Source of the DNA: Schlesneria sp. | GTDB lineage: Bacteria; Planctomycetota; Planctomycetia; Planctomycetales; Planctomycetaceae | Length of the DNA: 64,000 nucleotides | Direction: 5' to 3' | Assembly (NCBI GenBank): GCA_028291515.1 | Contig: JAQGHU010000001.1 | Span: 62,001 to 126,000 of the forward strand | Shown here: positions 1-64,000 of the stretch, in pieces | Position numbering within the stretch: the stretch's first letter is position 1 | How the letters are laid out: each line of letters starts with the position of its first letter | Notes under the pieces: model-generated | Databases searched by the model: none | The model's input: the letters and a program-made list of their open reading frames with translations, nothing else | What the model was told of the DNA's origin: nothing | Program-made: the position numbers and the translations under genes

Positions 1-634
1 AATAGAACCATTGCCCGTAGTACTTCTCGTGCGCGAGCTGAGGATCTTTGGCGAAGTCTTCGGAGATCTGTGAACTCGTAATGACCGGACACAGATTCAC
101 GCCCGCATCCAGGATTCTGAACGGAAAATGTTCGATGGCCGAGACATCGACCTTCTTACCCTGCAATGTCACAACTTGACCGGGGCCCACCCGAGCAAAC
201 GCTTGACGTTCCAGGATGCGAACAGGAATCGCGTCTCCGCCGGGGCCCTGTAGCCGCACGCTGCTGAATTCGGGGCCCATGAGATCCGTGTCGATGCTGA
301 GGACTGTTCCCCGTACCTCCACGACTGGCGTTGGATATCTCTCTTCCAATCCCCCTCCCTGCAGTTCTTCCGGAGTGACCGAGACGATCTGTGCTCCCTG
401 CGTCACCGCGGCCCAGTCGACTGGGCGGACGACAATTGGTACGGAAGCAACCGGAGCTGATCGAGGTACCACAACTGAATCTGAAGGTTCGTCAGCGGTG
501 GCTTGAGCAGTGGGGCTCGTCAGGGCCGACTTGGATTCCCCAGACGGCTTCGTCGTTGACTGAGAATTGCAGCCGACAACGTACCCCAGAAACGCCACCG
601 TCAGTATTCGCATCATGCGCAGGCTTCGCTTCAC
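1..634 (-). CDS. Lipoprotein with OB-fold-like domains, 3' end cut by window
   Basis: The frame is open from a GTG at 634 to the window edge (211 codons), so the C-terminus is missing. A GGAGGG sits about 4 bases before the GTG. The N-terminus is basic and hydrophobic and ends in a lipobox (VVGC, Cys22), followed by a Ser/Thr/Pro-rich linker, so the protein is probably a lipid-anchored exported protein. Around residues 75-170 is a beta-rich domain (VVEVRGTVLSI, VVTLQGKKVDV) that reads like an OB-fold. The last visible residues (AHEKYYGQWFY) look like the start of a second domain of the tRNA_anti-like OB family known from planctomycete lipoproteins. That family label is an inference from the motif. 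The specific function is unknown. Confidence 0.72.
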   Translation of the reverse strand, partial: MKRSLRMMRILTVAFLGYVVGCNSQSTTKPSGESKSALTSPTAQATADEPSDSVVVPRSAPVASVPIVVRPVDWAAVTQGAQIVSVTPEELQGGGLEERYPTPVVEVRGTVLSIDTDLMGPEFSSVRLQGPGGDAIPVRILERQAFARVGPGQVVTLQGKKVDVSAIEHFPFRILDAGVNLCPVITSSQISEDFAKDPQLAHEKYYGQWFY

Positions 635-969
635 GGGTCCCTCCGTCAAGAAACTGGATCAGGCTCAAATATCAGTATGCTAAATAGTTGCCTGCACGAA
701 CCGTACTCTGATCGAAGCCTGATTTCAACCTGTTGTGAATCCCGGCACTCTCTGATATCCGCCAATCAGATGAAACAACGACGAGCTCAAGTCTGGCTTC
801 GGAAAGTGGCAGCCTCCAGATCTTGGCAAGTTCTTGCCTCTGGCATCAAGTTTCGCTAATCTGTTCGTCTGTCGTCAGGCGAAGAAATGAGTAGTCCTGC
901 CGCACCGCCATGTAACCCTGCCCGTTTCCCGCCACCTTTGCCACGCCGACTCGAAGGGTACCGATTCCC
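635..969. other. Intergenic region, divergent
   Basis: This 335-base region separates the minus-strand lipoprotein from the plus-strand DUF1549 gene and must hold both promoters. I see no convincing -35/-10 pair, hairpin or RNA gene. The short frames in it lack ribosome binding sites and protein-like composition. Confidence 0.5.
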
Positions 970-2604
970 ATGAATCTGGTTCGTGATCTTTTGACGCTGT
1001 CCATCGGCCTGGCCTTGGCAACTCGCCTGCACGCTGCCGACCTGATCGCCCCCGAGTTACCAATCGAGCAAGCCGTCGATCACTACGTACAAACTCACCT
1101 GGCCGAGCGACAAGTTCATCCCGCCCCCCTGGCTGACGACGGCACACTCGTGCGACGAACGGTCCTGGACCTGCAAGGGCGAATCCCCACGATCGCTGAA
1201 GCTAAGAAGTACATCGAATCCACGGAGCCCGACAAACGCCTCAAACTTGTCGATAGCCTGTTGGCCTCGCCGGACTTTTCCTATCAGTTTCGCAATCAGC
1301 TCGACGATTTATTGATGTCTGGCCAGAAAGGGAATCAAAACGAATGGCGTGAGTATCTTCTAAAGTCCGTTCGACAGAATCGGACCTGGGATCAGATGTT
1401 TCGCGACATGCTGATCGGCAATGAAGAAGATCCCGAGACCAAAGCCGCGACGACCTTCGTCCGCGTCAGGGCTAAGGAACTCGACGAACTTACCAACGAA
1501 ACCAGCACCATCTTTTTCGGCGTCAACGTCAGTTGCGCCAAGTGCCACGATCACCCCCTGGTCGACGATTGGAAACAGGATCACTACTTCGGACTGGCTT
1601 CCTTCTTCCAGCGGACCTACGTCACCAAGAAGAACGTGGTTGCAGAGAAATTCACCGGCGAAGTCAAATTCAAAACGACCAAGGGCGAAGACAAAGTCGC
1701 TCGCCTGATGTTTCTCACGGGCACGACTGTCGAAGAACCGGTCATTGAGGTCAGCGCGGAGGATCGCAAAAAACAGGACGAGGAAGTCAAAAAGCAAACA
1801 CAGAATGACAAGGCCGGCCCTGCCCCGAAACCACCGTTCAGTCCGCGAGCCAAACTCGTCGAAATAGCTCTGCAATCTGGCAACGATCAGCTCTTCGCCC
1901 GAGCCATCGTCAATCGAGTCTGGGCCATGTTCCTGGGACGGGGACTTGTTCATCCTCTCGATCAAATGCACTCGGGAAATTCTGCGAGCCACCCCGAACT
2001 CCTGGATTGGCTTGCCCGTGATCTGATTTCTCACAAGTACGATTTACAACGCCTCGTCCGTGGAATTGTCCTCAGCCAGGCCTATGCCAGATCCAGCGAA
2101 TGGTCCGGCTCAACAGCTTCTCCAGCAGCAGACTTGTTTGCTGTCGCGCTGATCAGACCACTCTCGCCGCGGCAATATTCCATGTCACTACGCATGGCCA
2201 GTGCTGCTCCCGAAACGTACAAGCCAGAATCCGGTGGCGAAGAATGGCCGAAACGTCGCGATGAGTTAGAACGGAATTGCGAAGGATTCGCCCACCAATT
2301 CGAGCAACCCAGCGAAAACTTCCAGGTCGGCGTCGATGAAGCACTCCTCTTCAGCAACAGTTCCCAGGTGGCCGACGATTACCTGCGAGATTCGTCCGAC
2401 CGACTCATCGGTGCAATTCGACCCGAAACAGACAAGGCGAAACAGATCACCATCGCTTACTGGGCGGCATTCACTCGTCCCCCATCCGGCGAAGAACTTG
2501 CCGCCTGTGAACAGTTCCTCGATAAGCGAACAGAACCAGTCGCCGGCCTGCGCCAAATGGTTTGGGCCCTGCTCACCAGCCCCGAATTGCGTTTCAATCA
2601 TTAG
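970..2604 (+). CDS. DUF1549/DUF1553 domain protein, exported
   Basis: The 544-residue product has a signal peptide (about residues 1-22, ending HAA). Residues about 35-225 match DUF1549, with VRRTVLDLQGRIPT and the heme-like CAKCHDHP motif near residue 190. Residues about 295-540 match DUF1553 (RAIVNRVWAMFLGRGLVHP, SHPELLDWLA, GIVLSQAYARSS). Many family members also carry an N-terminal PSCyt1 domain; this short one does not. These proteins are abundant in Planctomycetes and Verrucomicrobia and usually lie directly upstream of a DUF1501 gene, as here. The role is unproven; a periplasmic redox or polysaccharide-related function is often supposed. The ATG has an AAGGG 11 bases upstream, slightly far, but no better start is visible. 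Confidence 0.9.
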   Translation: MNLVRDLLTLSIGLALATRLHAADLIAPELPIEQAVDHYVQTHLAERQVHPAPLADDGTLVRRTVLDLQGRIPTIAEAKKYIESTEPDKRLKLVDSLLASPDFSYQFRNQLDDLLMSGQKGNQNEWREYLLKSVRQNRTWDQMFRDMLIGNEEDPETKAATTFVRVRAKELDELTNETSTIFFGVNVSCAKCHDHPLVDDWKQDHYFGLASFFQRTYVTKKNVVAEKFTGEVKFKTTKGEDKVARLMFLTGTTVEEPVIEVSAEDRKKQDEEVKKQTQNDKAGPAPKPPFSPRAKLVEIALQSGNDQLFARAIVNRVWAMFLGRGLVHPLDQMHSGNSASHPELLDWLARDLISHKYDLQRLVRGIVLSQAYARSSEWSGSTASPAADLFAVALIRPLSPRQYSMSLRMASAAPETYKPESGGEEWPKRRDELERNCEGFAHQFEQPSENFQVGVDEALLFSNSSQVADDYLRDSSDRLIGAIRPETDKAKQITIAYWAAFTRPPSGEELAACEQFLDKRTEPVAGLRQMVWALLTSPELRFNH

Positions 2605-2652
2605 AGAATCGTCGATCGCGACCACGTCACCGAATTGCCAAAGGACCAACAA

Positions 2653-3960
2653 ATGGCGCATACTAATTCTTCGTTCTGTGGCTCGCCCGATCACGGCGTC
2701 AGCCGACGTGGATTCCTGGGCACGACCGTATTTGCCGGAGCCACCGCCTTCGCCGCCAATATGCGAGTGATGGACGCACTCAAAAACCCTTGTCTCGCCG
2801 CAGAACTGAAGCGACAACAAAAGAGTGTGATTCTGCTCTGGCTGGGCGGCGGTGCCAGCCAGTTCGAGACCTGGGATCCCAAACCCGGCCGATTGACCGG
2901 CGGACCATTCCGCGCCATTTCTACAGACGTTCCCAGTGTACAGATCAGCGAGTTACTGCCCAAGATGGCGCAACGGCTGAAAACCACCGCCATCATCCGC
3001 TCTTTGAATACCCGCAACGCAGATCACGGCGGCGGGACGCGATTGATGGAGACCGGTCGCGCGATGGAGCAAGCCGTCGACTACCCTGACCTCGGAGCTC
3101 TCATCGCCCGCGAACTCGGCAGAGTCGATAGCCAGGTCCCCGACTATGTCTCGATGTACTCGGAAACGGAAGGACGGCACAAAGGTGGAGCCGGCTTCCT
3201 GGGAGCTCGCTACGCCCCGACCTTCCTGACCGAAAGCATGATCCCACCCAATATCCGCCGCCCCGATTCGATGACCGAAATCGATCACCAGGAACGAGCC
3301 GACTTGCAGAAGTTGCTGGCCAAACGATTCGCCGACAAACGATACGATCCGTCAGTTGCCAGCCACGGCATGGCGTACGAACGCGTCCGCGGGATCATGG
3401 CCAGCGAGAAGCTGTTTGACATCAACCTGGAGCCGCAGTCGGCCCGCGACTTCTACGGCCCGACGCAATTCCAGGAGCAATGTCTCATCAGTCGCCGGCT
3501 TGTCGAAGCAGGTGTTCCGTTCGTCAAGGTCGCTCGTGCGTGGTGGGACAGCCACGGTCAGAACTTTGAAACCCACCTCGAACTCTGCGCCGACCTCGAC
3601 CAGGGAATGTCAGCTCTGCTCGACGACCTGCAACAACGCGGCCTGCTGGAGAGCACGTTGGTGATTACCCTCGCCGAATTCGGTCGCACCCCGCACATCA
3701 ACGCCAGCCTCGGTCGCGATCACTTTGCAAGTGCCTGGAGTTGCACGCTGTCCGGATGCGGCATCAAGGGCGGTGCCGTTTACGGCAAGACGGATGAAGA
3801 CGGCCAAAAAGTCGTAGATGGCGAAATGAAATCCGGCGACCTCTTCGCCACCATCTTCGAAGCCCTCGGCATCGACCACAAAAAGGAATATCAACTGGGC
3901 GCGCGACCAATCCCCATCGTCGATTTCGGTGCCAAGCCAGCCATGGAAATCCTGGCCTGA
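2653..3960 (+). CDS. DUF1501 family protein (sulfatase-like fold), Tat-type signal
   Basis: I chose the ATG at 2653 because AAAGGA lies 7 bases before it; a TTG at 2635 would add six residues. The product is 435 residues. The N-terminus carries SRRGFLGTT followed by a hydrophobic stretch, a twin-arginine signal. The body matches DUF1501: VILLWLGGGASQFETWDPKP near residue 65, NADHGGGTRLMETG, and the C-terminal LAEFGRTPHIN ... GRDHFASAWS motif with histidines placed as in the alkaline-phosphatase/sulfatase superfamily. It follows the DUF1549/DUF1553 gene by 48 bases on the same strand, so the two are probably co-transcribed. The substrate is unknown. Confidence 0.92.
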   Translation: MAHTNSSFCGSPDHGVSRRGFLGTTVFAGATAFAANMRVMDALKNPCLAAELKRQQKSVILLWLGGGASQFETWDPKPGRLTGGPFRAISTDVPSVQISELLPKMAQRLKTTAIIRSLNTRNADHGGGTRLMETGRAMEQAVDYPDLGALIARELGRVDSQVPDYVSMYSETEGRHKGGAGFLGARYAPTFLTESMIPPNIRRPDSMTEIDHQERADLQKLLAKRFADKRYDPSVASHGMAYERVRGIMASEKLFDINLEPQSARDFYGPTQFQEQCLISRRLVEAGVPFVKVARAWWDSHGQNFETHLELCADLDQGMSALLDDLQQRGLLESTLVITLAEFGRTPHINASLGRDHFASAWSCTLSGCGIKGGAVYGKTDEDGQKVVDGEMKSGDLFATIFEALGIDHKKEYQLGARPIPIVDFGAKPAMEILA

Positions 3961-4147
3961 GGGCAACCCGGCGAAGCACCGATTACCCTTCTATTACCAC
4001 AGGCGTGCCACTGGTTGGCCGCTTCGGACAACCAGTGCGATCGCGACACGACAGTGACGGTGCTGTCCCCTGCCTGCCCCTCAAGTCCGAACGATAACCC
4101 TGTTCACGACTAACTGCCCGCCCCGCCGAGTCACGGAGATCTCAGAA

Positions 4148-5218
4148 ATGTCGACCGCTGATCCCACCAAGTTCAAGATCGCCAAGACCGCACGAGTGAA
4201 GGGCATCGCACTGTGCATCACTCAACTCCCGGGCAGCCAACGCTTGGTCTTCGGCAGTTCAGACTTCAAGGTGTACGAACTCGATCTGGCGGCAGAAAAG
4301 CCACAGCCCGTCGAATACACAGGTGAAGGCCACCAGAGCTACGTCACCGGTATTGCTCGCACCGCCGATCAGATTGTCACGGGCAGCTATGACGGACGGC
4401 TCATCTGGTGGGATACCCAAAAGCGCGCGCCACTTCGCTCCATCAACGCCCACGAAAAATGGATTCGAGATGTGATCTCTTCGCCCGACGGCAAAGTGAT
4501 CGCCAGTATCGCCGATGACATGCGGTGCAAGGTCTGGGACGCTGCTACAGGCAATCTGCTGCACACGCTGGTCGGCCACCAGGCGATGACGCCGCACCAC
4601 TTCCCGTCCATGTTGTTCGCCGTCACGTTCTCTCACGACGGACAATTGCTGGCAACCGGCGACAAGGTCGGTCACATCGCCGTCTGGGACGTCGTGTCCG
4701 GCAAGCAAGTGTCCGAACTGGAAGCCCCAGTCCTGTACACCTGGGATCCCAAGCAGCGCCGACATTCCATCGGCGGCATCCGCAGCCTGGCGTTCTCGGC
4801 AGATGGCAAGTTGATCGCGGCCGGTGGTGTCGGAACCATCGGGAACATCGATCATCTCGACGGCCCCTCGCGAGTCGAGATCTTCGACTGGGCCACCAAG
4901 CAACGAGTCCAGGAAATCTCCGACACGAAATTCAAAGGGCTCGTCGAGCAGATCGCGTTCTCCAACGAAGGAAACTGGCTCGTCTGCGCCGGCGGCGATA
5001 ACGGCGGCTTCGCCTCGTTCTACGACGCACAAACCGGGAAAGTGCTGCATCAGGACAAGATGCCGATGCACGTCCACAAGTTCGTCCTGAACGACACTCA
5101 GGACACCCTCTACGCCTCAGGCCACGAACAAATCGCCATGCTCGAATTCAAAGCCGACCCACCACCCGCCGCGCCAACTGCACCCACCCCCGCCGATGTG
5201 ACCGCTCCCTCCAACTGA
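4148..5218 (+). CDS. WD40 repeat protein, about seven blades
   Basis: The 356-residue product has no signal peptide or membrane segment. Blade ends can be read as YELDL, LIWWDTQ, CKVWDAATG, IAVWDVVSG, VEIFDWAT, ASFYDAQTG and a final degenerate LEFKAD, which fits one seven-bladed beta-propeller. A short Ala/Pro-rich tail (PPPAAPTAPTPADV) ends the protein. GGAG lies 9 bases before the ATG. WD40 genes downstream of DUF1549 and DUF1501 genes are a recurring planctomycete arrangement. It is most likely a protein-interaction scaffold; no catalytic motif is visible. The 187-base gap to the DUF1501 gene leaves room for its own promoter. Confidence 0.88.
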   Translation: MSTADPTKFKIAKTARVKGIALCITQLPGSQRLVFGSSDFKVYELDLAAEKPQPVEYTGEGHQSYVTGIARTADQIVTGSYDGRLIWWDTQKRAPLRSINAHEKWIRDVISSPDGKVIASIADDMRCKVWDAATGNLLHTLVGHQAMTPHHFPSMLFAVTFSHDGQLLATGDKVGHIAVWDVVSGKQVSELEAPVLYTWDPKQRRHSIGGIRSLAFSADGKLIAAGGVGTIGNIDHLDGPSRVEIFDWATKQRVQEISDTKFKGLVEQIAFSNEGNWLVCAGGDNGGFASFYDAQTGKVLHQDKMPMHVHKFVLNDTQDTLYASGHEQIAMLEFKADPPPAAPTAPTPADVTAPSN

Positions 5219-5290
5219 GCCCCCAACTTGCGTTTCTGAGCGGGGACGTAAGTCCCCTGACCTCTTCTCTCGGGCGTCTTCCCCTCCTGA

Positions 5291-5316
5291 CTCTCCGTGC
5301 CTCAGTGTCTCCGTGA
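5291..5316. repeat. Dispersed 'ctccgtg' short-period repeat
   Basis: The stretch reads as three imperfect copies of a unit of about 9 bases (ctctccgtg, cctcagtgt, ctccgtgag). I recall runs of this kind as common in intergenic DNA of Planctomycetes and some other bacteria. It lies in the 203-base gap between two convergent genes and encodes nothing convincing. Confidence 0.45.
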
Positions 5317-5421
5317 GATATCAGTTCCTGAATCGGCGGGCAGCCCCTAGTTGAATTGTCACCCGGCCGATTTTCGCAACCAATCTGCAGAAAGCGGAGT
5401 CAGAGCTCAAGTTGGTCGACC

Positions 5422-5622
5422 CTAGCCACCCGCCGCTTTCTTCTTCTGTTCGAGCAGGCGGTTGATGGCGTAGGACACCGAGTTCGAGCAGTTGATCAAT
5501 CGGGAACGGGTGGGGGGGAAGCGTGCCGAGATGATCTTTCCTCGCGCATTTCGTTCAATAATCATCCCGTGTTGGCGAATTGTGTGCTCCCGCAATTGTC
5601 CGGTATCATACTCGTCGGCCAT
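5422..5622 (-). CDS. Small protein of unknown function, 66 residues
   Basis: The start is the ATG at 5622 (MADEYDTGQLREH...), preceded by GAGGA with 6-7 bases spacing. A longer frame opening at 5775 has no comparable site. The product is basic, with a short beta-like stretch (GMIIERNARGKIISARF) and a charged helical C-terminus (NRLLEQKKKAAGG). No signal peptide or membrane helix is visible and I do not recognise the family. It is transcribed divergently from the secreted protein at 5858 across an AT-rich gap. Confidence 0.5.
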   Translation of the reverse strand: MADEYDTGQLREHTIRQHGMIIERNARGKIISARFPPTRSRLINCSNSVSYAINRLLEQKKKAAGG

Positions 5623-5691
5623 GGGCGATCCTCTTCCATCGCTTTTTCTTACGATGCCACAATAGGTTGTGTCTACCGCTGTATTATTCAC

Positions 5692-5701
5692 ACAATATTG
5701 T
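5692..5701. promoter_or_regulatory. AT-rich palindrome in a divergent promoter region
   Basis: ACAATATTGT is a perfect 10-base palindrome inside the most AT-rich part of the 235-base gap between the divergent genes starting at 5622 and 5858. Position and symmetry suggest an operator or promoter element. A word this short could also arise by chance. Confidence 0.25.
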
Positions 5702-5857
5702 ACATTGAGGCATGGGCGTTGCTCCCCATGTCTGTGAAGCCAATCGTTCAGGAGAGAGATACACTCCTCCCGCAATTAGGCGTCAAGGATCGGCGAAACT
5801 CTCAGCAAGACTCCGAACCTGTCGTATCGGAGTCAGTCACTCAGTTCGAGGTGCGAT

Positions 5858-6682
5858 ATGAAGATGTTGTCCATGGTTGGGCTGGTTGTCGCGACGCTTG
5901 TTTGCGCAAATGTGCAAGCAGGGTCACCAGAAAAGGCGAGCTACCAAGTGGTGGTCTGTGGGTTCCACTGCGTCCACGAAACTCACGATCACGCTCTGGA
6001 AGTTGATGGCAAGCGTGACGAGGTCTGGATCGTTGTTCGCTACAACGACAACACGACGAAGGAATACCGAGTCCTGCGCACCCGCACCATGGGTGACGTC
6101 AATGGAAACCCCGGACGAGAACAAGCTGGATCGGCGAGCGACAAGGGCGGTGTTCGCACTGGTGACGTTCACCCCGCCAATCGCTTTGACGGTAAACCGG
6201 TGACACCAAAGCATGCGGAATGGGCGGAGTCTGATCGTCCGTCGCTCCCGTTCGTTGTCAAGAAGTTCGAACTGGTGAAGGGGCAGTCGCCGGCAGCAGT
6301 CGAGATCCAGATGTTTGAAGATGACAACGGGGGCGCAAAGGACTGGGAGAATGTCCTGAAATTCCTGAATTCCGATGCAGCGAAAGCTGGACTGTCCAAC
6401 ATCACAGTTCATCAGTCGAATAACCCGGTCACCGGGAATACCCAAGTCAACGTTAACCTGTCGGGAATCGGTGAATTGGCTCACAAGATTTTCGGCTTGG
6501 CTGCCGATGGCTGGATCGGCGAACCTCAAACGCTGGCGCTTGACTTTGACAGTGCAGCGAAAATGTCGACCGCTACGGTCGATGGATTGCCGAAAGGTGT
6601 CGTCCCGTTGCGATTCAAGACTCATCGCGGCGATGATGCGGACTACATCGTCTGGGTTCGGATCGAGAAGATCTCGGAATAA
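5858..6682 (+). CDS. Secreted protein of unknown function
   Basis: The 274-residue product starts at an ATG with GAGGTG 4 bases upstream. A signal peptide is clear (MKMLSMVGLVVATLVC...VQA, about 21 residues). The mature part is polar and beta-rich, with no catalytic signature or family motif I recognise. It has two early cysteines in a His-rich stretch (CGFHCVHETHDH), which could bind metal; that is a guess. The gene stands alone and is followed 30 bases later by a strong intrinsic terminator, so it is probably monocistronic. Confidence 0.75.
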   Translation: MKMLSMVGLVVATLVCANVQAGSPEKASYQVVVCGFHCVHETHDHALEVDGKRDEVWIVVRYNDNTTKEYRVLRTRTMGDVNGNPGREQAGSASDKGGVRTGDVHPANRFDGKPVTPKHAEWAESDRPSLPFVVKKFELVKGQSPAAVEIQMFEDDNGGAKDWENVLKFLNSDAAKAGLSNITVHQSNNPVTGNTQVNVNLSGIGELAHKIFGLAADGWIGEPQTLALDFDSAAKMSTATVDGLPKGVVPLRFKTHRGDDADYIVWVRIEKISE

Positions 6683-6711
6683 CTTAGCGCATGGACGGTG
6701 ATCGTACTGAG

Positions 6712-6744
6712 CCGCACTGGAATCCTATTTCAGTGCGGTTTTCT
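6712..6744 (+). terminator. Intrinsic terminator after the 5858 gene
   Basis: The left arm CCGCACTGGAA and the right arm TTTCAGTGCGG form an 11-pair stem (one G-T) around a 5-base loop, followed by TTTTCTATTTTA. It lies 30 bases past the stop codon. Confidence 0.85.
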
Positions 6745-6898
6745 ATTTTATTACTCATCAGCTACCTGTTCCTCGCGGAATGGGAGCGAAATTCCGCCGG
6801 GTGCCCGGCTTGCTGCGGCGGGGTGACAAAAATCAGGAATGCAGAATCCAACGACTTGGATTGGTACCGCACCGGGCTTCCCCTTGGTCCAGCCCCAA

Positions 6899-7294
6899 TC
6901 ACCCCATCGAATCACCTGATGCCTCTGGCCTTTTAGACGCTCTCCACATGAACCACCAACCAGCGCACATGATAACGGGTAATGTCACACACAGATGCGT
7001 GATGCGAAACTGGTCATCGCCAGCAATATCGTTGTGGAACAATGCCAACGAAAGTACTCCGAGTGTCTCTAGTTGCAAGATCGCCACGATGGCCCAGCCA
7101 ACAATCATCATGGATAGCGGAGGGCGACGCAGCAGCCAGATGCCTGCCATCGCGACGCATGGAAAAAAGCCGCTCAAAATGACAATTCGATTCTTGGTTG
7201 GTTCGGAAACGCTGCTGTAGTACTGCGCAAGCCAAGCGATGCGCAACATCCCCAGGATCCCGATCCAAGCTAAGCACTTTCCGACGATTTGCAT
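6899..7294 (-). CDS. Small integral membrane protein, about four helices
   Basis: The 131-residue product is strongly hydrophobic with four predicted helices: CLAWIGILGMLRIAWLAQYY, IVILSGFFPCVAMAGIWLL, IVGWAIVAILQLETLGVLSL and LCVTLPVIMCAGWWFMW. No family motif is recognised. No good ribosome binding site precedes the first ATG; Met16 is an alternative start. It lies 193 bases downstream of the RND-like gene on the same strand, so co-transcription is possible but not shown. Confidence 0.55.
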   Translation of the reverse strand: MQIVGKCLAWIGILGMLRIAWLAQYYSSVSEPTKNRIVILSGFFPCVAMAGIWLLRRPPLSMMIVGWAIVAILQLETLGVLSLALFHNDIAGDDQFRITHLCVTLPVIMCAGWWFMWRASKRPEASGDSMG

Positions 7295-7487
7295 AAGAGT
7301 AAATCTCGTACCTCACGACGGGGTGGCTGGGGTCGACCAACGGGAGCCCCCAGTGAATTGCAAACATCATCCGATGAGCACGACCAATCTACAGGAATTG
7401 GATCAACAGAGAGCGGAATCGCGGCGAGGTCGTCATACCACGCGGCGCTCGACCACGTCCAATCGCGCGTTCGGGTGCGCGGCCATG

Positions 7488-9227
7488 TCAGGGGCCGGTC
7501 AGGTCTATCGCGCGGTAACCTTGAGGCAGGACCTCCCGGGCCAGTTTGACGCACTTGGCTGCAACTTGGTTGGAAGACTTGCCGGATGCCGAAGCGGCCG
7601 TAATTACGATGCTCCGCTGTCCGTTAATGCGTATCACTGCAGCGGGTGCTGAAGATTGTCGGATCTTGATCAACGTGTCGAGTGGAAGCATCTCGCCAGC
7701 TGCGCCGCGGACCATTAACTTGGTCAGATCTTCGGGGAATCGGGCGAATTGCGGGTCTGTCTTCACGATCACTGGGCACAGCTTTCCAAACCTAATTGCA
7801 TCGACTGCCTGGACACCGCCCAGCGAAGTCTGGAGCGTCGTGAATATGTCGTCGAGTTCCACCCCAACTTTCGCACACTTATCCCGGTCAACAATGATGC
7901 TTTGAGCTGTAAGCGACAGCGGGAACGCGGCTGGCCCCGTCAGGTCCTTGTCCTTCGCGAGCGTTGCGAGAACGTGTTCGGCCGCCTCATGAAACTGCTC
8001 CTCGCCCCGTTCGCCGGGGTCCAACAACGCCATTCGGGCTGGGAATGCGGCCTCGCTTGGCGGCACGTCTCCAGTGCGGATTGTGGCACCCGAGATCCCC
8101 GCCAATGCCTTTTCGAGATCCTTAGCGGTCGGCGAGTCTTTCGCGCCAACCTTAATGAAGATCATTGCCAAGCTCGGCTCGCGGCCATCTGCGAAGGCAA
8201 AAACAGTCGATTTCCCTGGCAAACCACGGATCAGTTCTGTGGCCTTTGCGACAACTTTCTGTGCCTGTTCCAGCGTCGATCCGCTCGGCAGCCTAACCTC
8301 GACCGACAGAAGTCGGTCGACAGATCGGTCAGCGAGTGAAATCAACTTCATGCCTGGGGCTAAGGCGTCAGCAATTGTGTCGTTCACAAGTTGGTCGGCG
8401 GTCACTTGCTTGGGCCACGCTGTGACATCAAGCAGCGCCGCTGGCTTGCCATCGACCCGCGCGAATCCGACTGCCGCGGGCATGTTCAGCTCAACCTGGG
8501 CAACTTCCTTCAGGCGAATCACTTGACCATCTGCGGTGACTCGTAGAATCACCGATTCGAAATCTTTAGGGCTTTTGAGTCGACTGGGGGCCGAGAAGGC
8601 GCTTTGGGATTGTTTGTCGGTGATTGCACCATTGGCCCCCACCTGTAAATTTTGCCGCCGCAATGTGTCGACCACGTCGCTAGCCGTCAGCTTGCAGGCA
8701 GCCAGGCTATGCGGATTTAGCAAAATCTGCAGACGGTAGTCTTTGCCGCCGAGGACCCGCACATCCACCACCCCAGGCAGGCCAGCACATTCGGGCTTGA
8801 TGTTCACGATCGCGAATCGGCCAAGAAAGGCCTCGTCTTGATCGGGGTCCGTGCTGGTGAGGGCGAGCCAGAATTGAGGTGGACCGGAGGGGATCTTTCG
8901 GACCGATATTCCCAGCCGCCGGCAAGAATCGGGAAGCAGGGGGAGGGCGAGGCTCACTCTGTTTTGCACCCGTATCTCGGCAAAACTTATGTCGGCTTTT
9001 GGATCGAAGTAAACGGAGAGCGTGCCAGTGCCGTCGTTCCGCGCCTCGGTCTCGACCCGAATCAATTCATCAAGACCTTTGATCTGCTCGAAGATCGGCA
9101 TGAGGACCGTCAAATCGAGTGTGCTTGCATCGGCACCTGGGCACGACGCGCTGACGCGGATGACGTCGGCGGCCGACAGCGGTAACACATATGCCAAAAT
9201 CAAGACGACCAGAGTCAGGACTCGCAT
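7488..9227 (-). CDS. RND-family porter-domain protein lacking all membrane helices
   Basis: The 579-residue product has a signal peptide (MRVLTLVVLILAYVLPLSAA) and then aligns by eye with the periplasmic parts of AcrB-like RND pumps. Residues about 22-310 correspond to the first porter/docking half (SASCPGADASTLD, VQNRVSLALPLLPDSCRRLG, GLPGVVDVRVLG, LTASDVVDTLRRQNLQVGAG-like). Residues about 315-579 correspond to the second half (LPSGSTLEQAQKVV, VDRDKCAKVGVELDDIFTTL, GEMLPLDTLIKI). The switch comes at MKLISLADRSVDRLLSVEVRLP, where AcrB has helices 2-7, and the protein ends at GYRAIDLTGP, just where helix 8 would begin. The proton-relay helices are therefore absent and it cannot pump by the known mechanism. 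AAGGA lies 7 bases before the ATG. The frame is intact, which argues against a decayed gene. Confidence 0.85.
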   Translation of the reverse strand: MRVLTLVVLILAYVLPLSAADVIRVSASCPGADASTLDLTVLMPIFEQIKGLDELIRVETEARNDGTGTLSVYFDPKADISFAEIRVQNRVSLALPLLPDSCRRLGISVRKIPSGPPQFWLALTSTDPDQDEAFLGRFAIVNIKPECAGLPGVVDVRVLGGKDYRLQILLNPHSLAACKLTASDVVDTLRRQNLQVGANGAITDKQSQSAFSAPSRLKSPKDFESVILRVTADGQVIRLKEVAQVELNMPAAVGFARVDGKPAALLDVTAWPKQVTADQLVNDTIADALAPGMKLISLADRSVDRLLSVEVRLPSGSTLEQAQKVVAKATELIRGLPGKSTVFAFADGREPSLAMIFIKVGAKDSPTAKDLEKALAGISGATIRTGDVPPSEAAFPARMALLDPGERGEEQFHEAAEHVLATLAKDKDLTGPAAFPLSLTAQSIIVDRDKCAKVGVELDDIFTTLQTSLGGVQAVDAIRFGKLCPVIVKTDPQFARFPEDLTKLMVRGAAGEMLPLDTLIKIRQSSAPAAVIRINGQRSIVITAASASGKSSNQVAAKCVKLAREVLPQGYRAIDLTGP

Positions 9228-9373
9228 GATTGGTTCCTTAATGCAGCAGACTCGTGGGAATCTTCGGTTGGGTGGCTATGGTCGACGCTTCGTCCCCCAA
9301 TCGCCCACTCTAAATGATCTCTGGGTGTCTATCCCTGTGCCGCGCGGTGCGTTCAGTGACGATATCATTCAAA

Positions 9374-9389
9374 TTGTGATCTGTCACAA
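9374..9389. promoter_or_regulatory. Palindromic operator-like site upstream of the RND-like gene
   Basis: TTGTGA and TCACAA are perfect 6-base arms around TCTG. They lie about 150 bases upstream of the start of the RND-like gene. The half-sites resemble those of CRP/FNR-family regulators (TGTGA...TCACA), but the spacer is 4 rather than 6 bases. It may be a regulator site; nothing else supports it. Confidence 0.35.
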
Positions 9390-9617
9390 AACATCCACTT
9401 TTTTGAGGAAAACTGCCAAAAACAGGGTCGTTTTGTCCCCCATTGTCAAAAATTGTCCTGGGGCGTCAAAATTTGTCAGTTGCAGTGTTGCTAGCGAGCC
9501 GCGCTGGTTAGCACGCGGATGACGTATTTGACTGCCCGAATCAGAAAACCAGAAACAAATCAGTTTTCACGCGAAGCCGCGGAGACCAATACATCAAAAA
9601 TCTCTCTCGATCCTTTT

Positions 9618-9651
9618 TCTTTGCGGCTTTGCGACTTCGCGCCTTGGCGTT
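9618..9651. repeat. Dispersed 'GCGAAGNCGCAAAG' repeat
   Basis: Read on the minus strand the segment consists of AACGCCAAGGCGCGAAG followed by TCGCAAAGCCGCAAAG, a short-period repeat of the type scattered through planctomycete intergenic DNA. A related fragment lies at about 9571-9586 (cacgcgaagccgcgga). A 60-codon frame crossing it is rich in Ala, Arg and Lys because of the repeat and is not a gene. Confidence 0.45.
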
Positions 9652-9896
9652 GATAGCCGTCTCCGTGCGAATGAGGCGACCATTCAAGCGTTGCAGACTC
9701 GCTTTGCTTTCTTTTCTCTCCACGACTTCGCGTGAGAACTTCTTTTTTCCATCATCGGCTGCCGACTTTTCCTCAACAAAGAGTCACAATCTCGCAAAGT
9801 CCATCTAGCGTCGCGCACCAAGGAATGGCATAACCAAACAAGCAGAAAAACCAGATGTTCCGTGGACCGTAACCAACGGCCACACCTGTTGACCGC

Positions 9897-9929
9897 AAAA
9901 AAAACGGCCAACATGTGTGGCCGTTTTTT
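9897..9929. terminator. Symmetric (bidirectional) terminator hairpin
   Basis: AAAAAACGGCC and GGCCGTTTTTT are perfect 11-base arms around the 9-base loop AACATGTGT. The A-tract and T-tract make it able to work on both strands. A second, overlapping pairing is possible between 9875-9890 and 9910-9925 (16 bases, one mismatch). No intact gene ends close by on either strand. Confidence 0.6.
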
Positions 9930-10101
9930 GTTGGAGCCAGATCAATGCGCCTGTTTCAAAACCGTCATTCGCAGATTTTGCCTGAACGTCTCACTGCCAA
10001 AATCGGGCACCCCCGCAAAACCCTGCCATGGACTGACAAACTCTGCCATTTCGTAAGCTTCGAGGCGGCGGTTGCACCGCCACAATCGGGACGTCAGCGG
10101 A

Positions 10102-10590
10102 GTTGTATCATGCGGCCGCGGTTGTGTCATGCGCTGTCTCGATTTCCCGTAGCGCATCTCGCCAAGAGATTGGGCGGAAGTCCAAGTGCCAACAAACTCA
10201 AACGACAATCACCCGAGGTCTTGGCGACCTCAGCTACAAAAACACCGAGGTTTGGTCAGTTGTGTCATGCGCTCTCCGTCCCATGGCTCCCAGCCCTTAG
10301 CCCTCAGCTTTCCCGTTCTGTCGGTTGTGTCATGCGCTATCAGGGAATCTCGATCAGAAGGTTCCGTCAGTTGTGTCATGCAACATCCGCGCAAAGTCCT
10401 GCGTCCCAATTTGCGAGGGCGAAGCTCCCGCTGAGCCGCGATCAACGTGCCGAGTCTAAATTCAATCACGGCTCGGCGGGAGCCTCCCAGAGGAGTTCCG
10501 TCGAACGGATCACCCACGCCGAGGTTCCGTCGGTTGTGTCATGCGCTGTCAGCGAGAATCCGGCAGAAGGTTCTGTCAGTTGTGTCATGC
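10102..10590. repeat. Seven copies of GTTGTGTCATGC in a gene-free stretch
   Basis: Copies start at 10102 (one mismatch, GTTGTATCATGC), 10121, 10259, 10324, 10370, 10533 and 10579. Two pairs (10324/10370 and 10533/10579) are both exactly 46 bases apart and share flanking sequence (GCGCT-TCAG, CAGAAGGTTC-GTCAG), so a unit of about 60 bases has been duplicated. Most copies are preceded by TC(A/G) and several are followed by GCT. The copies fall in different reading frames, which argues against a coding explanation. Function unknown. Confidence 0.65.
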
Positions 10591-10623
10591 ATTTGAGTGG
10601 AAGTCTTCCTCTCTCGTCTTCCA

Positions 10624-10661
10624 ATTGAAAATTTGCATTTTGCAATTCGCAATTTGCAATC
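10624..10661. repeat. Dispersed 'ttgcaatttgcaat' repeat
   Basis: The segment is built from imperfect units of about 8 bases (aatttgca, ttttgcaa, ttcgcaat, ttgcaatc). I recall repeats of this kind as widespread in planctomycete intergenic DNA, where they create spurious short frames. Just after it, at about 10679-10697, is a run (agtcccttaaccctcag) related to one at about 10288-10306 (cagcccttagccctcag). Confidence 0.45.
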
Positions 10662-10837
10662 TCCCCTCATCCACCCTTTCAGTCCCTTAACCCTCAGCCC
10701 CCCACCGCCAACTTCCAATTCCTTCTTGGCGACTTCGAACATATTCGGTAGCATTGATGGCTCATTCAGATTCACAACGACAGAGCGACATCAAGCGGCA
10801 GGCGACCTCGGTTGCGTCGGCCGCGAAGGAGTTCAGG

Positions 10838-13800
10838 ATGCAGCAGGTATCGCCTGGAACGCGATGGTTATCTCCATTCGTGCTCTCTCTTTTCTCCGCG
10901 ATCTCAATCAGCGGTTCTTCCCTTCTCGCCGATGACGTCAGCAAACTCGGCGACTCTCTCGCCAAAGAGATTCAGCCACTGCTGAAGAAGTATTGTCACG
11001 AATGTCACTCGAAGACTGTGATGGAGGCGGATGTCGATCTGACGACCTTCACTAACATTGCCGATGTCCGCAAGCACCCCAAGGTCTGGCAAAAAGCGGG
11101 GGCGATGCTCGACAGCGGACAGATGCCGCCGAAGGACTCGCTCCAGCCGACCGATGCCGAACGCAAAAAACTGCAGCAATGGGTCCGTGAGTATCTGACG
11201 TTCGAAGCAAATGCTCGCGCCGGTGATCCGGGGCGCGTCGTGCTGCGACGACTCAGCAACTCGGAATACACCTATACACTGCGTGATCTGACGGGTGTCG
11301 ATTCCTTGTCGCCAGCGAAGGAATTCCCCGCCGACGGCGCCGCGGGCGAAGGATTTACCAACACGGGCAATGCGCTGGTCATGTCACCCGCCTTGATCAG
11401 CAAATATCTGGACGCTGCGAAAGAGGTCGCCGCGCATGCCGTGTTGTTACCCGAAGGAATTCACTTCTCTCCCTCGGATACCCCCAGCGACTGGACGAAC
11501 GAAACGCTGGCCAAGATCCGCGGCCTCTATCGCAAGCACGGTGATTCCGCCGGCGGATCGCAGGTCAATCTGCAGGGCATCGTCTTCGAGACGAATGGCG
11601 GCGGTCGTTTGCCGGTCGAGAAGTATCTGGCCGCCACATTGGCCGAGCGTGACGCTTTGACGAGTGGCAGCAAGTCCATTGAGGCCGTTGCTAAGGAGCG
11701 GCAGCTCAATCCGAAGTATCTCGGGATCCTGTGGCAGGCTCTGCATGAGAAACAGCCTTCTCTACTATTGGACACAATCCGGGCTCATTGGCGAACGGCA
11801 AAACCGGATCAAGCGGATGCCCTCGCGGCCGAAGTCGGGCTGTGGCAAAAGGGATTATGGAAGTTTTCCAGCGTCGGCCACATCGGCAAAGTCGGCGGTC
11901 CCAAGGCTTGGCAGGAACCAGTCACCCCGGTCGCCTCGCGCCAGGAAGTCCGGTTCAAGCTCCCTGCCACGGACCAGAAGACGATCACGTTGTATCTGGC
12001 CGTCGGTGATGCAGGCGACGGCAATGAGCATGATGTTGTCGTCTGGGAACGCCCACGTCTGATCGCGCCGGGTCGCCCTGATCTGCTGCTGCGTGATGTT
12101 CGACAGATCTATCAGCAACTGGTCACACGCCGCGGGCAGATTTTTGCATCGGCTGCAAAGTGCCTCGCCGCAGCCTCCGAAGCCAGTGCCTCAGACCAGG
12201 CCACTGACGTGCCGGCACTCGCCAAGAAGTTCGAAGTCGAGCCTGAAGTTCTCGCCGCGTGGCTCGATTACCTGGGCGTCGGCACGGGCAGCACAGTGCG
12301 GATCGATTCGCACTTCACTCAGAAAAACACCAGTTCCAGCGGGTACGATTTCATCAAGGGCTGGGGACCGGGTGAAACGCCAATGATGGCGGCCAACTCA
12401 TCCGACCAGCATGTGCGGATCCCCGGCAATATGAAGCCGCACAGCGTGGCGATGCATCCGTCACCCACGCTGAATGTCGTGGCGGGATGGCGTAGCCCGG
12501 TTGCCGGAAAGTTAAAGATCCAGGGCAAAGTTCAGCATGCTCATCCCGAGTGCGGCAACGGCGTCACCTGGGCCGTGGAAGTCCGCCGCGGAAGTACTCG
12601 TCAACGACTGGCAACGGGAATTTCGCAGGGCGCCAAAGTCATCGACATTGGCACCTTCGACAATGTCGCGGTCAAGCCTGGCGACGTCGTCTCGATAGTG
12701 ATCGGCCCGCGTGATGGAAATCACTCTTGCGATATGACCGCCGTCGACCTGACCCTGACGACGGGTGATAAGAAATGGGACTTGGCTGGCGACGTGTCAC
12801 CCGATGTCCTCGCGGGTAACCCGCACGCCGATACTTACGGCAACCAGGGGGTCTGGCACTTCTACACCGAACCTGTCAGCGGGCAGGTTGGTCCGGTGAT
12901 CCCGCCAGAATCGCTCTTGGCGAAATGGCAAGCGGCCGCTGACGGCAATGATAAGCAGCAGTTGGCCGAGGCCGTGCAGAAGTTGCTCGCGACGGGCCCC
13001 ACTGCCGAGGGAGCAGACACAGTTCTTCATCGCCAGCTCACTTCGTTAAGTGGCCCATTGATGGGGCAATTCCTCAAGAACTGGTTGGCTCAAGCCGGAT
13101 CGGCCACTGCGAGCGATTCAGCAAAGGCGACCGAACAGTTCGGGCTCGATCCTGCACAGTTCGGTAAGCAGATTGACGGATCAAAGATCGAGGCGGCCAG
13201 CCTCGGCGGACGTGCTCCCTCCGTGATCGAGATCCCGCTTCCAGCAGACCTGGTCGCAGATTGCGAACTCGTGACGACGGGTCTGCTCGATCCCAAGAGC
13301 GGTTTGGAAGGAAGCGTTCAATTCCTCGCTTCCACAACGAAGCCTGCGGGAACACTTGGCTTGATGCCAACCGCAGTGTCTGAAACGAACGGATCGGGTC
13401 CATGGACAGCGAACAATCGTGGCGTCTCCTATGCCATGCCGATCATTGTCACTGACGGCAGTATGGCCCGTAAGAGAGTCGAACAGGCGATGCAGGACTT
13501 CCGCGAGATCTTCCCGTCAGCCTTGTGCTACACGAAGATCGTCCCCGTTGACGAAGTCGTCACATTGACCTTGTTCTATCGCGAAGATCACGAGTTAGCT
13601 CGGTTGATGCTCACTGATGACGAGCAGAGAGACCTGAATCAGCTTTGGGATCATCTGCACTACATCTGTCAAGATGATCTGACATTGGTCGACGCGTTAG
13701 CTCAACTGATCGAGTACGCGACTCAGGATGCCGACCCCAAGGTCTTCGAACCGCTGCGGAAACCGTTCAATGACCGGGCCGCCGCATTCCGCCAACGACT

Positions 13801-15079
13801 CGTCGATACCCAGCCCGCTCACCTGGCCGCCGTCCTGGAATTTGCGAGCAAGGCGTATCGCCGTCCTTTGACCGATCAAGAGACGACCGAGTTGCAAGGT
13901 CTCTATGGTCGTCTGCGACAGGAAGAAGTTCCTCACGAGGACGCCATTCGATTGACGCTGGCACGCGTGCTCGTGGCACCAGCCTTCCTCTACCGTATCG
14001 AAAAACCGAGTGCCGGCTCGACACAGCACCCGGTGTCAGACTACGAGTTGGCCAATCGGTTGAGTTACTTCCTGTGGTCATCTCAGCCTGATCAGGAACT
14101 ACTGCAACTTGCCCAGGCGGGTCGCCTGCACGAAACCGATGTGCTGGTTGCACAAACTCGCCGAATGCTGCGTGATCCTCGGACCAGACGGTTGGCCATC
14201 GAGTTCGGCTGCACATGGTTACACGTTCGCGACTTCGACCACTTGGATGAGAAGAGCGAGCGACACTTCCCGACATTTGCTGGCCTGCGGGGAGCGATGT
14301 ACGAAGAGTCCATTCAGTTCTTTTCCGACCTGTTCATGAACGATGGTTCGGTGCTGGGGATCCTTGATGCCGACTACACGTTTCTCAACGAAGACCTTGC
14401 CAAGCATTATGGCATTCCCAACGTGACGGGACCGCAATGGCGACGAGTTGATGGTGTCAAGAAATTCGCTCGCGGCGGAATCCTAGCGCAGTCATCAACG
14501 CTGGCAACTCAATCGGGGGCTTCCCGCACCAGTCCCATCCTGCGAGGCAACTGGATCAGCGAAGTCTTGCTGGGAGAACGGCTACCCCGTCCTCCAAAGG
14601 ACGTGCCGCAACTTCCCGATGACGAGACCGCGACGGCGGGATTAACCGTACGTCAAATGGTTGAAAAGCATAGCAGCGACCCCAAGTGCATGGTCTGTCA
14701 CCAGCGCATCGACGCGTTCGGCTTCTCGCTGGAAAGCTTCGATGCCATCGGTCGCCATCGTGAGAAAGACCTGGCTGGCCGAACCATCGAAACGCGAGTG
14801 AAGGCAATGGATGGAGCCGAGTTCGATGGCATCGACGGCCTGCGCAATTACTTGTTGACGGCCCGTCGCGACGCCTTCGTCCGACAGTTCTGCCGCAAGC
14901 TGTTGGGTTATTCACTGGCCCGCGAAGTACAATTGTCCGATGAACCATTATTGGCCGAGCTACAAACCCGCCTGAAAGCGGCCGACTACCGCGTGACAGA
15001 GGCAGTGGAAACCATTGTCAAAAGTCGACAGTTCCGAGAAATCCGCGACAGCCAGCATAAAACGGACGATGACGAATAA
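10838..15079 (+). CDS. PSCyt1 / DUF1587-DUF1592-DUF1588-DUF1585 family protein
   Basis: The start is the ATG at 10838, with AAGGAG 6 bases upstream and directly before the signal peptide (WLSPFVLSLFSAISISGSSLLA); the frame is open further upstream without a site. The product is 1,413 residues. A cytochrome-like CHECH motif (Cys53, Cys56, His57) marks PSCyt1. RVVLRRLSNSEYTYTLRDLTGVD is DUF1587. A long middle part (residues 170-950) includes a beta-sandwich-like region. AYRRPLTDQE starts the DUF1595/DUF1592 part (YELANRLSYFLWSSQPD), and KCMVCHQRIDAFGFSLESFD (Cys1284, Cys1287, His1288) is DUF1588, followed by DUF1585 (RQFCRKLLGYSLAR). It is paired with the DUF1552 gene 78 bases downstream, the usual partner. 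Probably a periplasmic multi-domain redox protein of unknown substrate. Confidence 0.9.
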   Translation: MQQVSPGTRWLSPFVLSLFSAISISGSSLLADDVSKLGDSLAKEIQPLLKKYCHECHSKTVMEADVDLTTFTNIADVRKHPKVWQKAGAMLDSGQMPPKDSLQPTDAERKKLQQWVREYLTFEANARAGDPGRVVLRRLSNSEYTYTLRDLTGVDSLSPAKEFPADGAAGEGFTNTGNALVMSPALISKYLDAAKEVAAHAVLLPEGIHFSPSDTPSDWTNETLAKIRGLYRKHGDSAGGSQVNLQGIVFETNGGGRLPVEKYLAATLAERDALTSGSKSIEAVAKERQLNPKYLGILWQALHEKQPSLLLDTIRAHWRTAKPDQADALAAEVGLWQKGLWKFSSVGHIGKVGGPKAWQEPVTPVASRQEVRFKLPATDQKTITLYLAVGDAGDGNEHDVVVWERPRLIAPGRPDLLLRDVRQIYQQLVTRRGQIFASAAKCLAAASEASASDQATDVPALAKKFEVEPEVLAAWLDYLGVGTGSTVRIDSHFTQKNTSSSGYDFIKGWGPGETPMMAANSSDQHVRIPGNMKPHSVAMHPSPTLNVVAGWRSPVAGKLKIQGKVQHAHPECGNGVTWAVEVRRGSTRQRLATGISQGAKVIDIGTFDNVAVKPGDVVSIVIGPRDGNHSCDMTAVDLTLTTGDKKWDLAGDVSPDVLAGNPHADTYGNQGVWHFYTEPVSGQVGPVIPPESLLAKWQAAADGNDKQQLAEAVQKLLATGPTAEGADTVLHRQLTSLSGPLMGQFLKNWLAQAGSATASDSAKATEQFGLDPAQFGKQIDGSKIEAASLGGRAPSVIEIPLPADLVADCELVTTGLLDPKSGLEGSVQFLASTTKPAGTLGLMPTAVSETNGSGPWTANNRGVSYAMPIIVTDGSMARKRVEQAMQDFREIFPSALCYTKIVPVDEVVTLTLFYREDHELARLMLTDDEQRDLNQLWDHLHYICQDDLTLVDALAQLIEYATQDADPKVFEPLRKPFNDRAAAFRQRLVDTQPAHLAAVLEFASKAYRRPLTDQETTELQGLYGRLRQEEVPHEDAIRLTLARVLVAPAFLYRIEKPSAGSTQHPVSDYELANRLSYFLWSSQPDQELLQLAQAGRLHETDVLVAQTRRMLRDPRTRRLAIEFGCTWLHVRDFDHLDEKSERHFPTFAGLRGAMYEESIQFFSDLFMNDGSVLGILDADYTFLNEDLAKHYGIPNVTGPQWRRVDGVKKFARGGILAQSSTLATQSGASRTSPILRGNWISEVLLGERLPRPPKDVPQLPDDETATAGLTVRQMVEKHSSDPKCMVCHQRIDAFGFSLESFDAIGRHREKDLAGRTIETRVKAMDGAEFDGIDGLRNYLLTARRDAFVRQFCRKLLGYSLAREVQLSDEPLLAELQTRLKAADYRVTEAVETIVKSRQFREIRDSQHKTDDDE

Positions 15080-15157
15080 TTTCCATCGCCAGCACAACTT
15101 GACGACCTTATCCTGATCCGTAAACAGCACACCATAATCGCGAAGAGGACACCTCGC

Positions 15158-16459
15158 ATGAATCACCACTTTTCACGACGCACTTTTCTTCGTGGGCTGG
15201 GCGTGACGATGGCCTTGCCATGGTTCGAATCGTTGCCCGTTTGGGGTGATGAGCCGACCGGAAGCCAGAAGTCCAGTGAAGCTCCTGTCCGGTTAGCGGT
15301 GTTGTTTTCAGGTAATGGATTTCACAGCCGCGAATGGTGGGCGAAAGGCGAAGGCGCCAACATGGAGTTGGGCAAGGTCCTGGAACCTTTGACCGACTTC
15401 CGCCAGAAGATGCTCTTCGTGAAGGGCCTGTACAACGCCGAAGCATTGAAGGGGAACATCCACAGTTCACAGACGGGGAACATCCTCTCCGGAGCCCCAC
15501 TGGCCTCGGGCGGCGATATTCGATCGGGAACCAGTATCGATCAGTTGCTGGCTCAGAAATATGGGCATTCGACACGCGTCCCCAGTTTGGTCCTGGGCTG
15601 TGAGAAGTCGAATCCCTCGGTCCACAAGAACTATTCGATGCTGTATAGCTCGCATATCTCGTGGACATCGCCGACAACGCCGACGCCACTGGAACTGTAC
15701 CCCGCTCTCGCGTTCGATCGACTGTTCCGCGATGAAGTCCAGAAGGGCGACAAGAGCGTGTTAGACGCTGTGTTGGCTGATGCGACAGACATCCGCCGTC
15801 AGATCAGCTATTCGGATCAGCGGAAGTTGGACGAGTACCTCGATTCCGTGCGCGACGTGGAGCAACGCATCGACAACGCCGGGAAAAAGGGTGAGCTGCA
15901 AGGTTGGCGGCCAACATTGGACAAACCAAACATTCCTCGCCCGGCCGATGGCATCCCACAAAACATCGCCGATCACATGCGGCTGATGTGCGATATCCTG
16001 GTCCTCGGCTTCCAGACGGACAGCACTCGCATTACGACGTTGAAGCTCAACAACGATCACTCGTCGCTTCGCTTCCCGCACTTGGGCGTGGACTACATGA
16101 TCCACCACCTACTGTCACACTCAGACTCCGCCGATTGGCTGAAGGTCAATCAGTTCTTCATCGAGCAACTTGCCTATATCGCTCGCAAGCTGGACGGCAT
16201 CCAGGAAGGCACCCGCACGGCTCTCGACAACTCGATGCTGATGTATTGTTCGAGCATGATGAACGGCAACCACGATGCATCGCAACTGCCTGTCGTCGTG
16301 GTCGGCGGCGGTGGCGGACGAATCCAGACGGGTAAGATTCTGGATTACCAGGGCAAGAGCGAACGCCAGATGTGCAGGCTGTACCTGTCGATGATGGACA
16401 AGATGAATGTCCGCATGGATAAGTTCGGCGATGCCTCGCAACCTCTGAACGAAGTCTAG
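15158..16459 (+). CDS. DUF1552 family protein, Tat-type signal
   Basis: The 433-residue product starts MNHHFSRRTFLRGLGVTMALP, a clear twin-arginine signal. The body matches DUF1552: LAVLFSGNGFHSREWWAKGEG, FVKGLYN, SGTSIDQLLAQ, DQRKLDEYLDSVRDVEQRI, TTLKLNNDHSS. AGAGGA lies 8 bases before the ATG. It follows the PSCyt1/DUF1592-type gene and is probably in the same transcript and same exported system. Its last base pairs overlap the end of the convergent folylpolyglutamate synthase gene by 4 bases (CTAG), so each TAG is read within the same palindrome. Confidence 0.92.
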   Translation: MNHHFSRRTFLRGLGVTMALPWFESLPVWGDEPTGSQKSSEAPVRLAVLFSGNGFHSREWWAKGEGANMELGKVLEPLTDFRQKMLFVKGLYNAEALKGNIHSSQTGNILSGAPLASGGDIRSGTSIDQLLAQKYGHSTRVPSLVLGCEKSNPSVHKNYSMLYSSHISWTSPTTPTPLELYPALAFDRLFRDEVQKGDKSVLDAVLADATDIRRQISYSDQRKLDEYLDSVRDVEQRIDNAGKKGELQGWRPTLDKPNIPRPADGIPQNIADHMRLMCDILVLGFQTDSTRITTLKLNNDHSSLRFPHLGVDYMIHHLLSHSDSADWLKVNQFFIEQLAYIARKLDGIQEGTRTALDNSMLMYCSSMMNGNHDASQLPVVVVGGGGGRIQTGKILDYQGKSERQMCRLYLSMMDKMNVRMDKFGDASQPLNEV

Positions 16460-17838
16460 TCGTCAGACTCGGGGGCGGATCTTTGATCCGCCTCTTTGAG
16501 GATGAGGTCACGTAATTCGGCGACCAGAAAAAACGACCCGGTAATTGCAATCAAATCGTCCGAGGCCGCCAGCTCCTTGGCGAACTGCCAAGCCGCTTGC
16601 GGGCTTTCGACAAGATGAATGGGGCGGTTCGAGATCGAGTGAACCAGCGATTTCAATTCGGCAATAGGAACGCCGCGAGGATTGTCGCGGTACTTCGTGA
16701 AGATGATGGTATCGAACGTTGGAATCAGCAGGCGCAGCAACCCGCTGACATCTTTATCTCGTGTCGCAGCGAAGATCAGAACCTTACGGCGCGGTTGAAA
16801 ATCGGCGGTCAACGTGGCCACCAGAGCTCGAGCTGACTCCCAATTGTGAGCGGCATCAATGACCACGGTCGGATGTCGCGACACCACTTCGACTCGCCCT
16901 GGCCACTCGACGTTTGCCAATCCGGACCGCAGCGCAGCATCTGAAATATCCAATCCCTGCCGACGAAGTTGCTCGATCACGGCAACAGCCATTGCGGTGT
17001 TGCCTCCTTGGTGCGCGCCGCGAAGTGCGACAGGCAATCGTTCCATTTGAACATCGCCCACTTGGATGTCGACATAGGAAGCCGACTGCTGGCCTGATCC
17101 AAGATCGGGTACTTGCCGATTCGAGACCTGTAACTCGCGGCCCAGGAGCATCAACGATGAGCCTCGTTCACGGCATAACTGCTCCACAAGATCGATCGCT
17201 TCGGGCTGAGAGACACCACTGATCACCGGCACATTCGCTTTGATGATGCCCGCTTTCTCCCATGTGATCTGACGAATCGTGCTGCCGAGGATGTGGGTGT
17301 GGTCGCGACTGACGTTGGTGATCACGCAGACCATTGGCCGGCAAATATTGGTCGAGTCCAGCCGCCCTCCCATACCTGTTTCCAGAACGGCGATGTCAAC
17401 GCGCCGATCTGCGAAATACAGCCAGGCAATCGCGGTGGCCAGTTCGAAATAGGTCGGCTGCATCTGCCCAGGCAGACGATCCATCTCCGCCACAACCGGC
17501 AACAGACGATTGATCAGATCAAGCAACTCAACGGGTGTTAACCGAACACCGTTGACCGTGATCCGCTCCTCAAACACCGAGATGTGAGGCGAGATATACA
17601 GCCCGACCTGCCTGCCGGCGGTCGCCAGCACCGCCGCAATCATCGAGCAGGTCGATCCTTTGCCCTTCGTTCCGGCCACATGCACGGCGGGAATCTTGTC
17701 CTGAGGATTCCCCAGCTTCGACAACAAAACTCGCATCCGGTCCAGCTTGAAATCGCTGGTCGAATACGCCTGCGAGTCAACTCGCTCGTAGTTGATGCGT
17801 CCGTACAAGAACTCAATGGCGGATTCGTAGCTGTCCAT
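16456..17838 (-). CDS. folC: Folylpolyglutamate synthase / dihydrofolate synthase
   Basis: The product attaches glutamate to folates (and to dihydropteroate in bifunctional forms) using ATP. From Met at 17838 it is 460 residues and begins MDSYESAIEFLYGRINYERV, the typical FolC start; a GTG at 17892 would add 18 residues without family support. VAGTKGKGSTCSMIAAVL near residue 45 is the Mur-ligase-type P-loop, followed by LYISPHISVFEERI, YFELATAIAWLYFADRRVD, VLETGMGGRLDSTN and ISRDHTHILG-like VSRDHTHILGSTI. The C-terminal half has VIDAAHNWESARAL and FAATRDKD. It is a cytoplasmic enzyme. The start lacks a strong ribosome binding site. The kinase gene ends 78 bases upstream on the same strand. 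Confidence 0.93.
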   Translation of the reverse strand: MDSYESAIEFLYGRINYERVDSQAYSTSDFKLDRMRVLLSKLGNPQDKIPAVHVAGTKGKGSTCSMIAAVLATAGRQVGLYISPHISVFEERITVNGVRLTPVELLDLINRLLPVVAEMDRLPGQMQPTYFELATAIAWLYFADRRVDIAVLETGMGGRLDSTNICRPMVCVITNVSRDHTHILGSTIRQITWEKAGIIKANVPVISGVSQPEAIDLVEQLCRERGSSLMLLGRELQVSNRQVPDLGSGQQSASYVDIQVGDVQMERLPVALRGAHQGGNTAMAVAVIEQLRRQGLDISDAALRSGLANVEWPGRVEVVSRHPTVVIDAAHNWESARALVATLTADFQPRRKVLIFAATRDKDVSGLLRLLIPTFDTIIFTKYRDNPRGVPIAELKSLVHSISNRPIHLVESPQAAWQFAKELAASDDLIAITGSFFLVAELRDLILKEADQRSAPESDD

Positions 17839-17916
17839 GAACTTAAAGATATTGGTGTGGGGCCGGTGGCGTTGCGGCTTCACAATATCCACTATCCGTC
17901 AACGACTTTCCATGGA

Positions 17917-20900
17917 CTAGTTGCCGACGTGCAACACCGGTGCTGCGGGCTCGACGATCCAATCCTTTGAGAGCCAGATCACGGCCGTCCCATCGCGGCT
18001 TCCAGTCAGCACCTGTCGCCCGTCCGGCGAGAAAACTACGCTGGTCACATCCTCGGTATGACGGCTGAGCGTCAGAATTTCTTTGCCTTTCGATGTATCC
18101 CACACTTTCGCCGTCTGGTCCTGGCTGCCGGTGAGAACGCGAGCTCCATCAGGTGAGAACGAAGCGCTCGCCACGCCGGCCGTATGCCCCTTCAGCTTAT
18201 GCATCACTTGCGCGGTGTCGACGTCCCAGATGATAGCCTGTTTGTCGTCGCTTCCCGTTACGAGCAACTTCCCATCTGGACTGAATTCGGCACATAAGAC
18301 CGTCCACTCATGCCCCTTGAAGTCGCGGATGAATTCATAGGTTTTTCCATCCCACAGACGGGCCGTCTTGTCGCTTGAGGCCGTCACGATGTAGTGACCG
18401 TCTGGTGAAAACGATGCCGACCGCATTCGCTGACCGGCGACGTGTCCTTCAAACGACTTCACGACTTCTCCTGATTCGACCAACCACAATTTCGCGGTCC
18501 CGTCGTCGCTGGCAGTCAGCACGAACTGCCCATTCGGTGAAAAGACGGCGGTGTTGACCATGCTGTCGTGTCCACCCATCAGTTTACGAACGACATGGCC
18601 GGTCTTGGCATCCCAGATCTTGGCGGAGTTGTCCCAACTGCCGGTGACAATCAGCTTACCGTCAGGGGAAAAGCGAGCCGATGCGACTGCGTGATGTGAA
18701 CGGAAACTCAGGCGTTCGCGGATGGGAAGCGTGCGAGTATTCCACAGACGAGCATCGCTGCCACCAACGGTGAGAACATCATCGCTGCCGGGCAGATATG
18801 CCACTGACCAGAGTAGCCCACCGGCTTGTTTCAGGTCGATGATTGGACCCAGGCCACCATCGCGCTGTGGCGCCTGCTGTTCAGCCCCTGTTGTCAGATC
18901 CCACTTTCGCACGGTGCGGTCGGTGGCGTTCGCCGTGATCAGACTGGAGCCGTCCGACGAGACGTCCATGGAAAAGACATCGCCTGGCACAGGGTTGAAT
19001 TTGAGATCATCCTTAGCAGTCTCGACATTCCAAACCGTCAAATGGCTTTCGGCGATCTCGTTCGCGGCTGCTGAGTCAGCAGATGCAGATCGCCTTAACA
19101 CCGAACAACTGGTGATGACACGAGGGGTCGGACCGGACACCAGCTTCATCGTTAAGACGGCGTCGGGGTGCCGGAGTGACAGTTTGGGTAGCTCCTTGCC
19201 CGCACTGACATCCCATTGGCTGACCGTCTTATCCAAGCTGGCTGTCAGAACCCTGGATCCATCGGGAAGAAAGACAATCGCAGAGATCTTACGAGTGTGA
19301 CCATCCAGCTTCGCAATCAATTCTCCCGAGGCAACATTCCAGAGTTTGACATGCCCCTTGGCATCGCCGGTCGCCAGCAACAGGTTGTCTGGTGAAAATG
19401 CCAACGCTGTGATTTCAGCGACATTTCCCGCGAGTGTCTGCTGACGCTTCCCTGTCTTGGCGTCCCAAATTTGAGCCGTCTTTTGATCGCTGCCGGTGGC
19501 GATCCAGCGGGCATCGGACGAGAGTGCGATTGCAGCACTGCGACCGGTGTGATCCAGGCGCAGCACCTCGCCACCCGTCGCCACATCCCATCCTCGCACG
19601 GTATTATCCACTGCCGCAGTCAGCAGGCGGCGACCATCGGGGAAGAAGACCGCCGATGATGCCAGGTAAGCGTGCCCTTCCTCAAAGGTCATGCCAAGCT
19701 TGCCTGTACTGACATCCCATGTTCGGGCTGTTCGGTCGCGACTGGCCGTCACAATCTGCTTCTGATCTCTCGAATAGGCGGCGGCCAGGACGGCGTCTTG
19801 ATGCCCAGTCAGGACCCGTCCCTGCAACGTGCGAAGCTCTTCATAGTTGTCGATGTTCCACTGTCGAGCGACACCATCGTGCGAAGCGGAAAGGACCGAT
19901 CTTCCCTGATCGAGGAAGACGGCCGATTGCACACTACCGCCATGCCCACGAAACGCCTTCAGCGGCGAACGATGATTGTAGTCCCACAGTCTGACGGTGT
20001 TATCGTGCCCGGCGCTGACCAGCAGCGTTGCATTGGCTTCTGGCGGGAACGCGACGGAACGCACGGCATCGACGTGTCCTTCCAGAACCTGAAATTTAGG
20101 TTTTGGGATCACATTGCCCCCTTCGCGAACCAGATTCTGGAAGTTCTCGGGTTCGATATCTCGTGGATTCCAGACTAGGATCTGCCGGTCGTAGCCACCC
20201 GTGACGACATGGCTGCCATCAGGAGAAAACGTGGCACAGTAAACTGGACCTTGATGACCACGGAATGCCGGATAAAGGCGTTTACCAGTCTGTGTCTCCC
20301 AAACAATGGCGGTGGAATCCTGTCCGGCGGTGACGACCTGCTTGTCGTCTCTGGAAAACGCGGCAGCCCAGACCCACCATGTGTGTCCACGATAGACGAC
20401 CTGCTCCGCTCCAGATTCAACATCCCACAGCCGCGCGGTCTTGTCATAAGATGCCGTCAGCAATCGCGATCCTGAATTCGAGAACGTGACACTGACAACT
20501 GCATCGCCGTGCCCTGAGAAGGATCGAATCCGCTGTCCGGTCGTGGCATCCCACAACTGCACGAAACCGGCCGGATCATTTCCACCTGTCGCCAGATATC
20601 GACTGTCTGGTGAGAATGCCACCGCATGAACATAGTCGCCCCCGTGTGAAAGCACATGCACTACTTCGCCGGACTTGCGATCGAAGATGCGAGCTTTCGC
20701 GTCCCATCCCCCGGTCGCAAAGAACTTACCATCCGGAGTGGTCGCCACCGTATCGAGCGGAGCCTTAGAATCGCTGCTGAAATCACGTTCGCTTTGCGAA
20801 CATAAATACATCAGCCGGCCCCACTCCCAATTCTTCAAATCGTCAGTACAAGATTTGAGAACCTCACGAGCAGCGTCGAAGGCGTTCTTGTCGATCTGGG

Positions 20901-23283
20901 AAGCGGCCAAGCCGATCTTGGAGATATAAGCTTCGTACAGAGCATCGGCCTTCGCCAGTGCCTCTTTCTCCTGAGCCTCGACGGCCGTCTTCTTCGCAGC
21001 GACAGCGTTGTCGCGATCGACTTCCGCTTGCGCCTTGGCAATCGCCTCTTCTTTCTGCGCCTTGATCGCAATTGTTTCCGCGTCGCGAGCTTTGTCGCGA
21101 TCGTTGAGTGCATCCTTTTTGGCAATCACTTCCTGTTCTTTGGATTTGACTGCCTCGTCGCGCGCCGCCACAGCTTCCAATTGCGAGTTATAAATCAGAA
21201 CGGCCGCAGTGCTGACGATCATGAACACGGCAACAGCCAACCCACCGGCCATTCGCTTCAGAAAGACCAGTCGCTTTTGCCTCGCGACGCGGTCCTCCTG
21301 GGCAGCGATCAGATCTTTGCGGAGACCGATATGGTCGACGTTGTTGGGGTCCAGTAGCGAAAGCCCCAGATCGAAGTCGCCCTTCCGACGGGCGCTTCCC
21401 GCATAAGCTAACTGAGCTTCTGAAATGCCGGCCAGCGCACGCTTGTTGCCGGACCAGAGATCGTGAGCCTCCTGGAACCCAAACAGTGCTCGCGAGTAGT
21501 GCTGGTAGTCATCCGACTGCTTCGCCTCGGTCAAATCGTCCTCGGCGCGTGCCGAGAGAACGATACTTTCCGAATGCGATTGATAGTCTCGGATCGCGGC
21601 CTGAAAAGATTTGACATCTTGATAGCGGTCCAACGGATTCGTCGACATCGCCTTCATCGCGATGTCGACCAGTTCACCGGTCTTGGTGGTGGGCGCGATC
21701 TCGTTTCGAGCGGCTGCCATCAAGCATTTCATCGCATTTTTAGCGATGTGCGGCGGTACGCCGGTGATGACCTCGTACAGCATCGCCCCGATCAGATAAA
21801 CATCGCTGGCGGGGGTGATTTTGTCGATCGGACCGGTGGCCATTTCCGGGGCCATATAGGCCGGAGTACCGCCCATCGTGTTTGTTTCGGTAATACTGCG
21901 CGACTTGCGAAACGTCCGCGATGCTTGAGCCAATCCCCAGTCCATCACCAGCACTTCGCCGAATTCGCCGAGCATCACGTTCTCGGGCTTCAAGTCACGA
22001 TGCACGATCCCGCGTGCATGGGCGAAGCCGACGGCATCGGCGATCCGCATCAGAATATCGATGTTTTCCTGGAGTGATTTCTTCTGGATGACCTTCAGCC
22101 AGGGGGTTCCCTGCACTTTTTTCATCGAGTAAAAGAGTGCCCCCTTGGAGTTCGCCCCCACGTCATAGATGGGAACGATATTGGGGTGGTCCAAGTCGCC
22201 GGTGACGACGGCTTCCGCCAGAAATTTGGCACGCTGCTTTTCGTTGCCGGCGGTGGCTGGCTTCAACATCTTGACAGCAACGTTCCGGTCAATCGATGTC
22301 TGTCGGGCGTCATACACGACACCCATCCCACCTTCGCCGAGTATCTTGATCAACTCGTACTCTGGCTCATCCCCGTCGAGAACAATCCCTCCTATTTGCA
22401 CATCCGAAAAGGACTTGGTTTTGATGACGAGCGTCTGCTTCGGCGATTTGACCTCCCTCGCCTCCTTTGCCTTCAGCGTCATATTCGGTTTGACGTCGAT
22501 CGAATCTGGATCGCCCCAGACTGATTCCACGGTTTTCAGCAGCGATTCAGGAACCTCTTCAGAGACAAAGGTCTTGTCCGCCTCCCCATGTTCCAACCCA
22601 ATCGCTTCGAATGAATCGCTGATCATCGTTCTGGCGGAAGCTTCGGGATCGTCGGAGGCAACAGGTTCATCGGAAACGTATGTCTTGCCCCCATCATCTG
22701 CATCCGACGCTTCTGCGCTGTCGCCGTCGTCTTGGAAATCCCCCATCATCGTCTTGAAAGCGGATTCAGGATCGTGGTTCTCGGCGTCGTCATTGACGTA
22801 CGTCCGATCCGAGCGATCCCCTTCGGAAATCTCTACCGAATCGGCGGGGCCGAAGTCCGCGGAGGCGAGAGTTCTTTGACCGATGAAATCGTTTGCGTCG
22901 ATCGATCCAAGATCAGCGTTTGTATCGGGACGTTGAATCTCGTGTGAGTGATTTCCGGAGGGAATTTCGATGTCCGGATCGGACTCGCCGAAAAACACGT
23001 CCGATTGAATTGTCCGGTCAATCGCAGATGAATCAGAGTCAAAAGACGAAGCTGCCACGGCGGATGACGGCTGCGGAAATCCCGACAGGCCACCGCTTAC
23101 GGAATCGATCGGTGCCGGCCCCACGATGTCATCTTGACTCAACTCGGTGGCAATTGTGGCAATGATATCGCCCGAGCCACCCGCGGAATCGCTCGCAGAC
23201 AGACGATGTCGACAATGCGAGCAGATCCCGGACAACAGATCTTCGCCAAGAACTTTTTTGCCGCAGCTCGGACACTTAATCAT
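17917..23283 (-). CDS. Ser/Thr protein kinase with 21 WD40 blades
   Basis: I start at the ATG at 23283 (MIKCPSCGKK), with GGAG 7 bases upstream, giving 1,788 residues; the frame is open five residues further. Order: zinc ribbon (CPSCGKK...CSHCRHR, 4-30); an acidic, probably disordered region to about 310 with recurring (K/R)T(Y/F)V(S/N) motifs; a kinase domain about 310-580 (LGEGGMGVVYDA, AVKML, HRDLKPENVML, VMDWGLAQ, GTPAYMAPEM); a membrane helix near 675-695 (GGLAVAVFMIVSTAAVLIY); an Ala/Glu/Lys coiled coil; and WD40 repeats from about 840 to the end. I count 21 blade ends, enough for three seven-bladed propellers. The kinase side would be cytoplasmic and the propellers outside the membrane. 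The substrate is unknown. It lies 95 bases downstream of the giant gene. Confidence 0.92.
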   Translation of the reverse strand: MIKCPSCGKKVLGEDLLSGICSHCRHRLSASDSAGGSGDIIATIATELSQDDIVGPAPIDSVSGGLSGFPQPSSAVAASSFDSDSSAIDRTIQSDVFFGESDPDIEIPSGNHSHEIQRPDTNADLGSIDANDFIGQRTLASADFGPADSVEISEGDRSDRTYVNDDAENHDPESAFKTMMGDFQDDGDSAEASDADDGGKTYVSDEPVASDDPEASARTMISDSFEAIGLEHGEADKTFVSEEVPESLLKTVESVWGDPDSIDVKPNMTLKAKEAREVKSPKQTLVIKTKSFSDVQIGGIVLDGDEPEYELIKILGEGGMGVVYDARQTSIDRNVAVKMLKPATAGNEKQRAKFLAEAVVTGDLDHPNIVPIYDVGANSKGALFYSMKKVQGTPWLKVIQKKSLQENIDILMRIADAVGFAHARGIVHRDLKPENVMLGEFGEVLVMDWGLAQASRTFRKSRSITETNTMGGTPAYMAPEMATGPIDKITPASDVYLIGAMLYEVITGVPPHIAKNAMKCLMAAARNEIAPTTKTGELVDIAMKAMSTNPLDRYQDVKSFQAAIRDYQSHSESIVLSARAEDDLTEAKQSDDYQHYSRALFGFQEAHDLWSGNKRALAGISEAQLAYAGSARRKGDFDLGLSLLDPNNVDHIGLRKDLIAAQEDRVARQKRLVFLKRMAGGLAVAVFMIVSTAAVLIYNSQLEAVAARDEAVKSKEQEVIAKKDALNDRDKARDAETIAIKAQKEEAIAKAQAEVDRDNAVAAKKTAVEAQEKEALAKADALYEAYISKIGLAASQIDKNAFDAAREVLKSCTDDLKNWEWGRLMYLCSQSERDFSSDSKAPLDTVATTPDGKFFATGGWDAKARIFDRKSGEVVHVLSHGGDYVHAVAFSPDSRYLATGGNDPAGFVQLWDATTGQRIRSFSGHGDAVVSVTFSNSGSRLLTASYDKTARLWDVESGAEQVVYRGHTWWVWAAAFSRDDKQVVTAGQDSTAIVWETQTGKRLYPAFRGHQGPVYCATFSPDGSHVVTGGYDRQILVWNPRDIEPENFQNLVREGGNVIPKPKFQVLEGHVDAVRSVAFPPEANATLLVSAGHDNTVRLWDYNHRSPLKAFRGHGGSVQSAVFLDQGRSVLSASHDGVARQWNIDNYEELRTLQGRVLTGHQDAVLAAAYSRDQKQIVTASRDRTARTWDVSTGKLGMTFEEGHAYLASSAVFFPDGRRLLTAAVDNTVRGWDVATGGEVLRLDHTGRSAAIALSSDARWIATGSDQKTAQIWDAKTGKRQQTLAGNVAEITALAFSPDNLLLATGDAKGHVKLWNVASGELIAKLDGHTRKISAIVFLPDGSRVLTASLDKTVSQWDVSAGKELPKLSLRHPDAVLTMKLVSGPTPRVITSCSVLRRSASADSAAANEIAESHLTVWNVETAKDDLKFNPVPGDVFSMDVSSDGSSLITANATDRTVRKWDLTTGAEQQAPQRDGGLGPIIDLKQAGGLLWSVAYLPGSDDVLTVGGSDARLWNTRTLPIRERLSFRSHHAVASARFSPDGKLIVTGSWDNSAKIWDAKTGHVVRKLMGGHDSMVNTAVFSPNGQFVLTASDDGTAKLWLVESGEVVKSFEGHVAGQRMRSASFSPDGHYIVTASSDKTARLWDGKTYEFIRDFKGHEWTVLCAEFSPDGKLLVTGSDDKQAIIWDVDTAQVMHKLKGHTAGVASASFSPDGARVLTGSQDQTAKVWDTSKGKEILTLSRHTEDVTSVVFSPDGRQVLTGSRDGTAVIWLSKDWIVEPAAPVLHVGN

Positions 23284-23350
23284 CTTTAATCTCCACACAC
23301 AGGAGTATTTTCATCTTGTGTGTTTGTCGCCTGCCTTGGCGTCTCTTTTC

Positions 23351-23390
23351 AAAACCGTGACGATCACTGGCCAACGCGTCACTTCGGTTT
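23351..23390 (-). terminator. Possible hairpin at the end of the giant gene
   Basis: On the minus strand AAACCG-AA-GTGACG pairs with CGTCAC-CGGTTTT (two-base bulge, 14-base loop), overlapping the giant gene's stop codon at 23379-23381 and followed by only four T. It could reduce transcription into the kinase gene. The short T-tract makes this weak. Confidence 0.35.
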
Positions 23391-26300
23391 GCTGCCAAGT
23401 TTTCTGAACAGACGAGCCGCTCGACCAAATCTCGCCGTCGCTTCTTCAATGATCCTGTTTCCGGTACGCAAGCCAGCCAATCCGGCAACAGCAGTTCCCA
23501 TTACCACCGCAGCGCCTGCACTCGCGTGTGTGCTCTGTCCGTCATCCGCGGCGGCCGATTCGAGAGGATTAGCCTCGCCTGCCGCAGCGGAATTCTGATG
23601 TTGGGACTGTTCAAAAACCTCTTCCGTCAGGCGTTCAGCTTGCTTCCATGCCCGCCGTGCTGACATCGACTTCCAGCCATTCATTAATGAGGTCTCTGAG
23701 ATCACTTGGGAGTCAATCTGAACTTCGGACTCCGGATGCAGAGGTCTCCCCAAAGTCGCAGCCATTGGCGCATGGGCATTTCGGATTGCTTCTTCGGCGT
23801 CGGCCGGGGCCTCGCCCGTGGTCGGCTTGACTGGCCGAGTCCCCGACGATGGTGGACGATCGCCCGTATCGTTCTCGTCAACGATTTTCCCCTGACGCAC
23901 CTCGAACAGGTCCAACAAGGTTCTCAGCCGCGATTCCCCAGGTTCCAGCAGGAGGAAGCGATACCGTCCATCAGGCAGATCAGAAACCGTCTTCATCAAA
24001 TCGTCGAGCACATTCTCATCGAGACGGATTCGCTCGATCGAGCCGTCGGCTCGAATGATTTCGAGAATCACCTGTCGGTCTGCCGCAATCCCCTCGTCGG
24101 CGCTGATCATTTCGAGTCGCAAGGTATCTTGCTGAGCCAACTGCAGTGGCGCGAGGCCCAGCACATCGATCGTCGCCGTCTGTTCGGGAAAATGGAGATA
24201 GGCCACGGGCGGCGTCACATCGAACGGAAACGTCGACAATCCTTCGCCGGGCACAGGGACCGCGGTCGCCAATATCGAAATGTCTTGGAAGACCACTGTC
24301 CCGGGATTGCTGGCGTTGCCGGTTGCCAGGACGATTTTAGTGTTCGCGCCATGGAGCGAGGCGTAATTCGGGTCTTGCGAATTGTAAATCGCGCTGCTGA
24401 GATCCGCATTAATGTTGGGCGTTGGCACCGGTGGCGGCGAGGGAACAGCGGCATCGGGGACGGACTGCGTGGCGGTGTTAACGTTCGGTGCCGTCAATAC
24501 CACATGCGGATCGTGAGCGACCTGGACGTTGATCAAGATCGGGGCGGACTGGTCGCCTTGATTGGGATTGTGTGTATACGTGTGCGAGAACGAGAAATGG
24601 CCTGAGTTGGCAAACACCTGGGTGCTGGAAGTGCCATCTCCCCAGTAGATCGTGACGGTGAAATTGTGTTCCCCCGGCCGGCCGAAGTCGCCGCTGACCG
24701 TCAAGATTCCATCAGCACCGAGTTGAGGGGCCTGGATGTTGTACACCAGTGGCAACGTATTGGTGATACTGCCGGTTCCCGATTGGATCACGACGTCATT
24801 TGGCACCGTGTGCTGTGTCGCGTCCGGCGTTGTGTTCGGGTTTTGGCTGCCTAAGACAACGCTGGCGGCAGCGGTCAGGTAGACCGTGCCATTGCCTGCG
24901 GCCGAAATATCATTTGTGACACCAGTGTTGTTCACGACAACATTGTGACCGGAACTGAGAGTGATATTCCCGCTGCCACCTGAAGCTGTGATCGGCGAGT
25001 TGACGGTGATGTCAAACGCGCCCCCTTTGGTCATCAATGTGATGCTGCCGCCAGTAGAATTCGTGACCGGACCATTGGTCGGCGACGAGAACGATGACAC
25101 CTCGATCGAACCGGTATTGGTGACGACGATATTCCCGATGGCCACACCGTCATTCACGATCCCGCTGACGCCACCGATCGTCCCGATCGTCAGCAGTTGT
25201 CCGCCAATGTTATCAACGCGGATGTTGCCAGAGCCTGTATTGTGAGCGGCAATCGTCGCGACTTGGGTCAACAGAGAATTGCCGACACTACCAATTCCTT
25301 GCGTGGTCTGCATCACGAGAGAACCCGTGATGACATTGGCAACGTTGGCCGCCGCACCATTCACAATTCCGCCATGAGTGGCAGTGAGCGAAACTGTTCC
25401 TGCTGGCTGCGTAGTGAGGAGTGTGGAATTGAGGTTGATGTTTCCGTTCGTGTTCAGAGCGGTCATCGCGATCTGATTCGTGGCACTGACGATGTTGTTG
25501 ACCGTGATCGCTCCCGTCGTCAACTGAACCCCGGCGGAGGCATTGGTATCTACTGCGCCATTGAGCGTTGTTAATCCCGTTCCCGTGGATTGGGTCAACG
25601 TCGCGGATCGGATGCCACCGTTTTCGGTCACGTTATGCGCCGAAGCAATCACGACATTACCTAATCGCGTGATTCCACCCACAGATCCGCCGAGCAGCAC
25701 ATCTCCCAAGGTGCCCGCGGTGACTTGGAGGTTTTCCGCATTGGGTGCGGCATTGGTCGCGCCAATGGTACTGCTGAATGTCACGTTACCGCCCGCGGCA
25801 TTTCCACCGGTGGTAGTGTTGATCGAAAGAGTTCCCGCCGAACCGTTCAGCGTTGTCGCTCGCAGGAAGCTGACCGCGTCGCCGGTGGTCGTAATGGATC
25901 GAGTGCCTGCGATCGGCAACGTGACGCTGACTGCTCCCGCACCATTCTGAGTCACTGCCCCATCGGAAGCGATGTTGCCATTCAGAGTCAGCAATCCCGC
26001 ATTCGTCAGTGTCACGCCACCGGTGCCGGTCGTGGCGATATTGTTATTGATCGTGATCGCATTCGTCGTCAGGGCGACTCCGACCGATGAGTTCGTGTTC
26101 ACAGCCCCATTCAGCGTTGTCGTGCCATTTCCAGTGGATTGGACCAGGCTTGTGGCGGTGATACCTGCCTGCTCGGTCAGATTATGAGCATTCGTGATCG
26201 TCAGATCGCCTAACCGCGTTCCGCCACCGGCGGCACCTGTCAACAGAATATTACCGCTGGTGCCCGAGTTAAGAGTGAGATCCTGCACACCTACCGCCGT

Positions 26301-29300
26301 AGCGTTCAATGTGCTACCGAATGTAATGTCCGCGCCGATCGCGTTTCCGAACGTCGTGTTAATCAGACTCGTTCCCGTCAGTGTCGTCGCCTGAAGAGTG
26401 ACTTGCTGGGCCTGAGTCCGAATCGTCCCGTCCAGCGATGTCGTCCCGAACTGCACAGCACCCGTGATCGAAGTCAGAGTTCCGGTGATGTTTGTCGCGC
26501 TGACGGTGTGAGTCACTCCCGAAGTGAAGGTGACGTTGTCGCCCGCATTCAGCCCGATCGTGACCAGCCCCGTGCTCAGGAAGTTCACCGGATTCGTGAT
26601 CACATCCGTGACAACTGGGCCACCGACCTTTCCAAAGGTGATGTTGTAGGGCTGATTCGTCGTGGTCAGCGTCGCGAGGTTGGTGTTGCCCTGGAAGGCC
26701 ACAGTGTCGGTGGTATCCGTAATTAGTACCGTGTCCGCCTGCAGGGTACTTTGGAATGTCGTCGTATCGCTATTCGTAATTGTCAGAGTGTGAAGGGAAT
26801 CAACTTGTCCAGCGAAGCGGATGGCACCGCCGGTCCCCGCATTGATCGTCAGGCTCTCTGCATTGACGCCAGAGGTGGCTCCGTGGACCGTGCCCAGGAA
26901 GCTCACATTCGCTCCTGCAGAGTTCCCTCCGGTTGTGGTGTCGATCATGAGCAGCGATCCGCTGCCATTAAGCGTCACATTTGTCGCGAAGCTGACAATG
27001 TCGCCCGTGGTGCTGAGCGTTCTTGGTTCAGTGATCGTGATCAATCCAGCGCCGTTTTGGGTGATCGCCCCATCGGCACTGATGTTGCCATTGATTGTCA
27101 GCAGTCCCGCATTGGTAAATGTGACCACACCGGATCCCGTAGTCGTGATCGGCGCATTGACGGTGATCGCGGCGGTCGTCAATTGAACGCCGGTTGAATT
27201 AGTTGTCGCTACGTTTCCATTCAACGTTGTTGTCCCGGTCCCCGCTTGCTGAACCAGACTTGTCGCATTGAGTCCGCTCGTCTCGGTGACGTTATGAGCG
27301 TTCACGATGAGCGTATCACCCAGTTGAACCAGTCCACCAACGGCGCCAGTGAACAAGACATCCCCGGTCGCGTTCACTGTCAGACCCTGGGTCCCTGCTG
27401 TCGTCCCGTTCAGGGTGCTGTCAAATGTGACGTCCACACCCGTCAGGGTCGTCTTCGCAGTCACATTGTTGCTCACGAGGACCACCGCGTCGTGATAAGT
27501 CTGATTACCGCTCGTCGTGACACTTGTCGTCTTGAGAATCGTCGATCCTGCGGCATCTGTCGTCAGGAATGCCAGCGAAGTGGTACCGCCGACTTTGTCG
27601 TCGCTGGTTCCATCACCGAATGTCGTCGTTCCCGAGGCGTTGACTGTCAGCCCCTGCGTGCCCGCGGCAGTCCCATCCAATGTGCTGTCGAATGAGATGT
27701 TGGCGCCGTTGAGGGTCGTGTTCGCGGTGACACTGTTGCTGGCCAGCACGACGGCGTCGTGATACGTCTGGTCCCCACTCGTCGTGACGCTGGTCGACTT
27801 CAGCGCCGTCGAACCCGCAGCATCCGTCGTCAGGAACGCCAGCGAGGTGACTCCGCCGACCTTATCATCGCCCGTTCCATCCCCGAACGTGGTCACTGCT
27901 GAGGCATTGATCGTCAGGCCTTGTGTCCCCGCGGTGGTCCCGTCCAGCGTGCTGTCGAACGACACGTTCACACCGGTGAGGGTTGTGTTGGCGGTCACGC
28001 TGTTGCTGGCCAGCACGACAGCATCGTGATACGTCTGATCGCCGCTTGTCGTGACGCTTGTCGATTTCAACACCGTTGAGCCCGCGGCATCGGTCGTCAG
28101 GAATGCGAGTGACGTGGTTCCCACTTTGTCATCGCCCGTTCCATCACCGAACGTGGTCACTCCCGAGGCGTTGATCGTCAGGCCCTGCGTGCCCGAAGTC
28201 GTCCCGTCAACTGTGCTGTCAAACGAGACATTCACACCGTTCAGCATCGTGTTCACCGTGACGCTGTTACTCGCCAGTACTACGGCGTCATGATACGTTT
28301 GATCGCCACTCGTGGTGACACTCGTTGATTTCAGAAGTGTCGAACCCGCCGCGTCGGTCGTCAAGAATGCCAGCGATGTCGCACCACCGACCTTGTCATC
28401 GCCGGATCCATCACCGAACGTCGTCGTGCCCGAGGCGTTGACGGTCAACCCTTGTACACCGGCGGCCGTCCCGTCCACAGTGCTATCAAACGAGATATTC
28501 ACACCGTTGAGTGTGGTGTTCGCCGTCACGCTGTTGCTGGCCAACACGACAGCGTCGTGATAGGTCTGGTCTCCACTGGTCGTGACGCTCGTCGACTTCA
28601 GCACCGTCGATCCTGCGGCATCTGTCGTCAGGAATGCCAGCGAAGTGGCACCGCCGACTTTGTCATCATTAACTCCATCACCAAAGGTTGTTTGCCCCGA
28701 GGCGTTGATCGTCAGCCCTTGTGTTGCGGCCACGGTTCCATCCAACGTGCTGTCGAACGAGACATTGACGCCGATCAGAATGGAGTTCGCCGTCACACTG
28801 TTGCTCGCCAAGACCACAGCATCGTGATAGGACTGGTTACCGCTCGTCGTGATGCTTGTCGTTTTGAGGAGAGTCGAACCAGGCGCATCCGTCGTCAGAA
28901 ATGCCAGTGACGTTGCTCCGCCGACTTTGTCGTCGCCGGTTCCATCACCGAATGTCGTTGTGCCAGAGGCATTGACTGTGAGTCCCTGCGTGCCGGCAGT
29001 GGTTCCATCGACGGTGTTGTCAAACGAGACGTTCACGCCATTCAGCGTCGTATTTGCCGTGATGTTGTTGCTAGCCAGGACCACAATGTCGTGATACGTC
29101 TGGTCCCCGCTGGTCGAGACGCTGGTCGACTTCAACACCGTGGATCCCGCGGCGTCGGTGGTGAGGAATGCCAGAGTGGTCGCCCCACCCACCTTGTCAT
29201 CGCCCGTGCCGTCGCCGAATGTTGTCACTCCCGAGGCATTGACGGTCAATCCCTGCGTGCCAGCTAACGTCCCATCCAGAGTGCTGTCAAACGAGACGTT

Positions 29301-32300
29301 CACACCGGTCAGAGTCGTGTTCGCGGTCACGCTGTTGCTCGCCAGCACCACAGCGTCGTGATATGTCTGATCACCGCTCGTGGTGACGCTTGTCGACTTG
29401 AGGATCGTCGAACCAATCGCATCAGTTGTCAGGAACGCCAGCGACTTGGCACCGCCCACTTTGTCATCACCGACCCCGTCACCGAATGTCGTCGTTCCAG
29501 AGGCGTTGACGGTGAGACCCTGGAGTCCCGCGGTGGCAGCGTCTACCGTGCTGTCAAACGAGACCGTCGTCGCATTCACGATGGTGGTTGATTCGAGGAT
29601 CACGGCATCCTGGAAATCGACTACTTTCGCATCGATCGTTCCGGCGTTGAGGTGCGTTGTTCCAGCGGCATCCGTCGTCAGACTCGCCAGGACATTGGTA
29701 GTTCCGATTGCCCCATTGAAGGTCGTCGTTGTGGCATTGACGAGTAACGTTCGATCATTCGCGGCGACGTCCGCATTGATTGTCTTCTCGAACGCGACGG
29801 TGGTTGCATTGATGGTCGTATTGGCGGTCAGGATCACGTCATCTTGCAGGTCCAGCGTTGTCACGTTGATCACGCCACCGTTGAGATCCGTGGTCCCGGG
29901 GGCATCGGTCGTCAGACTGGTTAAGGCGTTGGTGGCCCCGATCGCTCCTTCGAAGGCAGTAATTCCACCAGCCGTGATCTGAAGATTGTGGGCGCCATCA
30001 AGCGTTTGGGTGAAAGTGACATTCTGAGCAGCCGTCAACGTGATATCGGCTGTCAGTTGGACGGCGTCCTGATACAGCAGGTCGGTCCCAGCGTTTTGAT
30101 TAGCCGAGATCAGAATTGCGTCCTTGGAATCAACCGTGATCGAACCTGCGGTGGCCGATTCGACACCGTCGATGACAATGTCTGCTCCTGCCGGTGCTGC
30201 GGTATTGGCAGTGAGATTGATATTTCGACCAGCGATGATCTGATTGACCGCCCCGTCACTGTCGATGCGAATGCTATCATTCGATCCCGCGGTCGCGAAG
30301 ACATCGGAACCTTTGAGTATCACGTCTCGGCCAGCGTCGATTTTGGCATTGGTTGCTGCCGACTCGTCGATCCACACTCCGCCAACGCCATTGCCATCCG
30401 AATCAGCTGTCAGGATGATGTCGCTCGTTGACCCCGTCGTCGTGACAGTCGCGCGGATGATGATGTCGCGGGTTGCCGAATAGGTAATTGTCACGGCCTT
30501 CGATTGATCCGCCGTGATGATCACATCCTGGCCGCCACCATTGAGGGTGATATCGCCCTGACCTGCTGTCAGTGTCGCATTCACCATCGCGTTCGTGACA
30601 TGCACGGCGCCACCTGATCCGAGGCCAGTGCTGATTGGCTGGTTCACGGTCAGGAGTCCATCAGCGGTGATATCGACATCGCCACTGGTGGTGGAGATCG
30701 CCGCGTCAACATCGACGGAACCCGACACCCCAGTCGCGAGCAGCGTCACCTTGCCTGCTGTGGCAGAGATACCGGAGCCCCCGGTTGCTACGGTCAGGGC
30801 TCCATTTGTTGTCACATTGACCGTACCGGCTCCCTGTTGATTGATGCGCTGGATTGATAGAGCATCTGTCTCGACGAGTGCGACATTTCCCGACGTTGTG
30901 TTCGTGATATCAATCGAGGCTAGTGACGCTTCAATCGCGTTCGAAGAGCCAATTCCGGTCGCTGCAACAATCACCAGACGCCCATTTGCAGCATCGATAT
31001 CGACGGCCGCGTTCGTATCGGCATCGATCACGGCTCCGCTGGTGCTGTGAATCTGAACTGCGACGTTGCTGGAACTGCTGGTCACCAGCTTGCCGAGCGT
31101 GACATCTCCACCGGCGTTCAAATCAATCAGTCCGGACCCGGCGTTCAAGATTGTCACGTTTACATTGTCATCGGTCATCACAATCTTACCGCCGGTCGTC
31201 GTTCCGGCGTTTACTTGAATCGTCCCTGTGGTCGTGGCAACATCAGCTCCGGCGGTGAAAGTGACATCGTTGCGTTCAGAGGTGAGCGTGACCTGACCTG
31301 ACTGAGCGGTGATCGCACCTTGCAAGACCAGATTGCCGCCGTTATTCGCCGCCGAATCGCCGGCAAACAATGTGATCGCACCACCTCCGGTTGTCGTGAC
31401 GACACCGGCTGAAGTGAGTTGGCCATCAATGGTCGCAACACTGATGGATGCCCCCACATTGGTGGCGGTCGTGAGGACCAGGGCTCCGCTGGCAGCGGTT
31501 TCTTGAATGGCGATCGCGCCGGACGTGCTGTTGATGGCGGAGACGCTATCCAGATTCGTATCGATATCGTTCGAAGCACCGATCCCCGTCGCGGCCATCA
31601 GCGTTGCAGAACTTCCCGTGAGGTTAGCGGCCTCGCCGGTCAATGATTCAGAGATTGCGCCGACGCCGCTTAGATCCGCATCAGCCGTAATGACGATATT
31701 GCCACGGATGCCATCGCCGTTCGCGTTCGCGTTGACGATGCTGACCGCAACGTCGTTGGGAGCAGACAATGTGATGTTGCCGTCATCCGATTGGATGACG
31801 GATCCATCGGACATGGAAATGTTGCCCGTTAGAGTACCCACAGAATTGCCTGCGCCATTGTTGTAGGCGGTTCCCGCGAAGACCTGCACGGAACCTGTGC
31901 CTGCGGCGGAAACGGTGCTCGTCGCGGTGAACGATGCCGTGTCACCGGCCAGGAGTGTGATCGCGGAATTGCCGCCCGTCGTCGTCACGTTGGCGTTGAT
32001 GGACAGATCGTTCGTTCCGGCGCTCCCGTCCGACGACAGCAGGATTGAGCGATTGCCGGTCCCAGCGTTGGTGACGTTGGCGTTAACGGTGAGAGCTCCA
32101 ACAGTGGAGATATCGATCTTGTTGCCAGCTGTTCCGCCGGTGATCGAGACTCCGTTGGTTCCGCTTGCCAAGTTGGCGATCGTCAGGGTTCCGGAGACAT
32201 CGCGGACGTTGATCTCTCCGGAGACTGTGGTGGCAGCCAAACTGTTGGTGGCGACTTCCAGCTTGTTTCCGTTGGCGACTCCAGTGGCGGCTCGCAGATC

Positions 32301-35300
32301 GATTTCGGCGGCCGTGATATTGGCGGTCGTCGGGTTATCGACGGCGTCGCCATCAATGATCTGACCACCACCGTTGGCAGTCGTGTTCAGGGTGACTCGA
32401 GTGGTTCCCGCGTTGACATTCAACACGGTGATATCGCCCGCGACTCCCTGTGACGCATTGACGATGATCGCACCATCGGTCGTCACGACACTGGTGAGCG
32501 CCAGACCATCGAATTCATTGATCGTTAATGACTTGCCGCTGGCGCTGGCTCCTGTGATCGCCGCGTTGACGGTGGCCACACGAGTGTTCAGAACCGTATT
32601 GCCTCCGGTTGATCCGCTAGCGAAGTCCAGGTTGGCAGCCCGCAGTTCTCCCAGCGTGCGGCCGCTGGCATCAACCACATCGCTGGTCCCATGCAGACGC
32701 AGATTGCCCGTATCGCCCACATTCAAACCAGCGTCCGGCAGGGTGAGGATGCCGTTTGCCTCGAGCGCCAGTTGATCACCAGCCGACAGCGCCGTAGCCG
32801 TATTGATGTTGCGAGCGTCGAGGTTTCCAGTGGCCACGATCATCGCCGACGCGGCAGCGCCGGGTGCGAGACTTAAGGCACCAGTCCCGATGGTGGCGTT
32901 TCCAGTGAACTTGATGAAGATTTCGCCGTTGGCATCGGTGATGGCGGCTTTGGTCAAGCTGCCAGAGATCGTCGCATCGATGGCATTGCCAGTTCCGGTC
33001 GACCAATTCGTGATATCACCGATGTTGGTTTTGGCGCTGAGCGACAGATCACCCGCGGTGATCATCGTCGAACCATCATTGCCGTCGACGAGACTACCTG
33101 TTGTCGCTTCCAGAGTGACGGTCCCGGTACCAGCGGTAATCGCCTGAGCCAGTGTCAGATCACCGGTGCTTGTTTTGACAGAGACGTTGTCGTTCGTCGT
33201 TGTGATTCCGTTCGCGGCACCCACCGAGCCAATCGTCAACGCGTCGGCATCCACGTAGGTGATTGATCCATCCACATTGGCGGCGAGGGTGCTAACGAGA
33301 TTGGCCTGGGTTAGCGAATCATTTCCCGTTCCAAGTAGCAGCAGATTATTGGCCGAGATAATCGAACCGGCCGCTTCCGTGATTCCCCCTGCCGAGGTGG
33401 TCAATGTGACGGTTGCCCCGGCTGCCGTGAGATCCTGACCAGTGCCATCGCCAATTGTCAGCAAGCCGCCGCTGGTGAGATTCACATTACCGACATTGGT
33501 CGCGATCCCGTTGGTCGCGGTGAATAGTGTTCCATCCGCGATCACTGAACCAACTGTGATAGCATCCGCATCATTGTAGGTAATCGAAGCATTTGCAGCA
33601 GTGTTGCTGGCGGCAAACGTCGCGACGTTATTGTTTTGATCGAGCGTGATATTTCCCGCCGACGCGTTGCGAACGCCCAGTTTGTCGGCGGTGATCGTGC
33701 CAGTCGCCGATTGCGAGATTCCACCTGTGGTTGTCTGTAGACGGACCGTGCCTGTTCCGGCACTGACGGCCTGATTGATCTGGATTGCTCCAGCAGCATT
33801 AAGCGTGAAGTCACCATTGGTCGTCGTGACGCCGCTGGTGGTACCGAACAGAGAAGGGTTCGCATCTGCCGTGATGCTTCCGATTGTCACTCCGCCGGCG
33901 GTGATAACTCGAACGACACCGGCTGCACCGGAATCATTCACGGCCAACGTGTTGATCTGATTCGATTCGGCCAGGACGACATTCCCGGCTGAGGTTGTGA
34001 CTCCGAGAGTGTCGGCAGTGATCGTCTTACCAGTCCCTTCTGTGACGCTGCCGCCAGCTGCAATCCGAACAGTGGCAGTCCCGGCGTTGATTGATTCATT
34101 GATGCCGAGTGTCGTTCCCGCTTTCAAAGTCACGTCGCCATTCGAAGTCGCCACGCCCGTCGTTGCGGTGAAGAGCGTAGTGCCGCTGACGGAACCGACA
34201 TTGAAGCCATTTGCGTCTCGGAACTTCACAGCTTGACCAGCAGCCGCGTCATTGGCGGCGAATGTCGTGACATCATTCGCTTCGGTCAGGACGATATTCC
34301 CCGATGTCGTCCTTGTCCCGAGTGCCGCAGCAGTGATGGTGGCCGCGGCGGCTTCTGTGATGCTTCCCGCCGCCGAGATCCTGACCGTGGCTCCCGCCGC
34401 AGCGATTGATTGATTGAGAGTGACGGCACCGGAGGCTGACAAAGTCACATCGCCCGTGGAAGTACTGATTCCGTTTGTCAGTGCGAACAGACTGCCATCC
34501 GCGGTGACGGAGCCGACCGAGACTCCTGTCGTATCCACCAGCGCGACGCTGCCGCCAACCGAGGCGTTGCTCGCGGCAAACGTGCCGACAGTGTTGTTCT
34601 GGTCCAGAGTGATATTGCCAGTCGATGTGGTCACGCCCAGGCTGTTGGCGGTGACGGTTTTACCGGATGCCTCGGTCATACTTCCGCCGGCAGCGATGCG
34701 TACGACGGCGCTGCCAGCATTGATCGATTCATTGATACCGATCGCGCCACCGGCCTTGAGCGTGACATCGCCATTGGAAGTCACGACACCCGTTGTCGCT
34801 GCGACATAGGCATTGGACCCGACTGCACCGACGTTGAATAAGTTTGCATCCTGGAACTTCACTACCTTGCCAGCGGCGATATTGCTGGCGGCGAACGTCG
34901 TGACATCGTTGGCTTGAGTCAACAAGATGTCGCCAGCGGTCGTCCGGACACTCAATGCCGTCCCGGTGACGATTGCGGCGGCGGCCTCCGTCACATCGCC
35001 TGCTGCCGAGATCCTGACCGTGGCTCCCGCAGCAGCGATCGATTGATTGAGGGTCACTGCTCCTGCCGCGGACACTGTGACATCGCCGGCAGAGGTGCTG
35101 ATTCCATTCGTCAGTGCGAACAGACTTCCATCGGCAGTGACTGAACCAATCGTGACACCCGTCGTGTCCACAAAGGTGATCACTCCGCCCGATGACGAAT
35201 CGCTGGCAGCGAATGTGCCGACGGTGTTGTTCTGATCCAGCGTGATATTGCCGACCGTTGTTGTGATTCCCACGCTGTTTGCTGTGATCGTTTTGCCAGC

Positions 35301-38300
35301 GGATTCTGTGACACTTCCGCCCGCGGCAATCCGGACAGTTCCACTGCCGGCAGTGATCGCCTCATTGATTCCAACGACCCCGCCTGCCTTCAAGGTCACG
35401 TCGCCATTCGCCGTCGCAATCCCCGTCGTTGCCGAGAAGAACGTATTGCTGGAGACAGAACCGATATTGACGGCATTTGCGTCTTGGAACTTAACGACTT
35501 TTCCAACTGCAGAATTGCTGGCAGCGAACGTGGAAACATCATTCGCTTGCGTCAGAACGATATCACCCGTTGTGGTTCGGACACCTAACGACGCGGCAGT
35601 GACAGTCACCAGGCTGGCTTCAGTGACATCACCTGCCGCCGAGATCCTGACCGTCGCACCACTGACCGCGATCGATTGATTGAGTGTCACTGATCCGGCT
35701 GCCGAAACGGTCACGTCGCCCGTCGAAGTGCTGATCCCGTTCGTCACTGAGAACAGACTTCCATCTGCCGAGACGGAACCAACAATCACGCCCATGGAAT
35801 CGACGAACGTGACCGTGCCACTATTGGCCGTGTTGCTCGCGGCGAACGTGCCCACAGTGTTGTTCTGGTCGAGGATGATATTGCCAGTCGAGGCATTTCG
35901 AACACCCAGCTTGTCGGCAGTGATCGTGCCTGCCGCCGCTTGAGCAACTCCGCCCGTCGTCGTGTTGAGTCGCACTGTCGCCGACCCAACGTTGACGGCC
36001 TGATTAATCTGGATCAGTCCACCCGCAGCCAGAGTGAAATCTCCGTTGGATGTCGTGATCCCACTGGTCGCACCGAACAGTGAGGGATCAGTATCGACTG
36101 CAACACTCCCAATCGTCACGCCACTCGCTGTGGCGACCTTCACAACACCAGCAGCACCAGAATCATTCACCGCCAACGTGTTGATCTGATTCGATTCCGC
36201 CAAGACGACATTTCCCGCTGAGGTTGTCACCCCGAGGCTATTTGCGGTGATAGTCTTACCACTCGCTTCTGTCACACTCCCGCCGGCACTGATGCGCACT
36301 GTTCCGCTGCCGGCATTGATCGATTCGTTGATGCCAAGCGAGCTGCCTGCTTTCAGCGTCACGTCTCCATTCGAAGTCGCCACACCAGTTGTCGCAGTGA
36401 AGAAGGTATTGCCACTGACGGCACCAACATTGAACGCATTCGCATCTCGAAATTTCACGGCCTGACCGGCTGCAACGTCATTGGCGGCGAAGGTGGCGAC
36501 ATCATTCGCTTCCGTCAGCACGATATTGCCGGAAGTTGTCCGCACACCCAGCGAAGCGGCGGTGATGGTTGCGGCAGCGGCCTCCGTAACAGAGCCAGCC
36601 GCAGAAATCCTGACAGTCGCTCCAGCCGCAGCGATTGATTGATTGAGCGTCACTGCTCCTGTGGCGGATACTGTCACGTCGCCAACAGAGGTGCTGATCC
36701 CGCTCGTCAACGCAAACAGACTTCCATCTGCCGCAACCGAACCAATCGAGACACCGGTTGTATCAACGAAAGTGACGGCTCCACCGGCCGAGGTGTCGCT
36801 CGCGGCGAACGTACCAACGACGTTATTCTGATCGAGCGTGATATTCCCGACGGATGTCGTCACGCCGAGGCTGTTCGCGGTGATGGTCTTGCCAGCAGCC
36901 TCCGTCACACTGCCACCAGCGGCGATGCGCACTGTTGCACTGCCGGCATTGATCGATTCATTGATCCCGAGCACGCCACCCGCCTTGAGCGTGACGTCTC
37001 CATTTGCTGTCGAGATCCCCGTCGTGGTCACAACATACGCATTGGATCCAACAGCACCGACATTGAAGCCGTTCGCGTCCTGGAACTTCACAACCTTGCC
37101 AGCGGCGATATTGCTGGCGGCGAAGGTCGTGACATCGTTGGCCTGAGTTAACAAAATATCGCCCGTTGTGGTTCGCACGCCGAGCGCTGTGGCGGTGATG
37201 GTTGCCGCCGCCGCTTCCGTCACATCACCGGCCGCCAAGATCCTGACTGTGGCACCCGTCGCTGCGATCGATTGATTGAGCGTCACGGTTCCGGCAGCAG
37301 ACACGGTCACATCGCCAGCAGAGGTACTGATCCCGTTTGTCAGCGCAAACAAGCTGCCATCTGCAGTCACCGTGCCAATCGACACACCAGTCGTATCCAC
37401 GAAGGTGACTGTACCACCGGCCGAGGTGTCGCTGGCGGCGAACGTGCCAACAGTGTTGTTCTGATCCAGCGTGATATTCCCGACGGAGGTTGTCACGCCG
37501 AGGCTACTTGCTGTGATTGTCTTACCGGCCGCTTCGGTCACGCTACCGGCGGCGGCAATTCGGACGATTCCATTGCCGGCATTGATCGATTCATTCACGC
37601 CGAGCGTACCACCGGCCTTAAGAGTGATGTCGCCATTCGATGTCGTGACACCAGTGGTAGTCGCCACGTAAGCATTCGTAGTGACAACACCCACATTGAA
37701 GGCGTTCGCGTCCACGAATTTGACAACCTTGGCGGCGGCGGTGTTGCTCGCCGCGAACGTAGTGACGTCGTTGGCTTGAGTCAGGACGATATCGCCCGTT
37801 GTGGTTCGCACACCGAGTGCTGTCGCGGTGATCGTGGCCGCGGCGGCTTCCGTCACATCGCCCGCGGCCGAGATCCTGACCGTCGCCCCTGTCGCAGCGA
37901 TCGATTGATTGAGCGTTACGGCCCCTCCAGCGGACACTGTTACGTCCCCGGTCGAAGTGCTGATCCCATTTGTCAGCGAAAATAGGCTTCCGTCCGCCGT
38001 GACCGAGCCAATCGAGACACCGGTCGTATCGATGAAGGTGATCACACCACCGGCCGACGTATCGCTGGCCGCGAACGTGCCCACGGTGTTGTTCTGATCC
38101 AGAGTGATATTGCCAGTGGATGCGTTCCGAACACCCAGTTTGTCCGCCGTGATTGTACCGGTCGCTGATTGAGCGATTCCGCCCGTCGACGTTTGTAGTC
38201 GGACGGTACCCGTGCCGACGTTGACGGCTTGATTGATCTGAATCGCTCCGGCACTCGCCAGCGTGAAATCACCATTGGATGTCGTGATCCCACTGGTCGC

Positions 38301-41300
38301 ACCGAATAGCGAGGGATCCGCATCTGCCGCAACACTTCCAATCGTCACACCGCCCGAAGTCACAACCTTCACGATCCCAGCAACTCCCGAATCATTCACG
38401 GCCAATGTGTTGATCTGATTCAACTCTGTCAGGACGACATTTCCTGCCGTGGTCGTCACTCCAAGGGTATCCGCGGTGATGATTTTGCCAGCAGCCTCTG
38501 TCACACTGCCAGCAGCGGCGACGCGTACGGTTCCGCTACCGGCATTGATTGATTCATTAATGCCGAGCGCACCACCCGCCTTCAGCGTGACATCGGCATT
38601 CGCCGTCGCCACGCCCGCCGTCGCTGTGAAGAGTGTCGTGCCAATGACGGAACCAACATTGAATGCATTTGCATCTCGGAACTTCACGGCTTGGCCGGCG
38701 GCAGTATCATTCGCAGCGAATGTGGTGACGTCATTCGCTTCGGTCAGCACGATGTTGCCCGAAGTTGTCCGCACGCCCAGAGAGGCGGCCGTGATCGTTG
38801 CGGCGGCCGCTTCGGTAACCGCGCCCGCCGCCGAGATCCTGATCGTCGCACCCGCCGCAGCGATCGATTGATTGAGCGTCACGGCACCTGCGGCGGACAC
38901 CGTCACGTCGCCAGCAGACGTGTTAATCCCATTCGTCAGCGAGAACAGACTTCCGTCGGCAGTGACCGAACCAATTGAGACGCCCGTCGTATCGACAAAA
39001 GTGATCGCACCGCCGACTGCCGTGTCGCTCGCGGCGAACGTGCCAACGGTGTTGTTCTGATCCAGCGTGATATTTCCGGCTGACGTCGTTACACCGAGAA
39101 CGTTTGCTGTGATGGTCTTGCCGGCAGCCTCGACGACGTTCCCCCCTGCGGCAATGCGCACCGTTGCACTGCCAGCGTTGATCGATTCATTGATGCCAAG
39201 TGCTCCTCCCGCCTTGAGGGTGACATCACCATTCGCTGTCGTGACACCGGTTGTTGTAGCGACGTAAGGGTTGGAGCCGACAACTCCGACGTTAAACGCG
39301 TTCGCGTCCTGATATCGCACGACATTCGTGGCGCCCGCATTGCTCGCGGCGAACGTGGTGACATCATTCGCTTCGGTAAGCAGGATGTCGCCTGTCGTTG
39401 TCCGAACTCCGAGCGAGGCGGCAGTGATCGTGGCTCCCGCAGTTTCGGTAATGCTGCCTGCGGCCGAAATCCGCACGGTCGCTCCGGCGGCGGCAATTGA
39501 TTGATCGAGCGTGACAGTTCCTGCGGCGGTGATAGTGACATCACCGGCACTGGTCGCCATGCCGTTTGTGGCTGTGAACAGAGTTCCATCAGCCGTGACG
39601 GAGCCAATGGCGACGGCATTCGTATCATGGTAGGTGATCGTTCCGTTCGCAGCGGTGTTGTTGGCAGCAATCGTGGCGACGTTGTTGCCTTGATCGAGAG
39701 TGATATTGCCCGTCGATGCATTGCGAACACCGAGCTTGTCGGCCGTGATCGTGCCTGCTGCCGATTGAGAAACTCCGCCAGTTGTCGTCTGCAACCGGAC
39801 AGTCCCCGACCCCACGGCGACCGCCTGGTTCACGAGAATGGCTCCGGCCGCGGCCAGCGTGAAGTCTCCATTGCTCGTCGTGATCCCACTGGTCGCAGGA
39901 AACAACGCCGCGTCGACAGATACACTCCCAATCGTCACACCACCGGCCGTGGCAATCTTCACGACACCCGCAGCACCCGAATCATTCACAGCCAACGTGT
40001 TGATCTGATTCAACTCTGTTAGGACGACATTTCCTGCCGTGGTCGTCACTCCGAGGCTATCCGCGGTGATCGTCTTACCAGCAGCCTCTGTCACGCTGCC
40101 ACCAGCGGTGATGCGTACCGTGGCACTGCCAGCGTCGATCGATTCATTGATACCGAGCGTTCCCCCCGCTTTGAACGTGATATCACCGCTCGCTGTGACA
40201 CCAGTGGTCGTAGCCACATACGCATTCGAAGTCACAGCACCTACATTGAAGGCATTCGCATCATGGAACTTCACAACCTTCCCTGCGGCAGTGTTGCTGG
40301 CGGCAAACGTCGCGACATCGTTCGCTTGAGTCAGCACGACATCGCCAGTGGTCGTCCGCACGGCCAGCGAAGTCGCGGTGATGATTGCGGCTGCGGCTTC
40401 TGTCACATCACCTGCTGCCGAAATCCTGACCGTCGCTCCGGTCGCGGCGATCGATTGATTGAGCGTCACCGCGCCCGCAGCAGACACAGTCACGTCGCCA
40501 GCAGACGTGCTCATCCCGTCGGTCAGCGCAAACAGACTCCCATCCGCCGCAACAGAGCCGATCGAGACACCGGTCGTGTCGACCAAGGTGACGGCTCCGC
40601 CGGCCGAGGTGTCGCTGGCGGCGAACGTGCCAACGGTGTTGTTCTGATCCAGGGTAATATTCCCGACCGATGTCGTCACACCGAGGCTGCTTGCAGTGAT
40701 GGTTTTGCCAACTGCTTCCGTCACGCTGCCGCCAGCAGCAATGCGTACTGTTCCACCGCCAGCATTGATCGATTCGTTGACGCCGAGCGCACCACCGGCT
40801 TTCAGGGTGATGTCGCCATTAGACGTCGCCACACCCGTCGTCGCCGTGAAGAGTGTGGTGCCACTGACAGAGCCGACATTGAAGCCATTTGCATCCCGGA
40901 ATTTCACCACTTTGCCGGCGGTAGCATCGTTCGCGGCGAATGTAGCAACGTCATTCGCCTCGGTCAGCACGACATCGCCAGCCGAGGTCCGCACACCCAG
41001 CGAGGCGGCGGTGATGGTCGCCGCAGCGGCCTCGGTGACATCGCCAGCCGCAGAGATCCTGACCGTGGCCCCCGTCGCAGCGATCGATTGATTGAGCGTT
41101 ACGTCTCCCGCTGCGGACACTGTCACGTCGCCAGTCGAAGTGCTGATTCCGTTTGTGGCAGTGAACAGAGTCCCATCAGCCGTGACCGAGCCAATGATGA
41201 CGGCATTCGTGTCCTTGTATGTGATCGAGGCATTCGCAGCGGTATTACTGGCCGCGAATGTCGTGACGTTGTTACCTTGATCGAGAGTGATGTTCCCAGC

Positions 41301-44300
41301 GGACGCATTCCGAACACCCAGATTGTCCGCCATGATCGTGCCCGTCGCTGATTGACCGACTCCGCCAGTTGTCGTCTGCAGCCGAACCGTTCCCGATCCC
41401 GCGGCGACTGCCTGACTGATCTGGATTGCTCCCGCGGCAGCTAGGGTGAAATCTCCGTTGCTCGTCGTGATCCCACTGGTCGCACCGAACAGCAAAGGAT
41501 CAGCATCGACGGCAACACTTCCAATCGTCACGCCACTCGAAGTGGCGACCTTCACAACACCAGCGGCACCCGAATTATTCACGGTCAGCGTGTTGATTTG
41601 ATTCGACTCTGTCAGAACAACATTACCGGAGGTGGTCGTCACTCCGAGGCTGTCCGCGGTGATGATTTTGCCAACAGCCTCCGTGACGCTCCCCCCAGCG
41701 GCGATCCGAACGGTTCCGCTACCAGCGTCGATCGACTCATTAATGCCGAGCGCACCACCCGCTTTCAGGGTGACATCGCCATTGGTCGTCGCCACGCCTG
41801 TTGTCGCCGTGAACAGTGTGGTGCCGCTGACGGAACCGACATCGAAGGCATTCAGGTCGCGGAACTTCACTGCCTGACCGCTGACGGAGTCATTCGCGGC
41901 GAATGTGGCGACGTCATTCGCTTCCGTCAGCACGATACTGCCTGACGTTGTCCGCACACCCAGCGAAGCGGCCGTGATCGTGGCTCCAGTGGCTTCTGTG
42001 ATATTTCCACCGGCAGCGATGCGGACGGTGCCTGCCCCCGCCGAAATCGACTCGTTGATCCCCACTGCCCCACCTGCCATGATGGTCACGCTATCGTCAG
42101 TCGTTGTTAGTCCGCTGGACGAGACAACTCCGACATCGACGCCATCCGCATCCCGGTACTGCACCGCTCCGTCGACATTTCCAGCCAGTGTGACAACGTT
42201 ATTGGAGGCACTGGTCAAGTTAAATGATCCGCCACCGTTCGCACTGAGCAATTCGAGATTGGCGGCAACGATGGCCCCGGTGGCTGCCTGCGTTGCGGAG
42301 CCCGGTGCGTTTGACAAGTCGATCGTGACGGTCGTTCCCGCTTGAACCGAACCATCGAGTTGCTGTCCCCCGTCGTTGTCGGTGTCACCAAATCCAGAGA
42401 CCAGCGTGATGCTTCCGACATCGGCTTTCACGGTGGCGGTTGCGTTGACAATGATGTGGTCACCCGCTTGAAAAATGACGTCGCCGCCAGTCGACTCGAC
42501 AGTGACGCCCGTGTTGACGGTGATGTTGTCTGCGTTCGCGGCCCCATTGTCGGCGGTCGTTGCCGTGATCGTGCCACCACTGGTGACATTGACCGCAAAT
42601 GTAATCGGACTGGCCGCGTTAAGGGTCGTGGTCCCCACTGCCACATCGTTACTCGACGTCATAACGCCTGCCACAGCATCAATCGTTAGGCTGCCCGTAT
42701 TTGAGATCGCAATGTCGCCCGATGTGGTATTGTGAAAGGCGAGATGGCTGACGATCGTATCCAGGGCGTTTCCGTCTCCGATGCCAGCGACCGCTTCAAT
42801 GGCAAGGTTTGTGACAGTCAGGTCCGGGCCGGCGACGTTCGCATCGATCACGGCACTTCCCGTGATCAAATGCAGCGTTGTGACGCCTGCGGGCGCAATG
42901 CTATCGCTCACGGTGATCGACCCGCTGTTCACCTCGCCAATCGTCAGCGTGTCGGCCGTGATTCGGCCCAGTTCAATGTCGCTGAGTGACAACGGTCCGC
43001 CGTTGGGATCGAAAGTCGAGCCAAGATCGATCGCCCGACCATTGGTGAATTGATGGATCTCGACGGTTGTCCCCCCAATGGTCGAAGCGGCATCGAGGTT
43101 GATTCGATTGGCAACCAGAGCGACATCTCCCGCAGTCAGGCTGCCAGTTCCGTTGAGCACAATCTCGTCGGAAGCCGTTAATGTAATCGTGCCGTTCGAC
43201 GTGCCTCCGTTCGCGCTGAGGCTGGCTCCGTTATCGACATTGATGGTCTCGGCCTGGACGGCGATCGATCCGGTTTGGGCCAAGCTGCCCAATACGAGAT
43301 TTGTGTTGAAATCAACGACGTCAGTGCCAGCTCCTCCATCGATATTCAGCGACGCCACGTAACCGCTGCCGACGCCATCTAAAGTGATCGTATCGTCGCC
43401 AGTTCCCGAGTTAATTGACAGCAGGGTAGTCGGGTTGCTGAATGTGATCTGTCCACCGACTGTCGAACTGATCGTCGTTTCGCCGCTGGTTCCCGAGTCA
43501 GAAACCGTGATGTCTTCGGTGCCGCCCAGGAATGTGAACGTCCGGTTCGTTGCGGTGACAGTGTCAAGAATCGAGGCCACGTCGCTGTAAGTAATCGAAG
43601 CGGAGCCGTTGTACAGCACTGATCCGTCACTATTTGCATTTCCAACTTGATGCTCCACCGTCGTCGCGGAGCCACCGATAATCTGGAGTGCATCGCCATC
43701 CGGATTAAAGCCCAGTGTTCCCTCTCCTCCCGTGCCACCGTCGAAGACGATTCCATTCACGGGGTTGAAGAGCCCGCCTACCTGGTTTTCGATGACGAAC
43801 AAGTCATCACCGTCGCCAGCGTCGAATTCCACAGAGGTCACGCTGGCAATGGAACCGGAAACGATCAGATTGCCATCCGTTACCAGTGTGTACGTCGCAG
43901 CGTCCACATCAGAAGCGGCCAGCGTCAGTGTGTCGTCGCCCGTTGAACCACTGAAGACGACCGCGCCAGACAGGTTCGCGTTCTCGAAATTCTGGACCGA
44001 GATCAGCGCATTCCCAGTGGTGGCCACCGTGAAGCCGCTGCCATCAACTGTCAGTGTCGGGTTTGGGGTTTCAATCGAAACAGTATCAGTATCCGCCCCA
44101 CCGTCTAGATTGATGGCCGTCGTCGAATGAGCTGCGACGTGAACGGTATCGGTCCCGTCCAAGGTGTTCACATTCAGAGTGTCGACGCCGGTGTAAGACA
44201 GAATATCCTGTGCAGTCGAGTTGCTTGTCTGTTGTAGATGGCCTTCGCCGCCGATGGTTGCGGTGTTGATGTCGACAGTGTCGGCCCCTGTTGTCGTATT

Positions 44301-47264
44301 CAAAGTCACCATCGTCACATCGGTGATCGATCCCCCGCCGACATTTCCTAACATTGCGATATCGGACAGAGTGAGCAGGCCGGTATTGCTGATCTCGATA
44401 CCGTATCCAGCGTTGTTTTGGATGCCGGCCAGGTCGATTTCGACGCTGGTCGTCACACCGTCTAGTTGGATGCCGACGCCGCCATTGTTGGAATATGTGC
44501 CGCCATCAACGAGGACGGTGTCAGCAGCCACTGGCACCGCGATGGCGGTGTTCACCAAGACTGACAGCCCGCCCCCGGAATTTCCGGTCACTGTCACATC
44601 GGTCAGAGTGACCGCGCCTGAAACCCCATCAATGCTGATCCCGACACCATTCGTATTGTCGCTGAACGTGCCGACGGAAATGGTCACGCTGTCTGCCTCG
44701 GACACTAACAGCCCGCCAAAGTCATTGTTCGTAGCGGTGACATTGTCGATTTCGACCGTACCCACGCTGGTCACGATCACTCCGCCCTCTCCATTTCCCG
44801 AAGCTTCGGTGTCCTGAATAGTGGCCGTATCAGCCCCAATGATCGCGATGCCGTAGCCTTCATTGTCGTTTGCCGTCGCACCTGTTATCGAGATCACATC
44901 CGCGGCGAGCAGCAAGCCGTGGGTGGCCAGATTGCGATCGTAATTCCCACCGGACACGATAATCGACGTGCCGCCATCCAGTACCCAGGCTCCGCCAGCC
45001 AGGTTGTCGGAAGCATTCACATTCGTGAGAACAACTTCGCCTGCCGTAAAGACAAAAATGCCGAGTTGTTCGTTGAATGAGTACGAACCGTCATCGACAT
45101 TCACCGAATCCGTGTCGGCAATATCGAGGCCGTATTGCACATTGGACTCGGCTGTCACACTGTTTAGCTCAAGCGTGGCGACATTGTTGATACTGAGTCC
45201 GTCATTTAGATTCGACGAGTACGTACCGTTTGTAACGGTGAGGCTGTCGATCAGAAAGACGTGCAGTCCGTCCTGGCCATTTCCTTGTGCTCCACCGCCA
45301 TCAACGGTCGCGATTAAGGATGTGATTCCAACCTGCACCAGCGAGATTCCATATTCGGTATTCCCGTCTGCTTCCACATCGGTGAGAGTAAGAGTGCCAT
45401 AGACCTCAGTGATGGAAACACCATCGAGAGAGTTTCCCTGTCCTGGCGTTACCGTGCCGGAGGTAACGGAATCGAGCGACAGGTCGCCCAGGATTGTCGC
45501 GATGGTCAGTCCGCTTCCCTGATTCGAATAGGCCTCAACATTGGTCAGTGTTGCCGAACCGGCGAGCGTCAGGTTGAAGCCATCACCCAAGTTGTTGGTG
45601 AGCATTGCACCATTGACGTCAACCAAGCCCGTTACGGATTCGATCCAGATCCCGTTGCCGAAATTGTTCTGGGAGGTGACATCCACGAATTGAACGCTGC
45701 CGATGGACTGGAGATGGAACCCGTCCGCGGTGTTGCCCGTGGCGACGACATTGTTGAACGTCAGCGTTAGCATTCCTGCGACATCAAAGGCACTGATACC
45801 GTTCTGGCTGTTGGAAACAGTCAGATCAGACACGGTGACATCGGTCGCACCGCTCGTGATGGAGATTCCATCGCTGCCAGAACCGGAGATCTCGACTTCA
45901 GCCGCGACACCCGTCAGCCCGTCGAGTGTCAAGCTCTTGTCGACGACGACTGCTTCGGCATAAGTACCGGCATTGATTTCGACAGTTCCACCGGCGGCGA
46001 CGTTGTCAACGGCCGTTTGAATTGAGTTGAACGCTGTCACTCCATAGATTGCGGAATGGCCAGCACCGTCAGCGTCGGTGATCAGCATACCTTCGGAATA
46101 CAGCGACCAGTCAATGTCCTCGACATAAACGATGTCTGGGATCGTGGCTTCAACCAAAACGACGTCATTGCCATCGCCACCGCTGTAGAAGATCTTGTAA
46201 GCGGTGCCGTTGATGTCGATGGATTGGCCCTGAGTGTGGCTGGCGGCCTCTGCAGTCGTGCTCGGGCCGTCGTTCAAGATCAAAGTAACCAGCTGATTTG
46301 CTGGCACCGAAGCCGAACTCCCTGCGAAGACGAGCGTGGCTCCCGTGATGTCGAGATTACCAGTGACGACAATCTGATCGTAATCAACCCCAAGAGTCTG
46401 CGCCGTGCCGTCTACTTCGAAATCGATCGTGCCATCGAATTCGAAATCACCATCGATCGTCAAGATTCCCGGACTGCTGCCAGGCGATACGGTGCCCGTT
46501 CCCGTGAGATTGCCGTGTAACGTGCCGCTACCGGAAAGCGTTTGAGTCGACCCCAGTTCCAGCGTCCCGGAACTCAGGCCCGTAACGGTCAACTCTGCTC
46601 CGCCGACGAGGAAGATATCGCTGGTATCAGTAAGCTGGCCGCTGAGCGAGTTTAGCCCACTGTCCACGAACAGGTCGCCGCCGAGGTGGATATCGCCGCT
46701 GAGCGTTGCCGACGACAGATGCACGGCACCGTCAAATGTCATGCTGCCCTGATCAGTGCTGATCACAGACGCGCCGATATTGATCGTTTCGGCGGACAAG
46801 AAGATCGAATCAGTCCCTGTCAGAGCAATATTGGAGTTCACATCGATCTGGTCGGTCCCGTCGCCACCGTCAATAGTGATATCCCACGTGCCGTCTGCGG
46901 CAGTCAGACCATTAAAGTCGATGACGTTGTCGAAGTTTCCGGTTGCCGTCACGTCAAGCGTGTGGATGTCAGAGGCAAGAACGGATGTCGCTGAATGCGT
47001 TACCGAGTCTTCAATCGTGACAGTATTACCGTTAACGGTCACTTCGTGGGTGGTGGTGTCGACACTGACAGTAACATGGTCGTTGGCATCCGCCGTGACG
47101 GTGAGCGCGCCGGCAGTGGCATCGAAGACGGCGGTGACGTTGAGAACTTGCCGCTCTTCCAGTTTGCGCAGCGTAAGACGCGCCGCATAGTCCAGCGGTG
47201 ACTGTGGCGCTCGGCGGTGTTGGCGCATCTCGAGCCAACTCCAAAGCCAATTGGATATCTGCAT
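23379..47264 (-). CDS. Giant repetitive surface protein, LEPR-XLL-like, about 7,960 residues
   Basis: One uninterrupted frame covers 23.9 kb. I prefer the ATG at 47264 (AGGA 9 bases upstream) over that at 47273 (no spacer). The N-terminus is basic and holds LTLRKLEERQVLNV, like the LEPR-XLL motif at the start of large planctomycete surface proteins; no classical signal peptide follows. Domains in order, roughly: beta-rich Gly/Asp repeats (50-370); a right-handed beta-helix with NG(I/V)S and TGN turns (390-980); Asp/Gly-rich blocks (1000-1350); modules of about 105 residues with SLGVTT, LNQSI, ATVRIS (1720-4720); transitional FhaB-like repeats (4720-5880); eight 89-residue repeats with FGDGTGDDKVGG and SGDQTYHDAVVLAS (5890-6610); and more beta repeats to 7500. 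Near 7530-7600 FTVTIYWGDGTS is PKD-like. The C-terminus has a hydrophobic segment (AAVVMGTAVAGLAGL) before a basic tail. Probably an adhesin or cell-wall layer protein. Cysteines are nearly absent. Confidence 0.9.
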   Translation of the reverse strand: MQISNWLWSWLEMRQHRRAPQSPLDYAARLTLRKLEERQVLNVTAVFDATAGALTVTADANDHVTVSVDTTTHEVTVNGNTVTIEDSVTHSATSVLASDIHTLDVTATGNFDNVIDFNGLTAADGTWDITIDGGDGTDQIDVNSNIALTGTDSIFLSAETINIGASVISTDQGSMTFDGAVHLSSATLSGDIHLGGDLFVDSGLNSLSGQLTDTSDIFLVGGAELTVTGLSSGTLELGSTQTLSGSGTLHGNLTGTGTVSPGSSPGILTIDGDFEFDGTIDFEVDGTAQTLGVDYDQIVVTGNLDITGATLVFAGSSASVPANQLVTLILNDGPSTTAEAASHTQGQSIDINGTAYKIFYSGGDGNDVVLVEATIPDIVYVEDIDWSLYSEGMLITDADGAGHSAIYGVTAFNSIQTAVDNVAAGGTVEINAGTYAEAVVVDKSLTLDGLTGVAAEVEISGSGSDGISITSGATDVTVSDLTVSNSQNGISAFDVAGMLTLTFNNVVATGNTADGFHLQSIGSVQFVDVTSQNNFGNGIWIESVTGLVDVNGAMLTNNLGDGFNLTLAGSATLTNVEAYSNQGSGLTIATILGDLSLDSVTSGTVTPGQGNSLDGVSITEVYGTLTLTDVEADGNTEYGISLVQVGITSLIATVDGGGAQGNGQDGLHVFLIDSLTVTNGTYSSNLNDGLSINNVATLELNSVTAESNVQYGLDIADTDSVNVDDGSYSFNEQLGIFVFTAGEVVLTNVNASDNLAGGAWVLDGGTSIIVSGGNYDRNLATHGLLLAADVISITGATANDNEGYGIAIIGADTATIQDTEASGNGEGGVIVTSVGTVEIDNVTATNNDFGGLLVSEADSVTISVGTFSDNTNGVGISIDGVSGAVTLTDVTVTGNSGGGLSVLVNTAIAVPVAADTVLVDGGTYSNNGGVGIQLDGVTTSVEIDLAGIQNNAGYGIEISNTGLLTLSDIAMLGNVGGGSITDVTMVTLNTTTGADTVDINTATIGGEGHLQQTSNSTAQDILSYTGVDTLNVNTLDGTDTVHVAAHSTTAINLDGGADTDTVSIETPNPTLTVDGSGFTVATTGNALISVQNFENANLSGAVVFSGSTGDDTLTLAASDVDAATYTLVTDGNLIVSGSIASVTSVEFDAGDGDDLFVIENQVGGLFNPVNGIVFDGGTGGEGTLGFNPDGDALQIIGGSATTVEHQVGNANSDGSVLYNGSASITYSDVASILDTVTATNRTFTFLGGTEDITVSDSGTSGETTISSTVGGQITFSNPTTLLSINSGTGDDTITLDGVGSGYVASLNIDGGAGTDVVDFNTNLVLGSLAQTGSIAVQAETINVDNGASLSANGGTSNGTITLTASDEIVLNGTGSLTAGDVALVANRINLDAASTIGGTTVEIHQFTNGRAIDLGSTFDPNGGPLSLSDIELGRITADTLTIGEVNSGSITVSDSIAPAGVTTLHLITGSAVIDANVAGPDLTVTNLAIEAVAGIGDGNALDTIVSHLAFHNTTSGDIAISNTGSLTIDAVAGVMTSSNDVAVGTTTLNAASPITFAVNVTSGGTITATTADNGAANADNITVNTGVTVESTGGDVIFQAGDHIIVNATATVKADVGSITLVSGFGDTDNDGGQQLDGSVQAGTTVTIDLSNAPGSATQAATGAIVAANLELLSANGGGSFNLTSASNNVVTLAGNVDGAVQYRDADGVDVGVVSSSGLTTTDDSVTIMAGGAVGINESISAGAGTVRIAAGGNITEATGATITAASLGVRTTSGSIVLTEANDVATFAANDSVSGQAVKFRDLNAFDVGSVSGTTLFTATTGVATTNGDVTLKAGGALGINESIDAGSGTVRIAAGGSVTEAVGKIITADSLGVTTTSGNVVLTESNQINTLTVNNSGAAGVVKVATSSGVTIGSVAVDADPLLFGATSGITTSNGDFTLAAAGAIQISQAVAAGSGTVRLQTTTGGVGQSATGTIMADNLGVRNASAGNITLDQGNNVTTFAASNTAANASITYKDTNAVIIGSVTADGTLFTATNGISTSTGDVTVSAAGDVTLNQSIAATGATVRISAAGDVTEAAAATITAASLGVRTSAGDVVLTEANDVATFAANDATAGKVVKFRDANGFNVGSVSGTTLFTATTGVATSNGDITLKAGGALGVNESINAGGGTVRIAAGGSVTEAVGKTITASSLGVTTSVGNITLDQNNTVGTFAASDTSAGGAVTLVDTTGVSIGSVAADGSLFALTDGMSTSAGDVTVSAAGAVTLNQSIAATGATVRISAAGDVTEAAAAIITATSLAVRTTTGDVVLTQANDVATFAASNTAAGKVVKFHDANAFNVGAVTSNAYVATTTGVTASGDITFKAGGTLGINESIDAGSATVRITAGGSVTEAAGKTITADSLGVTTTAGNVVLTELNQINTLAVNDSGAAGVVKIATAGGVTIGSVSVDAALFPATSGITTSNGDFTLAAAGAILVNQAVAVGSGTVRLQTTTGGVSQSAAGTITADKLGVRNASTGNITLDQGNNVATIAANNTAANGTITYHDTNAVAIGSVTADGTLFTATNGMATSAGDVTITAAGTVTLDQSIAAAGATVRISAAGSITETAGATITAASLGVRTTTGDILLTEANDVTTFAASNAGATNVVRYQDANAFNVGVVGSNPYVATTTGVTTANGDVTLKAGGALGINESINAGSATVRIAAGGNVVEAAGKTITANVLGVTTSAGNITLDQNNTVGTFAASDTAVGGAITFVDTTGVSIGSVTADGSLFSLTNGINTSAGDVTVSAAGAVTLNQSIAAAGATIRISAAGAVTEAAAATITAASLGVRTTSGNIVLTEANDVTTFAANDTAAGQAVKFRDANAFNVGSVIGTTLFTATAGVATANADVTLKAGGALGINESINAGSGTVRVAAAGSVTEAAGKIITADTLGVTTTAGNVVLTELNQINTLAVNDSGVAGIVKVVTSGGVTIGSVAADADPSLFGATSGITTSNGDFTLASAGAIQINQAVNVGTGTVRLQTSTGGIAQSATGTITADKLGVRNASTGNITLDQNNTVGTFAASDTSAGGVITFIDTTGVSIGSVTADGSLFSLTNGISTSTGDVTVSAGGAVTLNQSIAATGATVRISAAGDVTEAAAATITATALGVRTTTGDIVLTQANDVTTFAASNTAAAKVVKFVDANAFNVGVVTTNAYVATTTGVTTSNGDITLKAGGTLGVNESINAGNGIVRIAAAGSVTEAAGKTITASSLGVTTSVGNITLDQNNTVGTFAASDTSAGGTVTFVDTTGVSIGTVTADGSLFALTNGISTSAGDVTVSAAGTVTLNQSIAATGATVRILAAGDVTEAAAATITATALGVRTTTGDILLTQANDVTTFAASNIAAGKVVKFQDANGFNVGAVGSNAYVVTTTGISTANGDVTLKAGGVLGINESINAGSATVRIAAGGSVTEAAGKTITANSLGVTTSVGNITLDQNNVVGTFAASDTSAGGAVTFVDTTGVSIGSVAADGSLFALTSGISTSVGDVTVSATGAVTLNQSIAAAGATVRISAAGSVTEAAAATITAASLGVRTTSGNIVLTEANDVATFAANDVAAGQAVKFRDANAFNVGAVSGNTFFTATTGVATSNGDVTLKAGSSLGINESINAGSGTVRISAGGSVTEASGKTITANSLGVTTSAGNVVLAESNQINTLAVNDSGAAGVVKVATASGVTIGSVAVDTDPSLFGATSGITTSNGDFTLAAGGLIQINQAVNVGSATVRLNTTTGGVAQAAAGTITADKLGVRNASTGNIILDQNNTVGTFAASNTANSGTVTFVDSMGVIVGSVSADGSLFSVTNGISTSTGDVTVSAAGSVTLNQSIAVSGATVRISAAGDVTEASLVTVTAASLGVRTTTGDIVLTQANDVSTFAASNSAVGKVVKFQDANAVNIGSVSSNTFFSATTGIATANGDVTLKAGGVVGINEAITAGSGTVRIAAGGSVTESAGKTITANSVGITTTVGNITLDQNNTVGTFAASDSSSGGVITFVDTTGVTIGSVTADGSLFALTNGISTSAGDVTVSAAGAVTLNQSIAAAGATVRISAAGDVTEAAAAIVTGTALSVRTTAGDILLTQANDVTTFAASNIAAGKVVKFQDANLFNVGAVGSNAYVAATTGVVTSNGDVTLKAGGAIGINESINAGSAVVRIAAGGSMTEASGKTVTANSLGVTTSTGNITLDQNNTVGTFAASNASVGGSVALVDTTGVSVGSVTADGSLFALTNGISTSTGDVTLSASGAVTLNQSIAAAGATVRISAAGSITEAAAATITAAALGTRTTSGNIVLTEANDVTTFAANDAAAGQAVKFRDANGFNVGSVSGTTLFTATTGVATSNGDVTLKAGTTLGINESINAGTATVRIAAGGSVTEGTGKTITADTLGVTTSAGNVVLAESNQINTLAVNDSGAAGVVRVITAGGVTIGSITADANPSLFGTTSGVTTTNGDFTLNAAGAIQINQAVSAGTGTVRLQTTTGGISQSATGTITADKLGVRNASAGNITLDQNNNVATFAASNTAANASITYNDADAITVGSVIADGTLFTATNGIATNVGNVNLTSGGLLTIGDGTGQDLTAAGATVTLTTSAGGITEAAGSIISANNLLLLGTGNDSLTQANLVSTLAANVDGSITYVDADALTIGSVGAANGITTTNDNVSVKTSTGDLTLAQAITAGTGTVTLEATTGSLVDGNDGSTMITAGDLSLSAKTNIGDITNWSTGTGNAIDATISGSLTKAAITDANGEIFIKFTGNATIGTGALSLAPGAAASAMIVATGNLDARNINTATALSAGDQLALEANGILTLPDAGLNVGDTGNLRLHGTSDVVDASGRTLGELRAANLDFASGSTGGNTVLNTRVATVNAAITGASASGKSLTINEFDGLALTSVVTTDGAIIVNASQGVAGDITVLNVNAGTTRVTLNTTANGGGQIIDGDAVDNPTTANITAAEIDLRAATGVANGNKLEVATNSLAATTVSGEINVRDVSGTLTIANLASGTNGVSITGGTAGNKIDISTVGALTVNANVTNAGTGNRSILLSSDGSAGTNDLSINANVTTTGGNSAITLLAGDTASFTATSTVSAAGTGSVQVFAGTAYNNGAGNSVGTLTGNISMSDGSVIQSDDGNITLSAPNDVAVSIVNANANGDGIRGNIVITADADLSGVGAISESLTGEAANLTGSSATLMAATGIGASNDIDTNLDSVSAINSTSGAIAIQETAASGALVLTTATNVGASISVATIDGQLTSAGVVTTTGGGAITLFAGDSAANNGGNLVLQGAITAQSGQVTLTSERNDVTFTAGADVATTTGTIQVNAGTTTGGKIVMTDDNVNVTILNAGSGLIDLNAGGDVTLGKLVTSSSSNVAVQIHSTSGAVIDADTNAAVDIDAANGRLVIVAATGIGSSNAIEASLASIDITNTTSGNVALVETDALSIQRINQQGAGTVNVTTNGALTVATGGSGISATAGKVTLLATGVSGSVDVDAAISTTSGDVDITADGLLTVNQPISTGLGSGGAVHVTNAMVNATLTAGQGDITLNGGGQDVIITADQSKAVTITYSATRDIIIRATVTTTGSTSDIILTADSDGNGVGGVWIDESAATNAKIDAGRDVILKGSDVFATAGSNDSIRIDSDGAVNQIIAGRNINLTANTAAPAGADIVIDGVESATAGSITVDSKDAILISANQNAGTDLLYQDAVQLTADITLTAAQNVTFTQTLDGAHNLQITAGGITAFEGAIGATNALTSLTTDAPGTTDLNGGVINVTTLDLQDDVILTANTTINATTVAFEKTINADVAANDRTLLVNATTTTFNGAIGTTNVLASLTTDAAGTTHLNAGTIDAKVVDFQDAVILESTTIVNATTVSFDSTVDAATAGLQGLTVNASGTTTFGDGVGDDKVGGAKSLAFLTTDAIGSTILKSTSVTTSGDQTYHDAVVLASNSVTANTTLTGVNVSFDSTLDGTLAGTQGLTVNASGVTTFGDGTGDDKVGGATTLAFLTTDAAGSTVLKSTSVSTSGDQTYHDIVVLASNNITANTTLNGVNVSFDNTVDGTTAGTQGLTVNASGTTTFGDGTGDDKVGGATSLAFLTTDAPGSTLLKTTSITTSGNQSYHDAVVLASNSVTANSILIGVNVSFDSTLDGTVAATQGLTINASGQTTFGDGVNDDKVGGATSLAFLTTDAAGSTVLKSTSVTTSGDQTYHDAVVLASNSVTANTTLNGVNISFDSTVDGTAAGVQGLTVNASGTTTFGDGSGDDKVGGATSLAFLTTDAAGSTLLKSTSVTTSGDQTYHDAVVLASNSVTVNTMLNGVNVSFDSTVDGTTSGTQGLTINASGVTTFGDGTGDDKVGTTSLAFLTTDAAGSTVLKSTSVTTSGDQTYHDAVVLASNSVTANTTLTGVNVSFDSTLDGTTAGTQGLTINASAVTTFGDGTGDDKVGGVTSLAFLTTDAAGSTALKSTSVTTSGDQTYHDAVVLASNSVTANTTLNGANISFDSTLDGTAAGTQGLTVNASGTTTFGDGTSDDKVGGTTSLAFLTTDAAGSTILKTTSVTTSGNQTYHDAVVLVSNNVTAKTTLTGVDVTFDSTLNGTTAGTQGLTVNATGDVLFTGAVGGLVQLGDTLIVNAHNVTETSGLNATSLVQQAGTGTTTLNGNVATTNSTGVQLTTAAITVNAPITTTGSGVVTFTNAGLLTINGNISADGAITQNGAGLITITEPRTLSTTGDIVSFATNVTLNGSGSLLMIDTTTGGNSAGANVSFLGTVHGATSGVNAESLTINAGTGGAIRFAGQVDSLHTLTITNSDTTTFQSTLQADTVLITDTTDTVAFQGNTNLATLTTTNQPYNITFGKVGGPVVTDVITNPVNFLSTGLVTIGLNAGDNVTFTSGVTHTVSATNITGTLTSITGAVQFGTTSLDGTIRTQAQQVTLQATTLTGTSLINTTFGNAIGADITFGSTLNATAVGVQDLTLNSGTSGNILLTGAAGGGTRLGDLTITNAHNLTEQAGITATSLVQSTGNGTTTLNGAVNTNSSVGVALTTNAITINNNIATTGTGGVTLTNAGLLTLNGNIASDGAVTQNGAGAVSVTLPIAGTRSITTTGDAVSFLRATTLNGSAGTLSINTTTGGNAAGGNVTFSSTIGATNAAPNAENLQVTAGTLGDVLLGGSVGGITRLGNVVIASAHNVTENGGIRSATLTQSTGTGLTTLNGAVDTNASAGVQLTTGAITVNNIVSATNQIAMTALNTNGNINLNSTLLTTQPAGTVSLTATHGGIVNGAAANVANVITGSLVMQTTQGIGSVGNSLLTQVATIAAHNTGSGNIRVDNIGGQLLTIGTIGGVSGIVNDGVAIGNIVVTNTGSIEVSSFSSPTNGPVTNSTGGSITLMTKGGAFDITVNSPITASGGSGNITLSSGHNVVVNNTGVTNDISAAGNGTVYLTAAASVVLGSQNPNTTPDATQHTVPNDVVIQSGTGSITNTLPLVYNIQAPQLGADGILTVSGDFGRPGEHNFTVTIYWGDGTSSTQVFANSGHFSFSHTYTHNPNQGDQSAPILINVQVAHDPHVVLTAPNVNTATQSVPDAAVPSPPPVPTPNINADLSSAIYNSQDPNYASLHGANTKIVLATGNASNPGTVVFQDISILATAVPVPGEGLSTFPFDVTPPVAYLHFPEQTATIDVLGLAPLQLAQQDTLRLEMISADEGIAADRQVILEIIRADGSIERIRLDENVLDDLMKTVSDLPDGRYRFLLLEPGESRLRTLLDLFEVRQGKIVDENDTGDRPPSSGTRPVKPTTGEAPADAEEAIRNAHAPMAATLGRPLHPESEVQIDSQVISETSLMNGWKSMSARRAWKQAERLTEEVFEQSQHQNSAAAGEANPLESAAADDGQSTHASAGAAVVMGTAVAGLAGLRTGNRIIEEATARFGRAARLFRKLGSKPK
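27440..29620 (-). repeat. Eight tandem 267-bp (89-residue) repeats in the giant gene
   Basis: Equivalent positions recur at 27517, 27784, 28051, 28315, 28582, 28849, 29116 and 29383. Spacing is 267 bases except one of 264, where a unit reads KVGTTS instead of KVGG-TS. Each unit encodes LAFLTTDAAGSTVLK, SVTTSGDQTYHDAVVLAS, SFDSTLDGT and GLTVNASGTTTFGDG. DNA identity between units is high even at silent sites, indicating recent expansion or conversion. Confidence 0.85.
33100..42100 (-). repeat. Higher-order repeat array of ~105-residue modules in the giant gene
   Basis: Three module types alternate: A (EANDVATFAAND, VKFRDANAFNVG), B (LDQNNTVGTFAASD, LNQSIAAAGATVRIS) and C (ESNQINTLAVNDSGAAG). 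The LNQSI codons recur at 41094, 40461, 39507, 38874, 37911, 37278, 36645, 35682, 35049 and 34416. The steps, in gene direction, are 633, 954, 633, 963, 633, 633, 963, 633 and 633 bases. 633 is A+B and 963 is A+C+B, so modules are arranged in larger units; the 2,229-base block (633+633+963) is present twice in succession. Confidence 0.82.
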
Positions 47265-47337
47265 GGGGCCCATTCCTGCTTCACTTGTCAGGGCGTCCCC
47301 TGACCTAAAAGCGACTTCACATCAACCGCGATCTTTG

Positions 47338-47369
47338 AAGTTGCGCATTATTTAATGCTTGCGCAACTT
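47338..47369. promoter_or_regulatory. Perfect inverted repeat upstream of the giant gene
   Basis: AAGTTGCGCA and TGCGCAACTT are perfect 10-base arms around a 12-base AT-rich spacer, 74 bases upstream of the giant gene's start. An inner symmetric element (GCATTA-TT-TAATGC) overlaps the arms. No T-tract follows on either side, so an operator is more likely than a terminator. The regulator is unknown. Confidence 0.5.
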
Positions 47370-47883
47370 AGATGGTGAAATCCTAGCCCTCTTGGGAGAA
47401 GGAAACACCAGATTCTTCAGCAAACTTTGCCAAAACGCCCGCTTCTTACTCATCTAATACGCGACACCGCGGCAATTTCGTTCGCCGCATTCTCTACTTT
47501 CTCGAATCCGCACGATCTTTTTAATGACATAGCGACTGGCTGACCCGATCCAGGAATCGGCATATCCTGTTAATTGCCAGGATGTTGCTTCTAATTGCCG
47601 CCAACATTATTCACTCACCAAGTCGCACACAAAGCTAGCCCCTAGCAGTGGGCGTGCCACGGAGCGCTCACGGAGATTCGAACTCAAAGCCAGTTCGTCA
47701 CGCTCTGTCATCGAGTGGAGAGGCTAAGGCGCTTGACGACAGGCGGTTTCTGGCGAACTTTAGGGGTCGTGCGGCTTGAAGCGAATCTGAGCGAAACTTT
47801 GATTACTCTGATAATGCCTGCCCGAAAGACCTGAATGGCGAAGTCTGTACGCGGAGCGCATTCAAAGCGGCCGGGAGATAGGA
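47370..47883. other. Divergent intergenic region between giant gene and exported-protein gene
   Basis: About 510 bases, more AT-rich than the genes around it, hold the promoters of the giant gene (minus) and of the 47884 gene (plus). I see no RNA gene or mobile element. A 60-codon minus frame at 47708-47890 has no ribosome binding site or protein-like sequence. Confidence 0.45.
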
Positions 47884-48594
47884 ATGTCACTTTCCATTGT
47901 TGGCAACGTTTCGGTGGCGGGCCGAGGCACGGCCATTATGGCTGCATCGATCTTGCTGTTTGCTGGAATCGCGTCTGCACAACCAGTCGTGAACGTGGCG
48001 GCGGTCCCGCCAGCGCCTGCGGGTGAGGAAACGCCAATCATCCCCCACAATCCTCGTGCGACCGAGAATTGGCAGGACAAACCTCTGGGGCAACTGAAAG
48101 CTTCGATCTCGCTCAATCTTCCCGAATCCGAAAAGCTCAGCCCCCTGGAAGTGGCTCGACTGAATCAGGCCAACCAGTTCTTGACGAGCCACGGATCGTT
48201 TTTCTCACCGCTGGGGGATAGTCGTCCTTGGCTGCTGTCGACCTATGAATGGGAAGCACCGGCCACTCGGCACCTGCCGTTGTTGTTCGAAGAGCCCAAC
48301 TTGGAACGACAGGGTTACACCTATGGGTTCAGAACCTACTGGTGTGGCGAGGAAGGGGTGATTCATGTTCCCGAGTGCCTGCAACCCCTAGTGTCGGCGG
48401 CTCACTTCTTCGGCCGAGTCCCTTTGATTCCGTACAACTGTGGTGTCGACGATCCGTGCGAGCCAGTCTATACGCTGGGCGTGGATCGACCGGGGACACC
48501 GGCGTTCTATCGTCGGCATTACCTTCCGCTGAGCCTGAAAGGGGCCATTTATCAGGCCGGGGCGACAGTCGGAATGCTGTACATCTTTCCCTGA
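47884..48594 (+). CDS. Exported planctomycete-type protein of unknown function
   Basis: The 236-residue product starts at an ATG with GGAG 6 bases upstream and has a signal peptide (GTAIMAASILLFAGIASA). The second half shows an ordered set of motifs: LPLLFEEPNLERQGYTYG, CLQPLVSAAHFFGRVPLIPY, VYTLGVDRPGTPAF and LPLSLKGAIYQAGATVGMLY. From memory, exported planctomycete proteins with PLYFEE-(N)LERYG and HFFG-(V)P-LPY motifs form a recurrent family of unknown role; this assignment has not been searched. Its stop is 10 bases from the end of the convergent M50/HlyD gene. Confidence 0.75.
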   Translation: MSLSIVGNVSVAGRGTAIMAASILLFAGIASAQPVVNVAAVPPAPAGEETPIIPHNPRATENWQDKPLGQLKASISLNLPESEKLSPLEVARLNQANQFLTSHGSFFSPLGDSRPWLLSTYEWEAPATRHLPLLFEEPNLERQGYTYGFRTYWCGEEGVIHVPECLQPLVSAAHFFGRVPLIPYNCGVDDPCEPVYTLGVDRPGTPAFYRRHYLPLSLKGAIYQAGATVGMLYIFP

Positions 48595-48604
48595 GACTTG
48601 CCGC

Positions 48605-50809
48605 TTAAAACGCAAATGTGCGTGAGAGCCAGCGCAGCATGCTGCGTCCGAGAGATTGCGGCGCAACCAAGATCTTGGCCTCACCAGCGGCATTCCGTGC
48701 CAGTGGCAAGTTCGTGGAATCCAGGTGGACTCGCACTCGATACCAAGTTCCGACTGGAACGATGCTTCCCTCGGATGTCGAACGAGCGGGCAGATGGAGG
48801 CGCTGGACCGCTTCACGAGGGAGCGTCTCCAGATCCAAGGCGGCGACTTCCGTCACAGTTCCGGTGAGAACTTCGCCAGCCAATTCATGCCAAACCGTTC
48901 GGACGGGCTGGCCGATTTGCACCAGGTTGATATCGTCCTGGTTGACCAGCAGCGTGGCGTCACGACTTTCCTGTGAACCAACGAGACACAACGTCGTCCC
49001 TGGTTTCACAAAGCAGCCAGAGTTTCGGTCATCGAGAGCAGATCCGGCCCAGGTCGGCAGCGCTCCGGGTAACGCCTGCCCCGATTGTGGCGTCGCAGGC
49101 AGCACGATCCCGTCACAGGGTGACTTCAGGACCAGGCGTTCGGCGGCGTCACGCAATTGAGCCAGTTGGACTTCGAAATCGTGCTTGGCTTCTCGCGTTG
49201 CCGGAATGAGCGCCGCGACCTCGGGATCCAAAATGCGTCGACGTTCGAGTTGCCCGAGCCGAAGGACATGCAGGTTGTACTCGCCTTCCAATCGAATGAG
49301 CCGCGTCTGAAGTTGCGGATCCACGAGACGAGCCACCTCCTGATCAGCGACGACGGAGGCTCCCAGTTTGACACTTTGAACAAGAGTTCCACCCAGCGTC
49401 GAATAGACGCGGAGTGCATCGCCTTGATCGAGTAGTGCTCCCGCCCGAACGCGGCTGGGAACGGGAAGGAACAGTATCGCGATCAATAGAAGTCCGCAGA
49501 ACGCCGCGCGAGAGATCAAGCGAGGCCAATTGATCTGCTGTCGATTCTGCGAAGCTCGAAAAAAGCGGCTTGCGGCCAATACAGGCCGTAGGAACATGAG
49601 ACCAATCATGGGAACAGCCATTAGTTGAACGAAGGCGGCCAGGCCATAGGGCTCCAGCCAATAGTAGAGCGACCACAAAATGAGGAACGCCAGGAGAACG
49701 CGGTACGTTGAGGACGCGACTCCGTAGCCGAACAGCAACCACCTGCGAGCTCTCGACGAATCGGCGAAGGATCGATCACGAATTCCGCAGAACCACCAGC
49801 AGATCCCGCTGCGAATGGATTCGACGGATTGTTGCTGCAGATTGGGGATCTCGAGCCAGTCGGAGAGAATGAAATAGCCGTCGTATCTGAGCAGCGGATT
49901 CCCGTTGAATAGCAAAGTGCTGACTCCACAGATGATCATCAGATTCAGACACATCGAATGAAACAGTCCCGGCGTGCTAAACCACCAGAGTAATGTGCTG
50001 GTGGCGGCGATGATAAGTTCGACCCACATGCCAGCGGCGCTGACAGCGATGCGTTTCCATTTGTCGCGAAGCATCCACGAATCGGAAACGTTGCAATAGA
50101 GCGTGGGGGTGAACACGAGCAGCATCGCGCCGAGTTCCCGACATTCGCCACCGAATCGCTTGCAAGCCAAGCCGTGGCCGAACTCGTGCAGAACTTTGAC
50201 AACGGCCAGTAGCATCGGGAGCCAGATGAGGTTCTGGGTCGCGAGCAAAGCATGAGCATCTGGCAAGCGTTCAATGACATGATCGAACTGAACGACCACC
50301 AGTACGATTCCCCAACCGATCAGCAGCAGGCTTGCGAACAGCATGGCGGGTGAGAAAATCCAACCGATCCTGTTCAGTAACCATTCGAGCAGCCAATCGG
50401 GATCGATACCCCGGAACCGAATACAAAGGACGCTGCTGAGACGCGTCCAGAATCGTCTCGATCTTGTCTGCCGATCGCGAGCCACCAGCATTCGACCGTA
50501 TCCGGCACCGGCGGCGATCAGCAGGCCTTGCACAATCAATTGGCCGATGAACTGCTGCAATTCTGCGGGGGGCAGCGTGGCAGGCTGGAAACGGTCGTGG
50601 AAAGAATTGCAGATGTCGTCGACAGTTGCCTGTCCGTTCAATTGCTGCAGTACAAAATATTCTTCGTCGCGCAGCTCGTAGTATGCCAACGTCAGGGGAT
50701 CCTTGATGCCCCACGAGCGCCGTCCTGCGAACTCCAACGGCACGATTTTCAAGTCGGCTCGTTTTGTCCACGGGACTCGCTGGCCCGTCGTTGGTGCCGA
50801 CGTAGACAT
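48605..50809 (-). CDS. PqqD-like / M50 zinc metallopeptidase / HlyD fusion
   Basis: Start at the ATG at 50809, which overlaps the upstream stop as TGATG; a GTG one codon earlier is possible. The product is 734 residues. Residues about 25-100 resemble a PqqD-like winged helix domain (YELRDEEYFVLQQLNGQATVDDI). Two helices near 155-205 lead into the metalloprotease motif HEFGH (about 208-212; LHEFGHGLACKRFGG), with the downstream NVSDSW...AAGMWVELIIA typical of M50 site-2-type proteases. Further helices run to about 465. The C-terminal 250 residues are HlyD-like: a lipoyl-type hairpin (SVKLGASVVADQEVARLVDPQL, LKSPCDGIVLP) and a beta-barrel end. Last gene of a three-gene operon. Function probably processing or export of a peptide or protein; substrate unknown. 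Confidence 0.87.
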   Translation of the reverse strand: MSTSAPTTGQRVPWTKRADLKIVPLEFAGRRSWGIKDPLTLAYYELRDEEYFVLQQLNGQATVDDICNSFHDRFQPATLPPAELQQFIGQLIVQGLLIAAGAGYGRMLVARDRQTRSRRFWTRLSSVLCIRFRGIDPDWLLEWLLNRIGWIFSPAMLFASLLLIGWGIVLVVVQFDHVIERLPDAHALLATQNLIWLPMLLAVVKVLHEFGHGLACKRFGGECRELGAMLLVFTPTLYCNVSDSWMLRDKWKRIAVSAAGMWVELIIAATSTLLWWFSTPGLFHSMCLNLMIICGVSTLLFNGNPLLRYDGYFILSDWLEIPNLQQQSVESIRSGICWWFCGIRDRSFADSSRARRWLLFGYGVASSTYRVLLAFLILWSLYYWLEPYGLAAFVQLMAVPMIGLMFLRPVLAASRFFRASQNRQQINWPRLISRAAFCGLLLIAILFLPVPSRVRAGALLDQGDALRVYSTLGGTLVQSVKLGASVVADQEVARLVDPQLQTRLIRLEGEYNLHVLRLGQLERRRILDPEVAALIPATREAKHDFEVQLAQLRDAAERLVLKSPCDGIVLPATPQSGQALPGALPTWAGSALDDRNSGCFVKPGTTLCLVGSQESRDATLLVNQDDINLVQIGQPVRTVWHELAGEVLTGTVTEVAALDLETLPREAVQRLHLPARSTSEGSIVPVGTWYRVRVHLDSTNLPLARNAAGEAKILVAPQSLGRSMLRWLSRTFAF

Positions 50810-51804
50810 CACTCCCCTGCCTTCACGGAGTGCAGAATTAGGACAGCCGACTGACCGGGACGTAGAATCAGTTCACTATTATCAATCTCTGCCCAGACTC
50901 GCATCTGGTTCGTGGCAGGATCAACCTCGGGATCGACAAAAACAAGGCGGCCTTCAAATTTTGATTTCTTCAACTTTTCGGAAGGGTCGACGATCAGTGT
51001 GACACTGCGACCGACTAGGTCTGAGGGCGATAGTTTTGCCGACACGAATGCTTCGGCACGCAGGCGATTTAGCCGAATCATGCGGACCAGGGGAGTGCCG
51101 GGCTCAACCCATTCCCCCCGCTGCTTTTTCCATTGGACGAGCACTCCTGGAAAGGGGGCTTTGATGAGGCGACGTTCCAGGGACAGTTTTGCTCGGTCGA
51201 CATCGTGTTGTTTGAGCTGATGAGAGAGGACCGCTTGCTCGTGGTCCACGGCCGCCTGTTCGATTTCGAGCGTTGCTTTGTCAGCCAGGAGTCGCAGTCG
51301 ATCCAGTTCTGTCTGCGAGACACTCTTCGGAAACTTTTCGACGGATTCCTGGGAACGCTTGAGTTCCGCTTGTGCGACCTCCAGAGACTTGCGGGCGAAG
51401 CGCACCTTGATGTCGTTCTCAACCAAGACATGTGCCATCTTCAACTCGGTGACGGCGCGTTCCAGGATCAGGCGTGCTTCCTGATCGTCGATCTTTCCCA
51501 AGACCGTATCACTCTCGACGGTGACCCCTTCCGAGATCTCGCGATGAATGAGCGGACCGGCCTCGCGTGCCGAGATTTCGGCCTGTTCAAGCAGCGTCAG
51601 GAGTGCCGACTCGACGCGGATCTCTTCGGCTTGAAGTATCGCCGATAATTGGATGCTCGCGAGAGCGAGTAGTGCCACGAGTTGCAGAGACCGCTGGACG
51701 GTCCTCGTGCGATTCAGGCCGAAGCCTGACCCTTGTGGCTCTGACGCCATTGACGGAGTTCGCGTGAAGTGACTCAACGCTCTGTTTGTCATGGGACTTT
51801 CCAT
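50809..51804 (-). CDS. HlyD-family periplasmic adaptor, short form
   Basis: The 331-residue product has a hydrophobic segment near residues 39-60 (LQLVALLALASIQLSAILQA) that would act as a signal or anchor. After it come a half-lipoyl motif (ISEGVTVESDTVLGKIDD), a long alpha-helical hairpin (residues about 110-210), the second lipoyl half (LIKAPFPGVLVQWKKQRGEWVEPGTPLVRMIRL) and a beta-barrel part (VTLIVDPSEKLKKSKFEGRLVFVDPEVDPATNQMRVWAEIDN). The ATG overlaps the upstream stop as TGATG, and its own stop overlaps the next ATG the same way. It is the middle of three coupled genes. Met5 is an alternative start. Confidence 0.88.
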   Translation of the reverse strand: MESPMTNRALSHFTRTPSMASEPQGSGFGLNRTRTVQRSLQLVALLALASIQLSAILQAEEIRVESALLTLLEQAEISAREAGPLIHREISEGVTVESDTVLGKIDDQEARLILERAVTELKMAHVLVENDIKVRFARKSLEVAQAELKRSQESVEKFPKSVSQTELDRLRLLADKATLEIEQAAVDHEQAVLSHQLKQHDVDRAKLSLERRLIKAPFPGVLVQWKKQRGEWVEPGTPLVRMIRLNRLRAEAFVSAKLSPSDLVGRSVTLIVDPSEKLKKSKFEGRLVFVDPEVDPATNQMRVWAEIDNSELILRPGQSAVLILHSVKAGE

Positions 51805-53774
51805 CAGAACCTCAGTCGAATTCGAATCGCGTCAATCAGGTCATGCAACCAAACGTAGCCGAGAGATTTCTTGCCACAATGAATGCGAGCGATGGCGGTC
51901 GCCCCGGGACGCAGTTGAGTCACCTGCTGGCTGTCAAACTCCACGACCGCCCTGACGTGACCGGTCGACTGATCATTGGATTCAGAGGTCAGCGAAACTT
52001 CACGAACCTTGCCACGGTGATTTCGCCCCGGCTCTGAAGGGAGTTGGAAGTCGACTTCGAGATGATCGCCGAGCGCCTGCTGCGCCCGCAGCAAGTGACC
52101 CGTGTCTTCGTCGGCAACTTGAACTTCCACAATCCACGATCCAGAAGTCTCACCAATCGTCAGGAGCGATTGACCTCGTTCCACGGGCCTTGCGGACAAA
52201 TGCTGTGCCAGGTTCCACGACAGGACCCGGCCCGCAATGGGACTACGCAGGGTTAACTGCTGCTGACGCTCGTCGATCAACGTGCGTTGCCGTTCCAATG
52301 TCTTCAGTCGCTCTTTCAATTCCTCTTCGTCTGCCGCTAACTGCCGAATTTTGCTGGCATTATCGGATGAGGCGCTGCTGGTCAATCGAGCAAGCTGCAC
52401 TCCTCGTAATCGCTCGCGCGTTGTAGCGAGTTCGCCGATCACTCGCGGTGTATCCTGTTCTAACTCTGGATCTCGCAACACGAGCAGTGGCTGACCGGCA
52501 TCAACGTCGTCACCGTGTTTGACGAGAACCTGATCGACAATTCCCGCTGTGCTGGCGAAAACGTCGCGTCGCAAACTGGGCCACAATTCGCCGTGTCCCG
52601 TCACCGTGAATTGCGAGGGGATCGCGATTAGTGCAATCGAAGTGAATGTCAGAACTGCCAGTGCGATTAACAGTGTGGGCCGACGAAAGAGGCTGTTTCC
52701 ACTTCGCCAGCGCTTCCATGCGAGCAACCCGGGAATCTCATTCAGCGTCAACCCGGCACGCAATGCGAATGCAGAGCGTTGCACTAATGACTCGGCGCGA
52801 CTCCGAGATTCGCTCCAATTCGGATCGGCGGTGAATTTCTCCAACACAACCATGGCGATGGGCTTGCCGGTCGCCGCCTGGTCGGGTGTGTCAGTGACGC
52901 AAAGCACCCCGATGCAACACGCGTTGGTTTCTTGCTGGTAACGTTCCAGCAATGTTGTACGAGCAACATCCACCGTCGGATCTGGAGGAAGCGCCGTCCA
53001 GATCTTGTCGCTCGATTGACGAATACTGTTCGTCACACTTTCCAGCGACCGAACTGCCCCTGCTCGGGAATCAATACGCTCGACACCGCTAATCGCCTGG
53101 ACTCGATATCTATTTTGCTTCAGGACCAGAATCGCTGCTCGATCGCAGTCGACCAGAATCCGGCCGTCATTGACGATCGCGGCGCAGATGGACTGCAGAT
53201 CTAATGACAGCTGAAGTCGTTGCTGGTAGTGATCCCATTGCTGCCAGATCCCTTTGATTCGTCTCAGTTGCTGTAATTCTTGTTGCGACAAGAAATCCGC
53301 GGTGATCTCACTGAGAGCCGCCAGGTATTGATAGACAGTCGGGGATAACGTGGCATTCGTTGGCAGTGGAAAGACCGTTTCCAGAATTCCGACAGTGACA
53401 TTCGCATGATGCAGCGGGCTTAAGACTGAGAGCCGATCTGCATGTAAGCCTTCGGCCGAGCCGGAAGTCACTTGTGGATGCGAGCCGCGGGCGACCTCTT
53501 CGAGCAACTCCTGGCGGCCTTCCGCAAGTTGATCTGCGAGAATACCCGTTTGTGGGTATTCACCGGCGGACTCCCAGAGACCATCGAGCGACGGACGCCA
53601 GAGTGTCGCGTAAGTGGCACCGCCTGGCTGCAGAGATCGGCGAAGAACTTCACCAAAGAAACGCGCCGGCTCTAACTCATTTCTGGCCAGTTCTGCCAAT
53701 TCATCGATGCTGCGTTCCATCTGCAAACGCTGCGCATCACTGTTCACCGTGGATGGACTGTGGAGCGAGGACAT
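51804..53774 (-). CDS. GAF-like sensor fused to HlyD-type adaptor
   Basis: The 656-residue product is the first gene of the operon. Residues about 20-350 are soluble and contain a GAF-like domain (LDLQSICAAIVNDGRILVDCDRAAILV... GVLCVTDTPDQ...PIAMVVLEKF). A membrane helix follows near 367-388 (PTLLIALAVLTFTSIALIAIP), then a HlyD part with lipoyl halves (FASTAGIVDQVLVKHGDDVDAGQPLLVLRD; LTLRSPIAGRVLSWNLAQHL), a coiled-coil hairpin (about 440-510) and a beta-barrel (HLEVDFQLPSEPG). The order places the sensor in the cytoplasm and the adaptor in the periplasm. The start lacks a strong ribosome binding site. GAF is a match by pattern, not search. Confidence 0.82.
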   Translation of the reverse strand: MSSLHSPSTVNSDAQRLQMERSIDELAELARNELEPARFFGEVLRRSLQPGGATYATLWRPSLDGLWESAGEYPQTGILADQLAEGRQELLEEVARGSHPQVTSGSAEGLHADRLSVLSPLHHANVTVGILETVFPLPTNATLSPTVYQYLAALSEITADFLSQQELQQLRRIKGIWQQWDHYQQRLQLSLDLQSICAAIVNDGRILVDCDRAAILVLKQNRYRVQAISGVERIDSRAGAVRSLESVTNSIRQSSDKIWTALPPDPTVDVARTTLLERYQQETNACCIGVLCVTDTPDQAATGKPIAMVVLEKFTADPNWSESRSRAESLVQRSAFALRAGLTLNEIPGLLAWKRWRSGNSLFRRPTLLIALAVLTFTSIALIAIPSQFTVTGHGELWPSLRRDVFASTAGIVDQVLVKHGDDVDAGQPLLVLRDPELEQDTPRVIGELATTRERLRGVQLARLTSSASSDNASKIRQLAADEEELKERLKTLERQRTLIDERQQQLTLRSPIAGRVLSWNLAQHLSARPVERGQSLLTIGETSGSWIVEVQVADEDTGHLLRAQQALGDHLEVDFQLPSEPGRNHRGKVREVSLTSESNDQSTGHVRAVVEFDSQQVTQLRPGATAIARIHCGKKSLGYVWLHDLIDAIRIRLRF

Positions 53775-54156
53775 GCGGTCCCATCAGAACTCGTTTTCGT
53801 TCGAAGGGGAGGAGTATATCCGAACGTCGGCAACAATTTCGATTTGAGAAACCCCGCTGCGTTCCAAACCATCTCGACAAAAGCGAGATGGACTGAACAG
53901 GGGACCTGCGCGGAATATTTAAAATGGGGGCTTCTGATTTTGCGGTCAAGATCTTTCAGCGGTCGACTTTTCTGAAAACACCGATTTTGCCGAGATTTCC
54001 GTTTCTGTCAGTTGGGAAATGTGTCGATCACTTCAGATGAAAGACTGGCCACCGTTGTGGATTTAGTCCCCATACGTGCCCGTCATTCCATGGCTCATCG
54101 ATCACTGGGAACGAAGTCGTCCCCTCATTGTTAGCGATAGTCGGGAAGTGCCAGCG
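53775..54156. other. Divergent promoter region between the HlyD operon and the TolC-like gene
   Basis: About 380 bases lie between the operon start at 53774 and the chosen start of the TolC-like gene at 54157. The shared region fits joint control of the export genes. I see no clear -35/-10 pair or inverted repeat. The short minus frame at 53737-53949 is not supported. Confidence 0.5.
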
Positions 54157-56241
54157 ATGCGACGAACCGCAGCGGTCCTAGGAATCTGCGCGATGACCAT
54201 GATGGTCGTCGGTGGGTGCCTACACCATGCGAATACGCCACCCCCGTCGGTAGTCGGGGTCGATGCGGCTCACTATCAGAACCTCGCGAAAAAGATCGAG
54301 ATTCCCGATCATCCGACGCCATCAGAAGATCTTCTGGCGACAACTCCAGCGCCAAGGTCGCTGGTGAACCTCGACTCCGAAGAGTATCTCGATTTAAGCC
54401 TCGAAGAAACGATCCATCTGGCGCTGTCCAATTCATCGATCCTTCGCGACTTGGGGGGGACGATGTTACGTACCCCGGACGCCACGAAGAGTCGCTTCGA
54501 TTCATCCGTCGTCGAAACTGATCCACGCGTCGGTGTTGAATCCGCACTTAGTGCATTTGACGCCGCATTTACGACGAATATGTCGTACGAGAACAATGAC
54601 CGCGCTCTGAATAACGTGTTCTTCGGCGGTGGTACCCGATTGTTGAAACAGAACTTCGGGACGTCGCAGTCGCAGCTCAGTAAAACCGCCGCCACGGGGA
54701 CGCAGTTTGCGATCAAAAATTACACTCAATACGATCGAAACAACGCCCCCGGCAATGAATTTCCAAGCGCCTGGACGACGTGGTTTGATGTCGAAGCGAA
54801 GCATCCTTTATTGCAGGGAAGTGGCGTCGATTTTAACCGTCTGGCAGGGCCTGGAGCGCAACCCGGCGCCATTAACGGCGTCGTCATCGCTCGGATCAAC
54901 ACTGACACGGCGTTGGCAGAATTCGAGATCGGCGTGCGTAACTTTGTCAGTGACGTCGAAAACGCTTATTGGGATCTTTATTTTGCCTATCGCGATGTGG
55001 CGGCCAAGGTTCGGGCACGCGACGCGACCCTGAAGACATGGCGGAAAATTCACGCCCTGAATGAACAGGGAAAGAGCGGTGGTGAAGCGCAAAAGGAAGC
55101 CCAGGCTCGTGAACAGTACTTCCGATTCGAAGAGGAAGCTCAGAACGCATTGCAAGGCAAGTTGGTCGACGGAACCCGTACCAACAACGGCAGTACGGGC
55201 GGCACTTTTCGTGGCTCTGGCGGGATTTATGTCGTCGAGCGACGATTACGATTGTTGACGGGCCTTCCGATCAGTGACGGGCGCCTGATTCGCCCTTCCG
55301 ATGAGCCGCTCAAGGCAAAAATGGCATACAGCTGGGAATCTTGCCTCGTCGAAGCCTTATCGCGTCGCGAAGAACTCAGAAGACAAAAGTGGCAGATCAA
55401 GAAGCGTGAAGTCGAACTTCAGGCCAATAAGAACTTCCTGCTGCCACGCTTGGATGTTACTGGCAGATACCGTTGGCGAGGATTTGGCAACGATCTCTTC
55501 CCGCAGGGTCAATCCGGGGAATTCAACAATGCGCTGAGTGACCTGGTGTCGGGACAGTTCCAGGAATGGCAGGCCGGTGTGGAACTGTCTTTCCCAATCG
55601 GGTTCCGCAAAGCCTATGCGGCGATTCGCCATTCGGAATTGCAGTTGGTTCGCGAGCGAGCGTTGCTCTACGAAGAAGAGCGCTCCGTTGTCTACGACCT
55701 CAGCAATTCGTTCTCCGAAGTTGAGCGTGCTTATGCGTTGGTCGAAACGAACTTGAATCGCCGCATGGCCGCCGCTGAACAGGTCGCCGCCATTGAAGCG
55801 ACGTACGAAACAGAAACAGACACGGCAACTCTTTATCTGCTGCTGGAAGGACAACGACGATTGGCCGAGGCGGAAACCGCCTATTTCCGGTCATTGGTCG
55901 AGTACCAATTGGCAGTGAAAAACGTCCAACTCGAGAAGGGAACGCTGCTCGACTACAACGAAGTCTACCTGAACGAAGGGGCCTGGCCGGAAAAGGCATA
56001 CGAGGACGCGGCGAATCGAGAATCTCGTCGAGGTGCCCCGTTTGAAGCTGTCGCACCAAGTGTGCGATCGCAATGGCTTAGCCAGGGAGTCTATCCGCAG
56101 ATGCTGGTCCCGACGAATGCACAGCCGGTGCCGAATGATTTGATCCCGAAATCGCCCCAGCAATTCGACCCGCAGAATGGCGTTCCACCTCAACCGTCAA
56201 CGGACACGAGCGGACGTTCCAACCTGATGGACTCCCCTTAG
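54157..56241 (+). CDS. TolC-like outer membrane efflux protein, lipoprotein
   Basis: The start at 54157 (MRRTAAVLGICAMTMMVVGGC) has GGGAAG 8 bases upstream and gives a lipobox (VGGC); the frame is open to a GTG at 54076 with no better site. The product is 694 residues, longer than the 450-500 usual for TolC. It matches the outer membrane factor family: LDLSLEETIHLALSNS near residue 90, FDAAFTTNMSYENND, VRNFVSDVENAYWDLYFAYRDVAAK, and in the second half VELSFPIGFRKAYAAIRHSELQL, LSNSFSEVERAY, YLLLEGQRRLAEAETAYFRSLVEYQLAVKNV. The C-terminal 100 residues are Pro-rich. It is divergent from the HlyD operon and probably its outer-membrane partner. Confidence 0.9.
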   Translation: MRRTAAVLGICAMTMMVVGGCLHHANTPPPSVVGVDAAHYQNLAKKIEIPDHPTPSEDLLATTPAPRSLVNLDSEEYLDLSLEETIHLALSNSSILRDLGGTMLRTPDATKSRFDSSVVETDPRVGVESALSAFDAAFTTNMSYENNDRALNNVFFGGGTRLLKQNFGTSQSQLSKTAATGTQFAIKNYTQYDRNNAPGNEFPSAWTTWFDVEAKHPLLQGSGVDFNRLAGPGAQPGAINGVVIARINTDTALAEFEIGVRNFVSDVENAYWDLYFAYRDVAAKVRARDATLKTWRKIHALNEQGKSGGEAQKEAQAREQYFRFEEEAQNALQGKLVDGTRTNNGSTGGTFRGSGGIYVVERRLRLLTGLPISDGRLIRPSDEPLKAKMAYSWESCLVEALSRREELRRQKWQIKKREVELQANKNFLLPRLDVTGRYRWRGFGNDLFPQGQSGEFNNALSDLVSGQFQEWQAGVELSFPIGFRKAYAAIRHSELQLVRERALLYEEERSVVYDLSNSFSEVERAYALVETNLNRRMAAAEQVAAIEATYETETDTATLYLLLEGQRRLAEAETAYFRSLVEYQLAVKNVQLEKGTLLDYNEVYLNEGAWPEKAYEDAANRESRRGAPFEAVAPSVRSQWLSQGVYPQMLVPTNAQPVPNDLIPKSPQQFDPQNGVPPQPSTDTSGRSNLMDSP

Positions 56242-56408
56242 GCGAGGGTTCATCAACGAACTTCGGCAGAAATCGCCGCACGCAGTGATTCTTGATCACT
56301 TGAGAGAATTTGGATTCAGCCTCAGAGCTTGCGCAACCGATGTAACTGGTATGCGCACGGTGCGGCTGCGCGGTCATTCGCTAAACATTCCTCAATTGGC
56401 TGGCTTTA

Positions 56409-57893
56409 GTGCGCGTCAGGAATCGAATCGCCGAGGGATTTCGATGTAGCAGCTTTCTGCGGCTGGCTGCAGTCATGCTCTTTCTACTGGCAGGTTGCAA
56501 ACACACACCTCGCCAAACGATGACTGGCCTTTGGGAATCCGTCCCTCAAGTCCGCTGGACAGGTAGTCGTGTCGAGCCCGGTCAGCCTGCTAAGCCAGAA
56601 CCCTCGGTCGCGGCAAACGCCGCGGCGTCTGTTTCCAAACCAGATGCCAACTCGCGTTCGCCTTCTACAAGTGAAAAGCCAACTCGCACGGGATTGGCGA
56701 GCGGATCCTCAAAAATGGATCCCGTTCAAACGGCGGGAAATGTGGAAACGACAAATCAGGTGTCCGCCAGTGGCTACAACTCCGAAGCGGAGTATTCGGC
56801 AATGGCGCAGGATTCGGCGACCACAGAAAATGGCCTTGCTGATCAAGGACAGGATCAGATTGAGAGACTCAAAGCTGCCTTGGACGACGATGCCGAGCGG
56901 GCCGAAGGATCGCCCAGGCAATCTGGAAGTGCTCATGATGTCCGAGTGCGAGTCGATTCGATGGTTGAAAAGGCGCGACGCCTGTTCGATCTGGGGCAAC
57001 TTCGCGAGGCCCGTCATGCGGCAAAAGTGGCCCACGACCTCGGCGACTCTGCCCGACTGGACTATTCACCTGATGAAGAACGCCCGATCGATTTAGTCCA
57101 GCGCATCGATGATCGAATTAAGGAAACGATGGAGTTGGCGGACGAGGTCGGCGCTTCTCCCTCGACAACAATTGCCGACGTGACGCCGACTTCGCCCCCG
57201 CCCGTCGCAAATACCGCGGCTACCGCGGCCAACAGTAAGCCAGCGCCTTTGGCAAAGGTGGCGGAACCCGATTCGAGTGTCAAAACACGCAAGGACTGGA
57301 CGCAAGGTCTGAACGTCTTTCGCCCCTATCGGAAGTCAAATCCGGTTGCCGCATCGTTGGCAGCACCTATTCCCACTGTCATGCCGAACGCTGAAATTGC
57401 CATTCCGCTGGGCTTGGAAACTGACATTGAAGCGAACGAAACGAATGACCGCGCTGTCGTACAGGCCAACCGCAGCCTAACACTTTCGAAACCCGCTCAT
57501 TCCAATTCGCTGAGCGAGCGGCAAGACTTCGTTGAGTCCCCGGAAAACTCTGCTGATCTCAACGAAGAAAGCAGCGAAGTGGTCTCGCTGGCATTGGGAG
57601 CAGAAGCGAGCCGGAATCAATCAGACTTGTCGATTTCACCGGCTTGGCCGGACGAATTCGTGGCACCTCACAAGTTAAATGTCGAGGAGCCGACATCAAC
57701 TCCCGTAGACTTCGATGAAGTCGAACCGCTATCCCCGTTCCGCGACGTTGCCGGGCAATCTTCTATCCCCGCAGCACCGCCCGCCATCTGCGATTCACCA
57801 CGTCCTTGTGACCAAAGTTGGGTATTCGGCAGCGCCCTTTTTGCGGTTTGCGCGATCGTCGCCGTCTTCTGGTATCGCCGCGGTGCGGTCTGA
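56409..57893 (+). CDS. Doubly anchored lipoprotein of unknown function
   Basis: The 494-residue frame starts at a GTG without a strong ribosome binding site; Met23 (ATG at 56475) is an alternative but leaves only a very short signal. A lipobox (FLLAGC, Cys29) implies lipid anchoring. The middle is low-complexity, rich in Ser, Ala, Pro and Glu, apart from a helical block about 150-230 (DQIERLKAALDDDAERAE; MVEKARRLFDLGQLREARHAAKVAHDLG) like a TPR-type hairpin. The C-terminus has a membrane helix (WVFGSALFAVCAIVAVFWYRR). No family is recognised. It lies 167 bases after the TolC-like gene on the same strand and may belong to the same unit. It ends 40 bases from the convergent dihydroorotase. Confidence 0.7.
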   Translation: MRVRNRIAEGFRCSSFLRLAAVMLFLLAGCKHTPRQTMTGLWESVPQVRWTGSRVEPGQPAKPEPSVAANAAASVSKPDANSRSPSTSEKPTRTGLASGSSKMDPVQTAGNVETTNQVSASGYNSEAEYSAMAQDSATTENGLADQGQDQIERLKAALDDDAERAEGSPRQSGSAHDVRVRVDSMVEKARRLFDLGQLREARHAAKVAHDLGDSARLDYSPDEERPIDLVQRIDDRIKETMELADEVGASPSTTIADVTPTSPPPVANTAATAANSKPAPLAKVAEPDSSVKTRKDWTQGLNVFRPYRKSNPVAASLAAPIPTVMPNAEIAIPLGLETDIEANETNDRAVVQANRSLTLSKPAHSNSLSERQDFVESPENSADLNEESSEVVSLALGAEASRNQSDLSISPAWPDEFVAPHKLNVEEPTSTPVDFDEVEPLSPFRDVAGQSSIPAAPPAICDSPRPCDQSWVFGSALFAVCAIVAVFWYRRGAV

Positions 57894-57933
57894 TGCTCCC
57901 AAACGGAATCCAACTCATGCCACGGGCGTCCCC

Positions 57934-59262
57934 TTAAAGCGTCTTCCAATATCCGCCGCGGCCATGATCAAACTGGATCTCGCTCCCTCGCACAGCGTCG
58001 TTAATTTTTCCGTTGGCGAAGACGGTCTGCCCCATCACCCACGTTCGCACGGGCCAACCTGTCAGCGTGACTCCATCCCAGGGGCTCCAACGGCACTTGG
58101 TTTCTTGTTCAGCATCGCGAATCGTCTGCGACTTGTTCAAATCAACAAGCACTAAATCCGCGTCGTACTTCGGAGCGATTCGTCCCTTGCCGACGAGATC
58201 CCAGACGCGTGCCGGGGCGTCGCACATCCAGTGCACGACTTGATCGAGGGTACACAGTCCGCGAGAGACACTGTCCAACATGAGCGCCAGTGAGTTCTCC
58301 ACGGCAGGTAATCCGGATGGCGACTTCGGATAGGGCTGACGTTTTTCGTCCAAAGTGTGGGGTGCATGGTCCGTGGCGATGACCTGCAGGCGGCCATCAC
58401 GAAGCGCCGTCCAGAGAGCCGCATTGTCCGCGGCAGTTTTGATCGATGGATTCATCTGGACCAGCGATCCCAGGCGGTCGTAGTCGTCGACGTTGAAAAA
58501 CAAGTGATGTGGACAAGCTTCCCCTGTGATCAGATCACGATGATCGCGCAGCAGTTCTGTTTCGGCTCCTGTTGAAACATGCAGAACGTGAAAGCGGTGA
58601 TTGTGGCGGAACGCCAGATCGATAGACCGCTGAACGGCAATGACAGCCGCTCTCTCGTCACGAATGCGGGAATGGTCTCGAAAGGTTTTCCCTCCTTGCA
58701 GGGCGTCGCGGTTGGCACGAACGGTTGTTTCGTCCTCACAATGTGCGCAAATTGGGAGGGTTGTTTCGGCGAAAATCTGCTCCAACGCAGCCTGCTCATC
58801 CACGAGCAGATCCCCCGTGCTGGAGCCGATGAAGATCTTGATTCCGGGCGTTCGCCTCGCTTGAACCAACTCCTGGGTGTTGTTCGGCGTTGCTCCGATG
58901 TAGAAGCCAAAGTTGACCAAACACTTACCAGCTGCCAACTCCAGTTTTTGTGCGAGGCGCTCGCAGGTAGTCGTCGTCGGGTTTGTGTTGGGCATTTCCA
59001 AAAAGGAGGTGACCCCCCCTTTGGCACACGCGCGGGTGGCGGTGTAGAGGTCCTCTTTGTGAGTCAGTCCTGGCTCTCGAAAGTGGACCTGATCGTCGAC
59101 AACGCCAGGTATCAGATGCAGTCCGTCGGCTCGCACAACCTCGTCCACAACCGCAGTTGAGGGCGGATCAATATCAATTATCTTTGATCCATCGAAAAGA
59201 ATATTTGCCCGTGACAGCCCATTTGGCAGGACGCAGGTCGCGCCCGAGATCAGAGTACGCAT
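57934..59262 (-). CDS. pyrC: Dihydroorotase (amidohydrolase family)
   Basis: The enzyme closes carbamoyl-aspartate to dihydroorotate in pyrimidine synthesis. The start at 59262 ([12 protein letters not shown]) has GGAG 5 bases upstream; the frame is open 18 residues further. The product is 442 residues. [20 protein letters not shown] (residues about 48-67) is the metal site with Gln at the place of the first His of the usual HxH; I recall the same [10 protein letters not shown] variant from Bacteroidetes-type dihydroorotases. [40 protein letters not shown] and [13 protein letters not shown] (metal-binding Asp) follow. Cytoplasmic. The gene is alone here, with no other pyr gene in view. Confidence 0.9.
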
Positions 59263-59710
59263 GAAGACTCCGCAGAAATTTGGAGAGGCGTTTAGTCGGT
59301 GACCCACTGTATCCAAACTGACTGTGGATTAAAGTTCTGGCCACATGAACCGCTCAAAAGTGGCTAAAAACAAGCGATTCCCCCGCCAAATCGGGATTGC
59401 GGTCAACCACGACCGAACACCCACTGGTCCAGAGTGCCACCCAATCGTTTCGGGGAGATGGCCGTCGCGATTGTGGTCACCCGAAGCCATTCGCTGCTAG
59501 CAACCTCGCTAGCCCCCCGCAACCCAGCCGTCTTCACATTTCAATCCAATCTGCGCCCGTTGATTGATCGTCAAGGTCGACTCTGTTTAGCTCTCCTTCC
59601 TCAAGGCCAGTCTAAGTGGCTGGCTTGTGAGGAGTCTCGGTCGGGTTCGCCATGGGTCGGCGACTGTAACCCAATCGGGATGATTCGAGTTTCTCAAGGA
59701 GTTGGACTGA
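59263..59710. other. Intergenic region, divergent
   Basis: About 450 bases between dihydroorotase (minus) and the CAP-domain gene (plus). It must contain both promoters, but I see no definite box, hairpin or RNA gene. The 94-codon plus frame at 59434-59718 has no ribosome binding site or recognisable protein sequence. Confidence 0.5.
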
Positions 59711-60199
59711 ATGATTAGATTGGTGATTGCGATGTCGGCAGTTCTGATGGCAGGATTGCCCGCATGGGCAGAGTTCGAGCCCGCGGATGCTCTGGCCCCC
59801 AGCAACGGCCTCGTCGAGACAGTTAAAGTCGAAAAGGTAGCCACGAAGGAGCAGGAAGGTCCTCACGATTGGCTGATTAAGCATCAAACGATTGTCAGGC
59901 TGGTCGAACTGACGAACCAGCATCGAGCCCAAATGGGCATGGGCCCCGTTGTCCTCGACACACAGATGTGTCTTGATGCACAACGACATGCGAATTGGAT
60001 GGCCAATTACGGCGGCTTCCAGCATAGTAATATGGGATACATGGAAATCATCTTCCAAAGCGTCCAAACCCCTGAAGCAGCAATCCAAGGTTGGATCGCT
60101 TCGCCACCGCATCACGGCATCATGCTGAGCGGTACCCGGGTTGGCTACGGATATATGGTGCGCAACGGCTATCCTTACTGGGTGGGCGTCTTCCGCTAA
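59711..60199 (+). CDS. Exported CAP (SCP/PR1-like) domain protein
   Basis: The 162-residue product starts at an ATG with AAGGAG 9 bases upstream. A signal peptide (MIRLVIAMSAVLMAGLPAWA) precedes a short linker and a CAP domain, residues about 60-162: VELTNQHRAQMGMGPVVLDTQMCLDAQRHANWMAN, QHSNMGYMEII, AIQGWIASPPHHGIML, GYGYMVRNGYPYWVGVF. The conserved His and Glu positions of the CAP cavity appear present. Members are exported proteins with varied or unknown roles. It is followed by a strong terminator and stands alone. Confidence 0.88.
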   Translation: MIRLVIAMSAVLMAGLPAWAEFEPADALAPSNGLVETVKVEKVATKEQEGPHDWLIKHQTIVRLVELTNQHRAQMGMGPVVLDTQMCLDAQRHANWMANYGGFQHSNMGYMEIIFQSVQTPEAAIQGWIASPPHHGIMLSGTRVGYGYMVRNGYPYWVGVFR

Positions 60200-60222
60200 A
60201 CGTTGATATTGAACAGGCTGGG

Positions 60223-60261
60223 CGGGCAATGCGTACGTAACGCATTGCCCGTTTTTGTTTT
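60223..60261 (+). terminator. Intrinsic terminator after the CAP gene
   Basis: CGGGCAATGCGT and ACGCATTGCCCG are perfect 12-base arms around ACGTA, followed by TTTTTGTTTT. It lies 23 bases past the stop codon. Confidence 0.92.
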
Positions 60262-60271
60262 AGGACAAAGA

Positions 60272-60308
60272 AAAACAAAAGGGAGGCGGCGCTTTCGCAC
60301 CGCCTCCC
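60272..60308 (-). terminator. Intrinsic terminator after the Cys-rich gene
   Basis: On the minus strand GGGAGGCGG and CCGCCTCCC form a 9-pair GC-rich stem with a 10-base loop, followed by TTTTGTTTTT. It lies 25 bases past the stop of the gene ending at 60334 and sits back to back with the CAP terminator. Confidence 0.88.
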
Positions 60309-60333
60309 ATTGCGTTTCGAGTGTCAGATTCAC

Positions 60334-60960
60334 TTACTTGGCGGGAACCCACTGAGCTTGCTGGACAGGACTTCCTGGCCGAGGGGGCACAGAAACCGTC
60401 GACAGGGCTGGCGGTGGCGTCAGGGTCGGCACGGCTCCTGGACCGGAAATCACCGTACCAGGCAGGCGATGGAATTCTTCGACAGAAACATGCTGAATCT
60501 GGCCATTGGCCGGGGCCTGGAAGGTCGTCGAGTCTGGAGCACCAGGTGCTGGAATCGGTTCATTGGTTCGCGCTGGCGATGCTGGACCAGGCACTGGTGT
60601 GGGCGACTGATCTGCAGGCGTGACATAAGTCGGTGAGGCAGGAGCGTAGCCGCTCGACTGACCGCCGGATTGGCCGCAACCGCAGCTTGAACCACCACCG
60701 CCGCCACCCATGCTCATCCCGCCGTCCATCCCACAGCTATTGCCACCGCAGACGGAACAGCAGTCATTCGACCAGCTATAATTCCTGCAGCTATTGCAGG
60801 CAAAGCGATTATGAAACCAGTTGGTCAGGGAGCAACCGCCACCGCAGGCCCCAGCCCCACATGGATTGCAGGGATCCGACGAGACGCACTGTGTATGACA
60901 GCAGCCAACGGTGGAGAACATCAGTAGAGCGGTCAGACAGATCAAACGATGCAGCGGCAT
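60334..60960 (-). CDS. Cys-rich exported protein with Pro-rich tail
   Basis: The start at 60960 (MPLHRLICLTALLMFSTVGC) has AAAGG 6 bases upstream; the frame is open 128 residues further but that part is not protein-like. The product is 208 residues with a lipobox-like VGC at Cys20. The next 85 residues hold about 15 cysteines in short spacings (CNPCGAGACGGGC, ACNSC, CCSVCGGNSC) and a glycine run. The second half is rich in Pro, Ser and Ala and carries no cysteine. It could be a disulfide-rich lipoprotein of the envelope. No family is recognised. A GC-rich terminator follows. Confidence 0.72.
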   Translation of the reverse strand: MPLHRLICLTALLMFSTVGCCHTQCVSSDPCNPCGAGACGGGCSLTNWFHNRFACNSCRNYSWSNDCCSVCGGNSCGMDGGMSMGGGGGGSSCGCGQSGGQSSGYAPASPTYVTPADQSPTPVPGPASPARTNEPIPAPGAPDSTTFQAPANGQIQHVSVEEFHRLPGTVISGPGAVPTLTPPPALSTVSVPPRPGSPVQQAQWVPAK

Positions 60961-61425
60961 GGGAAGCCTTTCCCTAATTTCTCGTTCCATGAGACACCCG
61001 AGACGAAATCTCTTCCCTCTCTTTATCGACCGGTACAATCGGTAAACTTTACGGATTTTGCCTGTTTTTCTAAAAAGTCTGAATTCGCAGCTTGCGAACA
61101 ATGCGCAAACTGAATCGATAATTCCAATTACGTCAACTTTTCCGTCTCGGTGACAGGTCAGATTTGCCGGAATCCAGTCGACTTTTTGGACAATTCCGCT
61201 GGACGAACGGCCGCGGATTGCTAAAAAAAAGATCAGATTCCCGGAATCGCATGAACCTTCTCTGGCGAACGGGTGTCTACAATGTGTGCGGACTTTGTTT
61301 CTCTTTTCGCTGCCAATGCGGGGCAAATGCCGCGTAAAACTCAAACTTGTGGATTTTTGTTCCGAAACAGATCTATATCAGAAGTCGTTTCCCGGAAACT
61401 GCGGTCGCCGCAGGAGGTACCCCCG
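60961..61425. other. Divergent intergenic region, AT-rich
   Basis: About 465 bases separate the Cys-rich gene (minus) from the 107-residue protein gene (plus). It is AT-rich with several A/T runs (about 61065-61080 and 61224-61235) suitable for promoters on both strands. No hairpin or RNA gene is evident. The long plus and minus frames that cross it are open by chance. Confidence 0.5.
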
Positions 61426-61749
61426 ATGCAAGCAATTAATGGCATTCAAGTCGCGATGATCAACACCAACGCCAACGTACAAGTCGGCATGGTCGTAGAC
61501 GCAGCGAATGCCCATCGGTCGTACCGTCCCAGCGAGCTACGCCCGGTTTCATTGCGTCCCGATTTTGAGGGTACCACCACCGATTCCACGTGTCCGAGTG
61601 ACCTAAAACAGGGGTTACTCGGGGCCACAGGTCCCGGCGGGAGTATTCCCTCAACCATGTGCCACGGCAGAACTTGGCGACTCGATAGTCGCCACCTGCC
61701 GGAAACAGCATGGGCGATGCTAGTCCTAAACCGCTCACTTTGCGGCTAA
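61426..61749 (+). CDS. Small protein of unknown function, 107 residues
   Basis: The ATG at 61426 has AGGAGGT 7 bases upstream, the best ribosome binding site in this window; an upstream in-frame start at 61273 has none. The product begins MQAINGIQVAMINTNANVQVGMVV and continues polar, with no signal peptide or membrane helix, ending TAWAMLVLNRSLCG. I recognise no family. It precedes the ECF sigma gene by 245 bases on the same strand and may be co-transcribed. Confidence 0.55.
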   Translation: MQAINGIQVAMINTNANVQVGMVVDAANAHRSYRPSELRPVSLRPDFEGTTTDSTCPSDLKQGLLGATGPGGSIPSTMCHGRTWRLDSRHLPETAWAMLVLNRSLCG

Positions 61750-61994
61750 GGCTCGGCATCAGGGATTGCTCTCTCGTCGAAGTGCGGTGGTGTTCGAGTT
61801 GGCCAGGTCTGTCACGACACGTGACGACTTGGTTTTCCCGGTCACCTCTCATCGATGGTCCAGCTCACTCGGCCGTTGGAATTGCATGCGCATTCCTCAC
61901 GTCTAAGTGTCGTTGGTCCATTCGCAGCTTCTCCGAATTCACATCGCAGGCAGTGTCACGATGACATCGCCCGCTTTTTGGGAAACGAATAGAA

Positions 61995-62546
61995 ATGGAC
62001 ACGGAAGAATTCTTGCCATTGGTTTTGCAGGCTCAAGCGGGTGATCGGGACGCTTTCGGCCAATTGGCCGTGATGTTCGAACCGACGGTCTTTGCAATCG
62101 CATTGCGTCGGTTGCGAAACCAGGCGGAAGCGGCCGAGTTGACTCAGGACGTCTTGATCCAAGCGTTGCGAAAATTGCCACAGTTGCGTGAACCAGAGCG
62201 GTTTCCAGGTTGGTTGCGTCGGATTACGGTCCGGTTGGCAATCAACCGAACGGTTCGACGTCCACCGACTTCGACTCAGGATCCCGAGATCCTGGGCAGC
62301 ATCGATTGCGAGCGAAATTCTCCTTTGGATGCCGCCTTGTCGGTCGAGCAAGCCGCTCATGTCTGGGGCGGTTTGAAGCGGCTTCGAGAACTTGATCGAT
62401 CAACTCTGGTCGCCTTCTATTTCGATGGCCAGTCGCTGGTCGAGATGAGTGATCGATTCCGTAGTCCGGTAGGAACCATCAAACGACGACTGCACACGGC
62501 CCGAATCCGGTTGCGGGAAGAGCTTGCTCACCTGCAATTGGTTTGA
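61995..62546 (+). CDS. ECF-type RNA polymerase sigma factor
   Basis: The 183-residue product shows sigma-70 region 2 (residues about 12-85: AQAGDRDAFGQLAVMFEPTVFAIALRRL, AAELTQDVLIQALRKLPQLREPERFPGWLRRITVRLAINR) and region 4 (about 125-180: RSTLVAFYFDGQSLVEMSDRF, SPVGTIKRRLHTARIRLREEL) with the spacing of ECF sigma factors. It would direct RNA polymerase to a special promoter set. No anti-sigma gene follows; a terminator comes 16 bases later. The ribosome binding site is weak (GGGAAACG far upstream), so another start is possible. Confidence 0.92.
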   Translation: MDTEEFLPLVLQAQAGDRDAFGQLAVMFEPTVFAIALRRLRNQAEAAELTQDVLIQALRKLPQLREPERFPGWLRRITVRLAINRTVRRPPTSTQDPEILGSIDCERNSPLDAALSVEQAAHVWGGLKRLRELDRSTLVAFYFDGQSLVEMSDRFRSPVGTIKRRLHTARIRLREELAHLQLV

Positions 62547-62561
62547 TTGCCACACACAATG

Positions 62562-62599
62562 AAAACACGGGCTTCGATTCTTCGGAGCCCGTGTTTTTT
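62562..62599 (+). terminator. Intrinsic terminator after the sigma factor gene
   Basis: AAAACACGGGCT and AGCCCGTGTTTT are perfect 12-base arms around a 12-base loop, followed by further T. It lies 16 bases past the stop codon. Confidence 0.92.
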
Positions 62600-62758
62600 C
62601 GTTTCACGGCGTATTTCGAGTTATCAAGGTTCGGATTGAATTTCAGATCACTCGCGTGGCAGCCCAAATAGCGGTAAAACGGCAGTGTCTGCATTCCATC
62701 CAGATCGGCGTCGCGGGGCTCCTGCGACTGACCAGCACCACTCGAGGAGACTTCAGCC

Positions 62759-64000
62759 GTGGAAAACGCAACCAACAGTGATATTAGCGGAGGCCTCACC
62801 CGCCGCGATCTCTTGAAGACAACCGGTCAAATTGCGGCCGCTTCGGCATTGGCGGGGATCGCCTTGCCGCAGTACGTGTACGCCGGTGAAAGCGGCACCA
62901 TCAACGTGGCACTCGTTGGCTGCGGCGGTCGTGGAACCGGGGCGGCTCAGAACGCCCTGTCGACAAAGGTGGGGCCGGTGAAGCTGACGGCAATGGCTGA
63001 CGCCTATGCGGATCGCCTGAAGGGGAGCCATGAGTCGCTGAAGAATGATAAGAAGGAACTGGTCCAGGTTGCCGACGATCACAAGTTCGTCGGCTTCGAC
63101 GCGTATAAGAATGCAATGGATAGCCTGAAGAAGGGCGACGTGGTCATCCTGACGACGCCTCCCGCCTTCCGCCACCTGCATTTTAAGTATGCAATCGAAA
63201 AGGGACTGAACGTCTTCATGGAGAAGCCGGTGACCGTCGACGGTCCGGGCACTCGCAAGATGCTCGAGCTGTACGAAGAGTCGAAGAAGAAGAATATGAA
63301 GGTCGGCGTCGGCCTGATGTGCCGTCACTGTGCCGATCGTGGTGAACTGTCCAAGCGCATCAAGAATGGCGAACTGGGCGAAATCATTGCCTTGCGAGGC
63401 TACCGCTGTGCCGGTCCTACTGCGAGCATCTTCACGGGTCCCAAGCCAGCCAACCAGAATGAACTGGAATACCAGATCCGCAACTTCCATTCGTTCCTGT
63501 GGGCCAGCGGTGGCGGCTACAGTGACTTCCTGATCCACAACATTGATGAATGTTGCTGGATGAAAGATACGGAAGATAAGAACATTTGGCCGGTCGAAGC
63601 CAAGGGATACGGCGGCCGTCATTATCGTGGCGATTACGTCGATCAGAACTTCGATACTTACAGCGTGGAATACACCTTCGGCGACGGCACGAAGTTCTTC
63701 CTGGAAGGTCGCTGCATGGTCGGAGCAGCCACTGAATTCGCCAGCTATGCTCACGGTACTAAGGGATCGGCCACGATCTCGGCTGCAGGCCACTGGCCGT
63801 CGAAGGCTCGAATCTACAAGGGCCAGAAGATGGTGGAGAGTGAAGCGATCTGGAAGGCAGAAGATCGAATCAGCCCGTACCAGTTGGAATGGGACCACTT
63901 GATGGAAGCCATTCGTCAGGACACGCCCTATAACGAAGTGAAGCGTGGTGCGGAAGCCAGCTTGGTCACATCGATGGGTCGTATGGCTTGTCACACCGGC
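62759..64000 (+). CDS. Gfo/Idh/MocA family oxidoreductase, Tat-exported, 3' end cut
   Basis: The frame opens at a GTG at 62759 with GAGGAGA 8 bases upstream and is still open at the window end (414 codons seen). LTRRDLLKTTG followed by a hydrophobic stretch ending VYA is a twin-arginine signal. The Rossmann fold begins INVALVGCGGRGTGAA near residue 48, and GLNVFMEKPVTVDG near residue 155 is the conserved EKP of the family. The C-terminal part (GDYVDQNFDTYSVEYTFGDGT) is typical of planctomycete and Bacteroidetes members. It is an exported NAD(P)-dependent sugar or inositol oxidoreductase or related enzyme; the substrate is not predictable. Confidence 0.93.
   Translation, partial: MENATNSDISGGLTRRDLLKTTGQIAAASALAGIALPQYVYAGESGTINVALVGCGGRGTGAAQNALSTKVGPVKLTAMADAYADRLKGSHESLKNDKKELVQVADDHKFVGFDAYKNAMDSLKKGDVVILTTPPAFRHLHFKYAIEKGLNVFMEKPVTVDGPGTRKMLELYEESKKKNMKVGVGLMCRHCADRGELSKRIKNGELGEIIALRGYRCAGPTASIFTGPKPANQNELEYQIRNFHSFLWASGGGYSDFLIHNIDECCWMKDTEDKNIWPVEAKGYGGRHYRGDYVDQNFDTYSVEYTFGDGTKFFLEGRCMVGAATEFASYAHGTKGSATISAAGHWPSKARIYKGQKMVESEAIWKAEDRISPYQLEWDHLMEAIRQDTPYNEVKRGAEASLVTSMGRMACHTG

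What the first reader, a model, noticed from the sequence alone, without database searches (positions are those of the whole stretch)
23379..56241. Giant surface protein next to an export set without an ATPase
A gene of about 7,960 codons lies about 1.3 kb from a coupled operon of two HlyD-like adaptors and an M50-protease/HlyD fusion, with a TolC-like outer-membrane factor divergent to it. Type I secretion normally needs an ABC ATPase and RND systems a pump; neither is in view. An intramembrane-type protease fused to an adaptor suggests cleavage coupled to export. If linked to the giant protein this would be a new export route for giant planctomycete proteins.
Basis: inference. Interest (0 to 1): 0.82.

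Follow-up and report, generated by a model that had tools for sequence, protein, structure and literature searches.

The report
Giant-protein export module with leader reader
A planctomycete gene cluster seems to export a nearly 8,000-residue, cysteine-free surface protein with a tagged front end, using a membrane protease that carries a tag-reading domain, and probably a motor related to SecA rather than the usual ABC pump.

Summary
Observation confirmed: a 7,964-aa ORF lies 1.3 kb from GAF-HlyD, HlyD and M50-HlyD genes with a divergent TolC-like gene; single-protein queries found no ABC, RND or SecA gene in the window. The link to the giant looks real: related loci carry the same set beside a large protein with an N-terminal LExRxxL leader. 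A conserved 236-aa secreted protein (47884-48594) sits between them; 12 of 12 large ORFs beside it carry the motif, against 14 of 71 others. A kinase gene follows the giant in 6 of 7 readable cases.
The missing motor has a likely answer: the genome's second set (C79) includes a secondary SecA_DEAD ATPase, the module of Kamneva et al. 2015. Leader counts follow this SecA over 59 genomes (p=4.7e-5; independent LEPR-XLL model 0/6 vs 37/53, p=0.0017). But two genomes keep the giant without it, so a mode free of SecA2 is not excluded.
New here: the N-terminal domain of M50-HlyD is predicted to have the fold of RiPP leader-recognition elements (Z 9.6-9.8). I propose it reads the leader and M50 cuts it; inferred, untested.

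The parts
23379..47273 (-). giant protein, 7,964 aa, proposed cargo; N-terminal basic stretch then LEERQVLNVTA (leader, about residues 10-50); C-terminal Gly/Ala-rich stretch plus basic tail
47097..47246 (-). leader segment used in the profile A3
47884..48594 (+). 236-aa protein with a hydrophobic N-terminus, family without Pfam or NCBIfam match, conserved next to the giant
48605..50812 (-). RRE(PqqD-like)-M50-HlyD fusion, 735 aa; HEFGH at residue 209; invariant D311
50809..51804 (-). HlyD-type periplasmic adaptor, 331 aa
51804..53774 (-). GAF-HlyD adaptor, 656 aa, one hydrophobic segment at 367-385 between the GAF region and HlyD
54076..56241 (+). TolC-like outer-membrane factor (OEP), divergent, lipobox-like VVGGC (by eye)
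17917..23298 (-). Ser/Thr kinase with WD40 repeats, 1,793 aa (N-terminal CxxC pairs, zinc-ribbon-like by eye), directly downstream of the giant; same neighbour in related loci

Best explanation
The cluster is a dedicated export module for one giant surface protein, and a variant of the SecA_DEAD / T1SS-like module described by Kamneva et al. The giant is made with an N-terminal leader (basic stretch, then LExRxVLxx). The PqqD-like domain of the M50-HlyD protein binds this leader as RRE domains bind RiPP leaders; the chain is pushed into the membrane by a SecA-type motor, most likely the secondary SecA encoded at C79; the M50 site cuts the leader (or the C-terminal hydrophobic stretch) in the membrane; the three HlyD parts and the TolC-like protein carry the unfolded, cysteine-free chain out. 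GAF-HlyD and the kinase/WD40 neighbour would regulate it; the 236-aa protein would be a secreted partner. Shown: gene content, conserved linkage, genome-level co-occurrence of leaders with SecA2, intact HExxH and Asp, leader-reader fold by prediction. Inferred: binding, cutting, motor, route and direction.
For: Linkage: 12 of 12 large ORFs beside the 236-aa gene carry LExR.xL against 14 of 71 other large ORFs in the loci. A kinase gene follows the giant in window, G008, G040, G057, G018 and G160, not in G027; WD40 repeats are seen in all of the six but G018, whose stretch ends inside the gene. In G027 a 9,367-aa LEDRTML giant lies beside SecA2, M50-HlyD, GAF-HlyD, HlyD and OEP; in G160 SecA2, the 236-aa family, an LEPRIVLN protein of 2,006 aa and the kinase lie together. 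Own genome: secondary SecA at C79, SecA_DEAD E 1e-98, next to a second set. Co-occurrence in 59 genomes (own plus 58 relatives): M50-HlyD in 56, secondary SecA in 53; the 3 without M50-HlyD all lack it, Fisher p 6e-4. Leader matches at E<=1: 0-5 in the six genomes without SecA2 against 3-52, median 19, in the 53 with it, one-sided p 4.7e-5; independent model NF012209 over its cut-off 0 of 6 against 37 of 53, one-sided p 0.0017. Outside the class: leader E<0.01 in 7 of 13 genomes with M50-HlyD and secondary SecA against 7 of 117 without M50-HlyD. RRE fold: model pLDDT 82.7; best VIA-align rows are domains solved with leader peptides, Z 9.8, 9.7 and 9.6 over 83-86 residues; 33 of 41 N-terminal domains match Pfam PqqD at E<=1.
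Against: The window's locus has no SecA gene, and none of the 35 loci on its side of the M50-HlyD tree has one in the stretch held, though that split is weakly supported (74) and several stretches are short. G012 (closest relative) and G018 keep giant-type genes but only housekeeping SecA was found. Leader proteins outside the training set are mostly not next to the machinery: 5 of 139 listed within 12 kb, 2.0 expected, p 0.053. The motif and the leader profile were derived from proteins chosen partly for their position, so the 12 of 12 is partly circular, and its rows are not independent (five are the window and its close relatives, two are close to each other). Six genomes without SecA2 are few, and relatedness was not corrected for. 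Foldseek alone gave RRE hits of E 2e-3 and worse, and unrelated rows reach Z 8.2. No binding, cleavage or secretion data exist.
Confidence: 0.5

Rival explanations
1. The giant crosses the inner membrane by ordinary SecYEG with housekeeping SecA; the module is a periplasm-to-outside and release device that needs no ATPase of its own. M50-HlyD trims the chain in the membrane and adaptors plus TolC pass it on.
For: G012 and G018 have giant-type genes but only canonical SecA was found; the window-side loci show no SecA2.
Against: The N-terminus shows no strongly hydrophobic stretch such as a classical signal peptide has (best 15-residue hydropathy 1.43 in the first 130 residues; no signal-peptide predictor was run); G027 and G160 have SecA2 in the giant locus itself; leader numbers follow SecA2. 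G012 is a MAG in about 200 contigs.
Confidence: 0.28
2. The adaptor/protease set handles a small peptide or signal (RiPP-like), and the giant is only a neighbour.
For: The M50 part is related to RiPP proteases of daptides (NF041824, E 3.3e-50) and epipeptides (NF058609, E 4.4e-11), both below cut-off; many leader proteins are far from the set. Small ORFs that could be precursor peptides were not examined here.
Against: Giant, 236-aa gene and kinase stay with the set across genera.
Confidence: 0.13
3. A pump encoded elsewhere (ABC or RND) drives a normal type I or efflux assembly with these adaptors.
For: In G018, which has no secondary SecA, a 1,050-aa RND-type gene (by eye) lies 2 kb from M50-HlyD and HlyD (L073). 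In the own genome an ABC ATPase with permease-like neighbours lies on the same contig about 60 kb away (L005:8553-9242).
Against: Among 108 M50-HlyD loci of varying length only 2 had an ABC match above 60 bits within 5 kb, neither with a giant; an RND query matched none of the ORFs of the 80 loci L108-L187; no pump is in the window.
Confidence: 0.08

Closest known systems
Secondary SecA_DEAD / T1SS-like locus, Kamneva et al. 2015 (PMC4452313; abstract, sections 16, 17 and 18, and the first of seven parts of the text read)
   Same: GAF-HlyD, M50-HlyD, HlyD and OEP proteins together; no ABC gene; the authors propose SecA_DEAD as ATPase and M50 as membrane part; in some genomes the SecA gene is apart from the others.
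   Different: In the parts read no cargo, no leader, no giant protein and no leader-binding domain are named; the window copy has no SecA_DEAD neighbour and adds the 236-aa gene, giant and kinase.
Type I secretion system (HlyBD-TolC)
   Same: HlyD-type adaptors and TolC-like channel, large cysteine-free candidate cargo beside them.
   Different: No ABC ATPase, N-terminal rather than C-terminal candidate signal, intramembrane-type protease fused to an adaptor.
RiPP leader recognition with M50 proteases (daptide NF041824, YydH/LiaK NF058609)
   Same: M50 core of the same superfamily; PqqD/RRE-like fold next to a protease.
   Different: Scores below both cut-offs; fused to HlyD; the candidate substrate has thousands of residues, not a short peptide.
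LEPR-XLL proteins (NF012209)
   Same: N-terminal LExRxxL motif on very large proteins.
   Different: The window's leader is not matched by the model; 6 of 22 leaders of profile A3 are, at E<=10.

Membership tests
Kamneva SecA_DEAD module | GAF-HlyD, M50-HlyD and HlyD proteins together | tested here: met
   (GAF weak, E 0.0079)
Kamneva SecA_DEAD module | secondary SecA_DEAD gene in the neighbourhood | tested here: not met
   none found in window; present beside the second set of the same genome, C79:11908-13851
Kamneva SecA_DEAD module | OEP protein in some loci | tested here: met
   54076-56241
Type I secretion system | ABC ATPase with the adaptor | tested here: not met
   2 of 108 M50-HlyD loci have an ABC match within 5 kb
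Type I secretion system | HlyD-type adaptor and TolC-type channel | tested here: met
Type I secretion system | RTX repeats on the cargo | tested here: not met
   Pfam scan of both halves of the giant at E<=0.01 gave only Beta_helix and NosD
RND tripartite pump | RND transporter | tested here: not met
   no match in window
RRE domain (PqqD-like) | winged-helix fold as in leader-bound RREs | tested here: met
   predicted model only; Pfam PqqD in 33 of 41 at E<=1, window E 0.0072 below cut-off
RRE domain (PqqD-like) | binds a leader peptide | not testable with these tools
   no complex could be predicted here
M50 protease | HExxH and distal Asp in membrane helices | tested here: met
   H209, E210, H213, D311 invariant in 27 and 47 sequences; PF02163 just above cut-off
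daptide protease NF041824 | score over curated cut-off 300 | tested here: not met
   171.3 bits
LEPR-XLL domain NF012209 | match of the window leader to the model | tested here: not met
   0 families for the window row at E<=10

The most novel reading that the evidence does not exclude
A secretion system distinct from the numbered types: a SecA paralogue drives proteins with an LExRxxL leader, up to over 9,000 residues and including a colicin-D-tipped polymorphic toxin, through an RRE-M50-HlyD membrane unit and TolC; leader reading is shared with RiPP biosynthesis, and the leaders mark the exported proteome of this bacterial class.
Probability: 0.4. Interest if true: 0.88.

Novelty: new variant of a known kind. 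Interest (0 to 1): 0.74.

Why it matters
How planctomycetes move proteins of thousands of residues to their surface is open. This names a candidate cargo class, tag, tag reader, protease, channel and motor, and gives gene deletions and an N-terminus measurement that would test each. If true it would also be an RiPP-type leader reader serving the export of giant proteins, which I did not find described.

Tried and rejected

LEPR-XLL family search in the own genome at E<=0.001 found nothing and rang in no control; with E<=1 it was informative in relatives, but it also rang in 7 of 14 control genomes, 1 over cut-off, so single hits mean little. That none of the six SecA2-free genomes passes its cut-off is read from their best E-values (four without a match, 0.79 and 0.93), while listed rows over the cut-off have E of 0.12 or less; the list is cut off at 0.382.

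Local enrichment of leaders outside the training set near the machinery: 5 of 139, expected 2.0, p 0.053; not claimed. In the phylum sample, four genomes without M50-HlyD have a leader match at E<0.001 (G077, G157, G187, G216), and 14 of the 24 genomes outside the class with M50-HlyD have none at E<0.01.

In three of 17 loci with the 236-aa family no giant is seen where expected (L105, L183, L184); two more (L091, L163) are near contig ends. In G018 the family member lies about 23 kb from the giant and apart from M50-HlyD.

Foldseek with the whole M50-HlyD model lists only adaptor structures in its top 50; the M50 part was not matched to a solved protease this way. Tail anchor: hydropathy of the C-terminal stretches of five giants is modest (1.2-1.95), so a membrane anchor is only possible.

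Papers: searches. PMC4452313: parts named above. PMC10868602: one passage on a roughly 8,000-aa LEPR-XLL protein of Vibrio. PMC3482391: one passage, on another matter. PMC12288469: four passages on giant genes, no secretion route in them. Others only as search listings. No paper linking LExRxxL leaders or giant proteins to the SecA/M50-HlyD module was found in these searches; the library holds no preprints and few subscription papers.
Full report
OBSERVATION. ORF 23379-47273 (-) has 7,964 codons, no cysteine, and 61% T, A, G, V and S; Pfam at E<=0.01 sees beta-helix repeats in its first half only. The coupled operon 53774-48605 encodes a GAF-HlyD protein, an HlyD adaptor and an M50-HlyD fusion, with an OEP/TolC-like gene divergent. 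Queries for ABC, RND and SecA found none in the window. The best outside match of the M50-HlyD is a contig titled uncultured Schlesneria sp. (94%), so the window is probably from a Schlesneria-like planctomycete (inference).

A SECOND SET AND A MOTOR. The genome has one other M50-HlyD match, at C79 (32% identity). Around it (L003) lie GAF-HlyD, a 648-aa SecA_DEAD protein (E 1e-98), M50-HlyD, HlyD, OEP and a 2,886-aa protein with an LEPRRVM leader, TIG and Ig domains, a Hint domain and a C-terminal colicin D domain: a polymorphic toxin by architecture. The only other SecA match is the housekeeping one of about 1,190 aa at C97. Kamneva et al. 2015 (PMC4452313) reported this association of secondary SecA_DEAD, M50/HlyD, GAF-HlyD, HlyD and sometimes OEP, noted the missing ABC gene, and suggested SecA_DEAD as the ATPase; they call the broader biological role completely unknown.

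RELATIVES. Of 59 genomes (own plus 58 relatives) 56 have M50-HlyD and 53 have a secondary SecA by my reading of the match list (open frame clearly shorter than housekeeping SecA). The three without M50-HlyD (G010, G015, G017) also lack secondary SecA; G012, G018 and G021 have M50-HlyD only. A second SecA2 query confirmed the absence in all six. Of 18 genomes with a window-type M50-HlyD, 16 have a secondary SecA, one (G067) has an undecided fragment and one (G073) none. In the phylum sample, 34 of 149 genomes have an M50-HlyD match, two of them weak, and secondary SecA lies beside M50-HlyD in further families (for example G110, G150, G154, G168, G180, G184, G202).

THE GIANT BELONGS TO THE SET. 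In a tree of 108 M50-HlyD proteins the window's branch has 35 loci; 12 show OEP divergent, and 8 a large protein with LExRxVL downstream, 1.0-1.6 kb on in seven and 3.8 kb in L113. None of the 35 has SecA2 in the stretch held, whereas 12 of the other 73 do (the fork has weak support, 74, and many stretches are short). The intergenic stretch of the window encodes a protein of 236 aa on the opposite strand, with a hydrophobic start, conserved in 17 non-duplicate loci (window included) and without Pfam match. Of large ORFs beside it, 12 of 12 carry the motif; of the other 71 large ORFs in the fetched loci 14 do, and some of those adjoin SecA2. The motif was defined from such proteins, so this is partly circular, and the 12 are not independent. 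The kinase gene after the giant is repeated in G008 (61% identity), G040 and G057 (31% each), G018 (kinase part only in the stretch held) and G160, not in G027. In G027 a 9,367-aa giant with LEDRTML lies next to a full set with SecA2; in G121 two LEDRTLL proteins and in G042 an LEARQLL protein adjoin SecA2 where M50-HlyD is elsewhere.

LEADERS FOLLOW THE MACHINERY. A profile of 22 leaders (A3; LE.R invariant, basic residues before it) was run over the same 59 genomes. Matches at E<=1 were 2, 4, 2, 0, 2 and 5 in the six genomes without SecA2 and 3 to 52 (median 19) in the 53 with it (one-sided Mann-Whitney p 4.7e-5; genome size did not correlate). Eleven of the 150 listed matches are training sequences. 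With the independent NCBIfam model NF012209, 0 of 6 against 37 of 53 genomes pass its cut-off (one-sided p 0.0017), though this model also rings in control genomes. Outside the class, E<0.01 leader matches occur in 7 of 13 genomes with M50-HlyD and secondary SecA, in 10 of all 24 with M50-HlyD, and in 7 of 117 without. These tests ignore relatedness. Against a purely local picture, only 5 of 139 listed non-training leaders lie within 12 kb of the machinery (2.0 expected): most would be substrates encoded elsewhere.

A LEADER READER. The M50-HlyD model (pLDDT 85.6, 47 sequences) shows an N-terminal domain, long helices with HEFGH, and a C-terminal adaptor that matches MacA, EmrA and MexA. The N-terminal domain alone matches domains solved with leader peptides (their name, RRE, is recalled): 6jx3_B Z 9.8 (rmsd 2.7, 84 aligned), 5v1v_A Z 9.7, 5v1u_A Z 9.6; PqqD 5sxy Z 7.5; Foldseek E-values are 2e-3 and worse. 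Pfam PqqD matches 33 of 41 of these domains at E<=1. Rows that are not leader binders start at Z 8.2, so the top rows stand only somewhat above them.

MECHANISM. I propose: leader bound by the RRE domain, threading by a SecA-type motor, cut by M50, passage through HlyD parts and TolC. The tag, reader, protease and channel are present in the window; the motor is in trans. Binding, cutting and motor use are inferred. The main rival is that the giant-type set works with housekeeping Sec, since G012 (MAG, 99% complete) and G018 (one contig) keep giant-type genes without a secondary SecA. G018 also has an RND-type gene 2 kb from its M50-HlyD (L073), which leaves a pump-driven reading open there.

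NOVELTY. The export set is a variant of a published, functionally unassigned module. The cargo class, the leader link, the leader-reader domain, the 236-aa family and the kinase neighbour were not found in print in my searches.

Noticed in passing
L003:471-9131 (-), own genome C79: 2,886-aa protein with LEPRRVM leader, TIG/Ig repeats, Hint and C-terminal colicin D domain beside the SecA2 set: a polymorphic toxin as likely cargo.
   Followed up: partly
window 47884-48594: Unnamed family with conserved 'PL.FEE.NLER.G' and 'YTLG..RPG' motifs; among the loci searched it occurs with window-type or giant-bearing sets (17 loci, plus L238 and L240), not with the other SecA2-type loci.
   Followed up: yes
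L241:3704-12220 (+), G030: 2,838-aa LEDRTLL protein beside M50-HlyD ends in MIPTLDLLGLF...PRQRS, which looks like an IPTL-type C-terminal sorting signal (name recalled).
   Followed up: no
L071:4653-8159, L072:4619-8134: About 1,170-aa proteins with LExRQLL and a HELGHVAGxxH metalloprotease-like end, directly beside a SecA2/M50-HlyD set; they have a strong N-terminal hydrophobic stretch unlike the other leaders.
   Followed up: no
L073:3639-6791 (-), G018: RND-type transporter gene (by eye) 2 kb from M50-HlyD and HlyD in a genome without secondary SecA.
   Followed up: no
L193+L192+L092, G008: The giant of G008 is read in two overlapping frames (1,581 and 2,858 aa): frameshift, assembly error or two genes.
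   Followed up: no
window 10754-16459: PSD/PSCyt-domain planctomycete cytochrome-like protein followed by a second gene on the same strand.
   Followed up: no
window 56409-57893: 494-aa lipoprotein-like protein without Pfam match, downstream of the TolC-like gene on the same strand, with a C-terminal hydrophobic stretch.
   Followed up: no
L005:8553-12139 (C48, about 60 kb from the operon): ABC ATPase followed by permease-like genes, MacB-like by appearance; no sign of a link to the set.
   Followed up: no
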